From: a virus
Virus record (IMG/VR): IMGVR_UViG_3300020084_000028
Span: 1 to 45,263 of that record
Length of the DNA stretch: 45,263 bases
Direction: 5' to 3' (one strand)
Positions 1-45,263 of the stretch are shown one piece after another. The position numbers were made by a program, and so were the translations under genes. Position 1 is the stretch's first letter, and every line of letters starts with the position of its first letter. The notes beneath the pieces were generated by a model that ran no database searches, was not told the DNA's origin, and saw only the letters and a list, made by a program, of their open reading frames with translations.

Positions 1-1
1 C

Positions 2-670
2 AGTGCAACCTCAAGAGAAGTATATGGGATAAAAACAATCAAAGCGGAAGATTATGTATCGTTCGGAAATGATCGAGATTATGATGGTGTTACAGAAACT
101 ATCGAGTTAATCTCGGAAACTAATACAATGTCAAATGATGAATTAATTCAAGCGTATATGTATGGGTGGTTAATTGTTCAATTCCATATTGCTGGATATA
201 CACAAATAGTTGCTAAACATTATTATGAAAGTTTAAATATATCTTATCGTCAATTTTATGATACTTTATTTGAATTCATAAAATCAGATTCTGGTGTAAT
301 AGGGGAGCACTATAGGGAAATTGAATCTGCAGTAAATCATTACATGAAAACTGGAAAAATATTAAATAAAGGCAAGCATGGGCATACTCTACATGCTGGA
401 AGTTTTGCCTTTATGTTTACCAATAAGGACCAAATTTTTAAACTTGTAGAAAAGGCAACACAAACATTAAACTCAATCACAACAGATATTATATCTTTAC
501 AACGTGCATTTATCTTTGATGAAAAAACTGAATATCCATTTTATCTAACATGTGAAAACGCGACATACAAAGTAGATACTGAATTTAAATCCTTCGATAA
601 AAACGATCCTCATACCGTGTTTATTTTACGGCGCAAAGGTCTATTGAAGAATCAACTATGTAGGGTTTAA
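2..670 (+). CDS. C-terminal part of a probable radical SAM enzyme, cut by the left edge
   Basis: The reading frame is open from base 2 without a start codon, so this is the 3' end of a longer gene; the ATG at 128 is probably internal. About 222 residues are visible. The stretch DELIQAYMYGWLIVQFHIAG, followed by a run of aromatic and charged helices, resembles the C-terminal region found after the TIM barrel in B12-binding-type radical SAM proteins, which often read 'W.i.qFH..G'. The CxxxCxxC cluster would lie outside the window, so the class is an inference. The gene is on the plus strand and meets the 2OG-oxygenase-like gene tail to tail with a 50-base overlap. Its substrate cannot be told. 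It could instead be an unrelated helical protein. Confidence 0.6.
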   Translation, partial: SATSREVYGIKTIKAEDYVSFGNDRDYDGVTETIELISETNTMSNDELIQAYMYGWLIVQFHIAGYTQIVAKHYYESLNISYRQFYDTLFEFIKSDSGVIGEHYREIESAVNHYMKTGKILNKGKHGHTLHAGSFAFMFTNKDQIFKLVEKATQTLNSITTDIISLQRAFIFDEKTEYPFYLTCENATYKVDTEFKSFDKNDPHTVFILRRKGLLKNQLCRV

Positions 671-1283
671 ATGCCTCTACTGCCTCATCCCATAAAATAC
701 GATGCTCGTAATCTTTATTCTTATCAATTAGAGCAATAGTCACCGTAAATCTTTTATCATCTGTTGGATTATAAGAACTATGTAAAGGTCCAACATTAAT
801 TAATCCGCAAGACCCTATCTCAACTTCATATTCTTTTTTGCAGTATTCTTCTCTACTAACTAAAACTTGACCATGATAATGATCATTAGTTCTATCTCCA
901 ACAGTATATTGACTACGTTCTGGAATAACTGTTGAGCAAACTTGTTCCGCACTAGTGCTTACTCTCAAAACCATGTCAGATGTCCACCATCTCATAGTGC
1001 TTCCTTTAGCACCAAATTGGAATATCAACTTTGCCCAATCAGCATAATATACGTTATCGGAATGTATAACACCATCATCGTGTGGTGGGGTATAGAAAAA
1101 TTCTATCCAATGAGATGTGAATCCTAAACTATTTAACCAAGGTAAAATTTTATCATTACCTAGGTCTTTAAATTGAAGTTGCTTATGGAATTCTGGCCAT
1201 CTCATACCCTCAGTTTGATACTTTGAAGTATCAATATTAGGAATGTAATCTCCAATATTCAAAAATCTATGATAACGATTCAT
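621..1283 (-). CDS. 2OG-Fe(II) oxygenase-like protein, 220 aa
   Basis: The protein has a possible non-haem iron site of the double-stranded beta-helix dioxygenases. H74 and D76 form an HxD motif (VIHSDN), H168 could be the distal histidine (GPLHSSYNP), and R178, ten residues later, is placed like the arginine that holds the 2-oxoglutarate carboxylate. The strand between them (KLIFQFGAKGSTMRWW) fits the core of such a fold. Members hydroxylate proteins, nucleotides or small molecules; which one applies here is unknown. The gene follows the portal gene with a 2-base gap and is probably the last of the late operon. It could also be a cupin-like protein without enzyme activity. I base the call on motif spacing only. 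Confidence 0.6.
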   Translation of the reverse strand: MNRYHRFLNIGDYIPNIDTSKYQTEGMRWPEFHKQLQFKDLGNDKILPWLNSLGFTSHWIEFFYTPPHDDGVIHSDNVYYADWAKLIFQFGAKGSTMRWWTSDMVLRVSTSAEQVCSTVIPERSQYTVGDRTNDHYHGQVLVSREEYCKKEYEVEIGSCGLINVGPLHSSYNPTDDKRFTVTIALIDKNKDYEHRILWDEAVEAFKPYIVDSSIDLCAVK

Positions 1284-1285
1284 AA

Positions 1286-2932
1286 TTAAATTTGTGGCGG
1301 TTCTACAGTTTTACTTTGACTATCCAAGTTTGGTTCGTTAATTGGTGCCCCAAGATTTTGATCTGCTGCGAGTGGTTGACCAGTTGCTGGATCAATAGGT
1401 GCGTTTGGATCTGGAATGATTCCAGCAGCAATTTCTTTCTTAATAAGTTTATCTTGTTCAATAATTTCTTCATCAGTTTGACGAAGAATCTTACGTCTTA
1501 CATAATCTTGTGAGTAATATTTACCAATATATGGTTCTGCAGTTGCTGCAATATTCAGTCTTTCTGTCATTAATTCCGCATCTTTTAATTCTGCAAAATG
1601 ATTGTCATATAAGAAGTCATATTGAATATGCTCTTCCATCAACTCCCAATCTTCTGGAGTAATAATATTTTTAAGAAGAAGTTGAGTTCTTAACATGTCA
1701 TTAAACATGTTGGAAAAACGCTTTCTTAATCTACCAACAAATTTAGTAAATTTAAGTTCGTCTCTTAAAATTTCTGAAGATCTTCCAAGATTAAATCCTT
1801 CCTGACCACCAATTCTAGAAGATGGGACATTTAAAGAACGATATAATTTTTCTTGGAAGTATTTAATATCAGATAGCTCCCCTAAATTTTGACCTCCAGG
1901 AAGAGTGGAGATTTCAGTTCCTCTACCACCTTCTCTTCTTGGCAACCAAAAATCTTCAAGCATACTCATATATTTTTTATCGTCACGAATTTCACCAGTA
2001 TTAGCATCATACACTAGTTTATTACGATAACGCATCATAACATCACGGAGATATTGTTCCGCTTTAATTTTGGGGAGATTACCTACGTCGATATAAAAAA
2101 TTCTTCTCTCTGGTGCTCTTGATAAACGATAGATAACAAGAGAATCCTCAATCATACGGAGTTGATTGAGAGATTTAATTGCTTTATGAAGATATGAAAG
2201 AGTTAGATTTTTATTTCTGTCAACTAATCCAGATGTGCAATAAGTAATAGAATCTTTTGAAAACTTAGTTCCCTGATTAACTTGATTTGAACTATTATTG
2301 ATTGTTCCTATCTGATTTGCTGACGCATTGTAAATAAAATATTCTTGGATATCTGGGAATCCAGAATCCATCGGATCCTTTTCTCCATTTGGTCCAAGTC
2401 TTGCATCATTCTTATTGCCTTTAGATGCTTGTCTAACATGACGCATTTTTAAGGCATCAATATATCTTAATTCTTGAATTCCGTCTTGAGGATTTTTTAA
2501 ATCAATAAGTTTGTGATAATAAAGTCTACCATCAACATACCAATTCCTATAAATTTCATGGCACTTTTTATCAAAGTCCATTAATTCTAAAATATGTTTA
2601 AATTCTTCTCTTACCTTTTTTTTAAGTCCGTCACTGGCATTTAAATTATCAAGGTCAATTTGAACTGGACTATCGTTAGTATCACTAACAATCGCTTCAT
2701 TGACAATATCTTCAATTGCACCATCCACTTCAGGATGAAGTGCCATTTCTCTATAACGTTTGATTAAATCAAATTCACTTCGATAAACACCTTCAATATC
2801 TACATAAGAACCAAAAAATCCACTAGTAAGATAATAGTCGGCCCCGTCCTCATTATTCTGAGGAACGGGGGAGACCAATCCTGATGGTTTTTTATTACTA
2901 TCCTCAATAGAGAATCCAAACAATTTTGCCAT
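1286..2932 (-). CDS. 20: Portal vertex protein gp20, 548 aa
   Basis: This is the portal (head-tail connector) subunit. Twelve copies form the ring at the unique capsid vertex through which the terminase pumps DNA and to which the neck attaches. The length is close to T4 gp20 (524 aa). Recognisable conserved stretches include RYREMALHPEVDGAIEDIV near the N-terminus, WYVDGRLYYHKLID, and the central RAPERRIFYIDVGNLPK. These are among the most conserved parts of g20, the usual marker gene for cyanomyoviruses. The C-terminal tail after about residue 500 is rich in Pro, Asn and Gln and is probably flexible. It sits downstream of gp19, as in T4. A weak AATAAATA late-promoter-like box lies upstream, overlapping the gp19 stop. 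Confidence 0.96.
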   Translation of the reverse strand: MAKLFGFSIEDSNKKPSGLVSPVPQNNEDGADYYLTSGFFGSYVDIEGVYRSEFDLIKRYREMALHPEVDGAIEDIVNEAIVSDTNDSPVQIDLDNLNASDGLKKKVREEFKHILELMDFDKKCHEIYRNWYVDGRLYYHKLIDLKNPQDGIQELRYIDALKMRHVRQASKGNKNDARLGPNGEKDPMDSGFPDIQEYFIYNASANQIGTINNSSNQVNQGTKFSKDSITYCTSGLVDRNKNLTLSYLHKAIKSLNQLRMIEDSLVIYRLSRAPERRIFYIDVGNLPKIKAEQYLRDVMMRYRNKLVYDANTGEIRDDKKYMSMLEDFWLPRREGGRGTEISTLPGGQNLGELSDIKYFQEKLYRSLNVPSSRIGGQEGFNLGRSSEILRDELKFTKFVGRLRKRFSNMFNDMLRTQLLLKNIITPEDWELMEEHIQYDFLYDNHFAELKDAELMTERLNIAATAEPYIGKYYSQDYVRRKILRQTDEEIIEQDKLIKKEIAAGIIPDPNAPIDPATGQPLAADQNLGAPINEPNLDSQSKTVEPPQI

Positions 2933-2960
2933 TATATGTAAGTAATTTAAACTGTTATAC

Positions 2961-2969
2961 TATTTATTA
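2961..2969 (-). promoter_or_regulatory. Possible late promoter before gp20
   Basis: On the minus strand the sequence reads TAATAAATA, one change from the T4 late box TATAAATA in its last eight bases. It lies about 30 bases upstream of the gp20 start and overlaps the gp19 stop codon. AT-rich sequence makes chance matches likely. Confidence 0.35.
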
Positions 2970-3566
2970 GGTAATAGCAGTTGTAGTTTGATCATTACTC
3001 TCAGCTTGCCACCACTGAACTTGGAAGTCTACAGTATATTCCTCAATAGTATCTGATGTATCATATGAGAGATCAATTTGTGATACATTAGTTGGGAATA
3101 TATCATAAAGTCTGTATGATCTCAGTGGAGTATTTGTGGTTGATGAAGTATTGGCAGTTGAAAACCTAGTTTGTCCTCTACCTAGTTGATGAACATATGC
3201 ATCAACCATATATGATGCTGGACTGGTTGCTCCAGTAGCATTGCTCAATTTACTAATTTGGTTCATCCACTGTTCAAATGAAGTTCTTAGTTTAAAGTCT
3301 TCATCATTGATAACTGTGACTGTCCAAACATCAAATGTACGATCTCCAGCGACTTTTAAAATTCTTCCTCTAAAAGGAACGTCGATTGATGCAACGTTTG
3401 ATGCTGGAAGAGCAGCGGATTTGCAAAGGAAATTAAAAGTTTCATCGTCCCAACCACTTACAGAAGATGGGAATCTTGGGATACTGACCTCAAATAGGTT
3501 TGGTCTTGCTGCACCGCCTTGAAGTTTTGCTTTGAAGTCGGTGATAGTTCTGATTGCTCTTGCCAT
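2967..3566 (-). CDS. 19: Tail tube protein gp19, 199 aa
   Basis: This is the major protein of the inner tail tube, which stacks as hexameric rings inside the sheath and conducts DNA into the host. The N-terminal pattern (ARPNLFEVSIPRFP), the central VPFRGRILKVAGDRTF and the strand ending in YTVDFQVQWWQAE are typical of T4-type tube proteins. It is longer than T4 gp19 (163 aa). It lies directly downstream of the sheath gene, the T4 order. A strong Shine-Dalgarno sequence (AAGGAGG, 3577-3583) stands 10 bases before the ATG. This suggests heavy translation, as expected for a protein needed in well over a hundred copies per virion. A TATTAAATA late-promoter-like box lies just upstream. Confidence 0.95.
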   Translation of the reverse strand: MARAIRTITDFKAKLQGGAARPNLFEVSIPRFPSSVSGWDDETFNFLCKSAALPASNVASIDVPFRGRILKVAGDRTFDVWTVTVINDEDFKLRTSFEQWMNQISKLSNATGATSPASYMVDAYVHQLGRGQTRFSTANTSSTTNTPLRSYRLYDIFPTNVSQIDLSYDTSDTIEEYTVDFQVQWWQAESNDQTTTAIT

Positions 3567-3585
3567 TGTTAGGGTTCCTCCTTTT

Positions 3586-3594
3586 TATTTAATA
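3586..3594 (-). promoter_or_regulatory. Possible late promoter before gp19
   Basis: TATTAAATA on the minus strand, 20 bases upstream of the gp19 ATG and just before its strong Shine-Dalgarno sequence. It resembles the T4 late box TATAAATA with a one-base insertion and the shorter CTAAATA type seen before gp18. The transcript would have a very short leader. Confidence 0.4.
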
Positions 3595-3604
3595 ATCCAG
3601 TAGG

Positions 3605-6400
3605 TCAAACTCTACCAGCGACTTCTTCAAAACTGACTCCAGTTCTGGTCGCAACAAATGTTAGAGTAATATAGTTAATAGATTTAGCTGGTTTCAGGAA
3701 GATATCAGCTCTAAATTCGTTATTATCAATAATATCTGGAGTGTTGTTGGTTTCATCGCAAATTACAAGATAATCATAAATTCCTCGCTTAGCTTGAATA
3801 TCACGTAAGTAAGGTTCAACAATGTTTACAAAATTAGATCTTGTAATCTGATCGTTAAATTCAAAGAGTTGTGCTTCAGCAGCTCTCTCCAGAGCTTGCT
3901 CAACTGTTAAGAATAATCTACGAACGTTAATTCTATCAAAAGCAGATGCATAAGCTAGTGCAGTCTTATCTCCAAAAAGAATTACGCCTGCTCCAGTTTG
4001 ATTGACAATTGAATTAACTCTTGCAGAATATAAAGAATCTCTTTGAGATTTATTTGGATTAAATGCTAGTTTAATAGCATTCTTTAAAACACCTCTTTGC
4101 TGACCAGCAGGTGAGAACCATGGATAAGCAATCAGATTTGTTCTTGCCATTAATCCAGCAACATCTGGGTTGCAAGGAATATAACGGAATAAGTTATTGA
4201 ATCTGTCGTAGGTGTACTTATATCCACTATCAAAAACTGCATATGATGAAGATTGAAGAGGACCAAAGAATTCAATAACATTGTTAGTTTGAACAATTGG
4301 ATTTGATAGATCAACAACGGATCCTCTATGTGGAGACAGTACTGCAACACAGTCCTTTCTACCATCTGCGATAGAAATCAGTTTATTTGCTTTTGCTTGA
4401 GAATCACTAAGCGAATCTAATCCAGGACCCATCATTAAGTAATCTACCGCAATTTCTTCTTTATTATTGAATAATTCATAAGATTCCATAATATCACCTA
4501 AGGTGGATTTTAAATTGCCTTGAGTAGTATAATTTTTGCCATTTCCGAGATCATAAGTAACTCTACCGATAGAAGAAAACCAAGCATCTTTTGAATCTCT
4601 GTCCCAAATAAGAGATGGTAGTGATGGAACACTAAATACCGTGTTTGGATCTGCCAAGTTGTAAATTGTAGCTGAATCTGCTAAGTTGAAGTTAATACCT
4701 GTTGGAAATGTATTCCAGGTAGAATCATTTTGTGTTGATTGATTTGCACCAGCATAAATGTAGTTTGAATAATTTGCAAGATAATTCTTATACCACATTT
4801 TTTGTGGAGAATTAACTTCCGATACAGTATCTTTTGCTTTCGATAAGAATAAATGCTTCTCAAGGATGTTGCCTTTAACTCCTGTCAAAGTTCCATCATC
4901 GTCAACTACAACAAGATGTAATTCATCATTGTATCCACCACGCTCATCAACATAGTTTGATGTTCCTGGTTTTGGTGCAATTGTTCTCCAGTAAATTGTT
5001 GAATTATCGAGTCCCAAAGTTTGAGAATCGTACCAATCATCAACACCAGCAATAACAACTCTTGAATTGCTATTTGTTACTGTGAGAATAACCTTATCAT
5101 TTCTTAAAGAAGAAACTGTTAATGTTGCATTATCTCCAGGAGTAACTCCACCAATTGATGCTCCAGGAATAGTAACCACTGTATTTGATCCATATCCCAA
5201 TCCAGGATTGACCATTGTAACAGTTCCAATTCCACCAGAAGCATTTCTGTAAACATTGAAGGATACACCAGAACCAACTGTGCTTACTCCAGCAACAGCA
5301 AGATATACACCATTAGATGCTGGTGCAACTACAGGAGCAGTTGTAAGTCCAATGTTGTTAATAACACCTTGAGATAAATTGTAACCACCAACAGCAGTTC
5401 CAGCAATTGATACTGTGTCGCCAACAGTATATCCTAAACCAGCATTTACAATTGCTGCAGTTAGAACGTTACCATCAGTATTATTTCTGGTAATAGTAAA
5501 TGTTGCTCCAGATCCAGTTCCTGCAGTTGTTCCACCAACTCCAGCATATGCTTGTCCTTGTTGACCATTAATTGCGGTGGAGGAAGTAATTCCGACTGCA
5601 GAAATTGAATCGGTTGGTGAGACAACTAATCCATTGGGATCAATAATTGTAACTCTTTGATCTTTTAAGAAAGATGCAAACGAACTATTTTGTGTATAAT
5701 GTGTTCTATATTGTCTACCTGGTTCTGTACCACCAGTAGAAACTCTAGAATGGATTTTTACAACTAAAGCACTGACACCTGTTTCTGGAGAATCAATCGC
5801 TTGAGTAATAACTCCCTTTAAATAACCTTGGAAGACTGATGTTGTTCCTGTGCCAGGAATAACTTGACCACTAACATCTACAGTTACTGCATATCCAACT
5901 TGAGCACCAATGCTCGACAAAGAAGTTGTTGCAATACCAAGAATTTGGTCTCCAAGATCGTCAATATAGCAAATCTTCAAACCATTTGCCCATGTACCTG
6001 GGTTCTTAGCAGCATAATAAAAGTTTGCTGCTGTATTGCTATAATTAGCATTGAAGTCATCAAAGTTTTTAATTTTTACATTTGTTACGCTAGTTGTTCC
6101 AACACCACAGTTAGCATTCTTAAGGTTTGCACCATCAGTTCTAATAACAGATAGGACTCCACCATACGATAAGTATGATGATGCACTCATCCAATACTCG
6201 TATTGGTTGTCTGCGGTTTGGGGTTTACCAAAAATGCTAATTAGTTCCTGTTCAGTAGAAACAGTAATTGGTTCGTTTACTGGACCAAGTTCAAAGGGTC
6301 CTGCAATACCTCCAATGTTATCTAATACATTGTCAGCTCTTCCTACGGTTAAATCAACCTCTCTAGTCAGTACACCAGGAGATAATTGAGGAGTCGCCAT
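3605..6400 (-). CDS. 18: Tail sheath protein gp18 with an inserted GxGY module, 931 aa
   Basis: This is the contractile tail sheath subunit. The N-terminus (PGVLTREVDLT) and C-terminus (FLKPAKSINYITLTFVATRTG) match the T4 and general contractile-sheath pattern; the C-terminal part is the core that contracts and drives the tube. The protein is about 270 residues longer than T4 gp18 (659 aa). Much of the excess is in residues about 180-440, which hold Gly-, Ser- and Thr-rich strands. At about 278-440 these include two copies of a GLGY repeat (NAGLGYTVGD, NPGLGYGSN) that is also found in gp7, gp8, gp14 and the DUF4815 protein. In known sheaths, insertions of this kind project outward from the core. 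It has a good Shine-Dalgarno sequence (AAGGAG) and its own late promoter candidate. Confidence 0.95.
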   Translation of the reverse strand: MATPQLSPGVLTREVDLTVGRADNVLDNIGGIAGPFELGPVNEPITVSTEQELISIFGKPQTADNQYEYWMSASSYLSYGGVLSVIRTDGANLKNANCGVGTTSVTNVKIKNFDDFNANYSNTAANFYYAAKNPGTWANGLKICYIDDLGDQILGIATTSLSSIGAQVGYAVTVDVSGQVIPGTGTTSVFQGYLKGVITQAIDSPETGVSALVVKIHSRVSTGGTEPGRQYRTHYTQNSSFASFLKDQRVTIIDPNGLVVSPTDSISAVGITSSTAINGQQGQAYAGVGGTTAGTGSGATFTITRNNTDGNVLTAAIVNAGLGYTVGDTVSIAGTAVGGYNLSQGVINNIGLTTAPVVAPASNGVYLAVAGVSTVGSGVSFNVYRNASGGIGTVTMVNPGLGYGSNTVVTIPGASIGGVTPGDNATLTVSSLRNDKVILTVTNSNSRVVIAGVDDWYDSQTLGLDNSTIYWRTIAPKPGTSNYVDERGGYNDELHLVVVDDDGTLTGVKGNILEKHLFLSKAKDTVSEVNSPQKMWYKNYLANYSNYIYAGANQSTQNDSTWNTFPTGINFNLADSATIYNLADPNTVFSVPSLPSLIWDRDSKDAWFSSIGRVTYDLGNGKNYTTQGNLKSTLGDIMESYELFNNKEEIAVDYLMMGPGLDSLSDSQAKANKLISIADGRKDCVAVLSPHRGSVVDLSNPIVQTNNVIEFFGPLQSSSYAVFDSGYKYTYDRFNNLFRYIPCNPDVAGLMARTNLIAYPWFSPAGQQRGVLKNAIKLAFNPNKSQRDSLYSARVNSIVNQTGAGVILFGDKTALAYASAFDRINVRRLFLTVEQALERAAEAQLFEFNDQITRSNFVNIVEPYLRDIQAKRGIYDYLVICDETNNTPDIIDNNEFRADIFLKPAKSINYITLTFVATRTGVSFEEVAGRV

Positions 6401-6437
6401 GGATAATTCTCCTTAAAAGTCTCAGTTTATCTGAAAA

Positions 6438-6444
6438 TATTTAG
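6438..6444 (-). promoter_or_regulatory. Late promoter candidate before gp18
   Basis: CTAAATA on the minus strand (context CCTAAATATT), about 38 bases upstream of the gp18 ATG. This is the form reported for cyanophage late promoters and a truncated version of the T4 late box. The 87-base gap before gp18 is one of the larger gaps in the late block, which supports a separate promoter here. Confidence 0.6.
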
Positions 6445-6487
6445 GAAAATGGGTAATTACATGGGGGAAATTGTGGGTGAACAAATA

Positions 6488-6718
6488 TCACCAATCTGGA
6501 TATTCCCATTCCATAACTTTAATAGTATTTTTTCTAGAACTAGTAATCCTTTTTACAGTGCAATCTTTACATTCATAAGAATATGAAGAAGCAACTGTCC
6601 CCCTTTTTTTACGAGTTCTGTAAAATCCATCAATTAAATTTTTATTCTCTCCACATACTCTACATCTTCTATCTACAAGCAATAAATGACTCAGCTTTAT
6701 CTGCTTGTCTAATTCCAT
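6488..6718 (-). CDS. Small zinc-ribbon-like protein between gp17 and gp18, 76 aa
   Basis: Two CxxC pairs, C19/C22 (CRVC) and C50/C53 (CKDC), fit one four-cysteine zinc site. The spacing (LLLVDRRCRVCG ... YECKDCTVKR) resembles the cysteine frame of HNH-type or zinc-ribbon nucleic-acid-binding proteins, but no HNH histidines are present. I chose the start at 6718 rather than 6733. That ATG overlaps the gp17 stop as TAATG and has GGAG eight bases upstream, whereas the earlier ATG lies inside gp17. Position between the large terminase and the sheath suggests late expression. A role in packaging or DNA binding is only a guess. The C-terminus is rich in tryptophan and tyrosine. Confidence 0.75.
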   Translation of the reverse strand: MELDKQIKLSHLLLVDRRCRVCGENKNLIDGFYRTRKKRGTVASSYSYECKDCTVKRITSSRKNTIKVMEWEYPDW

Positions 6719-8364
6719 TATTGATACTCCCACATATAAGACATATCACCGTATTCATCAGTAAACCATCGGTCACCATCACCATCAACAAAACTATTTG
6801 AATCTAACCCATCCACAATAAATCCAAATGGTGCCATATCTTGTTCAATTTGATTTTTTTGTTCTTCATATAATTTTTTTCTTACATCTTGGTCTGTAAG
6901 TTCTTTAAAGTAATCTTGTAAAACTAACCAAGCATAGATTACCAAGCACATTGCTAGGTCATCATTACAACCATCTTCTGCCTCAAAAGAATTTGACTTT
7001 TGAATAAAAGTAGTTAATTCACTAATAATGTCATAGTCTTTAAAAAGAAGTTTACTTTCTTCAACTAGAGTCTTCAGATTAAGGCAACCAACTTTTTTGA
7101 CAGTTTTTGACATTTTGACTCCAAGTTGAGTCTTTTTGCCAGAGAATCCTTGTCCAACAATTTGCCCTGCTCTACCTCTCATTGAGCACATAAGAAGATT
7201 ATTATATTCTAAGTCATATTGTAAAATACTAGCAACTTGGTCACCAACGTCATTTACTTCACATAACACATAAGCTTCATTATAATTTTTAGCAACCTCA
7301 TGAATAATGCTGGGAAATAGCATTGGTTTTATTTCATTATCCCTATACTTTGCCACTAATGTATGTGGGAATTGAGTTATATCAATAACAGTAAATGCTG
7401 AGTAATCATTACCAACACCTCTGGCAACATCAACAGTTATAATGTAATTATGTTCTTCTTTACAATCTTCAAAAACATCAAGTCCTTGATTACTAATTGC
7501 TGGGGATTCATAAACCAAGTTCCTTAATTTGCTTGGACTAATTAGAGTATCAACAGATCCTAGGAATTCGCATTCAAACTCAACTCTAAATTGTTGCTCA
7601 GATGTGTTGGCAATAGTTTGCTTCTTCCAAGCATCATCTCTTCCAGGAACATCACTCCAATGAACTTCAGTTGGGATATATTCATTTTTACCCCTCTCAG
7701 CATCGTGCCAAAGTTTATAAAAATGATTCATACCGTGTGGGGTAGAAACAATTATAACCTTTGTATTTTTACCTGATGAAATTGTTGGGTATACTGAGCT
7801 GAAGAATTGGTCTGCAATATGGTTTGCAACGAACGCAAATTCGTCCAGAAAGATGATATTGTATGAACCACCACGAACTGCTGATGCAGATGTAGACGCT
7901 GCAATAATCTTAGAACCGTTCTCTAGTTCAAGAGATGCTTTGTTCCATGTTAGAACGCCCTGCTGTAACCACTTAGGAAGGTTCTCATACGCTGTTTGAA
8001 GGCGGTCTAATAAGTCTTTTGCAGTTGATGCTTTGTTAGCAAGAATTGCAATATTTACGTTATCATTAAAAATTGCATAATGTAAAAGATACGAGACCAC
8101 GATTGTAGACTTACCAGACTGTCTAGGAAGTTTGCAAATATTGAATCGATTATTATGAAATCGATCAAGCATTTTTTCCTGGAATGGATATGGATTAAAT
8201 GTCTGCAATCCATAGTCCAGGGTAACAATATGGATATAATTTTTTGCAAAATAAACTGGGTCGTCTATACATTTGGCAAACTCTATAATTTGTTCTTCGG
8301 TAAATCCTTGAGGTGTGTTTGCCCTTTTTAATAAAGGATTACCAAGATAATGATCAACTGCCAT
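6718..8364 (-). CDS. 17: Terminase large subunit gp17, 548 aa
   Basis: This is the ATP-driven DNA packaging motor and headful nuclease. The N-terminal ATPase has a Walker A at residues 81-87 (RQSGKST), a Walker B with D174-E175 (IFLDEF) and the coupling motif VSTPHG near 206-211. The C-terminal RNase-H-like nuclease has its metal-binding acids at D312 (ITVDVARG), E369 (LCEVND) and D468/D469 (CNDDLA), the T4 gp17 arrangement. It is about 60 residues shorter than T4 gp17 (610 aa). No intron or intein is visible. It docks on the portal gp20 and is regulated by gp16. The next gene downstream overlaps its stop codon by one base, implying translational coupling. Confidence 0.97.
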   Translation of the reverse strand: MAVDHYLGNPLLKRANTPQGFTEEQIIEFAKCIDDPVYFAKNYIHIVTLDYGLQTFNPYPFQEKMLDRFHNNRFNICKLPRQSGKSTIVVSYLLHYAIFNDNVNIAILANKASTAKDLLDRLQTAYENLPKWLQQGVLTWNKASLELENGSKIIAASTSASAVRGGSYNIIFLDEFAFVANHIADQFFSSVYPTISSGKNTKVIIVSTPHGMNHFYKLWHDAERGKNEYIPTEVHWSDVPGRDDAWKKQTIANTSEQQFRVEFECEFLGSVDTLISPSKLRNLVYESPAISNQGLDVFEDCKEEHNYIITVDVARGVGNDYSAFTVIDITQFPHTLVAKYRDNEIKPMLFPSIIHEVAKNYNEAYVLCEVNDVGDQVASILQYDLEYNNLLMCSMRGRAGQIVGQGFSGKKTQLGVKMSKTVKKVGCLNLKTLVEESKLLFKDYDIISELTTFIQKSNSFEAEDGCNDDLAMCLVIYAWLVLQDYFKELTDQDVRKKLYEEQKNQIEQDMAPFGFIVDGLDSNSFVDGDGDRWFTDEYGDMSYMWEYQ

Positions 8365-8383
8365 AATAATTAATTAAATTTTA

Positions 8384-9790
8384 CTAGTTACAGTTCCAAC
8401 GACGAAGGGCTCTGTTGATTCTTGAATCTGGGTCTCTTGCAGTTTTTGCGGAAGTTAACTTGGACTTCATGCCCTTCATTCTGCTGCAAAATGAAGAACG
8501 ACGTTTTGCTCTTTTACCAGTTGGTTTTTTCTCAGTAACTGCCGTTTTTAATTTAGATTTGGGATTTTCACGGCGATATGCATCTACTGCTGCTTTACTC
8601 ATACCATCAGTTTTATCTTTACGATTGACTGATTGCCAATCTTCGTCAACTTCAACTTCTTCTCCCATTGGTTTTACATAATTCTTATTTGGGCCTGGTT
8701 TACCAAGATTTCCACCATAATATCCAACCCTAACAATCGGAGCATCAATTGCGGAGTAGTTACTTGCAATATCGGTTAAACCAAAAGTAATAACTTTGCC
8801 ACCAGGATAAATCTTTTCGACTTCTCTCTGAACATCTTTTTTAGATGGCATTTTTGCTTGGGGGAAGAATAATGTAAGTTGTTGTGATCTACCTCTCCAC
8901 ATTACAATTGCAGCAATCAAATTACCATATTCTGAAGGAAGTCTTACTGCCTCATCAATTTCATACTCTTCATTTTTAGCAGACATATAATTGGCAACTG
9001 CATCCATATAATCAGTTGCAAGAGTTACTTTGGATTGTACCCATGCAGGAATCTGCATTTTAGGATCTTTGATAACTTCTCTCATTCTCTTGCAATGCAT
9101 TTCAAGTTGATTGAGTTGATTGAGAATCATTGACCCCTCATCATCCAATTCTTTACCCATAGCAACATCAATATGATTTTCAACATTTAATGTTTTTGGA
9201 TAACCTTTTTGTCCTGGTTTTTTGCGTGGTTTTCCTGCTTCTCTGCGAGCATGGATATTATCCCATAAACCCATTTTCTCATCCACTACATCTTGTGGTT
9301 TAATTAAATCAATAAATTCAACAAACTTATTACCAAACATATCTTCAATAGTTACACTCTCTTCTTTAACCGAACAATCTTTTGTCCCATGAACAGGACA
9401 GTTATTTCCTTTTTTAGTATGATTACAGGTAGTCTGCTCAGCAACTGGTTTACCAATTCCAACCTCAGTTCTTTTAGTCCCCATTGGTTGACCATCAATC
9501 TTAAATCCTGAAGGAATCTTTTTACACTGTCTATCAGTGTTGCACCAATAGTGCCCTTTACCACACATTTCTTCACCAAGAACGATTTCCGCTAATGATG
9601 GTTCATATCCAGCATGAATGTCCGTAATATTTTTATCACCTGCCCTTACTTTTGGCATACTAGGACCCTTTGTTTTACTTTGGGCTGCCCTTCTCTCACC
9701 TGGAGTTGCGCCCTGTTTTGCAAGAGCCCTTATTTTTGCAGCTTTTTGACCAGATCTAATATCATCGGGTTCTATAGTAAAACTTGCCAT
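8384..9790 (-). CDS. Mosaic cysteine-containing protein between gp16 and gp17, 468 aa
   Basis: No named T4 counterpart. The protein looks assembled from modules. Residues about 60-140 hold two possible zinc knuckles (C76, C83, C89; C122, C131, C139, with nearby histidines). Around 165-200 lies a basic stretch (GLWDNIHARREAGKPRKKPG) of a type I recall from several cyanophage structural or prohead-linked proteins. Residues about 205-285 are a helical domain that looks conserved (HIDVAMGKELDDEGSM). The C-terminus is very basic and ends in a Cys/Arg-rich tail (SSFCSRMKGMKSKLTSA). I use the ATG at 9790; a GTG at 9802 would add four residues. Its place between the two terminase genes suggests a capsid, packaging or DNA-binding role, but this is inference. 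Confidence 0.8.
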   Translation of the reverse strand: MASFTIEPDDIRSGQKAAKIRALAKQGATPGERRAAQSKTKGPSMPKVRAGDKNITDIHAGYEPSLAEIVLGEEMCGKGHYWCNTDRQCKKIPSGFKIDGQPMGTKRTEVGIGKPVAEQTTCNHTKKGNNCPVHGTKDCSVKEESVTIEDMFGNKFVEFIDLIKPQDVVDEKMGLWDNIHARREAGKPRKKPGQKGYPKTLNVENHIDVAMGKELDDEGSMILNQLNQLEMHCKRMREVIKDPKMQIPAWVQSKVTLATDYMDAVANYMSAKNEEYEIDEAVRLPSEYGNLIAAIVMWRGRSQQLTLFFPQAKMPSKKDVQREVEKIYPGGKVITFGLTDIASNYSAIDAPIVRVGYYGGNLGKPGPNKNYVKPMGEEVEVDEDWQSVNRKDKTDGMSKAAVDAYRRENPKSKLKTAVTEKKPTGKRAKRRSSFCSRMKGMKSKLTSAKTARDPDSRINRALRRWNCN

Positions 9791-9808
9791 TTCTACAAAC
9801 ACTTTTTT

Positions 9809-10240
9809 CTATTTATCTGGAAGATCATTTCCCTTTTGTTTCTTTAAAAATTTTGATAATTCATCAGTAGATCCAAAAAACACCGCATTATTAGTAACAT
9901 TTGTTGTTCCTTTTCTACTAGAATTATCATCATCAAGGTCTTTTAATTTTTTCTGGAGGTCTAATAATTTATCCGTGGCATCCGCAACATTTTTTATAAG
10001 TTGCCCAACAACTTCATATGCTCTTGGTTGTCCACCATCAATTGCTAATTCTAAAGCACTGTCTAGTGCCTCTTGACCCTTTTCTATAATGGAATATAAA
10101 TTACCTCTAGTATATTCATAATCTTTAGTTACATCAAAATCATCACTCTTAATATCTTTAGATATTTCAGCAGTCTCTTTTTTTACAATTGATGAATCAA
10201 CATCAAAAGCATTACTTAGATTCTCAAATTTATCTTTCAT
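9809..10240 (-). CDS. 16: Terminase small subunit gp16, 143 aa
   Basis: This is the DNA-recognition and regulatory partner of gp17 in packaging. Support comes from position (between gp15 and gp17, as in T4), length near T4 gp16 (164 aa) and the helical core GNLYSIIEKGQEALDSALEL followed by a coiled-coil segment (about residues 80-108, LIKNVADATDKLLDLQKKLK). T4-type small terminases oligomerise through such a central coiled coil. I take the ATG at 10240 (MKDKFENLS), which lies just after the gp15 stop. The longer frame from 10276 would overlap gp15 by 32 bases and shows no matching conserved N-terminus. The C-terminus (STDELSKFLKKQK) is a plausible gp17-contact helix. Confidence 0.85.
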   Translation of the reverse strand: MKDKFENLSNAFDVDSSIVKKETAEISKDIKSDDFDVTKDYEYTRGNLYSIIEKGQEALDSALELAIDGGQPRAYEVVGQLIKNVADATDKLLDLQKKLKDLDDDNSSRKGTTNVTNNAVFFGSTDELSKFLKKQKGNDLPDK

Positions 10241-10244
10241 AATA

Positions 10245-11234
10245 TTATCCACCGAATCCAAAATCATCACCAGCAATAATTAATGAATTATCTGCTGAAG
10301 AAATTAAATAGATACCACTTCCACCAACGTGCTCAACGTTGTCTGTTTTATAAGCACCTCTTGTTACAGTTAAAGTATTATTATTTTTTGATCTCACATA
10401 TATTGTTTCATCATCAATTGTAATGTAAGATTTTTCTGGAATATTTGACGCATTATTTACTTCAAGAATTGCTAGTGTATCTGTAATATCAGTTGCTAAG
10501 TTTGTCACTAAATTTCCTGCATAACTTCTTGTAGCAATTGGTTCTTTGTAGATTAAACCTCTTGATGCTGTAGTACTGTACTCTCCACCAACAAGACCAA
10601 TAGAAACTTTTTTGATGATGTCCTTTGAAGAATCTGGAACTGGACCAAACAAATAAGTTTTAGCAACAAATTTTAAAGTATAAAGTAAAACTCTTCTTGA
10701 ATTGTAATCACCATCATAATTATCTTGGAAGGATACATTTTCTAAAGATATTGGAATATCTCTTTTTTCACCTATAGACTCAACAAGATCAATTGTAAGA
10801 GTAAAATTTGGTTGAAAGTATGGAAGAATTTGTTCAATAATTTGAAGTGCATCATCATTCAAAAGAGTCATGATTGACAATTCAAATTCCATATTATATG
10901 GAACTGGAAAATACATTCTACGTATTTCTTTGCCATCATTTTTTAAACTAGTTGTAAAAGCTTGTGTTGCTGCTAGTTTTCTAGTATTATCATATGATAT
11001 CCCAGTAAATTCAAAAGACATCCTGGGTAAACTAATCTGTACTGGTTTGTTTAAATCTGGTTCTTGCTCAATTCTTGCTAAGAATTTTTGAGTTGGTCCA
11101 TAAGCTAAAGGGACTTGTATTACTTCAGAAGGATCATTACCAGAACCATCTCTTTTTATGGTAATGCCATTAAAAAGTGTTCCAAATGCAATAACAGTCT
11201 TTCTGAAGACTTGGTGATAAAAATGATCAAACAT
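10245..11234 (-). CDS. 15: Tail sheath stabiliser / tail terminator gp15 with added C-terminal module, 329 aa
   Basis: This is the hexameric cap at the top of the tail that stops sheath and tube growth and binds the neck. The N-terminus (MFDHFYHQVFRKTVIAFGTLF) lines up with the MF..FY...FR start of T4 gp15, and LPRMSFEFTGISYD is a further conserved stretch. The domain ends near residue 205. Beyond it are about 120 extra residues compared with T4 gp15 (272 aa). Residues 255-312 form a DDETIYV...LTVTRGAYKT...H..GSGI module that is also seen in the gp7-like and DUF4815 proteins. A good Shine-Dalgarno sequence (AAAGGAG) precedes the ATG, overlapping the region just after the gp14 stop. Confidence 0.92.
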   Translation of the reverse strand: MFDHFYHQVFRKTVIAFGTLFNGITIKRDGSGNDPSEVIQVPLAYGPTQKFLARIEQEPDLNKPVQISLPRMSFEFTGISYDNTRKLAATQAFTTSLKNDGKEIRRMYFPVPYNMEFELSIMTLLNDDALQIIEQILPYFQPNFTLTIDLVESIGEKRDIPISLENVSFQDNYDGDYNSRRVLLYTLKFVAKTYLFGPVPDSSKDIIKKVSIGLVGGEYSTTASRGLIYKEPIATRSYAGNLVTNLATDITDTLAILEVNNASNIPEKSYITIDDETIYVRSKNNNTLTVTRGAYKTDNVEHVGGSGIYLISSADNSLIIAGDDFGFGG

Positions 11235-11250
11235 TGTTTACAATTCTCCT

Positions 11251-12651
11251 TTATGGAATCCCAAATGGATTTGTTTCACTAAAATCTATTATTTGGTCTG
11301 CTTCAATTTCAATGTCTTGATTTTGAGCAAATTTGTCTTCGGGAATATTATTCTTATTTAGAATCTTAACTGCATATGCTGCTCCACTAAACTGACCAAT
11401 TATTGCTTCTCCTGCAATAAAGTCCCCTAAAATATTACCAAGTTTTAGAACCTGATTGACAGCATCCCAAGATTTTACTTTTGCCCTAGCACTACTTGCA
11501 GCACCAATTACACTTTCATTGAATACATATGTGCCATATCCAACGGTTTGTTGTGGTCCAGCAATTATAATAGTTGGAGCACTTTCGTAGTAACCACCAG
11601 CATCTTCAAGAATAATTGCAGTAACTGTGCCAGCAGTAGATACAACTGCTCTACCAACAGCATTTATAGTAGTGCTTCCAATTCCAGATTTTACAAAACT
11701 TACAGTTGGAATACCAATATACCCACTACCACCACTTGTGATAGTGATAATGCCTACTGCTTGACTTGATATTGATGCTGTTGCATATGCTCCCTTCCCT
11801 CCACCACCAATAAAGGTTACTCTTGGTGCTACAGTATAACCAAATCCAGGATTGGTAATATTAACTGCTTGGACTCTTGATAAATCTGGACTGGTATCGC
11901 AGAAATCTACTATGCCCCTAATCATTGATGCGATGCCTACAGCAGTTAATCCACCAGAAGGTGCTGATGTGATAGCAACTCTAGGAGCAGAAGTATAACC
12001 AGATCCACGTCTGGATACGGTAATTTTCCTTACTGATCCATTTCTCAAACTTGTAATTGCAGTTGCAGTTGATCCAAGACCAACCATATTGAAAGTTTGG
12101 ATATATCCTTCATCCTTAACGTTATCATCAATTTCAAGAATTCCAGTATTAATTTCTTCATCATTGTAGGCATATAATTCACATCTTAACTCATAAACGT
12201 AATTTTTTTGTAGTTGATAAAATGGTTTTTCATGCTCTACATATTTAATTTCAAACAAACGATCACCTAAAGGAAAATATATTAAATCACCTTCTTTAGG
12301 TCTACTTGTTAATTTTGATTTATCTCTTACTTCTATAAATGGTCTAACCGCAACTTCATAACGTTCTTGTGATATTACTAAAGTTAAATCATCAACTTCT
12401 TGGACTCCAAATTTAGATAGTAATGTTCCAGCACCACTATATCCGTCATAAGTATCTACATATGCCTCTATGGGAATAGCATCTCTAAATTGTGATCTAG
12501 AGACTTCCTCCATGATAGTTTTTTCATTTACAAAAATTCTGGGAATATAATATATTTCAACCCCGAACATTTTTAAATGCTCATTTACTAAATCCTGGAT
12601 TAAACTTTGTTCCCCAGAAGATCCATGTAGAAAGAAAGGATTTAATGCCAT
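11251..12651 (-). CDS. 14: Neck protein gp14 with tandem GxGY insertion, 466 aa
   Basis: This is a neck protein that, with gp13, seals the portal after packaging and joins head to tail. The N-terminal 170 residues (LNPFFLHGSSGEQSLIQDLV, then YEVAVRPFIEVRDK and a Tyr-rich strand) and the C-terminal end (IEADQIIDFSETNPFGIP) are the gp14 core. T4 gp14 is only 256 aa. The excess is a block at about residues 195-370 with four repeats centred on GSGYTSAP (217), GFGYTVAP (269), GSGYIGIP (308) and GGYYESAP (352), spaced 39-52 residues apart. A related repeat is found in four other virion proteins here. The insertion probably loops out of the neck. The start overlaps the end of the gp13 region with only a few bases between. 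Confidence 0.93.
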   Translation of the reverse strand: MALNPFFLHGSSGEQSLIQDLVNEHLKMFGVEIYYIPRIFVNEKTIMEEVSRSQFRDAIPIEAYVDTYDGYSGAGTLLSKFGVQEVDDLTLVISQERYEVAVRPFIEVRDKSKLTSRPKEGDLIYFPLGDRLFEIKYVEHEKPFYQLQKNYVYELRCELYAYNDEEINTGILEIDDNVKDEGYIQTFNMVGLGSTATAITSLRNGSVRKITVSRRGSGYTSAPRVAITSAPSGGLTAVGIASMIRGIVDFCDTSPDLSRVQAVNITNPGFGYTVAPRVTFIGGGGKGAYATASISSQAVGIITITSGGSGYIGIPTVSFVKSGIGSTTINAVGRAVVSTAGTVTAIILEDAGGYYESAPTIIIAGPQQTVGYGTYVFNESVIGAASSARAKVKSWDAVNQVLKLGNILGDFIAGEAIIGQFSGAAYAVKILNKNNIPEDKFAQNQDIEIEADQIIDFSETNPFGIP

Positions 12652-12655
12652 ATGA

Positions 12656-13495
12656 TTAACCTATCATATCTAATGGTGGCAATTCGTATGTAGATGACAT
12701 CTTTGATATAATCTCACTTAATTCTTTTTCACCATCATCATAAATTTGCCTTCCATTTAATTCCACTCCACCAGGCAACTTAACACCTTGGAATTTAATT
12801 AAATTTTGCCCCCACTGTTTTTTAATCAATGCTGTTAAATATGGCTTTAAAAATGAATCATTCCAAATTCTTGGTGATTCTGTAGGATCTAAAATTCTAT
12901 AACAATCAATAATCAAAAACTGTCCTGGTGTAAGAGCAGACCAATCTACATCAAGATACAACCTATCTTGTCTTTGATTAAATCTAATCTGTTTTTGTGT
13001 AGTTAATAAAAAGTCAATATCTTCCAAATATCTTTTGACCATTGAATATGTTAGTAATTCAACAGAACCCCAATAGTAAATATCATTTAAAAATAACTGA
13101 TATTTAATACTAAACATTCCACTTGAAATTGAATTTGAACCTTCAAAACTTAACACCTTATTGACACCAATTACATGTGGTGGTATTTGAAGATAGTTGC
13201 TAGTTTCAAAATAATTAAATGTCTTTGCAACGCCAACAATATTAGTTGTTGTTGAAGTTACTGCTATACCAGGACCACCAAATTTAGCTCTTCCTCTATC
13301 AATATCTTCCTGGGTTACTTGATACTTTAAATATGTCTGCGTTACCCCATCAAAATGTCTCTCATAAAAAAACTGCAGAGCATCATCAACCAAATCTTCA
13401 ATTTGCTCATCGGCAACATTTATTTCAAGGACTGGATATCCAAGTTTTCTTTTACAGTAATCTATAAGTTCTTGTCTAGATGTTGGTTGAGCCAT
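12656..13495 (-). CDS. 13: Neck protein gp13, 279 aa
   Basis: This protein completes filled heads together with gp14 and forms the ring below the portal. The N-terminus (SRQELIDYCKRKLGYPVLEI) followed by VADEQIEDLVDDALQFFYER is the typical gp13 opening, and LYLDVDWSALTPGQFLIIDCYR with KPYLTALIKKQWGQNL are further conserved parts. The length is close to T4 gp13 (309 aa), with no inserted repeat module, in contrast with its partner gp14. It is followed 4 bases later by gp14, so the two are very likely co-translated in matched amounts. AAAGG stands about nine bases before the ATG as a ribosome site. Confidence 0.95.
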   Translation of the reverse strand: MAQPTSRQELIDYCKRKLGYPVLEINVADEQIEDLVDDALQFFYERHFDGVTQTYLKYQVTQEDIDRGRAKFGGPGIAVTSTTTNIVGVAKTFNYFETSNYLQIPPHVIGVNKVLSFEGSNSISSGMFSIKYQLFLNDIYYWGSVELLTYSMVKRYLEDIDFLLTTQKQIRFNQRQDRLYLDVDWSALTPGQFLIIDCYRILDPTESPRIWNDSFLKPYLTALIKKQWGQNLIKFQGVKLPGGVELNGRQIYDDGEKELSEIISKMSSTYELPPLDMIG

Positions 13496-13517
13496 GCTTG
13501 AGTACCTTTATTGATTA

Positions 13518-13754
13518 TTATTTTAATAATGCCTTCAATAAATCTTTGATTTCATTAATATCATTTTTTAGTGAGGATAAATCAGACTCAATTTGATCTA
13601 TCCTCATCTTTTCCAAAGATTTTGTTTTTTTCAAAGATTTATAATGATCATATCCTTTTTTATCGGTGTTGATAATTGCATTGCTGCGTGTATCTCTTAC
13701 GAGATTGCTATGATTTTCAACTTTTACATGATAGTTATGATAGGTATCGTTCAT
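13518..13754 (-). CDS. Small coiled-coil protein next to gp13, 78 aa
   Basis: No named function. The N-terminal 45 residues are polar and appear specific (NYHVKVENHSNLVRDTRSNA). From about residue 50 to the end a heptad pattern (IDQIESDLSSLKNDINEIKD) predicts a coiled coil. I chose the ATG at 13754 because it follows the stop of the DUF4815 gene as TGATATG; an ATG at 13769 lies inside that gene. In T4 this place, just before gp13, is taken by the fibritin gene wac, a coiled-coil trimer. The present protein is far too short to be fibritin but could be a small coiled-coil neck or fibre accessory. That link is speculation from position and fold. Confidence 0.8.
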   Translation of the reverse strand: MNDTYHNYHVKVENHSNLVRDTRSNAIINTDKKGYDHYKSLKKTKSLEKMRIDQIESDLSSLKNDINEIKDLLKALLK

Positions 13755-13755
13755 A

Positions 13756-16700
13756 TCAAGCAAGCGCAATTACTCTCAAATCTTTGATTCTTGGTGGATA
13801 TGCTTGGTTTGTTGAAGAACCAACTATCTTAATACTAAAATATCTAAACTCTGGTAAGGAATCAATGCTAAATTCATAATCTCTAAATACCAGATTTGCA
13901 GACTCTGCAGATAAAATATCTGTTTTAGGGACATTTTTATCTGGTTTACCATTATTTTGACTTGGGTTAACAATGTTCCCATTAATATCAAGATTTTCAT
14001 ATCCTGGGAAAGGATAGTAAATTGGTTCAGCAGATGGATCATTACTAATTGAATAGAATACACGTACATCACTAAAAGTGTTTACATATGCTGCAAATAT
14101 AACTTTTAAAGAAGTAGCTGCGTTTTCTAATTCAACTGGTTGATTAGCATAGATAAACGCTGATGGGTCATCATTAATTGAAGAAACCCTAGGATCACTA
14201 ATATAATCTGATATTGGACTATCAATTCTATTGGATACTAAAATCATTCCAACTCTATCAAGATCGATCACAGGAGAAATTTTTGAATTGGATGTTGCTA
14301 GTGTAAACGTTAATTCCATGGATTTATTTCCAGGGAAGTTTGTTGTTTGTTCCAATTCATTCACCCTAGAGGCGATTATTCTAGGTTCTGGTAAATAAGT
14401 ATCTTCTGTTAAGTTAATTGGGGTTGCCTCTGTTTCAACGAATGAAATTTCCTCACCATCAACACTTGTTCCTGTAATACCTTTTAGAGTTGCTTTTACA
14501 GAGGTTCCAGGTAGAACCATTGTTTGAACAATTGGGTTTACAGTTTCATATTGAATATTTTGTGTTGCTAAGATAGAATCTCCACCACTTGATTTTGATG
14601 CATTTATATAAAGTTTAGGGAATCCAGAAATAGAAGATCTGTCTATACCATTTTCACTAGTATTAACTCTGATGTAATAACTATCAAGATCAATAGGTCT
14701 TTCAACCAAAGCATCCTGTAAATAGTGAAGTCTGTTAATTCTTCTTAAAGAAATTCCATTATTTTCATATTTTTGAATGGTAGTTCTATTTGGATAACTG
14801 AATGCACCAGTGCCTTCAACTGATCTAGTAATTCCAATTAATTGACCATTAGCAATGCCAGTATATGAAATAATTTCGTTGTCTAAAAGTGCATATCCTG
14901 GATTTGTTGCTCCAATAGATACATTTTCAAATACTTCAAACCCAGTTGTATTTGCAATACTAATAGGACCAGAATCTGAATTATTATAATCTGCTGTTAA
15001 TATAGTTGATTTAACATCTCCTTTGACACCACTGATTCTTACAACGTTTGTTGTAGAATGCATAGCATGATTTTTATGATTTACTTTAATATGTAAACCA
15101 TCTTCAGATAAAGATGCTAATTCAAAATCATTAACAACTGAATTTGTTCCAGTAGCATTAAGTATAGTTGTTATTCCACTCGATGCACTTACAAACTGAA
15201 GTGGTTTGGCGGCATTAATTTCAAATTCTCCTTGTACATTGTCAAGTATTAACTGGTTAACACCAACGACACTTGATAGTGACAATTGAAGATTTCTTCC
15301 TAAAGAATTATTTCCAATTGATGGAACTGCTAAAACGTCTCCAATTTGGTATCCATATCCACCAGTTCTAATTGTTGCTGCAAGAGCGACGCCATTTACT
15401 CCACTTGCTTGTCCAATGGTAATATCTGCAGTAGCATTTTTACCATTACCACTAAAAGAACTTAAAGGTACATCATTGAATGTAAATGATGTGCCATTTG
15501 ATGGAGTATAACCAATACCAGCATTAACAATAACTAATGACCCTGATGCAGAGCCACCAACACCAACATAGTCACCTCTAGCACTTGTATTCTTTTGAAT
15601 AACAGTATTACCAATGACTAATGAAGATGTATTGATAATATCACCTGTGCTAATAATTAATTTTTTGGCATCAAATTCTAAAGCATCCTTCACTAAGGTT
15701 GCAATTTGCCTATTACCTGTATTTAATTCTGGGTTATAGAATGATACTGTTCCAGAATCAGCAAGGAATCCAGCAGAAAAAAGATTAAATTTCAAATCTT
15801 CATACTGGCTTGGTGTCCAAGTAGAACCATTTTGTGATTTGAATAAAGATCCCAAATATGGTTGTGCAGATACAATAACCTGTCTTGATTCTGGTTGCAG
15901 TAATGTAGAAATATCAGTTTCACCCATTCTGGAAATCCAAACAGTGTACTCGTTTGAATTTGATAGTAAGACTACAGCATGGTCGGTATTTGAATGCAGA
16001 TATACTGGGGCTGGGAATGTTATCTTTGTTGGTTGGGTTGCATCAGCGGACACAACAACATTATCAGATTCTACTATTGCTTCTCCAAAAGGATATATGT
16101 CCTCAGAAGGAACACCATTAACAATTGGACGTAACTGAACAGTTACTGGAAGTAGCGAATCTTTAGTTCTGAAATAAACCTCAATACTAGTAATAAATGC
16201 CCCACCATCATCATTAATAGTGAATGACTGTGCAAGAGGATCCTTACCACCTCTTCGTGGTGGTGGCTGTGGTGGTGGTGGTGGTGGTCGCCGTGGTGGC
16301 GGTGGTGGCGGTGGTGGCGGTGGATTTGGTGGACGTGGAGGCGGATTCCTGGGGGAAGGGAATGATGGATTTGGGCGCGGGGATGGTGCTGGCGGCGGTG
16401 GTGGTGGCGGTGGTGGGGGTAGTGGAGTAATACTTTGAGTTGTTGAATTACTTACAGTAGTAGTAGATTGAACATCTGTAGCTGGTCTACTTTCACTAGC
16501 AGCAACGACATCAAATCTTGGTTTTCTTGTAGATCTTATAGTCTCCTGCATATTATTAATGGATCCAGAAGCAAAATATGCTTCTTGTCCAGAAGTAGAA
16601 GTTAAACCACCTAAAGTACTATTCGATTGTTGTGAGGTTAATCTGAAAATTTTTGTTCCAACTTCAAAAGATGGATTTGATGGTAAGTTTGGATCTGGTA

Positions 16701-19700
16701 TAAAGAATGATCCAAGAACAGATCCTACACTATCACTGAATAATCTAATAGAAACAACTTCTGCTTCAGCAGAAGCACTCCTCAACCTCATACCTGTTCT
16801 TATAAATCCACGATATAGTGATTGGTTATTTTCCGCTAAGGTTCTAGTATCAACATTAAGTAATATACTAGAACTTGAGTAGTTTGCTGGTATTGTATAA
16901 CTTTCATCATAAGGACTTCTTAAAAATACATCTGTTGGATTTGATATTGGACCATATTTGTGATTTGATGTTGCTACTCTAAATGTAATTGATGGTGTAG
17001 AACCAGTGGTTACTGTAGTAGAACCAGTTGTCATGGTTCCAGTAACTAATTCACCTACAGAGAATGATCCACTAATCATTCTTATTTCTATTAATTTGGG
17101 AATAATAAAGTTGTTTACATCTTCACCGTCAAAAAATCCATAAAGTCTTGTATATGGTCTGAACTTTCTTCCAGTAAATTCAATATTTCTAGATCTCATG
17201 AAGGGAACTACAGAAGTGCTTACAACTCTATCACCTTCATTCGTGGTTTGAATTTGTTCAGAAACTCTTAACTGAGTACCACTTCTGTTTTCTGTACCTG
17301 TTCTTGTTGTAGTTGTAACTGTTGTAGTTTGTAATTGGTTAGTTGTTACTAATGCACTACCTGTATTTGAAGTGCTAGTTGAAGTTACAACGGTATTACT
17401 AGTTGAAGCAGTGCTAGATCCAGTCCAAGTAGCTTGCCATGCTCCCCATCTAACAGGTCCTAAACCTGTTTGTTGGTCATATCCAGCATACTCTAATTGA
17501 AGTCTAGTTTGAGTGTAGTCATCAACATCTATTCTAAGCGGTTGTAATCTAACTTGATCAACCCAAATATCAGATGATGGGAATAATTGAATATTACCAG
17601 TATAAGTTACAACTAGGTATGGAGTAACGTTTTCAACTCTGGTTGCAAATGGTTGAGTAAACTGCAAATATTCTGCATAATCTAATGTAATTAACTGACC
17701 TGTTCTTCTAATATTTGATCCAATGATATCAGTTACAAAAGCAGGGTCTGCTGTTGGACTTGCTGTAGTTCCAATTCCTAGTAGAGATTTAGAACCAACT
17801 AAAAGGTCTATGGATGTTGTGAAGTGAGATGGTCTCAATTCAAGTGTTGTTGGATCAATACTGTTAGTAATTTTACCAATTTTTAGTTGTGATCTAGTAT
17901 TGCTAAAATTGTCAACATAAATTCCAGATTTAAACCTAGTTAATCCATTTTCATCTGGAATGAATAATGATTCTGTTTTCGATTCTAAAATTGATAATGC
18001 AGTATAATACTCTAAGTTTTTAATTCTATCTTCAAGCAAGGAGATATCTTGCATTCTATAACGTTTATGTGCATTTAAACTTATTTGTAAGTTTTCTGTG
18101 CTACAAACATATGGAGGTAGATTTATTGTAGCAACTTCTAGTGAGTCTTCTAAAGCAATTGGTGGAAGTGGAGTTTCCGAAGGAACCCCTTTAATTAATT
18201 GAAATCCTCCATCTATTTTTAAAAATAGTTTATCAATTCTGGGTAGATAATGTGAATATGTAAGAATAATAGATTCATCCGAAGCTAAAATATTTTTAGC
18301 AGAGTTTGTTCCATCTTCAAAAGATCTAGACGAAAATTCAAATGGAGAAGAACTAGTAGAACTAGAATTAAATTTGCGAACCCTTGGTCTAATATCAAGT
18401 ATATCCGTTATTCTTTCATTATTTTTAATTAAAGGTAAATCGCAATAATTAAATTGATTATATGAAGATACTGTAGTAATATCTCCTTCTGTAGAATCAC
18501 TATAAGTTGCTGATTCGTATATAACTCTTAGTTTTCTTCTTGGTTCTTTTGTGTTTGGTTTTCTTACTAATCTAGAATAATCACAAATAGTTTCTCTTTG
18601 TCCAGCATCCAAAGTAAATCTTTCAATAATATTTTCATCACCAGGATCAAAGTCATTTATTGTCCCACTAATTCCACTTGTCTCAGATCTAACAGTTTCC
18701 CCAATTTCAAATCTAAGATCGTTTAAATATACTAATCCTATTGTAGAAGTTCCAACTTTTTCAATATAAAGACAAACTGCTCCACTTGTAGAACCAATTA
18801 ACTCTTCTCCAATAATGAAATCATCTACCTTACCAGTTGGACCATCAAGATTAAATAAACTTATAGATGGTAAAGTCGGATTATTCGTATCATTTGCTTC
18901 ATATACACCATAAACTTTTGTTACATCAGGTTCAAGCAAACAGATTTCCTTATCTTGAACTCGTAGACCATAACCATAACTTCCATATGTTAGACCATCA
19001 TCTAAAGTTGTAGAACCAATTCCAGAAGCAGATAATTTTGATTTATTTACAATAACAGAACCAGTTCTATTTAATGATTTTACTTTATTAGATACATTTA
19101 TTTTAGTAAGAGTTGCAATTAATCTGGCAGAACCAGCCACATTTAATCCAAATATTCTTAATTCTTTTCCACCATTACTAAATCTAAATTTATCTTCAGT
19201 AAGTTCTTCAAAACCACCAGTGGAATTTATTAAAACATATCTTTCCTCATCAAATGGTAAAAATGTTTCATTTGTTCCTGATTGTATTGTATTAGTTGCA
19301 TTGGCAGTGATAATTACATTAAATTCTTTTCTAATTGATAAAGTAGACCTAGTTAAATCTACACTAGAAATAAACTTTTTGGGAAGAGGTGTGTATAGAG
19401 TATTATCAATCGATGATCTTAAGTTTGCACCAATTAATTCAAAATCTGTTGGTGTTATATTACTAGTTGGCAGACCACCATCATTTATATTTGAAACAGT
19501 AGTTACTCCAGCAATTACTATACTATTTGCACTAATAATTGAAGAAATTCTAGCGTATGTTTTTGTATTTAAGTTTGTAAGTAGAGGATTGCTGAATGAT
19601 ACAAAATCACCCTCTTTTGCTATCAATCGAAAATCTATATTAGAACTAGTTACTGTAGATACTCCTGGAGCGGATCCAGATTTTCCAGTAATGTTTACAA

Positions 19701-21408
19701 CACCAATCGAGAGAAGACTTGATAATTTTGTATCACCATTAAAGGTTTGACCCACCCCAACAGAACTGTATACTGATTTTATGTCTGATATTTTGTATTC
19801 AATTGGACTGGTAATAATTCTATTACTATCAACACCATTTAAGATTAGTTTCTCACCTCTTACAAAAGATCCTTTAGTGCAATATACCGTAGCAATTCCA
19901 GTAGTTGTATTGAATCTTAAATGTCCACTTGCTCCACTAGACTTACCTTCTACAAAAGTTGGAACAGTTAAAGTTATTGCTTCATTTAAATTTAAATCAG
20001 TATATGTTTGAATATCATATAACGAAATATCCCATTCATTTAAATCACCAACAACAGAAGAATACGATCCTGACTCTAAAGCATAATCATAAACTCTGGC
20101 AACTCCGATTTCTTTTCCAGAAGATGTTGTTGAAGTAATGCCAATTCTAGAATTTCTTAAACTTATTGACGATGATGTGCTGAATCCAATTCTAGGAGCA
20201 CCAATAACTCGGTTTAAAGATAGTGTTGGACCAGTAAAATAATTAACTGCTTGGTCTTCTAATGTTTTAGTTGTTCTTGTTTTTTCAAAATCTAAATAAT
20301 GTATTGTTTTTGAATCTACTTCAAAACCACGGATAAAAGCTTTACCTGGAGATATTTTATACGTTCCTAAATCCTCAGCAGGAATATTATTATTATATGT
20401 TAATTGTCCACGTAAGAATATTCCATTGTTACCCTTTCGATTATTTAATGATTCTCTTGCAGTAATTGCAAAAGGTTTCACATAAAAATTTCCAGATTCA
20501 TTATAAGTTCTTCTAGCTAATTCTTCTGCTAATTCATTGTATTGAGTTTTGTCTTCAATATGTTGAATATTTCCTTGTCTTAATACTAAAAGCTCAACAA
20601 AATTTTCATTCTTCTCAGAATCTAATGGTTTTTTTGTTAAGACCGCAGTAATTTTTAATCTATCAGCACCAGGAGCTGCAAAGTTATTAAATCCTTTTGC
20701 GTTGTCAGTTAAAGATGGATCAAAACCAGATGTTATTATTTCTTCAAAGATCTCCAATCCTACCCTATAAGTAGGAAACTGATTATGTGCATCAAGAATT
20801 AGAGTTTGTGGACTAACTCTTACAAAAGTTCCCCTCAGATAATAAACACCTTCAGATAAAAATACTGCAGATCCTATTGAAGTTGAACTAACAGCAGCTG
20901 TAATGCCAAACCCTTGACCAGATTGAAAATTAATAACAGATGTTGATAAATTCGTTTCTAAACTTAAAACTTCATTATCATCAAAAACTTCTTTTCCGTC
21001 TGAACCAGTAGAAACATAACTTACAAATAGTGTATAGTATCCTCTAGCAGAAAATTCTGGATCAACACTAGAGACAACTTTTGCTTTTACGTTTGATGAT
21101 TGTCCTCTAATATACACATTAACTAAATCTTCAGCATAGCTTGAAATTGGTATTCCAAGATATTCTTTTTCAATTTCTACGGCAAAAAGAGAATTATTAT
21201 AATTAATTTGTCCAGGGATTACAACTGATCCCTCTTTAAACAAATGTGTACCTACTTGTTCAATTTGATTCTGAAGAATTGATTGTAAAGATGTTAATTC
21301 TCTAGATTGGATTGGCAATCCTGGTTTAAATAATATTTTGTGATATCCCTTATTTGGATCAAAGTCATCAAAATACGGAGATACGTTTAAATTAGTTTCT
21401 TGTGGCAT
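13756..21408 (-). CDS. Giant DUF4815 virion protein with poly-proline hinge, 2550 aa
   Basis: A very large tail or baseplate appendage protein. The N-terminus (residues about 14-66, FDPNKGYHKILFKPGLPIQS and on to GSVVIPG) is the start of DUF4815, known from phage tail proteins. Residues about 1350-1400 are Thr/Ser-rich. About 1405-1430 is a conserved RSRNIEFTGRKFRPYTRLYG block. About 1660-1728 is a low-complexity proline/arginine hinge. Immediately after it comes a domain opening DPLAQSFTINDDGGAF that is common in phage tail proteins. GxGY repeats lie near 1960 and 2017, and a DNEI..ITRSVEGTG module near 2172-2215. It replaces T4 genes 9-12 between gp8 and gp13. It probably forms the outer baseplate rim or fibres, but the exact T4 counterpart is unclear. 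AAAGAG precedes the ATG. Confidence 0.9.
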   Translation of the reverse strand: MPQETNLNVSPYFDDFDPNKGYHKILFKPGLPIQSRELTSLQSILQNQIEQVGTHLFKEGSVVIPGQINYNNSLFAVEIEKEYLGIPISSYAEDLVNVYIRGQSSNVKAKVVSSVDPEFSARGYYTLFVSYVSTGSDGKEVFDDNEVLSLETNLSTSVINFQSGQGFGITAAVSSTSIGSAVFLSEGVYYLRGTFVRVSPQTLILDAHNQFPTYRVGLEIFEEIITSGFDPSLTDNAKGFNNFAAPGADRLKITAVLTKKPLDSEKNENFVELLVLRQGNIQHIEDKTQYNELAEELARRTYNESGNFYVKPFAITARESLNNRKGNNGIFLRGQLTYNNNIPAEDLGTYKISPGKAFIRGFEVDSKTIHYLDFEKTRTTKTLEDQAVNYFTGPTLSLNRVIGAPRIGFSTSSSISLRNSRIGITSTTSSGKEIGVARVYDYALESGSYSSVVGDLNEWDISLYDIQTYTDLNLNEAITLTVPTFVEGKSSGASGHLRFNTTTGIATVYCTKGSFVRGEKLILNGVDSNRIITSPIEYKISDIKSVYSSVGVGQTFNGDTKLSSLLSIGVVNITGKSGSAPGVSTVTSSNIDFRLIAKEGDFVSFSNPLLTNLNTKTYARISSIISANSIVIAGVTTVSNINDGGLPTSNITPTDFELIGANLRSSIDNTLYTPLPKKFISSVDLTRSTLSIRKEFNVIITANATNTIQSGTNETFLPFDEERYVLINSTGGFEELTEDKFRFSNGGKELRIFGLNVAGSARLIATLTKINVSNKVKSLNRTGSVIVNKSKLSASGIGSTTLDDGLTYGSYGYGLRVQDKEICLLEPDVTKVYGVYEANDTNNPTLPSISLFNLDGPTGKVDDFIIGEELIGSTSGAVCLYIEKVGTSTIGLVYLNDLRFEIGETVRSETSGISGTINDFDPGDENIIERFTLDAGQRETICDYSRLVRKPNTKEPRRKLRVIYESATYSDSTEGDITTVSSYNQFNYCDLPLIKNNERITDILDIRPRVRKFNSSSTSSSPFEFSSRSFEDGTNSAKNILASDESIILTYSHYLPRIDKLFLKIDGGFQLIKGVPSETPLPPIALEDSLEVATINLPPYVCSTENLQISLNAHKRYRMQDISLLEDRIKNLEYYTALSILESKTESLFIPDENGLTRFKSGIYVDNFSNTRSQLKIGKITNSIDPTTLELRPSHFTTSIDLLVGSKSLLGIGTTASPTADPAFVTDIIGSNIRRTGQLITLDYAEYLQFTQPFATRVENVTPYLVVTYTGNIQLFPSSDIWVDQVRLQPLRIDVDDYTQTRLQLEYAGYDQQTGLGPVRWGAWQATWTGSSTASTSNTVVTSTSTSNTGSALVTTNQLQTTTVTTTTRTGTENRSGTQLRVSEQIQTTNEGDRVVSTSVVPFMRSRNIEFTGRKFRPYTRLYGFFDGEDVNNFIIPKLIEIRMISGSFSVGELVTGTMTTGSTTVTTGSTPSITFRVATSNHKYGPISNPTDVFLRSPYDESYTIPANYSSSSILLNVDTRTLAENNQSLYRGFIRTGMRLRSASAEAEVVSIRLFSDSVGSVLGSFFIPDPNLPSNPSFEVGTKIFRLTSQQSNSTLGGLTSTSGQEAYFASGSINNMQETIRSTRKPRFDVVAASESRPATDVQSTTTVSNSTTQSITPLPPPPPPPPPPAPSPRPNPSFPSPRNPPPRPPNPPPPPPPPPPRRPPPPPPQPPPRRGGKDPLAQSFTINDDGGAFITSIEVYFRTKDSLLPVTVQLRPIVNGVPSEDIYPFGEAIVESDNVVVSADATQPTKITFPAPVYLHSNTDHAVVLLSNSNEYTVWISRMGETDISTLLQPESRQVIVSAQPYLGSLFKSQNGSTWTPSQYEDLKFNLFSAGFLADSGTVSFYNPELNTGNRQIATLVKDALEFDAKKLIISTGDIINTSSLVIGNTVIQKNTSARGDYVGVGGSASGSLVIVNAGIGYTPSNGTSFTFNDVPLSSFSGNGKNATADITIGQASGVNGVALAATIRTGGYGYQIGDVLAVPSIGNNSLGRNLQLSLSSVVGVNQLILDNVQGEFEINAAKPLQFVSASSGITTILNATGTNSVVNDFELASLSEDGLHIKVNHKNHAMHSTTNVVRISGVKGDVKSTILTADYNNSDSGPISIANTTGFEVFENVSIGATNPGYALLDNEIISYTGIANGQLIGITRSVEGTGAFSYPNRTTIQKYENNGISLRRINRLHYLQDALVERPIDLDSYYIRVNTSENGIDRSSISGFPKLYINASKSSGGDSILATQNIQYETVNPIVQTMVLPGTSVKATLKGITGTSVDGEEISFVETEATPINLTEDTYLPEPRIIASRVNELEQTTNFPGNKSMELTFTLATSNSKISPVIDLDRVGMILVSNRIDSPISDYISDPRVSSINDDPSAFIYANQPVELENAATSLKVIFAAYVNTFSDVRVFYSISNDPSAEPIYYPFPGYENLDINGNIVNPSQNNGKPDKNVPKTDILSAESANLVFRDYEFSIDSLPEFRYFSIKIVGSSTNQAYPPRIKDLRVIALA
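16253..16435 (-). repeat. Low-complexity proline/arginine-coding tract in the DUF4815 gene
   Basis: About 180 bases made almost entirely of CCN codons on the coding strand (GGTGG-type runs on the plus strand). They encode runs of 6 to 11 prolines broken by arginine, serine and asparagine. The tract is strongly G-rich on the plus strand in an otherwise AT-rich gene. It separates two folded regions and likely forms a stiff polyproline-II linker. Such tracts are prone to length changes by slippage. Confidence 0.85.
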
Positions 21409-21417
21409 AACTCTTTA

Positions 21418-23001
21418 CTAGAATTGCAAAATAACTTTGATATCTTCTCTTTGATTCACTGACCTTGTAATTGAAGGTCTATTATCAACATACAGAACGG
21501 TTCCAGAATATTTTTGTACTTCTGGAGAAGCCACTCCTTTAATAAAAGTTTGTCCCAAATAGTATGTTTTATTATTTATGACAGTACTTATACCTGGAGT
21601 ATTGTCTGTCCCAAATCCATCATCAACATATAAGTCTTTAGATCCACCGATTATTCTTAAAGAACCCCCAGTTGTAACTGTGGACGTAAACTTATTTAGT
21701 CTAAAACCATAAGTTGGGTTTGATTTTTGTGTCCCGTCTGTATTAAATCCAACTAAAGATCTATCTTGCCAATACTTTAAAACACCAGTTTGTGCATCAT
21801 AAGAAACAACCCTACCAATAGCAGTGGCACCAGTTCCTACAGTTTGAGTAATATATGCATTTTGTTGAAAAGTTGTTGATCTATAATCGTCTACATTTGG
21901 TGCTAAACCTTTTAATTTAATGGCAAATAAAGAACTAACTCGATCTTCAGTAATAACTGTGCTTGATTCATATGCTTGAGGATTTTCAATAATTCCAATT
22001 CTTGCAACAGAAGTGCCCGTCACAAAGTCTGGATTCTGATCATCATTTTCAATTCTAGAGTATATAAGAACATTTGTAGAACCTAGTTCTTTATATACAT
22101 CAGCACCATGACCACCAGGAGGAGGAATTATTACATCAAATATTGGAGTTAAAGAACCAGTAGGCACATTTCCTCCAACTAAGTCAACACTTGCATAGGT
22201 ATATCCAGAACCACCATTTGAGATTGTAATTGATTCTACTTTAGCGTCATTGTTGATTACAATGGTGCATTCTGCACCAAGACCATCTCCCTTAATAGGA
22301 ACTCTGGTATAAGTAGTGTTTGGTGGACCAACTAAGTACCCTCTATTCTTTACAGTAATAGTTTTTAATTGACCACTTGTTTCTGCATTATTTTTAACTG
22401 GTAAATAATCTGCATTTGTTTCCCAGTCTACTGGAAGAGGTATAAAATTGAGGGAGTCAAACTTAATAACATCACTTGGACTAATAGTATAAAGATATTT
22501 CCAAATATAACCATCACCACTAGTACCAGCTGCTCTTGGTTCTAAGTCCGTAAATTTAGGTTCATCAAGAGAAGGTTTTCCATTTGGGTTTTCTGGATCA
22601 ATACCATTATTTAAACAAATATAAACTCTAAATTCACTATTGACAACAAAATAGTTTGAAGAATATAAACTTGTTTTATTAGATGGTTTTGATAAATTAT
22701 TTCTATTAATGTCATGACGATACATATCATAAATTGTAGCTGAAGCCCATTGTATTTTTCTAACAACTGGTCTTACATCATCAGCAGCAATTTTTTTCAA
22801 CGCAACCATAGTGTCCCAATAAAAATTGGTATCATCAAAACAGTCTCGTGGAGACGGTGGACTAGTATTCCAATTATCTTGAACTTCATCTGCATTGGGA
22901 AGTCCAATAAAAGTATAGTAAGAATTACTAGGGTCCCTAATTTTATCGATGAAAGCTCTTGCGTTCTTAACTCTCAATAAATCAGTTATAATTGCTGCCA
23001 T
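21418..23001 (-). CDS. 8: Baseplate wedge protein gp8 with inserted module, 527 aa
   Basis: This is a baseplate wedge subunit that binds the gp7-gp10 arm. The stretch GDGYIWKYLYTISPSDVIKF corresponds to the T4 gp8 segment GDGYVWEYLFEIPPDV, and the layout before it (FIGLPNADEVQDNW, FYWDTMVALKKI, VVRKIQW) follows T4 gp8. T4 gp8 has 334 aa. The extra length lies after residue 205 and includes a GxGY-type block at about 211-305 (KNRGYLVGPPN, SNGGSGYTYAS) shared with other virion proteins of this phage. A GATAAATA late-promoter-like box stands 28 bases upstream. The DUF4815 gene follows after a 9-base gap with its ribosome site in the overlap region. Confidence 0.88.
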   Translation of the reverse strand: MAAIITDLLRVKNARAFIDKIRDPSNSYYTFIGLPNADEVQDNWNTSPPSPRDCFDDTNFYWDTMVALKKIAADDVRPVVRKIQWASATIYDMYRHDINRNNLSKPSNKTSLYSSNYFVVNSEFRVYICLNNGIDPENPNGKPSLDEPKFTDLEPRAAGTSGDGYIWKYLYTISPSDVIKFDSLNFIPLPVDWETNADYLPVKNNAETSGQLKTITVKNRGYLVGPPNTTYTRVPIKGDGLGAECTIVINNDAKVESITISNGGSGYTYASVDLVGGNVPTGSLTPIFDVIIPPPGGHGADVYKELGSTNVLIYSRIENDDQNPDFVTGTSVARIGIIENPQAYESSTVITEDRVSSLFAIKLKGLAPNVDDYRSTTFQQNAYITQTVGTGATAIGRVVSYDAQTGVLKYWQDRSLVGFNTDGTQKSNPTYGFRLNKFTSTVTTGGSLRIIGGSKDLYVDDGFGTDNTPGISTVINNKTYYLGQTFIKGVASPEVQKYSGTVLYVDNRPSITRSVNQREDIKVILQF

Positions 23002-23028
23002 TTTTTGAATTTAGACTTCTATATCTTT

Positions 23029-23036
23029 TATTTATC
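23029..23036 (-). promoter_or_regulatory. Possible late promoter before gp8
   Basis: GATAAATA on the minus strand, one mismatch from the T4 late box TATAAATA, 28 bases upstream of the gp8 ATG and overlapping the stop of the gp7-like gene. It would start a transcript covering gp8, the DUF4815 gene and the neck genes. Confidence 0.5.
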
Positions 23037-26000
23037 AGCTAATGTAACCCAAATATTTTAATGGGTTCTTTCTTTTTATTATTGGATTTGTTGATATTCC
23101 TGATTGTCTTGTATCATGCTGTGCCGAGAAAGTTCCAGGTCCAATTCTAACAGGCATGTTAATCTTACCCCAAGTGTAATGTCCATAAAATGCTGTTGTA
23201 GCAAAACCAACAATACCACTTAAAGGACTATTGAGAACTTTTACAACTACAGTTGTAACCGTAGTCGCAATTCCAACAGTTGATGCTAATCCGCTAATTC
23301 CAGGTGGTATAATTGCAGATTTTGTATACCAATCTGTGCATTCAAATGTCATATCTGCAAATTGAGATGATATACCTAAAATAGAACCATCACTTCGTAG
23401 TGATGCTTGAGGTGCAACTCCAAAATTAGATCCAACAACATTGAATAAGTATCCTGTTGTAATTCCAGTTTGAGATATATTCAAACTTGTTCTTATTCTA
23501 GAATCTAATGGTATGAATAAATCAAATTCTAGACTTAAGCATGTAGTAACGCCAGAGCAAGATGTTGTTGCAACGCCAACTACAATTCCATAATCTCCTT
23601 CATAAGATACTCTAATTACATCTTCAACCTTTCTTGCTGGAGGTGCGATTAAAACTTCAGGCGGTAAAATGGAGGCAACTGTAAACTTCATTGGTGATTT
23701 TAATGCCCATTTTCTAGAAGTCGTTGCCAATCCAACATTGTCAAAGGTATCAACATAAACAATATCTCCAACAGCATAGTTTGCACCGTTGTCAATAACG
23801 TTGACAGAAGATATGTTAAAGTTTAAGATGCTGATTTGTATATCAGCAGTTGCTCCTCTACCAATTCCAGTTTCTGATTTTAACCTAGCCTTGTAGAAAG
23901 TGTTATTACCAGGACTCAATGGTGGGAATCCACTACCTTGTTGCGTTATTGTAATTGAATCTAGTGGACCATAAAAATAATTTGTTCCACCAGTTCCAAC
24001 TGATATTGAAGTAATAGATCCTCCAGTACCAATTGTAGCAGTTGCTGTAGCATTAGTCCCAAATCCATATGGTTTTTGTATTGTTACTTGAGGTGCAATT
24101 GTATATCCATACCCAGGGTTTGTTATTAGTACACTAGTTACTGATCCACCAGATCCTAGAGTTGCTCTTGCAGTTGCAGACTCTAAATTATCCTGGCTAA
24201 GTATTTGAACAATAGACCTTTCCTCAAGAGGTATACCTTCATAAGAATCATCAAATAATGGTCTAATACTATAGACAAAAACATAAGTGGATCCAATTCC
24301 AATAGATTCAATAATATTTGTGTTTGGACTAATTGCTGGTTCATAATATACTCTATCTTTACCAACAAATTCATTGTCTATAATTTTATCTACAGTTTGT
24401 TTAAACCAACTAATTGGTCTGGAGAACAGTTCATTAAGAGTAACACCTTGACCACCATAGTTATTAGTAATGATTTTATCTGCAGATATAATATCCATTA
24501 CAAGTCTTCTTTCTTCTGTAAATGTTTCATCAATATCACTATACAGTTGAACATCATCACCAACTTTAACACTAGGTAAAACATCAACGGTTTTAACGTC
24601 AATGTTTTGAGTTCCAGTATACATTAAAAGTTTAGCTGTATCACCAGTTGTACTAAAACCAGATACCAATCCTTTTGGTGCTTCCGTAAATCTTAATGTA
24701 CTTCCTCCATTAAATTGGTATCCTTCTCCTGGAGTTTGTAAAGTATCATTTATGAACACAAGTAAATTTGATTGTAAATTAATTCCAGAGTTTGCTCTAG
24801 CAAAGAATGATATACTTTCCCCATTTACAGTTAATGGGAATAATCTTCTTCTTCCGTTAAAAAAGTCTGAAATGTCATCAAGTACAATAAATTCACCAAC
24901 ATTCCATCCAGAGAATTTACTTTGATAAGTTCTATCAATTGTAAGTTCAAAATGATTGAATGTTGAAATTCCAGTAGTTGGAATTCCTGTTGTTCCTCCA
25001 ATAGCAACAGTTAATGTTTCACCAGAACCATACCCATAACCAAAATTATTTAATTCAAAGTTTAAAATTGTGCTATCTTGACTTGGAACCAAATCAACAG
25101 TGGCACCAGTTCCAAATCCAACTACACCCTGTTTATAAATTAGTGGAATATTATAATAATTTAAAGGACTGTCAAATACAACGTCAATAGGTTTGGTAAC
25201 CTTTCCACATTTTTTATAAAAATGAGTATATGGTGATGTTCCAGAATTAATGATAAATGTATAATCATCAACTATTTTAACTATTCCCGTTCCATTTGCT
25301 GCTGGGTCTTGTCCCGTAGGAGAATTGTTAATTTGTCTAGGAGCAATGATAATTTCTTCAACAGTTCCTCCAGACACATAATCTAATGTGGTAGATCCAA
25401 TTCCAACATTAAGTTCAAATTCACTTATATTATTAATTCTAGTTACTTGAGTTCCACAATAATCTGTAGTATTTGTATTTGGGTGTGTGACTATCCCAAG
25501 AGCACTTGTGAATCCCAATCCCGTTAGAATTACGTCAGTTCCAACTTTTAACTTATGTCCAAGAGTTAAAGTTCCACCACTTACATATGAATGTGGAATT
25601 GTAGATATTCCAGAATTAAATGTGAGTGTATAAGAATCTGGTGCAGAAAGAACTTTAAATGTATTTCCTAAAGGTGATACTATTGAGTCACCAGGGAATA
25701 TGTCGGTATTAATACCAACTTGAATTACACCACCAGAAACATAAGTATGTGGTATGGTAGATGGACCAACATTAACAGTAAAAGATGTTGTTGCTCCAAC
25801 TTCTGTACCAGTATTAACAGTAAAGAAATAACCCTGAGTTCCATCTGGGAATATTGTTGTAGTTACTCCTGAAGGACCTGTACAAGAGAACTCTAGTTCT
25901 CTCATTTTAAAATTATCACCTGAACTTAACCCATGATTTCCAACAGTAAACACTGTGGATAATCCAGTTGTTTCATCGTAAATAAAATTATAAACTGCAA

Positions 26001-29000
26001 AAGTTTGCCCGTAACCAACGCATGTTAATGCTAATCCAGAAAGACTAAAACTTCTACCAATTGCCGTTTGTGTTATTAATTTATGGGGTTGTGTAGTAAC
26101 AATAGTAGATAATCCAGTTGTGTTATCGTATGTAAAGTTAGCAACATTTAGAGTTGTTATGCCAACAGTAGTAACTGTCATTATACCAGTTGTATTATTA
26201 TATACTGCCGTGCTTACTCCAATTGGAGGATAGTAATCACATGTGAATGCTGCTCCAACTACTGATACTTCTTCACCTAACCGCAATCCGTGTGGAGTTG
26301 AAGTTGTTACTGTAGTAACACCAGTAATAGAACTATAACCAATGTTGGCAACTTCTCTTGGAGCATAAAATACTTTTGGATTAGTTATTGCAACACCAAT
26401 TACATGCCCATTTAAGACTGAAGCAATTCCAATGTAAGTTATATCTGCAGATCCATAACTAAAGGTTTGAATCCCAACTCTTACTGTTTGTAATCCTGAT
26501 CTGTAACCAGAACCAGAATTACCTATAGATATTTGAGATATTGTTCCTGCTGTAGATACCAACGCGGTTCCACCAGCAGCAACTAATGGTTGATATCCAA
26601 ATCCCTCTGTGGATCCAACACTGACGATAATTCCACCTCTAGGAGTGCTGTTTACATTAATATCATTTGTTAATGTTGGATCCGCGACTGGACCACTAAA
26701 TCCTACTTGTAATTGTCCTCCACCAGCAATAAGTTTATAGTCCCCAGGAATGTTTGTAAGGACATTTCCTAATCTTTGAGGTCCTTGGAAGATATCATTT
26801 ATTAAGATTAGAGTATTACTAGATGTAATATTATCAATATCGTTACCTTGATATTTTAATGTAAAGGTTGTTGTAATACCATTGAATTGATTTGATATAT
26901 CATCAAAAACATAATTATTATCATAGGCTTTTATAAAACTAGTTGTAATTGATTGATTTAATGCTGATCTTAAAAATACTCTTCCACTAAATCTAGAACT
27001 AGTTGTTAATCCAGTATAGTCAATATCTCCAGCAGATGTTGCGGTAGTTCCAAATCCAATTGGTAAATTACCCCACATTGGTTCAGAAAAATGTAGTCTA
27101 TTATCTAAAACATTATAATTTCCGACAAATTTAGTAATTACAGCATTACTTGCATGGGTATCTTCTGTAGATCCCATCCATGCTCTTTTAACATTCAATA
27201 CATTAGTGGTTGAATTGACGGCAGAAACTAACATGATTTCATCGTCAATTTGAATCAAATCACCACTAAAAATAGATGTAACTCCAACAACGTCAATGTT
27301 AGTTGTTCCTATCCCAACACTAGAAGTAGTTGCTATTGTATATGCAGTTCCAACTAATGGTGATTGAATAGTGCCGTTAATTGTAATTAAAAGTCTATTA
27401 TTTGGAGATATTGATTTGAATAAATGGGTGCTACCAATTCCAACTGCTGTAATTGCAACTCCAATAGGGTTAAACAATAGCGCATTTGTTGCTGAAGTTG
27501 CAACTCTTACTTTTTGATTGTCTTGCTTAATTATAATAAACTTAGAAGGTAAAAGATTTGTTACTCCAATTCCAGAACCAAAATCTGATGGCGCAATTTT
27601 AATAGCGTTTGCAAAATCATTATTTGGTGGAATGTATTCAACTTCTTCTCCACTAACAAAAAAGTGATTTCCAAGATTTATTGTCCCATCACCAAATTCA
27701 AGTTTAGTAGAATCACTTCCATTAAAAGAAACCTCAAATATTGGAAAACCTCCAGATTTTAATCCAAATCCCCTGTTAACTCCATTAAATTCATCGCTAA
27801 AATCATCAATTGTTAAAACTCTATTTCCTATAAATTCTTGATATTGTGCTAAAAATGGTAAATTAAATAAAATTTCATTTGATATTAAAGTATTTTCTAC
27901 TTGAATACTTTTTTCTCTAGCAATATCAAAATCTTTTACAGAATTTAAGTCAACAACTTCTGTTAGATCGGAAATAGCTATTAGTGCATTTAAATTTTGT
28001 GCTGTGGACATTCCAGCAACATTTGGATCATATGAATCAATTGTTAATTCACTAAATTTCTTAAATCCTGCAGTATGTATTAAATTACTTACTAACGGAT
28101 TCCAAACTTGATATTCAATTGGAGACCTAACAGAATATGAAAAATATTGATAATAATCATTATCATGTATTCTTTGGAAAGATTGATTGAGTTTTCCTGT
28201 CTCTCTTAACCAACCTTTTTTAGTAATACTATTGGATTCAATTAAGTATTTTGCAGTAATACCATCAACAGACGATATAAGACCTTTGTTTTGAGAAGAT
28301 GCTCCAATCACAAGGTCATCTACCTTAAATATTTTTTTAGATCTTATTTTTAAAAATTCATTTCTTCGGTCATAAGATTGAACGACACCAACATTTCCAT
28401 CTTGGGCTACGATTATTTCCCCATTTCTAAAACTATCTTTTTCCAAATCAACATCAAATTCTGGAAAATATGCCTCTGGAGTCGCTGTACCAAAAGATTC
28501 AAAACTATCAAAAATACCTGGTTCTTCTCCAGGGTTTAAAAATCCAGTTAAATTAAACGTTAAAGTTGGATTATCGCCACCAATGTCTGGATTTGCTGCT
28601 GTAATTCTAAACAACCTGTAATCATAAGCAGCAGAATTATATCCTCTACCACCAAAATTGGCATCAATATTTGTATTTTCTACAATTATTTTTTCACCAA
28701 CAATGAATGGATAATCTTGTGATGATGCAAATGTTACAGCAAAAGAAACTGTGACATTTAAAGTTCCTGGATCAAATACAATATTTTCAATTCTTATTCC
28801 ATTTGGATTATTAATTGGTAATATTTTTGGTGTTACGTTATACAAACCTGTTGTATTTCTTATAATTGTTACCTCAGTATCTCCAATTTCATATTCAAGA
28901 GAAACTTCAGTATTTACTCTTCCTGTAAATCCATCAACAACTGCAAGTTGTGGAGCAACAAAATAGTTTACCCCAGGAGTAACTATTTGAATTCTTTTAA

Positions 29001-32000
29001 ATTTTGATAGTGGTTCAATTTTATATGTGTATGGAAAATTTGCAAGAGGTCTTAATGTTTTATCTGATGGGTAATCAAATCCAATGTCAGTTAAAACAAC
29101 ACCATTAACTTTACCAATAGTTTTACTTCTTGGTAAAAATAGAGCTGCAGTTCCAAGTCCACTTACAATTTGGGTCACATTTGGTAGTCTTACATAATTT
29201 CTACCTCCAGAATCAATACTAATTTTAGCAACAGGTCCTATTGCAGTGCGAGATGCTGTAGAATATGTTGTTTGTGCTTGTAAATTATTATAACTAAATC
29301 TTTCTGGTGTAAGTTCTAATGAATATTTAAAAGTATTAGAAGTAATACCAGAAACTGTAGTAATTCTATTAAACTTACTATCGACAACAGATAATTTGTT
29401 AGGATTTTTAACGTTAAGAGAATCACTTATAATTTCTAATTTTGCTGCTGTTGCACCAGCATATTTGATTGGAGTCAAGTTATAATATAGTGATGTTGGA
29501 ATGAAATCATCTATAATTAACTCAGCCTTTCCATTTGATTCTCCGATTGTTCCACTCTTTCTAAAATTAAATGCACCTGTATTTTGTGGAGACGTATAAA
29601 ATTCTTTTTGGAAGAGAGGATCAAAATAAATGTTAAAGTCAAATGAGGGTAAAGAACCAGAAGCTAGTGTAGTGCTTGATAAATCAAAAATAATTGTTGA
29701 ATTTTTTGTTGCAAATATTTCTGGATTAACTGGTGTGATAGAACCTGCTGCTTGGGTTCCAATATTTACTATTTCAATTGCAGTATTTGATGAAATTTTG
29801 TCGTAATAATAGTGAGATAAAAGAACTGTGTTGTCATCAGAGACAATAACATAATATATTTTTGAATTTATTAACCCAGAAGACGGTGTTGCCGAATTAT
29901 AAATTACTTTTTGTCCAGTTACAAATCCATGATTTGGTAATGTAATAGTATTTCTAGATAAATTAATAGCAACATCAACAAATACTCTTGGATTTACTAA
30001 CATCCTTCTGTTAATGTCATCATAAGAAATAACAAAAGTTGTAGTAATACCAGAAGTAACCTTAATGTTAACTTCGTCTCCACTTGTAAGACCATGCTCT
30101 CTATTTGTTATAACAGTGGCGGTTTTCTTATAAACGTCTCCACGAATAGTTAATGGTAAATTAGTCTTAATACTATGAACCTCTCCAGTTCCATAGTCTG
30201 CAATCCTAAACAATTCTAGAACATCAGAACCAATTCCAACAAATCCACCAGTACTACCAATTCCTATTCTTTGAGTGGAAACACCAATAAAATCATTATC
30301 ATATGTTGCAACATATAAGTCCTGAGAATCTAAAAGTGGTGTTGTTGTTGCCGCATAAGAAACGCGAACACCAGTATATCCATGCCCAACGTTATATTTT
30401 ACTTTATCACCAGTTTTGAAACCATGATTTGGTAAATAAAATGTATTTACAATTGTTTGTATTCCTTTTTTCTGAGTTACTCCAGGATTACTAAAGAACA
30501 ATAATCCAGACTTTTTAGATGCTCTTGTTAATGCACTTCCCGAAGTTTCATAATAACTACTAGTTAGTTTTCCAAGTTCAACTTGAGCACCCCATACATA
30601 CACTGTTGGTGATGAATTTAAAGTAAGACCTTGTGTACCAAATGTTCCAATTCTTATTCTATGAGTTCCAGCACCAGTTTGAGCGGTAAGACTATATCTT
30701 TTCCAATCTGAACTTAGTGTTACTAGTTGTGAATAATATAAAGATCCATCATCTAAAATAAAATAAATCTGCTCATTTCCAGTGTGTCCTCTTAAAAATA
30801 CTGAAAATGTATTAAAATCTGATGATAATGAAACAGGTTCAAATTTTAATCCAAATGCATCAGATGCTCCAGTGGTTGAAGCAAAAGAAACTTTTGCAGC
30901 ATTAGTTGAACCATCTGGAGAAACAGCACTAAAATATTCTACAGTTCCAGTTCCTATTCCTGAAGTATAATAATCCCAAGCAGATGGGACAAGAGATGGT
31001 GGAACTGGAGTTGAATATAGTATTAGATTTTCAGATGGAATTATTGCAGATTCCCTAGGATCAAAGTAATATTCACTGTTTAAACGATATTCTGTTGATG
31101 TACTAAAACCACTATTAAAAGTAAATTTTCTACTCAGTTCTACTATATCATCACCTGAAGTATGTGCAGCTGATACGGATCCACTAAATGATCTATAAAC
31201 TTTAATTCTAGAATCTTGTGGATATACGTTTATAATCTTGAATTTTTCCGATTCAATTTTATAAACATCATTTACAGATAAAATAGGAAAATTTAGATTA
31301 CCAGAAACATTTAAATATGTGACTATTCCAGTTTGTCCATCATTACCTATGCTTGATGATAATGTAAGAGTATTTGTAGATATGCCAACTGTATAAATTG
31401 ATGCAAATTCTGTAGATAAAATATTTAAATTTTGAACAGATACAATGTCACCATTTATTAAAGAGTGGGAAGTGCTAGCAAATCCTACATACCTTCCACT
31501 AGACCCAAAAGGAGTAAACTCCACATCAACTAATTTACTAAAGCTATATGAGATAGAATCTACATCTCTACCTTTAATTTCTGAAATTCTAGCGTATGCT
31601 CCAGAACCTCCTGTTCCTTGACTGTTAAAGAATATATTATCCTGTATTGAATAATTATCTCCAGGAGAAATTATTTGGAGTTCTGTTAGTTCACCAGGAC
31701 TAATACTATTAACTTCAGTAAATCCTTTACTAAAAGTATCTGGTTGAATGAACCCTTGATATTTTGTTTTATTTAAAAGTAATCCTAATGGACTTGTAAA
31801 TCTAATCCAACCAGTTTTATTTAAATTGACAAAGGATAAGTTTGAATATTGATCAAAATTATATTCAATCGGTTTAGATTTAAACGTATCTCCAACAATG
31901 TATGGAAATATTGGTTTTAAATATCCATTAAATGGTCCAGACGCATCTTTTAATGTATTTACAGTTGCAAAATATGCATAAGTTCCATTTGGAAATTCTG

Positions 32001-35000
32001 GAGTTTTGCAATATCTTCCATTGTGTATGTCTAAATCACCATTATTTGTAAATTCATAATCTTGAACAAAATATCCAGGAGGGAAAGACGCTGTAGATGG
32101 TCTATATCCTTTTAACTTTAGTTCATATCCACTACGAAGTCTTACAACTGCACCACCTTCCTTGTCGGCATAACCATAAGGTCCATAAATTGGGTTACCA
32201 TCGTAAGCCCATCCGATAATAGGAGAATGATATTTTGTGACATTACTTTCATTGTCTATGTCTGCTCTATAGACTTTATTACCCAAAATATCTAATGATG
32301 TTGATAGAAGTTTTCTTCTAAGTTCTCTAGCAGCGTAAGCATGAACAAATTGCAATCCTTTCTCTGATGCAAGAGGATTGCTTACTATTCCATCATCATT
32401 ATTTACCTGATCTGACTGGAATAATCTTTCAACTATGTTAATAGTCCAAGATTTAACTTTAGCTTCAAATCTAGCACCATTTCCTGTAGGTATTACTTTA
32501 ATAATAGTATTTACTTGATTGTATCCAAATCCACTTTCAATAATTTTTACGTCAACAATTGCTCCATTTAATATTACTGGAACCAAAATAGCACCAAATC
32601 CAGAACCAATAACTTCTAGCAAAGGTGGTGAATTATAATTTGAACCTGGGTTATTTACAATCGCACCAATTATTTTGCCTTGTGATGATACAATTACACT
32701 AATTTGTCCATTTTCACCATTTAATAGTGTTATATTTGGTTGACGATTATAGTTTACAACATTTGGGTCGCCATAATTGTCACCAATATTTTTCATGGAG
32801 ATTGATTGTATCGCTCCAGTAAAAATTGGTCTGATTCTGGCATTAAAATCTTGACCAGCAAAAGTAGTAACTCCAATTGGAGATTCAATTTTTATATTAA
32901 TTGGTTGATACTTTATAGAATGCTGCCCTGAACCAACATCTGAAAAATCAATAAATCTTTTGTTTACATAATTATAATCATTTGATATTGTGCTTCCAAC
33001 TCCTACAGGGTTAACAGAAGCAACTCTAAATGTATTTTTATTAATAACATTAATAAAATACTCAGAATTAGTCGAAAGACCTACTGGTAAAATTCCATCA
33101 GTATCAAATAATATAGTTTCTTTTTCTGAATAACCATGATTTAGAATTGTAATTGTATTATCAAATAAATTGATTGAGTCACCATTAAAGAATAAAGTTT
33201 TATTGCTATATCCTTTTCCAGGATTAATTACTTCAATTGAGGATATAACTTTTTTTCTATCTGTAGATGTTAATTTTTGGAGACCTTCTCCGTAAGATCC
33301 AAAAGTAACAGTATTAATACCAGAAATGGCATCATCTAAAGTGTTATGTAATTTTATACGAACAGGATCAATTATGTTGACAAAATAAATCGCATCGTCA
33401 ACCAGATTGCCAATTTTAGTTTGATTTTGTGAATTATAAATTATTTTTTCAAAATTTCTAAATTTATGGTATGTTGTAAATCCAATAGAATTATTCGTTA
33501 AATTAACCTGATCATATAAACTACCAGCATTAAAAGATACTGAATGGATAATTCTAGATAAATTCGCCTTTGCTTCCGCTCCAGTTCCGTTTCCACCTGA
33601 AATTGTAATTTTTGGTTCATCAGTATAATCAAAACCTTTATCCAAAATATTAATTCTAGACAAAGATCCAGTCACATTACATATACCCTCAGCACCAGAA
33701 CCAAAAATAGTGTTACCAGCACCAACATTATCGGATATGAGCATTATTGGGGGGTCAATTACATCATAATTTGAATCTCCATTTGAAGAAACCACAATTT
33801 CTTCAATAGGACCAGAGTAAATTGTGTCTGATGATTTATAATTTAATAATTCTACACCATTTAAAAATAATCCTAGTGTTCCTGGTTTTGTAATTCTATT
33901 TTCAACAATATCATCATCAACACTTGGAGAAAATTTTCTAATTAAATCCTGTGCTTGTAATCTTCTATCATTATATTTTAACAATGAAAGTTTATTATTA
34001 AATACTGTACCAAAAACATAGACAAACTGACCACTTCTAATATTTGATCTACTTGTAGCTAATCGTATTGTACTAGAATTGACTTTATATACAAAATATG
34101 GCCCCTCTGCAATATTCAAACCAATATTATTATTTCGTGAATAATATACAGCTTCTCCACTAATAAATGAGTTTGAACCAATGTTAAGATCAAATCCATC
34201 ATATTGCCCTGTAAATATTACAGATAAGTCCTCAACAATAATAGGAGTATTATAATAATTTGGTAACGAAGAGCATACAACATAAGTATCTTCGTCATCG
34301 GTATAAACATTTTGTATGTCTGCCGAAATAATATTAATTTCTGGTTGATTATTACTATTTGTTTTTGAAATTCCCTTTCTAATTGAATATTTTACATTAG
34401 TTGTATCAATTCTAGTTGTTAAATTAACGTCAAATTCATATTTGTTTGACACTGCTATAACAAATATATTGTATTGATTACCATCACTTCCTTTTATTGT
34501 ACCAATATCACCTAAAGTAAATATATTAGGGTCAAAAGTTCTTATTCTATATTGAGCAGCTCCATTTAATTTTAAAGCAACTTGAGTAATTTGTTCAATT
34601 TCATATTCTGGTGTTACATTATTAATCCACGTCGTTCTTACTTGATCTTCACTATCTGCTCCTAAAGAAACAATCTCAACCTGGTCGTCAATTTCATAGT
34701 AATAAGATGAATCTCTATCAAACTCTAGGTCTCCAAGTACCCCAGTAATTTTAACTTTAATTTGCTCATTAGAACTTGTAAGTGCATAAGCATAATCTGG
34801 AGTTGTTATATCTGTGTTTAAGTCTATTGCAACTGGAGAAGATACACCAAAAAATTGTGTTGAACTTTTACCGTTGTAAGTAAATTTATATTCTACGGTA
34901 TTGTCAAATACAACAAGAGTTCCAGAGTCTGTAAAACTTAATGTTGAATCAACATCAAGATAAGTCTGTCCTAATCCAACAGGATTAGTAATTTTTGTTT

Positions 35001-35907
35001 TTGGGTGTACAGTAAAATTAAAAGTTTCTAATTCTGGATTATAATCCAAACTTAATCTAAAATATTCTTCACCATCTTTAAATATTTTTTCAACGTTGGT
35101 AATAGATCCAACCGCTTTTAGAATTGTATTCGTTTCATCCTGATATAACGTTCTATTGATCAAATCTTCTGGATTTCCAGATAGTCTTTTAATTACAAGA
35201 TCCCTAGTAATTCTAAAATCTGCATCAGATGGTTGAATTAAAAAATCTCTAGGCTTAATAATTTGTACGGGTGAACCCCAAATAGATTTAAATAATATAT
35301 CAAAAGAACTATTGGCACCTTTTGATGAATAAAAATCTTTTAATTTTGATACTAATACCTTTTCATTTAAATCTTCATAAAACTGAACATCTTCAAAACC
35401 TGGAGTATATTGGTATTTAAATTTCTTATAAAGTTCAACTAAAAATAACGCATGTAAATTATATACAATTTGATTAGACGTATGTGGTGAACGAAGAGTC
35501 TTTTCAAATTCTAAAGCATCTGAGTTTGCAGTTCTGTAAGTAGTAATTCCACTAAATCCTCTCTTACAATTGATAAAAGTATCAATTGTTTTAGATTCAT
35601 AAAGAATAATCTCATCATTAATTTGTAAAAGACCATTATTGGGTGGAAATCCATCCGTACTTTCAACTTTAATTGTGTTAGTAGTGTAACCAGTATCTTC
35701 TGTTAGATTTGTATAATATGTTAATTCTGTAATATTGTTTAATTGTGTGTATTGATCAATATTATTCAGGATGTCTACTGGACCACCAGGAAACTCTAAA
35801 GAATCATAATATTCCTTTAAAAATTCTACAAATTCTGGATATCCATCCCTGACAAAAGTAGGAAGTTGATCAGAAACTAAATTTTTGATATTAACTCTGT
35901 TCTTCAT
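23035..35907 (-). CDS. 7: Giant gp7-like baseplate wedge / appendage protein, 4290 aa
   Basis: One uninterrupted 12.9-kb frame between gp6 and gp8, the slot of T4 gene 7. Residues 1-230 resemble the C-terminal domain of T4 gp7: FYSSKGANSSFDILFKSIWG (188-207) against FYSTKGIEASYKFLFKVLYN. This would anchor it in the wedge. The remaining 4000 residues are beta-rich. They include at least 13 GxGY-type repeats (for example near 755, 897, 1040, 1085, 1121, 3928, 3973), several NHGF..GdkV repeats (near 922, 1825, 1936, 1990, 3203, 3323), a degenerate YHYH domain (about 1228-1325) and a jelly-roll/spike-like domain (about 1625-1795). Two DDEI..RG modules lie near 95-127 and 2881-2925. T4 gp7 has 1032 aa. 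The long part probably forms a fibre-like arm or host-binding surface. No Shine-Dalgarno sequence is evident. Confidence 0.88.
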   Translation of the reverse strand: MKNRVNIKNLVSDQLPTFVRDGYPEFVEFLKEYYDSLEFPGGPVDILNNIDQYTQLNNITELTYYTNLTEDTGYTTNTIKVESTDGFPPNNGLLQINDEIILYESKTIDTFINCKRGFSGITTYRTANSDALEFEKTLRSPHTSNQIVYNLHALFLVELYKKFKYQYTPGFEDVQFYEDLNEKVLVSKLKDFYSSKGANSSFDILFKSIWGSPVQIIKPRDFLIQPSDADFRITRDLVIKRLSGNPEDLINRTLYQDETNTILKAVGSITNVEKIFKDGEEYFRLSLDYNPELETFNFTVHPKTKITNPVGLGQTYLDVDSTLSFTDSGTLVVFDNTVEYKFTYNGKSSTQFFGVSSPVAIDLNTDITTPDYAYALTSSNEQIKVKITGVLGDLEFDRDSSYYYEIDDQVEIVSLGADSEDQVRTTWINNVTPEYEIEQITQVALKLNGAAQYRIRTFDPNIFTLGDIGTIKGSDGNQYNIFVIAVSNKYEFDVNLTTRIDTTNVKYSIRKGISKTNSNNQPEINIISADIQNVYTDDEDTYVVCSSLPNYYNTPIIVEDLSVIFTGQYDGFDLNIGSNSFISGEAVYYSRNNNIGLNIAEGPYFVYKVNSSTIRLATSRSNIRSGQFVYVFGTVFNNKLSLLKYNDRRLQAQDLIRKFSPSVDDDIVENRITKPGTLGLFLNGVELLNYKSSDTIYSGPIEEIVVSSNGDSNYDVIDPPIMLISDNVGAGNTIFGSGAEGICNVTGSLSRINILDKGFDYTDEPKITISGGNGTGAEAKANLSRIIHSVSFNAGSLYDQVNLTNNSIGFTTYHKFRNFEKIIYNSQNQTKIGNLVDDAIYFVNIIDPVRIKLHNTLDDAISGINTVTFGSYGEGLQKLTSTDRKKVISSIEVINPGKGYSNKTLFFNGDSINLFDNTITILNHGYSEKETILFDTDGILPVGLSTNSEYFINVINKNTFRVASVNPVGVGSTISNDYNYVNKRFIDFSDVGSGQHSIKYQPINIKIESPIGVTTFAGQDFNARIRPIFTGAIQSISMKNIGDNYGDPNVVNYNRQPNITLLNGENGQISVIVSSQGKIIGAIVNNPGSNYNSPPLLEVIGSGFGAILVPVILNGAIVDVKIIESGFGYNQVNTIIKVIPTGNGARFEAKVKSWTINIVERLFQSDQVNNDDGIVSNPLASEKGLQFVHAYAARELRRKLLSTSLDILGNKVYRADIDNESNVTKYHSPIIGWAYDGNPIYGPYGYADKEGGAVVRLRSGYELKLKGYRPSTASFPPGYFVQDYEFTNNGDLDIHNGRYCKTPEFPNGTYAYFATVNTLKDASGPFNGYLKPIFPYIVGDTFKSKPIEYNFDQYSNLSFVNLNKTGWIRFTSPLGLLLNKTKYQGFIQPDTFSKGFTEVNSISPGELTELQIISPGDNYSIQDNIFFNSQGTGGSGAYARISEIKGRDVDSISYSFSKLVDVEFTPFGSSGRYVGFASTSHSLINGDIVSVQNLNILSTEFASIYTVGISTNTLTLSSSIGNDGQTGIVTYLNVSGNLNFPILSVNDVYKIESEKFKIINVYPQDSRIKVYRSFSGSVSAAHTSGDDIVELSRKFTFNSGFSTSTEYRLNSEYYFDPRESAIIPSENLILYSTPVPPSLVPSAWDYYTSGIGTGTVEYFSAVSPDGSTNAAKVSFASTTGASDAFGLKFEPVSLSSDFNTFSVFLRGHTGNEQIYFILDDGSLYYSQLVTLSSDWKRYSLTAQTGAGTHRIRIGTFGTQGLTLNSSPTVYVWGAQVELGKLTSSYYETSGSALTRASKKSGLLFFSNPGVTQKKGIQTIVNTFYLPNHGFKTGDKVKYNVGHGYTGVRVSYAATTTPLLDSQDLYVATYDNDFIGVSTQRIGIGSTGGFVGIGSDVLELFRIADYGTGEVHSIKTNLPLTIRGDVYKKTATVITNREHGLTSGDEVNIKVTSGITTTFVISYDDINRRMLVNPRVFVDVAINLSRNTITLPNHGFVTGQKVIYNSATPSSGLINSKIYYVIVSDDNTVLLSHYYYDKISSNTAIEIVNIGTQAAGSITPVNPEIFATKNSTIIFDLSSTTLASGSLPSFDFNIYFDPLFQKEFYTSPQNTGAFNFRKSGTIGESNGKAELIIDDFIPTSLYYNLTPIKYAGATAAKLEIISDSLNVKNPNKLSVVDSKFNRITTVSGITSNTFKYSLELTPERFSYNNLQAQTTYSTASRTAIGPVAKISIDSGGRNYVRLPNVTQIVSGLGTAALFLPRSKTIGKVNGVVLTDIGFDYPSDKTLRPLANFPYTYKIEPLSKFKRIQIVTPGVNYFVAPQLAVVDGFTGRVNTEVSLEYEIGDTEVTIIRNTTGLYNVTPKILPINNPNGIRIENIVFDPGTLNVTVSFAVTFASSQDYPFIVGEKIIVENTNIDANFGGRGYNSAAYDYRLFRITAANPDIGGDNPTLTFNLTGFLNPGEEPGIFDSFESFGTATPEAYFPEFDVDLEKDSFRNGEIIVAQDGNVGVVQSYDRRNEFLKIRSKKIFKVDDLVIGASSQNKGLISSVDGITAKYLIESNSITKKGWLRETGKLNQSFQRIHDNDYYQYFSYSVRSPIEYQVWNPLVSNLIHTAGFKKFSELTIDSYDPNVAGMSTAQNLNALIAISDLTEVVDLNSVKDFDIAREKSIQVENTLISNEILFNLPFLAQYQEFIGNRVLTIDDFSDEFNGVNRGFGLKSGGFPIFEVSFNGSDSTKLEFGDGTINLGNHFFVSGEEVEYIPPNNDFANAIKIAPSDFGSGIGVTNLLPSKFIIIKQDNQKVRVATSATNALLFNPIGVAITAVGIGSTHLFKSISPNNRLLITINGTIQSPLVGTAYTIATTSSVGIGTTNIDVVGVTSIFSGDLIQIDDEIMLVSAVNSTTNVLNVKRAWMGSTEDTHASNAVITKFVGNYNVLDNRLHFSEPMWGNLPIGFGTTATSAGDIDYTGLTTSSRFSGRVFLRSALNQSITTSFIKAYDNNYVFDDISNQFNGITTTFTLKYQGNDIDNITSSNTLILINDIFQGPQRLGNVLTNIPGDYKLIAGGGQLQVGFSGPVADPTLTNDINVNSTPRGGIIVSVGSTEGFGYQPLVAAGGTALVSTAGTISQISIGNSGSGYRSGLQTVRVGIQTFSYGSADITYIGIASVLNGHVIGVAITNPKVFYAPREVANIGYSSITGVTTVTTSTPHGLRLGEEVSVVGAAFTCDYYPPIGVSTAVYNNTTGIMTVTTVGITTLNVANFTYDNTTGLSTIVTTQPHKLITQTAIGRSFSLSGLALTCVGYGQTFAVYNFIYDETTGLSTVFTVGNHGLSSGDNFKMRELEFSCTGPSGVTTTIFPDGTQGYFFTVNTGTEVGATTSFTVNVGPSTIPHTYVSGGVIQVGINTDIFPGDSIVSPLGNTFKVLSAPDSYTLTFNSGISTIPHSYVSGGTLTLGHKLKVGTDVILTGLGFTSALGIVTHPNTNTTDYCGTQVTRINNISEFELNVGIGSTTLDYVSGGTVEEIIIAPRQINNSPTGQDPAANGTGIVKIVDDYTFIINSGTSPYTHFYKKCGKVTKPIDVVFDSPLNYYNIPLIYKQGVVGFGTGATVDLVPSQDSTILNFELNNFGYGYGSGETLTVAIGGTTGIPTTGISTFNHFELTIDRTYQSKFSGWNVGEFIVLDDISDFFNGRRRLFPLTVNGESISFFARANSGINLQSNLLVFINDTLQTPGEGYQFNGGSTLRFTEAPKGLVSGFSTTGDTAKLLMYTGTQNIDVKTVDVLPSVKVGDDVQLYSDIDETFTEERRLVMDIISADKIITNNYGGQGVTLNELFSRPISWFKQTVDKIIDNEFVGKDRVYYEPAISPNTNIIESIGIGSTYVFVYSIRPLFDDSYEGIPLEERSIVQILSQDNLESATARATLGSGGSVTSVLITNPGYGYTIAPQVTIQKPYGFGTNATATATIGTGGSITSISVGTGGTNYFYGPLDSITITQQGSGFPPLSPGNNTFYKARLKSETGIGRGATADIQISILNFNISSVNVIDNGANYAVGDIVYVDTFDNVGLATTSRKWALKSPMKFTVASILPPEVLIAPPARKVEDVIRVSYEGDYGIVVGVATTSCSGVTTCLSLEFDLFIPLDSRIRTSLNISQTGITTGYLFNVVGSNFGVAPQASLRSDGSILGISSQFADMTFECTDWYTKSAIIPPGISGLASTVGIATTVTTVVVKVLNSPLSGIVGFATTAFYGHYTWGKINMPVRIGPGTFSAQHDTRQSGISTNPIIKRKNPLKYLGYIS
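30510..31040 (-). other. Jelly-roll/spike-type carbohydrate-binding-like domain inside the gp7-like protein
   Basis: Residues about 1625-1795. The segment starts LVPSAWDYYTSG, runs through strands such as YSQLVTLSSDWKRYSLTAQT and closes with VYVWGAQVELGKLTSSYYET then LTRAS. The ending 'WGAQ.E.G..tSY..T.g...tRa' is a hallmark of small beta-sandwich domains in phage tail spikes and head fibres that resemble carbohydrate-binding modules. The ligand is unknown. Confidence 0.6.
31920..32230 (-). other. YHYH-like domain inside the gp7-like protein (domain coordinates)
   Basis: Residues about 1228-1325 read IIGWAYDGNPIYGPYGYADK, then LDIHNGRYCKTPEFPNGTYA and a late PYIVG. This is the order of the YHYH family: DG.PIYGP.G, then LD..NGR...TPE.P.GTYHYH, then P.y.G. 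The name-giving YHYH is YAYF here, so both histidines are lost while the surrounding scaffold is kept. YHYH proteins are found in marine bacteria and in some phage tail proteins; their function is not firmly known. Confidence 0.7.
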
Positions 35908-35912
35908 ATTTT

Positions 35913-37817
35913 TTATAGTCTTATAAACTCGCCGTTTAAGTAGCTAGATGATACTATGTATTGTGATCCTGAGATGTCAATTCCAGAAGAAATTACATCA
36001 TTAATTATATTAATATTTGATTTTGAATTATCTAGTTGTAAATAAAGATCTTGCTTTCCAATCACATCATTGGATTTTGGTATTGCAGAAAATTCAATAA
36101 TATCATCACCAAAAGATTTTTTAGTTGTATTTAAAATATTTAAAGCATTTAATTTTATTTCTCCTCTATTATAATCAATAGACCCAACATTCTTTCTAAC
36201 AACGACTGGTTGATTACTTGCATCCAATTTAAAGAGAAATACTGATCCAAATCCCTCATTATGTGGAAGATCTGACAGATACACGGTTCCAGTAATACCA
36301 TCTACAGTAAATCCAGAAGTTTTAAAATTATATCCACTACGATTTTTTATATGAAATTCATTACCAAAACAAATTTCATACTCCGTAAATTGCCTTAATC
36401 TAACTTTAAGATCTCTCCTCATTTGGATTGTTGTGATATTTGAGGTAATTGCAACCGCAGAGTCATCTATTAACTTTAAAAATTTACTATATTTAAATCT
36501 AGATCCATATACATTTAATTCATCAGACGCAGCAAACTTTTCTAAAGTTTGTTGTACTTGATTTTTTAAATACTCTGGAGTTCCTTGATTGCTGTTATAA
36601 TATACTTTTGCATTATATTCAATGTAAAGATATTTTAAATCTATAAATTCAGGAACAATTCCAGCGACTGCGTATTTTCTGAGAGTGATTTTTAAATTAT
36701 CTTTAATTGCAGTTGGTAAATAAGAACCATTTTTTGGTTTAACCGTAATATAAACCTTTCCAAATTTTGGTGGATTCAATTCTTCACCACCAAATACAGA
36801 TACTGATTCAGTTTCTGGATAAATTAGGGGTATCAATGATTCATAATCAGATGCTGTGACAGCTCTATTCTGAGAAGCGTATACTCTTGGTGCTAATTTT
36901 TTAATAGAAGCGATAGATTCAATATCAGCTCCATATCCCGCTACTTCAAGTGTTGTTAAGAGTGGTTCATCAACAGTAACAGGACTTCCATTATTATCTG
37001 CTAATCTACCAGCAAAAGAAAAATTTCGGACACCATTTGCAATTGAACCATTTGTAGTTACATAACTAACCATGATAAAATTATTATTTTTTAGTTTACT
37101 TCCAAAAGTTCCATCACCAAAGATTAATTCATACCTTTGATCCTCAATTTCATTTAGAAAAAATACATCATCTGTTGGTTTAACTGCAGTTAAATTATCT
37201 GCAAATTTATAAACTCTTGAAATATTACTATTTTTACTTTCTCTAATAATCACTCTTATCAAGCTAGTATCAATATTATCATTGTTTAAAATAAATCTTT
37301 GGTTTTTATTTAAACTGTCAACAATAAAACTATCTTCAATATATGATCCTTCAAAAATATCAACATTCGGGAATTCTGCAATTCCACCAGATACAGGAAC
37401 TGTAACATCGTCTGGTATAGAGTAAATATAATTTATATTTGAGAATGATACGTTTGAAGTAGCAACAATACCTTTTTTTAAGGTAATTGTGATTGGGTTG
37501 GAGGCAAATGCAGATATATCAACAAAAAAAGATATTTTAGATCTAGATGATCTAACTGATCTTGGAAGATAACCTAAATTTCTAGCAAGAGATACTACGT
37601 TCTCTCTTAGTGTTGCTCCATCCAAAAACACTTCATTAGTCAACATATTTGCATTATATGATGTAATATAAGTGTTGTATGCTAGAGTGTCTAGCAATAC
37701 ACTAAAATTAGACCCATCAAAGTCATAATCTGTGTACCTACCATCAGCTCTCAAAAAGCTTTTGATAGATTCTCTTATATCGTTAAAATCTAGTGCTGAT
37801 ACGTTAACTATTGGCAT
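35913..37817 (-). CDS. 6: Baseplate wedge protein gp6, 634 aa
   Basis: This is a wedge subunit that forms the inner iris ring of the baseplate and triggers sheath contraction. Conserved parts are the opening ALDFNDIRESIKSFLRADG, the segment NANMLTNEVFLDGATLRENV and the central ASDYESLIPLIYPE of the J-family baseplate fold. The length matches T4 gp6 (660 aa). The C-terminal half gives regular beta strands with no GxGY insertion. The gp25 stop TAA is followed directly by its ATG, so translation of gp25 and gp6 is probably coupled. The gp7-like gene starts five bases after the gp6 stop. Confidence 0.96.
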   Translation of the reverse strand: MPIVNVSALDFNDIRESIKSFLRADGRYTDYDFDGSNFSVLLDTLAYNTYITSYNANMLTNEVFLDGATLRENVVSLARNLGYLPRSVRSSRSKISFFVDISAFASNPITITLKKGIVATSNVSFSNINYIYSIPDDVTVPVSGGIAEFPNVDIFEGSYIEDSFIVDSLNKNQRFILNNDNIDTSLIRVIIRESKNSNISRVYKFADNLTAVKPTDDVFFLNEIEDQRYELIFGDGTFGSKLKNNNFIMVSYVTTNGSIANGVRNFSFAGRLADNNGSPVTVDEPLLTTLEVAGYGADIESIASIKKLAPRVYASQNRAVTASDYESLIPLIYPETESVSVFGGEELNPPKFGKVYITVKPKNGSYLPTAIKDNLKITLRKYAVAGIVPEFIDLKYLYIEYNAKVYYNSNQGTPEYLKNQVQQTLEKFAASDELNVYGSRFKYSKFLKLIDDSAVAITSNITTIQMRRDLKVRLRQFTEYEICFGNEFHIKNRSGYNFKTSGFTVDGITGTVYLSDLPHNEGFGSVFLFKLDASNQPVVVRKNVGSIDYNRGEIKLNALNILNTTKKSFGDDIIEFSAIPKSNDVIGKQDLYLQLDNSKSNINIINDVISSGIDISGSQYIVSSSYLNGEFIRL

Positions 37818-38219
37818 TTATCTAGTTGGTAATAATACAAATTCTAATCGTTGTGGTAGGGCATCAATTCCAACTATTAAATATGTAATTTTAACATCCA
37901 TCGCCCCCTCATCATAGTTTGGAGTAATAACCGTTTCTATTAACTCTACTCTTGGTTCAAACCGATTGATTACTTCTGTTATTTGGGTTTCTATTCGTCT
38001 AGCAGTAAATAGATCAATAGTTTCAAATAATAATTTATTTACATCAGTTCCTATAGAAGGTTCAAAAAACTTTTCTCCCCGTATTGTTAAAACTAAATTT
38101 TGAACTGATCGAGCGATAGCTTGTTCATTCTTTAAAACAGCTAAGTCTCTCGTTAAAGGATTGATCTTTAACGAGAGACTAATATCCCTAAATCCAACAC
38201 TAATACGCTCTAACGGCAT
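37818..38219 (-). CDS. 25: Baseplate wedge protein gp25, 133 aa
   Basis: This is the small wedge protein with a lysozyme-like fold (not active as lysozyme) that forms the sheath-initiating ring with gp6 and gp53. The opening FRDISLSLKINPLTRDLAVL, the central TIRGEKFFEPSIGTDVNKLL and the helix INRFEPRVELIE are the gp25 signature shared by phage tails and type VI secretion (TssE). The length equals T4 gp25 (132 aa). It is the first gene of the baseplate operon. A perfect TATAAATA late promoter lies 23 bases upstream of its ATG. Its stop codon abuts the gp6 start. Confidence 0.97.
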   Translation of the reverse strand: MPLERISVGFRDISLSLKINPLTRDLAVLKNEQAIARSVQNLVLTIRGEKFFEPSIGTDVNKLLFETIDLFTARRIETQITEVINRFEPRVELIETVITPNYDEGAMDVKITYLIVGIDALPQRLEFVLLPTR

Positions 38220-38241
38220 TATTTTGAATATTATTATGATT

Positions 38242-38249
38242 TATTTATA
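38242..38249 (-). promoter_or_regulatory. Late promoter TATAAATA before gp25
   Basis: A perfect match to the T4 late promoter box TATAAATA on the minus strand, 23 bases upstream of gp25. A small hairpin (GTGGT/ACCAC with an AAAA loop, about 38250-38263) lies immediately upstream and overlaps the stop codon of the 83-aa gene. It may end the preceding transcript. This box probably drives gp25, gp6 and the gp7-like gene. Confidence 0.75.
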
Positions 38250-38256
38250 GTGGTTT

Positions 38257-38508
38257 TTACCACTTGTGCCCCCAATTTGGCTCAGTGCCATAAGACCAAT
38301 CATCATAGTCTTCGTCATTGCGAATTTTTTCGTGAAGTTCATTTTGAACCTCAAAATCATGTTTTTTAGGGGTCTTATCATCATTTGCGATCTCTCGCAA
38401 CATCTTCTTTTCTTTAGTTTCCTCAGATAATTTGTAATCTGATACTAAACTAGTTGTTCCCCACATGCTGTACATGTAGTTAACATCACGATCCGCTGGT
38501 TTTCCCAT
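38257..38508 (-). CDS. Conserved-looking small acidic protein upstream of gp25, 83 aa
   Basis: Function unknown. The protein is highly charged. It has an N-terminal patch with aromatic residues (VNYMYSMWGTTSLVSDYKLS), a helical middle rich in Lys and Glu, and an acidic, tryptophan-containing tail (NDEDYDDWSYGTEPNWGHKW). No membrane segment or signal peptide is visible. The start is supported by AGGAG seven bases upstream. That ribosome site is preceded at once by a perfect 7-bp hairpin (38519-38535) that ends at its first bases, so access could be regulated. It sits just before the gp25 late promoter. Confidence 0.8.
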   Translation of the reverse strand: MGKPADRDVNYMYSMWGTTSLVSDYKLSEETKEKKMLREIANDDKTPKKHDFEVQNELHEKIRNDEDYDDWSYGTEPNWGHKW

Positions 38509-38518
38509 TTGTTTGCTC

Positions 38519-38535
38519 CTGATTTGTTAAATCAG
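38519..38535 (-). repeat. Hairpin abutting the ribosome site of the 83-aa gene
   Basis: Perfect inverted repeat CTGATTT / AAATCAG with a 3-base loop. On the minus strand it ends directly before GGAG, so the last two stem bases (AG) are part of the AGGAG ribosome site. It could expose or hide the site, or protect a processed 5' end. It carries no T-run and so is not a terminator on this strand. Confidence 0.6.
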
Positions 38536-38552
38536 AACTTTTTACGGGGTTG

Positions 38553-39014
38553 CTATCCCGAATTTTTGACCATTTCGTAGTCATCACCAAGAATTTCTCT
38601 CAAGTATGCATCATTCCACATGTCATAATAAGAGGTTCTTGCTAATTTTTTACGAAAATCCTGTAATTTTTCCTTTGGTTGCGCTAAAATTAAGTTATAT
38701 TTACCATTGTTGGTCTGAATTCCTTTTATATACGTCTTATAATTACCACAGTCTTCAAAAAACTTCCATTTTGGATGTTTTGAGTTATGGTGATCCACCC
38801 AAAATTGAACTGCATCCAAATTAAAGTAGTCTTCTACAATAAAAATGATAACATGATACCCATCAATTGGATATACTTCCTCCGCTGGACACTCTATAAT
38901 TTTAAATTTGGAATTAGATGCAAATGGACACACTGCAAAACCATTTAATTCTGGTTTAAGTTTAGATACCTCTTTAATCCAATTTAAAATATATATCTCT
39001 TTATCTGAAAACAT
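38553..39014 (-). CDS. Unknown protein resembling DUF1415 at its N-terminus, 153 aa
   Basis: The opening WIKEVSKLKPELNGFAVCPF resembles the start of DUF1415 proteins ('W....V..L..CPFA'). The rest of that family is not recognisable, so no function is given. The middle is a mixed alpha/beta region (YHVIIFIVEDYFNLDAVQFW, WKFFEDCGNYK) and the end is helical (LREILGDDYEMV). No Shine-Dalgarno sequence precedes the ATG. Instead a strong rho-independent terminator lies within two bases of the start, so either the gene is read by terminator readthrough or the hairpin is part of its leader. There is no earlier in-frame ATG that would change this. Confidence 0.8.
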   Translation of the reverse strand: MFSDKEIYILNWIKEVSKLKPELNGFAVCPFASNSKFKIIECPAEEVYPIDGYHVIIFIVEDYFNLDAVQFWVDHHNSKHPKWKFFEDCGNYKTYIKGIQTNNGKYNLILAQPKEKLQDFRKKLARTSYYDMWNDAYLREILGDDYEMVKNSG

Positions 39015-39015
39015 A

Positions 39016-39049
39016 TAAAAAAGAGTGCTTATTACTATTTAAGCACTCT
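39016..39049 (-). terminator. Rho-independent terminator after the 46-aa gene
   Basis: On the minus strand a 9-bp perfect stem (AGAGTGCTT / AAGCACTCT, loop of 10 bases) is followed by a run of T. It stands 7 bases after the stop of the 46-aa gene. It ends 2 bases before the ATG of the 153-aa gene, leaving no room for a separate promoter or ribosome site. Confidence 0.85.
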
Positions 39050-39055
39050 AAGATA

Positions 39056-39196
39056 TTAACCTTGTCCTCTATACCTCTTCCGTGCCCCGTTACGAGACGT
39101 TGCGGCGTACTTAGTATGTTTACCTGTCCCTTGACGAGTTTTTTTGGGTTTTGATTCAATAACAATTTTATTAGTCAGTGAAGGTCTTTTTGCCAT
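39056..39196 (-). CDS. Very basic 46-aa protein
   Basis: The frame encodes MAKRPSLTNKIVIESKPKKT and continues with more Lys and Arg, ending RNGARKRYRGQG. About a third of the residues are Lys or Arg, with almost no acids, so it should bind nucleic acid or ribosomes non-specifically. It starts 2 bases after the stop of the 56-aa gene (TAACTATG) and is followed by a strong terminator, so it is the last gene of the glycosyltransferase operon. No family is recognised. Confidence 0.75.
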   Translation of the reverse strand: MAKRPSLTNKIVIESKPKKTRQGTGKHTKYAATSRNGARKRYRGQG

Positions 39197-39198
39197 AG

Positions 39199-39369
39199 TT
39201 AAGATTCAAATAATGGTTCAAGTGAAATTAAATTAGGGTCGATATCTTCCCCCGAGAAAAAGCGTTCAGAGAACTCTTGAAGAATATCAGTACAGTCTTC
39301 AAGAGTCATATCCTTATATAATGCTCTACCATTATAACACACGTTATAAAGTTTCTCAGAGGTACTCAT
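39199..39369 (-). CDS. Small acidic protein, 56 aa
   Basis: The frame encodes MSTSEKLYNVCYNGRALYKD, then a helix MTLEDCTDILQEFSERFFSG and an acidic end (EDIDPNLISLEPLFES). It has the look of the small conserved proteins common in cyanomyoviruses: one beta hairpin followed by one amphipathic helix. Function unknown. The start follows the glycosyltransferase-like gene stop as TGATATG, and the 46-aa gene starts 2 bases after its own stop, so the three are probably co-translated. Confidence 0.78.
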   Translation of the reverse strand: MSTSEKLYNVCYNGRALYKDMTLEDCTDILQEFSERFFSGEDIDPNLISLEPLFES

Positions 39370-39370
39370 A

Positions 39371-40156
39371 TCAAATCACACGAGTCTTCTCGTGACCAAC
39401 ACGAATCCGTGGATCGCACCAGGTTTCAATGCCTGCCTCTTTGGCATCCAGACAGAACGATACGTCCTCTCCACACATATCCTGAACTGCGCCAGATTCA
39501 AAGACTTGCATCTTAGGAGCAAACCAAGGATACTCAAGACGCTCAAAGACACCGTTACGAATCATAACCCAACCAAAACCTGTGTAATCCACGGTGAATG
39601 GTTTACGTCTCTTTGCCATAGATTCAGTGGTCTCATGATTCATAACACCACCGTTCTTACGGAAGTCATCCTCATCCAACCAGTGAGCAACTGAGGTTGT
39701 TACCCCATCTTCAGTGGCATACCATCCAGCAACGATCTCTTTTTCTTCTTGAGGAATACCGTCTTTATCTGGTCCAGGTACTGCGAGATCGCACAATTGC
39801 CAGAATTTTTCTGTGTTGAACACAATGTCATTATCAATCCAAAGTTGGTAATCATATTGCAGTTTACCATCCCAAGGAATTTGCTTTGGTCCACGAAGAA
39901 CGTTTGCACCAAGACATTTGCAACGTGCAAAGTTAACCATGGAAGAATAGTCTTGAGAGATCTGAATACTCATTCCATTCTGCACAAGGTCAAAACAGAG
40001 TTGTACAAATGATTTTAAAAATTGATAGGAACAACCACGTCCTGGAAGACAAAAGACAATACTCTTGCCTCGCATCCTCTCTCTAATTGCATCATAGTCC
40101 CAATCCTCCTTAGGTTGCGTAGGAGCAGTGGCTTTTACAGTGAATCCTTTTGCCAT
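39371..40156 (-). CDS. Glycosyltransferase-like protein (GT-A type), 261 aa
   Basis: Residues 32-120 look like a GT-A nucleotide-sugar domain. There is a strand SIVFCLPGRGCSYQF, a helix, an ARCKCLGANV segment, and then YQLWIDNDIVF with D108-N109-D110 in the place of the metal-binding DxD. The C-terminal part has GEDVSFCLDAKEAGIETWCD and a closing RVGHEKTRV, both common at the acceptor side of such enzymes. In T4-like phages comparable enzymes modify host surface glycans, virion proteins or DNA; the target here is unknown. It is the first gene of a short operon with the 56- and 46-aa proteins. No strong ribosome site is visible. Confidence 0.72.
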   Translation of the reverse strand: MAKGFTVKATAPTQPKEDWDYDAIRERMRGKSIVFCLPGRGCSYQFLKSFVQLCFDLVQNGMSIQISQDYSSMVNFARCKCLGANVLRGPKQIPWDGKLQYDYQLWIDNDIVFNTEKFWQLCDLAVPGPDKDGIPQEEKEIVAGWYATEDGVTTSVAHWLDEDDFRKNGGVMNHETTESMAKRRKPFTVDYTGFGWVMIRNGVFERLEYPWFAPKMQVFESGAVQDMCGEDVSFCLDAKEAGIETWCDPRIRVGHEKTRVI

Positions 40157-40204
40157 ATCTTAAAAGTTTTATCAGGTCAATTCTAACGTTTAGTCTTTAG
40201 TTTG

Positions 40205-40366
40205 TCAATAGGAACACTCTACCATAAGTTGTCGATTTACTTCGACTTCCTCATAGTCAAATTCCTTCCCTTTGAGTTCTTTCCATTTCTCTATGAATTC
40301 ATCTTCAGAGAGAACAGCATCAATACAATGGTTATCTTTGTCGTAGATGTGATAAACTTTGTCCAT
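40205..40366 (-). CDS. Small unknown protein, 53 aa
   Basis: The frame encodes MDKVYHIYDKDNHCIDAVLS, then an acidic helix (EDEFIEKWKELKGKEFDYEE) and a beta-like end. A good ribosome site (AGAGGA, spacing about six) and a CATAAATA late-promoter box upstream support it as a real gene. No family is recognised. It is separated from the glycosyltransferase-like gene by about 50 bases. Confidence 0.75.
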   Translation of the reverse strand: MDKVYHIYDKDNHCIDAVLSEDEFIEKWKELKGKEFDYEEVEVNRQLMVECSY

Positions 40367-40389
40367 ATTAAATCCTCTTGACTCCCAAG

Positions 40390-40397
40390 TATTTATG
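40390..40397 (-). promoter_or_regulatory. Late promoter candidate before the 53-aa gene
   Basis: CATAAATA on the minus strand, one mismatch from TATAAATA, 24 bases upstream of the 53-aa ATG with a Shine-Dalgarno sequence in between. It lies in the gap between divergent genes, where a promoter is expected. It probably also serves the glycosyltransferase-like operon. Confidence 0.6.
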
Positions 40398-40428
40398 GCA
40401 TAACTAGTAATACCTTTGTGATTATAGC

Positions 40429-41121
40429 ATGTATAAAAATAAAGTCATTAATCACAAATACTATCAGTGCTATGATGTATTTGACTCAAAAACTATTGAT
40501 GACTTATTAGAGAGTTGTGATAAACATTTTAAATTCAATTCTAATTCAAATGCCAAAGCAACAGATCTATATCAAATCACAAACTGTATCATGGATTGTC
40601 ATGGATTGCATTTAACAGATAGTCTCATCTATCCTTATTGTCAACCATATTGGAATACTTTTTGTAAAACAGTATGTGAAAAAGTAAAAGAATATCTCTT
40701 ACTAGTTTATCCAGAATTATTGAAACCAAAATGGAAACATAAAAGTATTTTATCTACAGGATATCAAGTCTTCCCACATTCTTGTTGGGCGATTAAAATT
40801 TTAGCAGATAAAAGAAGAAGACCTATATGTGACTTAGAAAAAAGTGTAGACTCCCTATGGCCCGAAGATACATTTATCACCGCAATTTATTATTTAAAGA
40901 ATACAAGTATTGGTAACGGAACCGTTGTAAAATATAATAAATCTCAGTATTATAAAAGTGATGGTGCAGAGAACTCTCTGTTTATCCTTAGAGATTCTAA
41001 GTTTGGTGAATACATTCCATATAAAGACGATGAAGAAAAAATCGTAATTCGTTTTGAATTTTGTATTCTTGGTGAACCTCATAACGTCCCTTGGACATCT
41101 CCGAGAATCGTTGGACCCTGA
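40429..41121 (+). CDS. Plus-strand protein with possible oxygenase-like beta fold, 230 aa
   Basis: The only complete plus-strand gene of the window. The C-terminal part (TFITAIYYLKNTSIGNGTVV, then NSLFILRDSKFGEYIPYKDD and IVIRFEFCIL) has the strand order of the double-stranded beta-helix in 2OG-Fe(II) oxygenases. However, the HxD iron site and the distal histidine are not evident, so it may be an inactive relative. The N-terminal half is helical and rich in cysteine. It is divergent from the 53-aa gene and convergent with the small-gene region. No Shine-Dalgarno sequence precedes the ATG. Codon use is AT-rich like the virion block, not like the GC-richer genes to its right. Confidence 0.7.
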   Translation: MYKNKVINHKYYQCYDVFDSKTIDDLLESCDKHFKFNSNSNAKATDLYQITNCIMDCHGLHLTDSLIYPYCQPYWNTFCKTVCEKVKEYLLLVYPELLKPKWKHKSILSTGYQVFPHSCWAIKILADKRRRPICDLEKSVDSLWPEDTFITAIYYLKNTSIGNGTVVKYNKSQYYKSDGAENSLFILRDSKFGEYIPYKDDEEKIVIRFEFCILGEPHNVPWTSPRIVGP

Positions 41122-41136
41122 GTGGGAAATTTTTTT

Positions 41137-41152
41137 CTGAAAAATTTTTCAG
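41137..41152 (+). terminator. Possible terminator of the 230-aa plus-strand gene
   Basis: Perfect palindrome CTGAAAAA/TTTTTCAG about 15 bases after the stop codon at 41121. The stem is A/T-rich and no T-run follows, so it is a weak terminator at best. It could also be a protein-binding palindrome. Confidence 0.3.
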
Positions 41153-41306
41153 ATGAAAGTGAAATCACTCACTCGATTTGTCACCTCTGTAGGTTAGGGT
41201 AGTTAACGATTTTATATACGGCGCAGGGCGCGGCATTAGTATAACTTATGGAACGAATTAACTGTCATAACGAGATCTGATGAATGGATGTGTCCGCACG
41301 AAAGTA

Positions 41307-41333
41307 TAAAAAACCCCCTCACGAATGAGGGGG
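41307..41333 (-). terminator. Strong rho-independent terminator after the 56-aa gene
   Basis: On the minus strand an 8-bp stem (CCCCCTCA / TGAGGGGG, loop of 4 bases) is followed by six T. It begins about 12 bases after the stop at 41345 and closes the small-gene operon. Confidence 0.9.
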
Positions 41334-41344
41334 CAAAGTGTTAA

Positions 41345-41515
41345 TCAGGGCAGGCAACCTTTGTCGTCAAGTATACCAATGCTTAGGACATTGTTATACA
41401 AACCAACGTAGAATCTGCCGATTGATAACCCAAACTGCTCATCATCTTTCCCCGCTTGAGTATCAACGCCGAGGTAGAAGAATTCAGCGATTGAGAGAGA
41501 AGTTGCGAATTTCAT
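41345..41515 (-). CDS. Small unknown protein, 56 aa
   Basis: The frame encodes MKFATSLSIAEFFYLGVDTQ and ends LYNNVLSIGILDDKGCLP. The C-terminal half is beta-like with a repeated SIG pattern (LSIGRFYVGLYNN, LSIGILDD). I use the ATG at 41515. The longer frame from 41572 would run through a G6/C6 hairpin and is less likely. No ribosome site is visible, as for most genes of this region. A strong terminator follows. Function unknown. Confidence 0.65.
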   Translation of the reverse strand: MKFATSLSIAEFFYLGVDTQAGKDDEQFGLSIGRFYVGLYNNVLSIGILDDKGCLP

Positions 41516-41541
41516 TGTGGTGATGATAGTGTGAACGTAGA

Positions 41542-41560
41542 GGGGGGATTGTGTCCCCCC
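41542..41560 (-). terminator. G6/C6 hairpin between two small genes
   Basis: Perfect inverted repeat of six G and six C with a 7-base loop, in the 57-base gap between the 84-aa and 56-aa genes. No T-run follows on the minus strand, so it may attenuate or protect the RNA rather than fully terminate. Confidence 0.45.
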
Positions 41561-41572
41561 CGATTGTATCAT

Positions 41573-41827
41573 TCACATCATGGCGGCGGCGATTCTGTCA
41601 CGCTTGCGGATCTGCTCAAAGTTAACAAACCACAGATCCCGCTTGCCATTATCGGCACGGGTTGCACTCAGAACGCCATCCGTTTCCAGATCAACCATAA
41701 GGGCGTGAATAGTGCCCTTATGGCGGCGGGGGTCAAGACCAAACGAGCGCACAAGGTCGCTGCAGGTCAGGGGTCCGTCGTTGATCAGGCGGGAGCGGAT
41801 GGCGGTGCGGATGATGGTTTTGATCAT
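41573..41827 (-). CDS. Winged-helix-like small protein, 84 aa
   Basis: The order of elements fits a compact winged helix: helices at about 3-15 and 20-30 (LTCSDLVRSFGLD), a recognition helix about 36-50 (HKGTIHALMVDLETDGVL) and a beta wing (LSATRADNGKRDLWFVNF). The pattern is that of small DNA-binding or regulatory proteins in which the wing follows 'L..dGvL.....nGkrd.W'. It could regulate phage early genes or act on the host. It starts 14 bases downstream of one copy of the 44-bp repeat, which may provide its promoter and leader. Base composition is GC-richer than the virion genes. Confidence 0.65.
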   Translation of the reverse strand: MIKTIIRTAIRSRLINDGPLTCSDLVRSFGLDPRRHKGTIHALMVDLETDGVLSATRADNGKRDLWFVNFEQIRKRDRIAAAMM

Positions 41828-41840
41828 CAGTCTGATGGGG

Positions 41841-41884
41841 TTGCGCGAGGTCCGTTTGCCTCGCTTGAATGTATCCTAGAGGGT
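41841..41884 (-). promoter_or_regulatory. 44-bp repeat, copy 1: possible promoter plus 5' hairpin leader
   Basis: Identical over 44 bases to 42565-42608. On the minus strand it reads ACCCTCTAGGATACATTCAA, then a hairpin GCGAGG / CCTCGC with an 8-base loop, then GCAA. TAGGAT could be a -10 box; a start about seven bases later would put the hairpin at the 5' end of the mRNA. It ends 14 bases before the ATG of the 84-aa gene. No clear -35 box is present. Confidence 0.6.
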
Positions 41885-42048
41885 CAGGCGCTCACGGGAG
41901 CGGGTTTGTCACAATCTGAAATAATGTTGACTTGCTCAAAAAATTGCATCCATTCATCATCACTTAGGGTGGTGCAATTCTTTTCTACAAGCTCAGCGAT
42001 TCTTTCAGCGGGAAGTTTATACCGAAGGCGGGAGGGATAGTGTGTCAC
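41884..42048 (-). CDS. Small helical protein with GTG start, 54 aa
   Basis: The frame encodes THYPSRLRYKLPAERIAELV after a GTG start, then EKNCTTLSDDEWMQFFEQVN and a short tail. Two amphipathic helices are likely. No ATG fits. The GTG overlaps the stop of the 36-aa frame upstream as GTGA, the classical signal of translational coupling, and the frame is closed by a stop shortly upstream. The stop codon shares its last base with copy 1 of the 44-bp repeat. Function unknown. Confidence 0.55.
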   Translation of the reverse strand: MTHYPSRLRYKLPAERIAELVEKNCTTLSDDEWMQFFEQVNIISDCDKPAPVSA

Positions 42049-42155
42049 TGTGTTGAAATTAGGTTTGCTGTAGTGTGCAGAATGTTGGCGGTGCTGTTTC
42101 TAACTGTAGGAGACATTAGAAACATCACCACAAAAATGATGGTGAAAGTTCTCAT
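42045..42155 (-). CDS. 36-aa hydrophobic microprotein
   Basis: The frame encodes MRTFTIIFVVMFLMSPTVRN followed by STANILHTTANLISTQ. One basic residue, then about 12 hydrophobic ones (residues 4-14) followed by S-P, look like a short membrane anchor or signal peptide. Both ends are linked to neighbours by overlapping codons: ATGA with the 53-aa gene before it and GTGA with the 54-aa gene after it. This double coupling is the main evidence that it is translated. It could also serve only as a coupling leader for the 54-aa protein. Confidence 0.5.
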   Translation of the reverse strand: MRTFTIIFVVMFLMSPTVRNSTANILHTTANLISTQ

Positions 42156-42313
42156 TTTTGTGGCACCTTTACAGTTACAATTTCGGCGGGAGATCCGCAG
42201 GAACGATAGAACGCTGCCATGCGATCTGCCTCCTCAAATGTAGCAAACGTTTGCTCTCTCCACTCACAAGAATTGTAGGGAGTTTGGTAGCGAATCGTTA
42301 CACCTAATGCCAT
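42152..42313 (-). CDS. Small unknown protein, 53 aa
   Basis: The frame encodes MALGVTIRYQTPYNSCEWRE, then a helix TFATFEEADRMAAFYRSCGS and a strand (AEIVTVKVPQK). This beta-helix-beta layout with 'F.t.eeA..ma.f' is typical of small phage proteins, but no family is named. I use the ATG at 42313; the longer frame from 42463 would run through the terminator-like hairpin and the gene before it. Its stop overlaps the next start as ATGA. Confidence 0.65.
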   Translation of the reverse strand: MALGVTIRYQTPYNSCEWREQTFATFEEADRMAAFYRSCGSPAEIVTVKVPQK

Positions 42314-42334
42314 GATGTTAAGGTAGGAAAGTGT

Positions 42335-42362
42335 AAAAAATGGAGGGGGAATTTCACCCCCT
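42335..42362 (-). terminator. Terminator after the 58-aa gene
   Basis: On the minus strand a stem AGGGGG / CCCCCT with a 7-base loop is followed by CCATTTTTT. It lies about 14 bases after the stop at 42376 and would separate the 58-aa gene from the following cassette. Confidence 0.7.
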
Positions 42363-42375
42363 TGAGTGTTAAGAA

Positions 42376-42552
42376 TCAGGCGAAAACTGCCATCCAGCGA
42401 ATAGGTTTGCCTGTTGTCATTCGGAAGATGTAGACAATTTGACCGTGCATTTCTACACTCCAATTAAATGCACAATCCTTTGCATGATCGAAATCATCAT
42501 AGAATTCTGCGACCGCTTCATTGAACTTGAATTCAGAAGAAATTGCCCACAT
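42376..42552 (-). CDS. Small unknown protein, 58 aa
   Basis: The frame encodes MWAISSEFKFNEAVAEFYDD, then FDHAKDCAFNWSVEMHGQIV and a basic strand-rich end (YIFRMTTGKPIRWMAVFA). An N-terminal amphipathic helix and a C-terminal beta hairpin are likely. It starts 13 bases downstream of copy 2 of the 44-bp repeat and ends before its own terminator, so it seems to be a one-gene unit. No family is recognised. Confidence 0.65.
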   Translation of the reverse strand: MWAISSEFKFNEAVAEFYDDFDHAKDCAFNWSVEMHGQIVYIFRMTTGKPIRWMAVFA

Positions 42553-42564
42553 GATGTTAAAGAA

Positions 42565-42608
42565 TTGCGCGAGGTCCGTTTGCCTCGCTTGAATGTATCC
42601 TAGAGGGT
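42565..42608 (-). promoter_or_regulatory. 44-bp repeat, copy 2: possible promoter plus 5' hairpin leader
   Basis: Perfect copy of 41841-41884 at a distance of 724 bases, in the same orientation and at nearly the same distance (13 bases against 14) from the ATG of the gene it precedes. It stands just after the terminator-like hairpin of the gene upstream (42610-42628), as expected for a promoter that opens a new transcription unit. Confidence 0.6.
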
Positions 42609-42609
42609 G

Positions 42610-42628
42610 GGGTGCCCGATGGGCACCC
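42610..42628 (-). terminator. 8-bp perfect hairpin after the 205-aa gene
   Basis: GGGTGCCC / GGGCACCC with a 3-base loop, 15 bases after the stop of the 205-aa gene. On the minus strand no T-run follows; on the plus strand TTT follows. It is likely a terminator or transcript-protecting hairpin and lies directly against copy 2 of the 44-bp repeat. Confidence 0.6.
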
Positions 42629-42642
42629 TTTGTAACAATCCG

Positions 42643-43260
42643 TCACACTAGGTTTTTGTGTATCCTGCGATACGCTACCCAGGTGATCGCTTGAATCTGC
42701 GCTGCTGAATAATACTTTTCGGTCACGCTTGAGATTAACTTAGCAGCGTCACGGTAAGCATCTTGAATCATGGCGAAAGTTTTGTCTGACATAGCAGGAA
42801 CTTCTTTCAGGTTGGTTACACTGCCATTCCACACATTGTAGGCGTGACCATCAATGCAGGGAGTGTCAGAATTTCCATCCTTTGCAATGCAATGATAAAA
42901 GGCGATTGTTTTGTTTCCCCGTAGAACTTTCGTGATGAGATCATCAGAATCTAGCATCAGTTCGATGATAGAAATTGCTTTATCTTTGTTTGCACTGTAG
43001 GAGCAAACTTTCACAGAATCCCAGGGGAGATCATAACAATAGGCGCGGAGCATTGTTTCAGCATCCTCCACATTTCTATCCCATTTGTTGTTAGGAGAAA
43101 GTGCAGCGATAACACCTGCCACAGTGTTAGGATTGAAACCATACTTTTCGCCCAAAGTAACACAAACTTCGTAGGCGTTGTGATACCATTCGGCACCTGT
43201 CTGCCTGTCCAGAATGTTGCTCTGGAAATAGGTTGCGATGATCGAATCGGTGTGTGCCAT
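42643..43260 (-). CDS. Helix-hairpin-helix-like helical protein, 205 aa
   Basis: A fully helical protein. The stretch VAGVIAALSPNNKWDRNVED (about 48-67), then RGNKTIAFYHCI and DTPCIDGHAYNVW with D138 and H140 (IDGHA), resembles phage and plasmid proteins. In those, 'a.lSPn..W..N' is followed by 'K..aFy.ni' and 'v.iDrHa'. That order recalls the HhH-GPD DNA glycosylase fold, in which a lysine or aspartate follows a helix-hairpin-helix. No activity is shown and the catalytic pattern is not complete. I use the ATG at 43260; the frame from 43311 has no upstream support. A TTGCGC/TAGGAT promoter candidate stands just before it. Confidence 0.7.
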   Translation of the reverse strand: MAHTDSIIATYFQSNILDRQTGAEWYHNAYEVCVTLGEKYGFNPNTVAGVIAALSPNNKWDRNVEDAETMLRAYCYDLPWDSVKVCSYSANKDKAISIIELMLDSDDLITKVLRGNKTIAFYHCIAKDGNSDTPCIDGHAYNVWNGSVTNLKEVPAMSDKTFAMIQDAYRDAAKLISSVTEKYYSAAQIQAITWVAYRRIHKNLV

Positions 43261-43283
43261 GGGGGTGGGTTGGCGTTGCCAGA

Positions 43284-43311
43284 ATCCTACAGCATCACGG
43301 GCACAGCGCAA
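43284..43311 (-). promoter_or_regulatory. Sigma70-like promoter candidate before the 205-aa gene
   Basis: On the minus strand TTGCGC and TAGGAT are separated by 16 bases, 23 bases before the ATG. TAGGAT is the same hexamer as in the 44-bp repeat copies. This would be a host-polymerase promoter, used early. Confidence 0.45.
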
Positions 43312-43377
43312 CGGGTTTTCTGATCAGGAAATCTTATGGGCGACATCAAAAATTCTTATGGCCCAGGGGTTGACTTC

Positions 43378-43395
43378 TAGGGGGCAGCGCCCCTA
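43378..43395. repeat. GC-rich inverted repeat
   Basis: TAGGGGGCAGCGCCCCTA, a near-perfect inverted repeat in the 209-base gap upstream of the 205-aa gene. It could be an operator or a transcript hairpin; there is no T-run on either side. Nothing else gene-like is seen in this gap apart from the promoter and terminator listed. Confidence 0.35.
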
Positions 43396-43432
43396 CGCTA
43401 GAGGGCGGGAGGGGTGGGAAGCATACAGGTAT

Positions 43433-43461
43433 AAAAAAACCACGCCCTCTGGCGTGGTTTT
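43433..43461 (-). terminator. Terminator after the 62-aa gene, two-way structure
   Basis: Stem CCACGCC / GGCGTGG extended by A4/T4 to 11 bp, loop of 4 bases. On the minus strand it is followed by seven T, 9 bases after the stop at 43470. On the plus strand TTTT also follows, so it can stop transcription both ways. Confidence 0.88.
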
Positions 43462-43469
43462 GTGTTAGA

Positions 43470-43658
43470 TTAGAACTCTACAATCCAGTCAGGATCTTTG
43501 TTTAGATTAACCCAGAAATGGTTTCTACCGTTGTGACTGGTGAGGAATACTTTATCCTCTTTGTGTTGTTCTACAATACACTCATCAATTCCGTCCATTA
43601 AATTAGCAAATCTGTTTTTTGCTTTTTTAGATACAGGCGTGACGAATGCGGTGTCCAT
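43470..43658 (-). CDS. Small unknown protein, 62 aa
   Basis: The frame encodes MDTAFVTPVSKKAKNRFANL, then a helix MDGIDECIVEQHKEDKVFLT and a beta-like end (HNGRNHFWVNLNKDPDWIVE). I use the ATG at 43658, which follows the 43-aa gene stop by a few bases (TGATACAATG). The ATG at 43682 lies inside that gene in another frame. No family is recognised. A strong terminator follows, so it ends a short operon with the 43-aa gene. Confidence 0.65.
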   Translation of the reverse strand: MDTAFVTPVSKKAKNRFANLMDGIDECIVEQHKEDKVFLTSHNGRNHFWVNLNKDPDWIVEF

Positions 43659-43662
43659 TGTA

Positions 43663-43794
43663 TCAGAAATCGATTGGTTCACTGGTCGGTTTCATTGTAT
43701 CATCAGAAGCGGTGATGGTGTCAAGAATCTGAAGGATTTCTTCACCATTGCTACCCTGACGAAGCATTGAAATCAGAATCGAAGTGTTTTCCAT
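43663..43794 (-). CDS. Small unknown protein, 43 aa
   Basis: The frame encodes MENTSILISMLRQGSNGEEI, then LQILDTITASDDTMKPTSEP and IDF. The part LISMLRQGSNGEEILQILD is one amphipathic helical hairpin of a type seen in many cyanophage and cyanobacterial short proteins ('L..G..G.eiL.iLd.i'). It lies directly after the repeat-rich gap at 43801-43877 and probably opens the transcription unit. Function unknown. Confidence 0.65.
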   Translation of the reverse strand: MENTSILISMLRQGSNGEEILQILDTITASDDTMKPTSEPIDF

Positions 43795-43809
43795 GATACG
43801 TGATACCTA

Positions 43810-43866
43810 GTCGAGATTTGTAAGTGTGATAAACTCGTCGAGATTAAATGTGATAATCTCGACGAG
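43810..43866. promoter_or_regulatory. Direct and inverted repeats, possible operator
   Basis: A perfect 13-bp inverted repeat (CTCGTCGAGATTA / TAATCTCGACGAG, loop of 7 bases) lies at 43834-43866. A direct repeat of TCGAGATT...TGTGATAA adds a further half-site at 43810-43830. Three related sites in 57 bases between two genes suggest binding of a dimeric regulator, or a terminator-like hairpin after the KTSC gene (only three T follow it). Confidence 0.55.
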
Positions 43867-43877
43867 ATCTGTTACTA

Positions 43878-44093
43878 TCAGAGGGAAGCAACCAGTTGCT
43901 CGCTCTTGATCGCAGTGTTGACAAAGCGACCCACGCTACCTCGTGCGTTGATAGTGCTGGTCAGTTCGCTAACGAATTGATCAACATTGGGCACAGCGTA
44001 GGTGTACTCACGACCACCAACGAAGGTGACGGTCACTTTACCATCAGTCACATCAGAGATGCTTTCGATGGCAGAAGAAGTGAAGTTAAACAT
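43878..44093 (-). CDS. KTSC-domain-like small protein, 71 aa
   Basis: The sequence TSSAIESISD, then VTVTFVGGREYTYAVP and a helix with VNTAIKSEQ, follows the KTSC pattern ('S..i..i.Y....l.v.F..G..Y.Y..VP..v...l..a.s.G.y.n..Ir'). KTSC domains are short beta-hairpin-plus-helix units of poorly known function, often next to lysyl-tRNA synthetase or in phages; nucleic-acid binding has been suggested. The typical final K/Y residues differ here. It has no visible ribosome site; a T-rich leader precedes the ATG. The repeat-rich gap follows its stop. Confidence 0.7.
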   Translation of the reverse strand: MFNFTSSAIESISDVTDGKVTVTFVGGREYTYAVPNVDQFVSELTSTINARGSVGRFVNTAIKSEQLVASL

Positions 44094-44132
44094 AATAAAT
44101 TAAAAAAGTAAGGGTTTGAGTGAAGTGTTTTG

Positions 44133-44154
44133 AGCGGGATGCTTCACCCCCGCT
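44133..44154 (-). terminator. Hairpin upstream of the KTSC gene
   Basis: On the minus strand AGCGGG / CCCGCT with a 10-base loop, about 18 bases after the stop of the 47-aa gene. An overlapping GTGAAG / CTTCAC pairing can form instead, so the two folds compete. No T-run follows directly. It could be a terminator or an attenuator. Confidence 0.45.
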
Positions 44155-44172
44155 TGTGAACCTATGATAGCA

Positions 44173-44316
44173 TCACCAATAGTTGGTGTCAACCTCTTGG
44201 ATCGGTTCGATAACTGTCACAATCTGATTATCTTCGTTGAGATAATCTGTTGTGATTTGATTCGGTCCAGTGATAACCTGACCGACAATGTAAGCAGCCA
44301 AGAGTGATTCAATCAT
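44173..44316 (-). CDS. Small unknown protein, 47 aa
   Basis: The frame encodes MIESLLAAYIVGQVITGPNQ, then ITTDYLNEDNQIVTVIEPIQ and a short end. The first 15 residues are hydrophobic with one acid at position 3 and might be membrane-associated, although a single short helix is as likely. The rest is beta-like. It starts 2 bases after the stop of the 44-aa gene. No family is recognised. Confidence 0.6.
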   Translation of the reverse strand: MIESLLAAYIVGQVITGPNQITTDYLNEDNQIVTVIEPIQEVDTNYW

Positions 44317-44318
44317 GA

Positions 44319-44453
44319 TCAATAATGATGACGGGACATTACACAATTGGGGTCATTCCACCAATCAGAATCCTCATAATGTTCGGATTCTTGATACTCA
44401 TCTTCCGACATTGCGGGCATCGGAAGATCATCAATCCAGGTGATTTCAGGCAT
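44319..44453 (-). CDS. Very acidic small protein, 44 aa
   Basis: The frame encodes MPEITWIDDLPMPAMSEDEY, then QESEHYEDSDWWNDPNCVMS and RHHY. The high content of Asp and Glu with Trp and Tyr recalls small DNA-mimic or inhibitor proteins of phages, but this is only a composition argument. It starts 18 bases after the 65-aa gene stop and is followed by the 47-aa gene with a 2-base gap. Confidence 0.6.
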   Translation of the reverse strand: MPEITWIDDLPMPAMSEDEYQESEHYEDSDWWNDPNCVMSRHHY

Positions 44454-44473
44454 TGGAGTTCAGTGGTGAACGA

Positions 44474-44671
44474 TCAAATCATACCACGGCGACCCAGTTC
44501 TGCCCACACATAGGACGGTGCTGCAGCTGGCACACCAGTGGCGGTGCTGTTCTTGATCCAGACCAGTTTGCGGGTTTGGATGTCAGAGGCGGAGACGAGG
44601 GTCATGGGGTGTTCCCGTGAACTGATGTCATCATGGCACCCATCCGCGAGAATTGCAACCCCCTGACCCAT
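44474..44671 (-). CDS. Small unknown protein, 65 aa
   Basis: The frame encodes MGQGVAILADGCHDDISSRE, then beta-like MTLVSASDIQTRKLVWIKNS and an Ala/Pro-rich end. AAGGATAAG upstream gives some ribosome-site support for the ATG at 44671. An ATG at 44605 would give a 43-aa product starting at MTLVSASD and is an alternative. No family is recognised. Confidence 0.55.
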   Translation of the reverse strand: MGQGVAILADGCHDDISSREHPMTLVSASDIQTRKLVWIKNSTATGVPAAAPSYVWAELGRRGMI

Positions 44672-44680
44672 TAAAGTTTC

Positions 44681-44854
44681 TTATCCTTCCAGCAGTTCAG
44701 GATAGTATTCTTCAACCTCTGCAATCAGTTCTTCGTCGCTATAACCAGAGAGGTTTTCTTCGATCTGATCGCCTACCAAACGCATCAAATCTTTGGTGCT
44801 CATGTTGTCAAGGATGCGATCAATGTAGGCATCCAGAAGTTCTTGACGGTTCAT
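44681..44854 (-). CDS. Small acidic helical protein, 57 aa
   Basis: The frame encodes MNRQELLDAYIDRILDNMST, then KDLMRLVGDQIEENLSGYSD and EELIAEVEEYYPELLEG. It is wholly helical and acidic, with a repeated 'L...d..l..m..kdLmr..g' pattern that I recall from many T4-like cyanophages, without known function. The ATG at 44854 follows the 89-aa stop by one base (TGACATG); the longer frame from 44905 lies within that gene. Confidence 0.7.
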   Translation of the reverse strand: MNRQELLDAYIDRILDNMSTKDLMRLVGDQIEENLSGYSDEELIAEVEEYYPELLEG

Positions 44855-44855
44855 G

Positions 44856-45125
44856 TCAGTTAGCGTAGAGGGGAAGTTTTTTGCGGAGACGGATTGCATC
44901 ATCAATCATCTCACCAACCTGTTCGTAAATGTAGGAAGAACCTCCTACATCACAGAGCACATCTTGAGTGAAGACAGTAGGAAAATACTGGTCTTGATTG
45001 TCTTCTTCGTTATACTCAAAGACATCGTGTTGAGTGAATACAAACGCAGCACAACCTGCGTTCTCACCTTGACTCTCAATCATTTGGTTGATAGAGTCAC
45101 GAAGTTCAGCAAGAGTTCGATACAT
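44856..45125 (-). CDS. Conserved-looking unknown protein, 89 aa
   Basis: The frame opens with a helix MYRTLAELRDSINQMIESQG, followed by beta-like ENAGCAAFVFTQHDVFEY, an acidic loop (NEEDNQDQ) and a second helix region (YIYEQVGEMIDDAIRLRKKL). Its ATG overlaps the stop of the gene to its right as TGATG, so it is translationally coupled to it. No family is named. Function unknown. Confidence 0.7.
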   Translation of the reverse strand: MYRTLAELRDSINQMIESQGENAGCAAFVFTQHDVFEYNEEDNQDQYFPTVFTQDVLCDVGGSSYIYEQVGEMIDDAIRLRKKLPLYAN

Positions 45126-45263
45126 CAGTTGTCTCCAAAGTTGTTGGTTTTGAGAACGTGGCGATAATCAATGGATTTGATGCACCAACCAGATGCAGTG
45201 CTAATCTCATCTATGAGATCTTCCTCATCATCAGCATCCCAAATCTGACCAACATAAACCTCA
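45125..45263 (-). CDS. C-terminal part of an unknown protein, cut by the right edge
   Basis: The minus-strand frame enters from the right edge and shows 45 residues: EVYVGQIWDADDEEDLIDEI, then STASGWCIKSIDYRHVLKTN and NFGDN. The acidic helix followed by a Trp/Tyr-containing strand resembles other short proteins of this region. Its stop overlaps the next start as TGATG. The start codon is outside the window. Confidence 0.65.
   Translation of the reverse strand, partial: EVYVGQIWDADDEEDLIDEISTASGWCIKSIDYRHVLKTNNFGDN

Follow-up and report, generated by a model that had tools for sequence, protein, structure and literature searches.

A short GxGY repeat shared by five virion proteins of a cyanophage-type virus

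Ig-like insert domains of phages form a class of extra beta domains carried on virion proteins. Sheaths are among the structures that can bear such Ig-like extra domains (PMC9230969). In the lactococcal siphophages of the 936 group, binding 'bricks' (CBMs) are common to neck, major tail and Dit proteins, and host binding has been shown for two of them (PMC6669499). Domain I of the T4 sheath protein gp18 (PF22639) is a protruding beta barrel free of gp18-gp18 contacts; it serves as attachment site for the baseplate and for retracted long tail fibres, and its mutations G106S, S175F and A178V inhibit fibre retraction (PMC3004832). In Dpo31 of the marine podovirus Carin-1 (PDB 28lx, 28mg, 8ck1), domain D3* (residues 434-536) is described as Ig-like, inserted and protruding from the core (PMC13317679).

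We analysed a stretch of 45,263 nucleotides, the whole of virus record IMGVR_UViG_3300020084_000028 (here called the window), in which an earlier note had described one GxGY unit spread over five virion proteins. Like the 936 bricks, this module is shared between neck and tail proteins; unlike them, it shows no Pfam CBM match beyond chance and is known from sequence. With the Ig-like inserts it shares the character of an extra beta domain on virion proteins, and Dpo31 D3*, which is called Ig-like, holds two of the units; it differs in that the five module segments matched no Ig, FN3 or BIG profile at E ≤1 and consist of tandem three-strand units. Dpo31 itself offers the same arrangement of an inserted, protruding virion-protein domain, yet it is a trimeric tailspike depolymerase (PMC13317679). 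T4 gp18 domain I holds one half-unit match at residues 102-118, but it is inserted at another place, and PF22639 did not match the gp18 insert of the window at E ≤1. The best reading is that the repeat is mobile, faces outward and serves adhesion or docking, in the manner of the Ig-like domains of phages and the CBM 'bricks'.

The unit and the proteins that carry it

The unit is about 38-40 residues long, and only three of its residues (G, G and Y) are nearly invariant. These residues look structural, unlike a ligand site, which counts against a role in adhesion or docking. Two predicted models, those of gp14 and gp18, display a three-strand pattern in which GxGY would form part of the loop that leads from strand two to strand three. 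The same strand-GxGY-strand order was predicted at all five copies checked (gp14 residues 216, 269 and 308; gp18 residues 321 and 400), and these models do not place the motifs in unrelated folds. A tyrosine corner is not claimed as the role of the motif, since of 220 units just 18% have Pro at Y-4. Profile A5, to which several of the values below refer, was built from 55 of 121 listed units; it includes rows from gp14, gp18, gp8 and the DUF4815 protein and no gp7 unit. All features described lie on the minus strand.

The neck/head closure protein gp14 (11251..12651, 466 aa; Pfam T4_neck-protein, E 2.5e-31; T4 gp14 in PDB, E 7e-27) is T4 gp14-like at residues 3-175. Its GxGY array block (residues 176-369, 11545..12126), modelled by AF2 with pLDDT 71-94 from residue 181, is missing in some relatives: gp14 of S-TIM4 and P-SSM7 aligns at 6/8-175/176 and at 369/370-464, with 45 nt between both pieces. 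The claimed number of four units was borne out. Units 1 (11953..12066), 2 (11797..11907) and 3 (11677..11790) gave A5 E values of 7.6e-16, 5.0e-16 and 5.3e-12, each being itself a row of A5; the degenerate unit 4 (AGGYY; residues 333-370, 11542..11655) was negative with A5 and was found only by the gp14 HMM that it had helped to seed. Of 80 gp14 loci, 44 were translated, and the gp14 alignment comprised 31 sequences including that of the window. Among cyanophages the gp14 open frames are either short (310-312 residues) or long (463-489 residues), and the number of units varies from 0 to 4 between records; the unnamed repeat is the step from the short to the long form. An independent profile library linked the insert to families of virion structural, tail fibre and baseplate wedge proteins. 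When the gp14 model was compared with solved structures by Foldseek (E ≤0.001), matches were to the T4 gp14 part only; against predicted viral structures it found other cyanophage structural and baseplate wedge proteins, with TM-scores to the query of 0.11-0.34 among the matches listed. For the C-terminal part of gp14, VIA suggested a gp7-type barrel, with Z values of 7.5 (5iv5_BJ, T4) and 8.1 (9f4a_A0, phage KP1) at residues 760-850 of those chains, which we take for gp7 domain V on the grounds of length and Pfam position; these values are close to the background of 7-8 and hhalign gave 0.3%, and the barrel is kept as a lead only.

The tail sheath protein gp18 (3605..6400, 931 aa) was recognised by Pfam sheath domains and by hhalign against T4 gp18 (100% over the C-terminal part and 98.3% over the N-terminal part). 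Both of its units lie in one block (residues 260-430, 5111..5623), which sets this sheath apart from that of B23: the latter aligns only at residues 1-259 and 430-931. Unit 1 (5387..5500) and unit 2 (5150..5260), both rows of A5, gave E values of 3.2e-12 and 3.0e-11. The predicted model is poor overall (pLDDT 42.7) with values of 57-86 in the insert blocks, and the alignment comprised 30 sequences, window included, from 80 loci. Of 14 cyanophage-type records only 4 have sheath units, so a sheath can work without them. For both gp14 and gp18, then, an extra internal block is present in some relatives and absent in others.

The baseplate wedge protein gp8 (21418..23001, 527 aa; Pfam Phage-Gp8, E 3.2e-14; alignment of 29 sequences, window included, from 80 loci) has a unit at 22162..22275 (A5 E 2.5e-13, row of A5), which recurs in 12 of the 14 records. 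A supposed copy at residue 162 (SGDGYIWKY) belongs to the conserved gp8 core instead, and a degenerate stretch at about residues 205-240 is doubtful as a unit. At lower coordinates, the DUF4815 protein (13756..21408, 2550 aa; Pfam DUF4815, E 1.2e-58) carries one unit at 15310..15414 (A5 E 1.5e-8, row of A5) and a second, weaker one with GIGYTPS at 15466..15579, conserved in the family alignment (30 sequences, window included, from 80 loci). The figure of about two units in each of gp8, gp18 and the DUF4815 protein therefore fits gp18, fits the DUF4815 protein if the unit seen in the family alignment is counted beside the one found by profile, and is too high for gp8 with its one good unit.

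The largest carrier is a gp7-like giant baseplate wedge protein (23035..35907, 4290 aa), assigned from YHYH (E 7e-24), a Pfam Baseplate_wedge match below cut-off (E 0.0021) and the gene order before gp8. Profile A5 found six units. The strong one (24067..24177, E 1.4e-12) lies inside a gp14 BLAST match, and the five others are weak (E 0.001-0.012): 23950..24051 (E 0.0049), 26494..26568 (E 0.0123), 28936..28992 (E 0.0036), 32599..32688 (E 0.00125) and 33202..33252 (E 0.0043). In the held-out test described below, two gp7 units exceed every shuffle. BLAST of gp14 against the window matched gp7 at three places (E 1.1e-8, 2.3e-6 and 6.5e-6), and two of these are gp14-array-like stretches negative with A5: residues 695-813 (33469..33825; E 1.1e-8; HMM 9.1 bits at 747-776) and residues 2188-2285 (29053..29346; E 2.3e-6; HMM 5.6 bits at 2213-2252). 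With the six A5 units and these two places the estimate for gp7 is 6-8, and plain GxGY occurs nine times; the earlier count of at least 13 copies in gp7 was too high. The unit region of gp7 matched 15 PHROG families, including those of gp8, head closure, tail fibre and a hub/tail lysozyme.

The carriers are longer than their T4 counterparts, as had been noted: 466 vs. 256 aa for gp14, 527 vs. 334 for gp8, 931 vs. 659 for gp18 and 4290 vs. 1032 for gp7. The growth of gp7 over T4 is mostly not due to these units. Much larger tail proteins than in T4 are a trait of T4-like cyanophages, and the repeat ties together their neck, sheath, baseplate, fibre and hub families.

Relatedness of the units across proteins

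Profiles of the GxGY regions of gp14, gp18, gp8 and the DUF4815 protein were compared with hhalign, and all six pairs matched, at 74-95%; the DUF4815 profile gave 94.9% with gp8, 90.8% with gp18 and 77.8% with gp14. Control profile pairs reached at most 8.2% (n=60) and column-shuffled comparisons at most 2.2% (n=180), shuffles that address composition and not convergence of fold. An HMM built solely from the four gp14 units found gp7 (E 2.5e-7) and gp8 (E 1.9e-5). It detected gp18 by the best domain (0.003) but not by the whole-sequence E (0.52), against a background of 0.028 (best domain) and 0.032 (best whole-sequence E) over 357 shuffled or reversed proteins; the DUF4815 protein was not matched by this HMM.

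In a second test the units of each protein were held out in turn, with only scores above 2 bits reported. The HMMs of the remaining units found gp18 with 21.1 bits (unit 1; 12.4 for unit 2), gp8 with 20.5, gp14 with 11.4 (unit 2; 6.8 for unit 3) and gp7 with 28.8 (strong unit; 7.3 for the weak unit at 32599..32688), where the shuffled maxima were 5.8-6.8 bits. The DUF4815 protein reached 4.6 bits, at its second unit, which is below its shuffled maximum of 7.7. HMMs thus link the copies above background, as the earlier note had proposed to check, with the DUF4815 protein linked only by profile-profile comparison. Counts of the bare G.GY motif showed enrichment in gp7 (9 vs. 1.8 expected) and gp14 (3 vs. 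0.2 expected), a weaker one in gp8 (P 0.015, core copy counted), and none that is clear in gp18 (P 0.064) or the DUF4815 protein (P 0.106). Judged from sequence comparison, the units are homologous across the five proteins, with gp7 joined to the other four through BLAST and HMM, and the sharing of a beta-type unit between neck, sheath and baseplate proteins is real.

The view that no named family describes this repeat held in the Pfam and NCBIfam scans and the literature searches made. None of the module segments of the five proteins reached a Pfam cut-off, and the best E value among the 55 units was 0.0087. NCBIfam at E ≤0.1 returned nothing for gp14, gp18 and the gp7 segment, the three scanned. 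CBM profiles matched one of the 55 units (CBM_5_12, E 0.13), as chance would give. One bacterial protein with units (L373) matches TIGR02601, but the best stretch (residues 1873-1903) lies beyond the units, whose last GxGY is at 1397. The glycoside hydrolase family GxGYxYP named in PMC4071793, absent from the Pfam scan results, resembles the repeat in name only. Literature searches with forms of the repeat found no paper on it, and shorter forms gave none by title among those listed. The repeat would deserve its own domain model, with which contractile sheaths, proteins secreted by bacteria and giant virion proteins could be better annotated.

Occurrence beyond the window

The unit is not exclusive to this phage, as judged from sequence. 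The 14 cyanophage-type records contain 3-26 unit matches per genome, and sheath units were found in Xanthomonas phage X1 (2), Nostoc (6) and Hyphomicrobium (2). On the bacterial side, units lie in a sheath gene cluster and in other proteins, including GH64 and SusD proteins; the bacterial holders are unrelated to each other (10 of 18 scanned with Pfam). Among solved structures, profile matches were held by Dpo31, at residues 442-505, and weakly by T4 gp18. The proposal of a whole-tail module was right in that the tail proteins share it and too narrow in scope, as other phages and bacterial proteins have it too. Searches of plasmids found no match. The X1 array used in tblastn of the phage collection gave no match despite the presence of the X1 record, so this tblastn is insensitive for such units and its counts are low. 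Published virion proteomes list gp14 for the cyanophage S-SM1 (PMC3037559) and the sheath, stopper and baseplate wedge proteins for S-CREM2 (PMC10665884). Because it recurs in several tail proteins, in tails of other viruses and in bacterial proteins, the unit looks like a general-purpose outward-facing add-on.

Adhesion, docking and other roles

We consider it probable that the repeat of about 38-40 residues, in blocks that relatives can lack, builds beta domains which probably protrude, with accessory adhesion or docking as the most likely function. Single or tandem units occupy internal blocks of several tail proteins, and these blocks would have been inserted rather than lost in relatives. 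They would form extra beta domains projecting from the core machine (sheath, neck, baseplate) and facing outward in this phage. The function may be weak attachment to the outer layer of the host or to its polysaccharide, or docking of other virion parts on the tail exterior, with cell-surface binding placed slightly ahead; glycan binding by the unit is possible, and the cross-bracing of the tail suggested in the earlier note may be considered beside it. In a bolder and quite tentative version, cyanophage tails would be covered all the way from the neck to the baseplate (in relatives also on fibres and hub) by a hitherto undescribed adhesive repeat of bacteria and viruses. The whole tail, and not the fibres alone, would then stick weakly to the picocyanobacterial outer layer or exopolysaccharide, and other contractile machines, in their sheaths, as well as a tailspike that degrades polysaccharide would have taken up this repeat independently.

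Alternatively, the modules could serve for contact among parts of the tail (neck, sheath, baseplate, retracted fibres), the role that T4 domain I has, instead of binding the host. We regard this as rather unlikely on balance, and it draws on the T4 sheath. The whole T4 genome yielded a single match to the unit profile, at gp18 residues 102-118 (E 0.0058; over PDB E 1.9, weak), within the domain that binds the baseplate and retracted fibres (PMC3004832). Positions G106, S175 and A178 fit the T4 gp18 sequence together only when the start Met is not counted, so the retraction mutation G106S (PMC3004832) falls on the glycine that opens the motif (G107 if Met is counted) and gives a genetic handle on what the module contacts. 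In hhalign, a T4-type domain I profile (its sheath alignment omits L359 and L367, which have stops, and the partial match L369) scored 77.2% with the module of the DUF4815 protein and 10.6% with that of gp18, against at most 1.4% in eight comparisons with non-module segments. Several results speak against docking: the T4 match covers half a unit, the domain I value for the gp8 module (4.6%) is no better than the 5.8% of a T4 domain II control with that module, and the value for the gp14 module is 0.6%. Bacterial enzymes and a SusD protein, settings without a tail, contain the unit as well. At E ≤1, PF22639 matched three of the 55 units, the best with 0.0087; no module segment reached its gathering cut-off of 27 bits, and the highest score, 14.1 bits (E 0.048), was that of the gp7 segment.

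The insertion sites likewise differ. Where T4 gp18 has domain I, the sheaths of the window, X1, B23 and HTVC008M have a short linker, as judged by eye from anchors in the alignment; MAFFT misplaces T4 there. Domain I as positional equivalent of the window's insert, suggested by a match of the poor gp18 model (residues 267-443) to 3foa_B 99-186 (Z 4.2, rmsd 3.1, 76 residues), was rejected for this reason. A second, GxNY-type unit in T4 domain I (GKNY) was also discarded, not being kept in the 13 other aligned T4-type sheaths.

A slightly weaker candidate, which we hold unlikely, is an inert spacer or stiffener, that is, a neutral, easily inserted beta repeat enlarging or stabilising proteins. 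Its variable presence and number (0-4 units in gp14, 4 of 14 records for the sheath), the structural look of its conserved residues and the mutual unrelatedness of its bacterial holders would suit such an element. Yet 12 of the 14 records have the gp8 unit, and the units of gp14 retain a position-specific identity across diverged genomes, which fits a spacer poorly.

Convergence is possible among G-, T- and V-rich beta repeats, a point against the favoured adhesion or docking repeat. Convergent low-complexity repeats without homology would be in keeping with short units of this composition that hold three nearly invariant residues; the agreement of all six module pairs, far above the 180 shuffled and 60 control comparisons, makes this improbable. 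Most improbable is the suggested reservoir in which near-identical units are exchanged among genes for diversity: many copies per genome (3-26 matches) would serve it, but the gp14 units are not homogenised and modules of different window genes share no DNA match longer than 27 bases. Units within one genome are barely closer to one another than to those of other genomes (differences of up to 1.5 points), and each gp14 unit is 47-60% identical to the same unit elsewhere vs. 27-42% to the other units of its own genome.

Sharing of the GxGY unit among tail proteins

The window (45,263 bases, a virus record of IMG/VR) carries on its minus strand T4-like cyanomyovirus late genes for gp18 sheath, terminase, gp15, gp14, gp13, a DUF4815 protein (2550 residues), gp8, a gp7-like protein (4290 residues) and gp6. 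Phage records matching it are Synechococcus, Prochlorococcus and other cyanophage or marine records. The GxGY unit spans about 38 residues, roughly 'A.A..I..G.V..I.ItN.GsGYt..P.Vt'. An AlphaFold2 model of gp14 (mean pLDDT 68.9; residues 191–430 mostly 80–94) puts GxGY between strands two and three of a three-strand unit. Both gp18 units are predicted with the same strand order, in a model of low mean pLDDT (42.7; insert blocks 57–86).

An earlier note had proposed that one such module is spread over five virion proteins, and profile comparisons agree. The bare motif G.GY exceeded shuffles in gp7 (9 copies vs. 1.8 expected) and gp14 (3 vs. 0.2) and marginally in gp8 (P 0.015, with one of the two copies counted belonging to the gp8 core), with no excess in gp18 (P 0.064) or the DUF4815 protein (P 0.106). 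An HMM of the four gp14 units alone detected gp7 and gp8 above a background of 357 shuffled or reversed proteins; gp18 was detected through its best domain only (0.003 vs. 0.028 in the background; whole-sequence value 0.52 vs. 0.032), and the DUF4815 protein was not detected. Leave-one-protein-out HMMs gave 11.4–28.8 bits for gp14, gp18, gp8 and gp7 vs. shuffled maxima of 5.8–6.8 (850 shuffled proteins); the DUF4815 protein, at 4.6 bits, stayed below its shuffled maximum of 7.7. It was linked instead by hhalign, using family alignments of gp14, gp18, gp8 and DUF4815 from IMG/VR relatives (12 segments). All six module pairs scored 74–95% (E 5e-8 to 3e-5), vs. at most 8.2% for the remaining 60 pairs and at most 2.2% in 180 comparisons with module columns shuffled. 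The sharing is therefore not a composition effect.

A5, a 55-unit profile, found 13 units in the window: six in gp7, three in gp14, two in gp18 and one each in gp8 and the DUF4815 protein. A5 contains seven window units of gp14, gp8, gp18 and DUF4815, which score high by construction, and no gp7 unit; five of the six gp7 units were weak (E 0.001–0.012). BLAST with gp14 added two gp7 stretches missed by A5 (33469–33825 and 29053–29346). The proposed 13 or more gp7 copies were not supported. About two copies had also been claimed for gp8: one is an A5 unit, while the second GxGY was rejected as a module copy because it belongs to the gp8 core.

Two further features were noted. The gp7-like baseplate protein contains a YHYH domain (PF14240, E 7e-24; residues 1222–1317, window 31957–32244, minus strand). 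The C-terminal barrel-like segment of gp14 (residues 374–433, window 11353–11532), with a 'GEaIiGq' pattern, is kept in phages without the GxGY array; it possibly resembles in fold residues 760–850 of chains taken as gp7 (Z 7.5–8.1), with no resemblance between the two by sequence.

Distribution in relatives and beyond

Named cyanophages show both module-bearing and module-free sites. The gp14 proteins of S-TIM4 and P-SSM7 align to window residues 6/8–175/176 and 369/370–464, with 45 nt between the pieces. Unit counts in gp14 were zero in S-TIM4, P-SSM7 and HTVC008M, one in S-RIM8, two in S-WAM2 and ACG-2014f, three in S-SCSM1 and four in Sf-CH8 and B23. The B23 sheath aligns to window gp18 residues 1–259 and 430–931 and thus lacks the two-unit block. 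Among 14 records (nine named phages, five IMG/VR contigs), the gp8 unit occurred in 12 (absent in Sf-CH8 and ACG-2014f), gp14 units in 11 and sheath units in four, all IMG/VR relatives; matches per record ranged from 3 to 26 (cut-off E up to 10 or up to 0.01, depending on the scan). Several tail proteins share one homologous repeat, located in blocks inside the protein that may be present or absent. Separately, a 6603-residue 'structural protein' of S-TIM4 (60439–80250; 6440–26251 of the retrieved locus) holds 16 of that genome's 25 unit matches.

Five T4-like phages outside the group were scanned: T4 and Caulobacter phage Cr30 (in a 'structural protein') gave one match each, and Vibrio R10Z, Dickeya Kamild and Acinetobacter Morttis none. 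By PHROG profiles, the unit occurs in several virion families, among them head closure, baseplate wedge, tail fibre and hub/tail lysozyme. At E 0.001, tblastn with three units taken from a gp14 relative matched 26 of 50,697 phage records; 25 were Synechococcus, Prochlorococcus or 'marine virus' records and the other was Xanthomonas phage X1. The X1 sheath (L372 730–2706) has two strong units at residues 237–309, a site other than that of T4 domain I or of the cyanophage sheath insert.

Scanning genomes with the X1 array gave at least 18 bacterial loci (at least 598 pattern stretches); the matches listed include Planctomycetes-type, Bacteroidota, Paenibacillus, Nostoc, Acidobacteria and other records. 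Pfam was run on 10 of the 18 bacterial proteins: four had no match at E 0.001, and the others were two tail sheaths (Nostoc and Hyphomicrobium, the latter scoring below the cut-off), a dockerin-bearing GH64 glucanase, a SusD protein, a multicopper oxidase that also has fn3, and a YCF48-like protein. The Nostoc foliaceum sheath (L378 1864–3966) carries six tandem GxGY units at residues ~250–480, spaced 37–40 residues apart; the Hyphomicrobium sheath-like protein (L380 2515–4290) has two detected by profile. Adjoining the Nostoc sheath are frames that we take to be tube-like and LysM-type. This cluster is probably a contractile injection system whose sheath bears a large decoration array.

Likeness to known domains and candidate role

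Searched against the whole set of PDB sequences, the unit profile matched only Dpo31, a tailspike depolymerase of marine podovirus Carin-1 (E 0.0041; residues 442–461 and 484–505), and T4 gp18 (E 1.9). Both Dpo31 matches fall in D3* (434–536), described in PMC13317679 as an Ig-like domain that is inserted and protrudes, and that DALI relates distantly to sugar-binding domains. The single match in the whole T4 genome (gp18 102–118, E 0.0058) lies at the start of domain I (98–188), described as a protruding domain that is in contact with the baseplate and also binds the tail fibres when these are retracted; G106S, S175F and A178V inhibit fibre retraction (PMC3004832). With the start Met counted, residues 106 and 107 of T4 gp18 are Pro and Gly; G106, S175 and A178 all fit only without it, which by residue numbering makes G106 the glycine that opens the motif GSNY, a mapping made here. 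In profile comparisons, T4-type domain I matched the DUF4815 module clearly (77.2%) and the gp18 module weakly (10.6%); gp8 (4.6%) and gp14 (0.6%) modules were no better than controls (one of these, T4 domain II vs. gp8, reached 5.8%). Judged by eye from the alignment, domain I and the window sheath insert occupy different sites, and their fold match was weak (Z 4.2).

The examples of Dpo31 and T4 domain I, together with the tolerance of tail proteins for having or lacking the blocks, suggest that the module blocks are inserted into tail proteins and exposed on the tail exterior, where they would form a protruding add-on with an adhesion or docking function. We slightly favour surface binding, because the unit keeps company with proteins that act on or bind polysaccharides (depolymerase, GH64, SusD). 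Docking within the virion is a close rival, for which T4 domain I offers a precedent, and the blocks may instead be inert spacers. The scanned sequences yielded no Pfam or NCBIfam model that would name the repeat, and no paper on six forms of its sequence was found in the open-licence PMC literature. Shared decoration modules on tail proteins are already known from 936 phages, where CBMs sit on the neck, tail and Dit proteins (PMC6669499).

Age and exchange of the units

We infer that the blocks were gained in the window's line rather than lost in relatives. Units of gp14 share 47–60% identity with the same unit elsewhere vs. 27–42% with other units of their own genome, and own-genome units are hardly closer than foreign ones (differences at most 0.015, in either direction). 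The spread of the module is old, with no sign in these comparisons of ongoing unit exchange. The suggestion that the copies serve as a recombination reservoir among genes is rejected, as the gp14 units are not homogenised and no DNA match longer than 27 bases joins modules of different window genes. In one IMG/VR relative, the frame of the sheath (G004:C1:26332-29124) contains one internal TGA.
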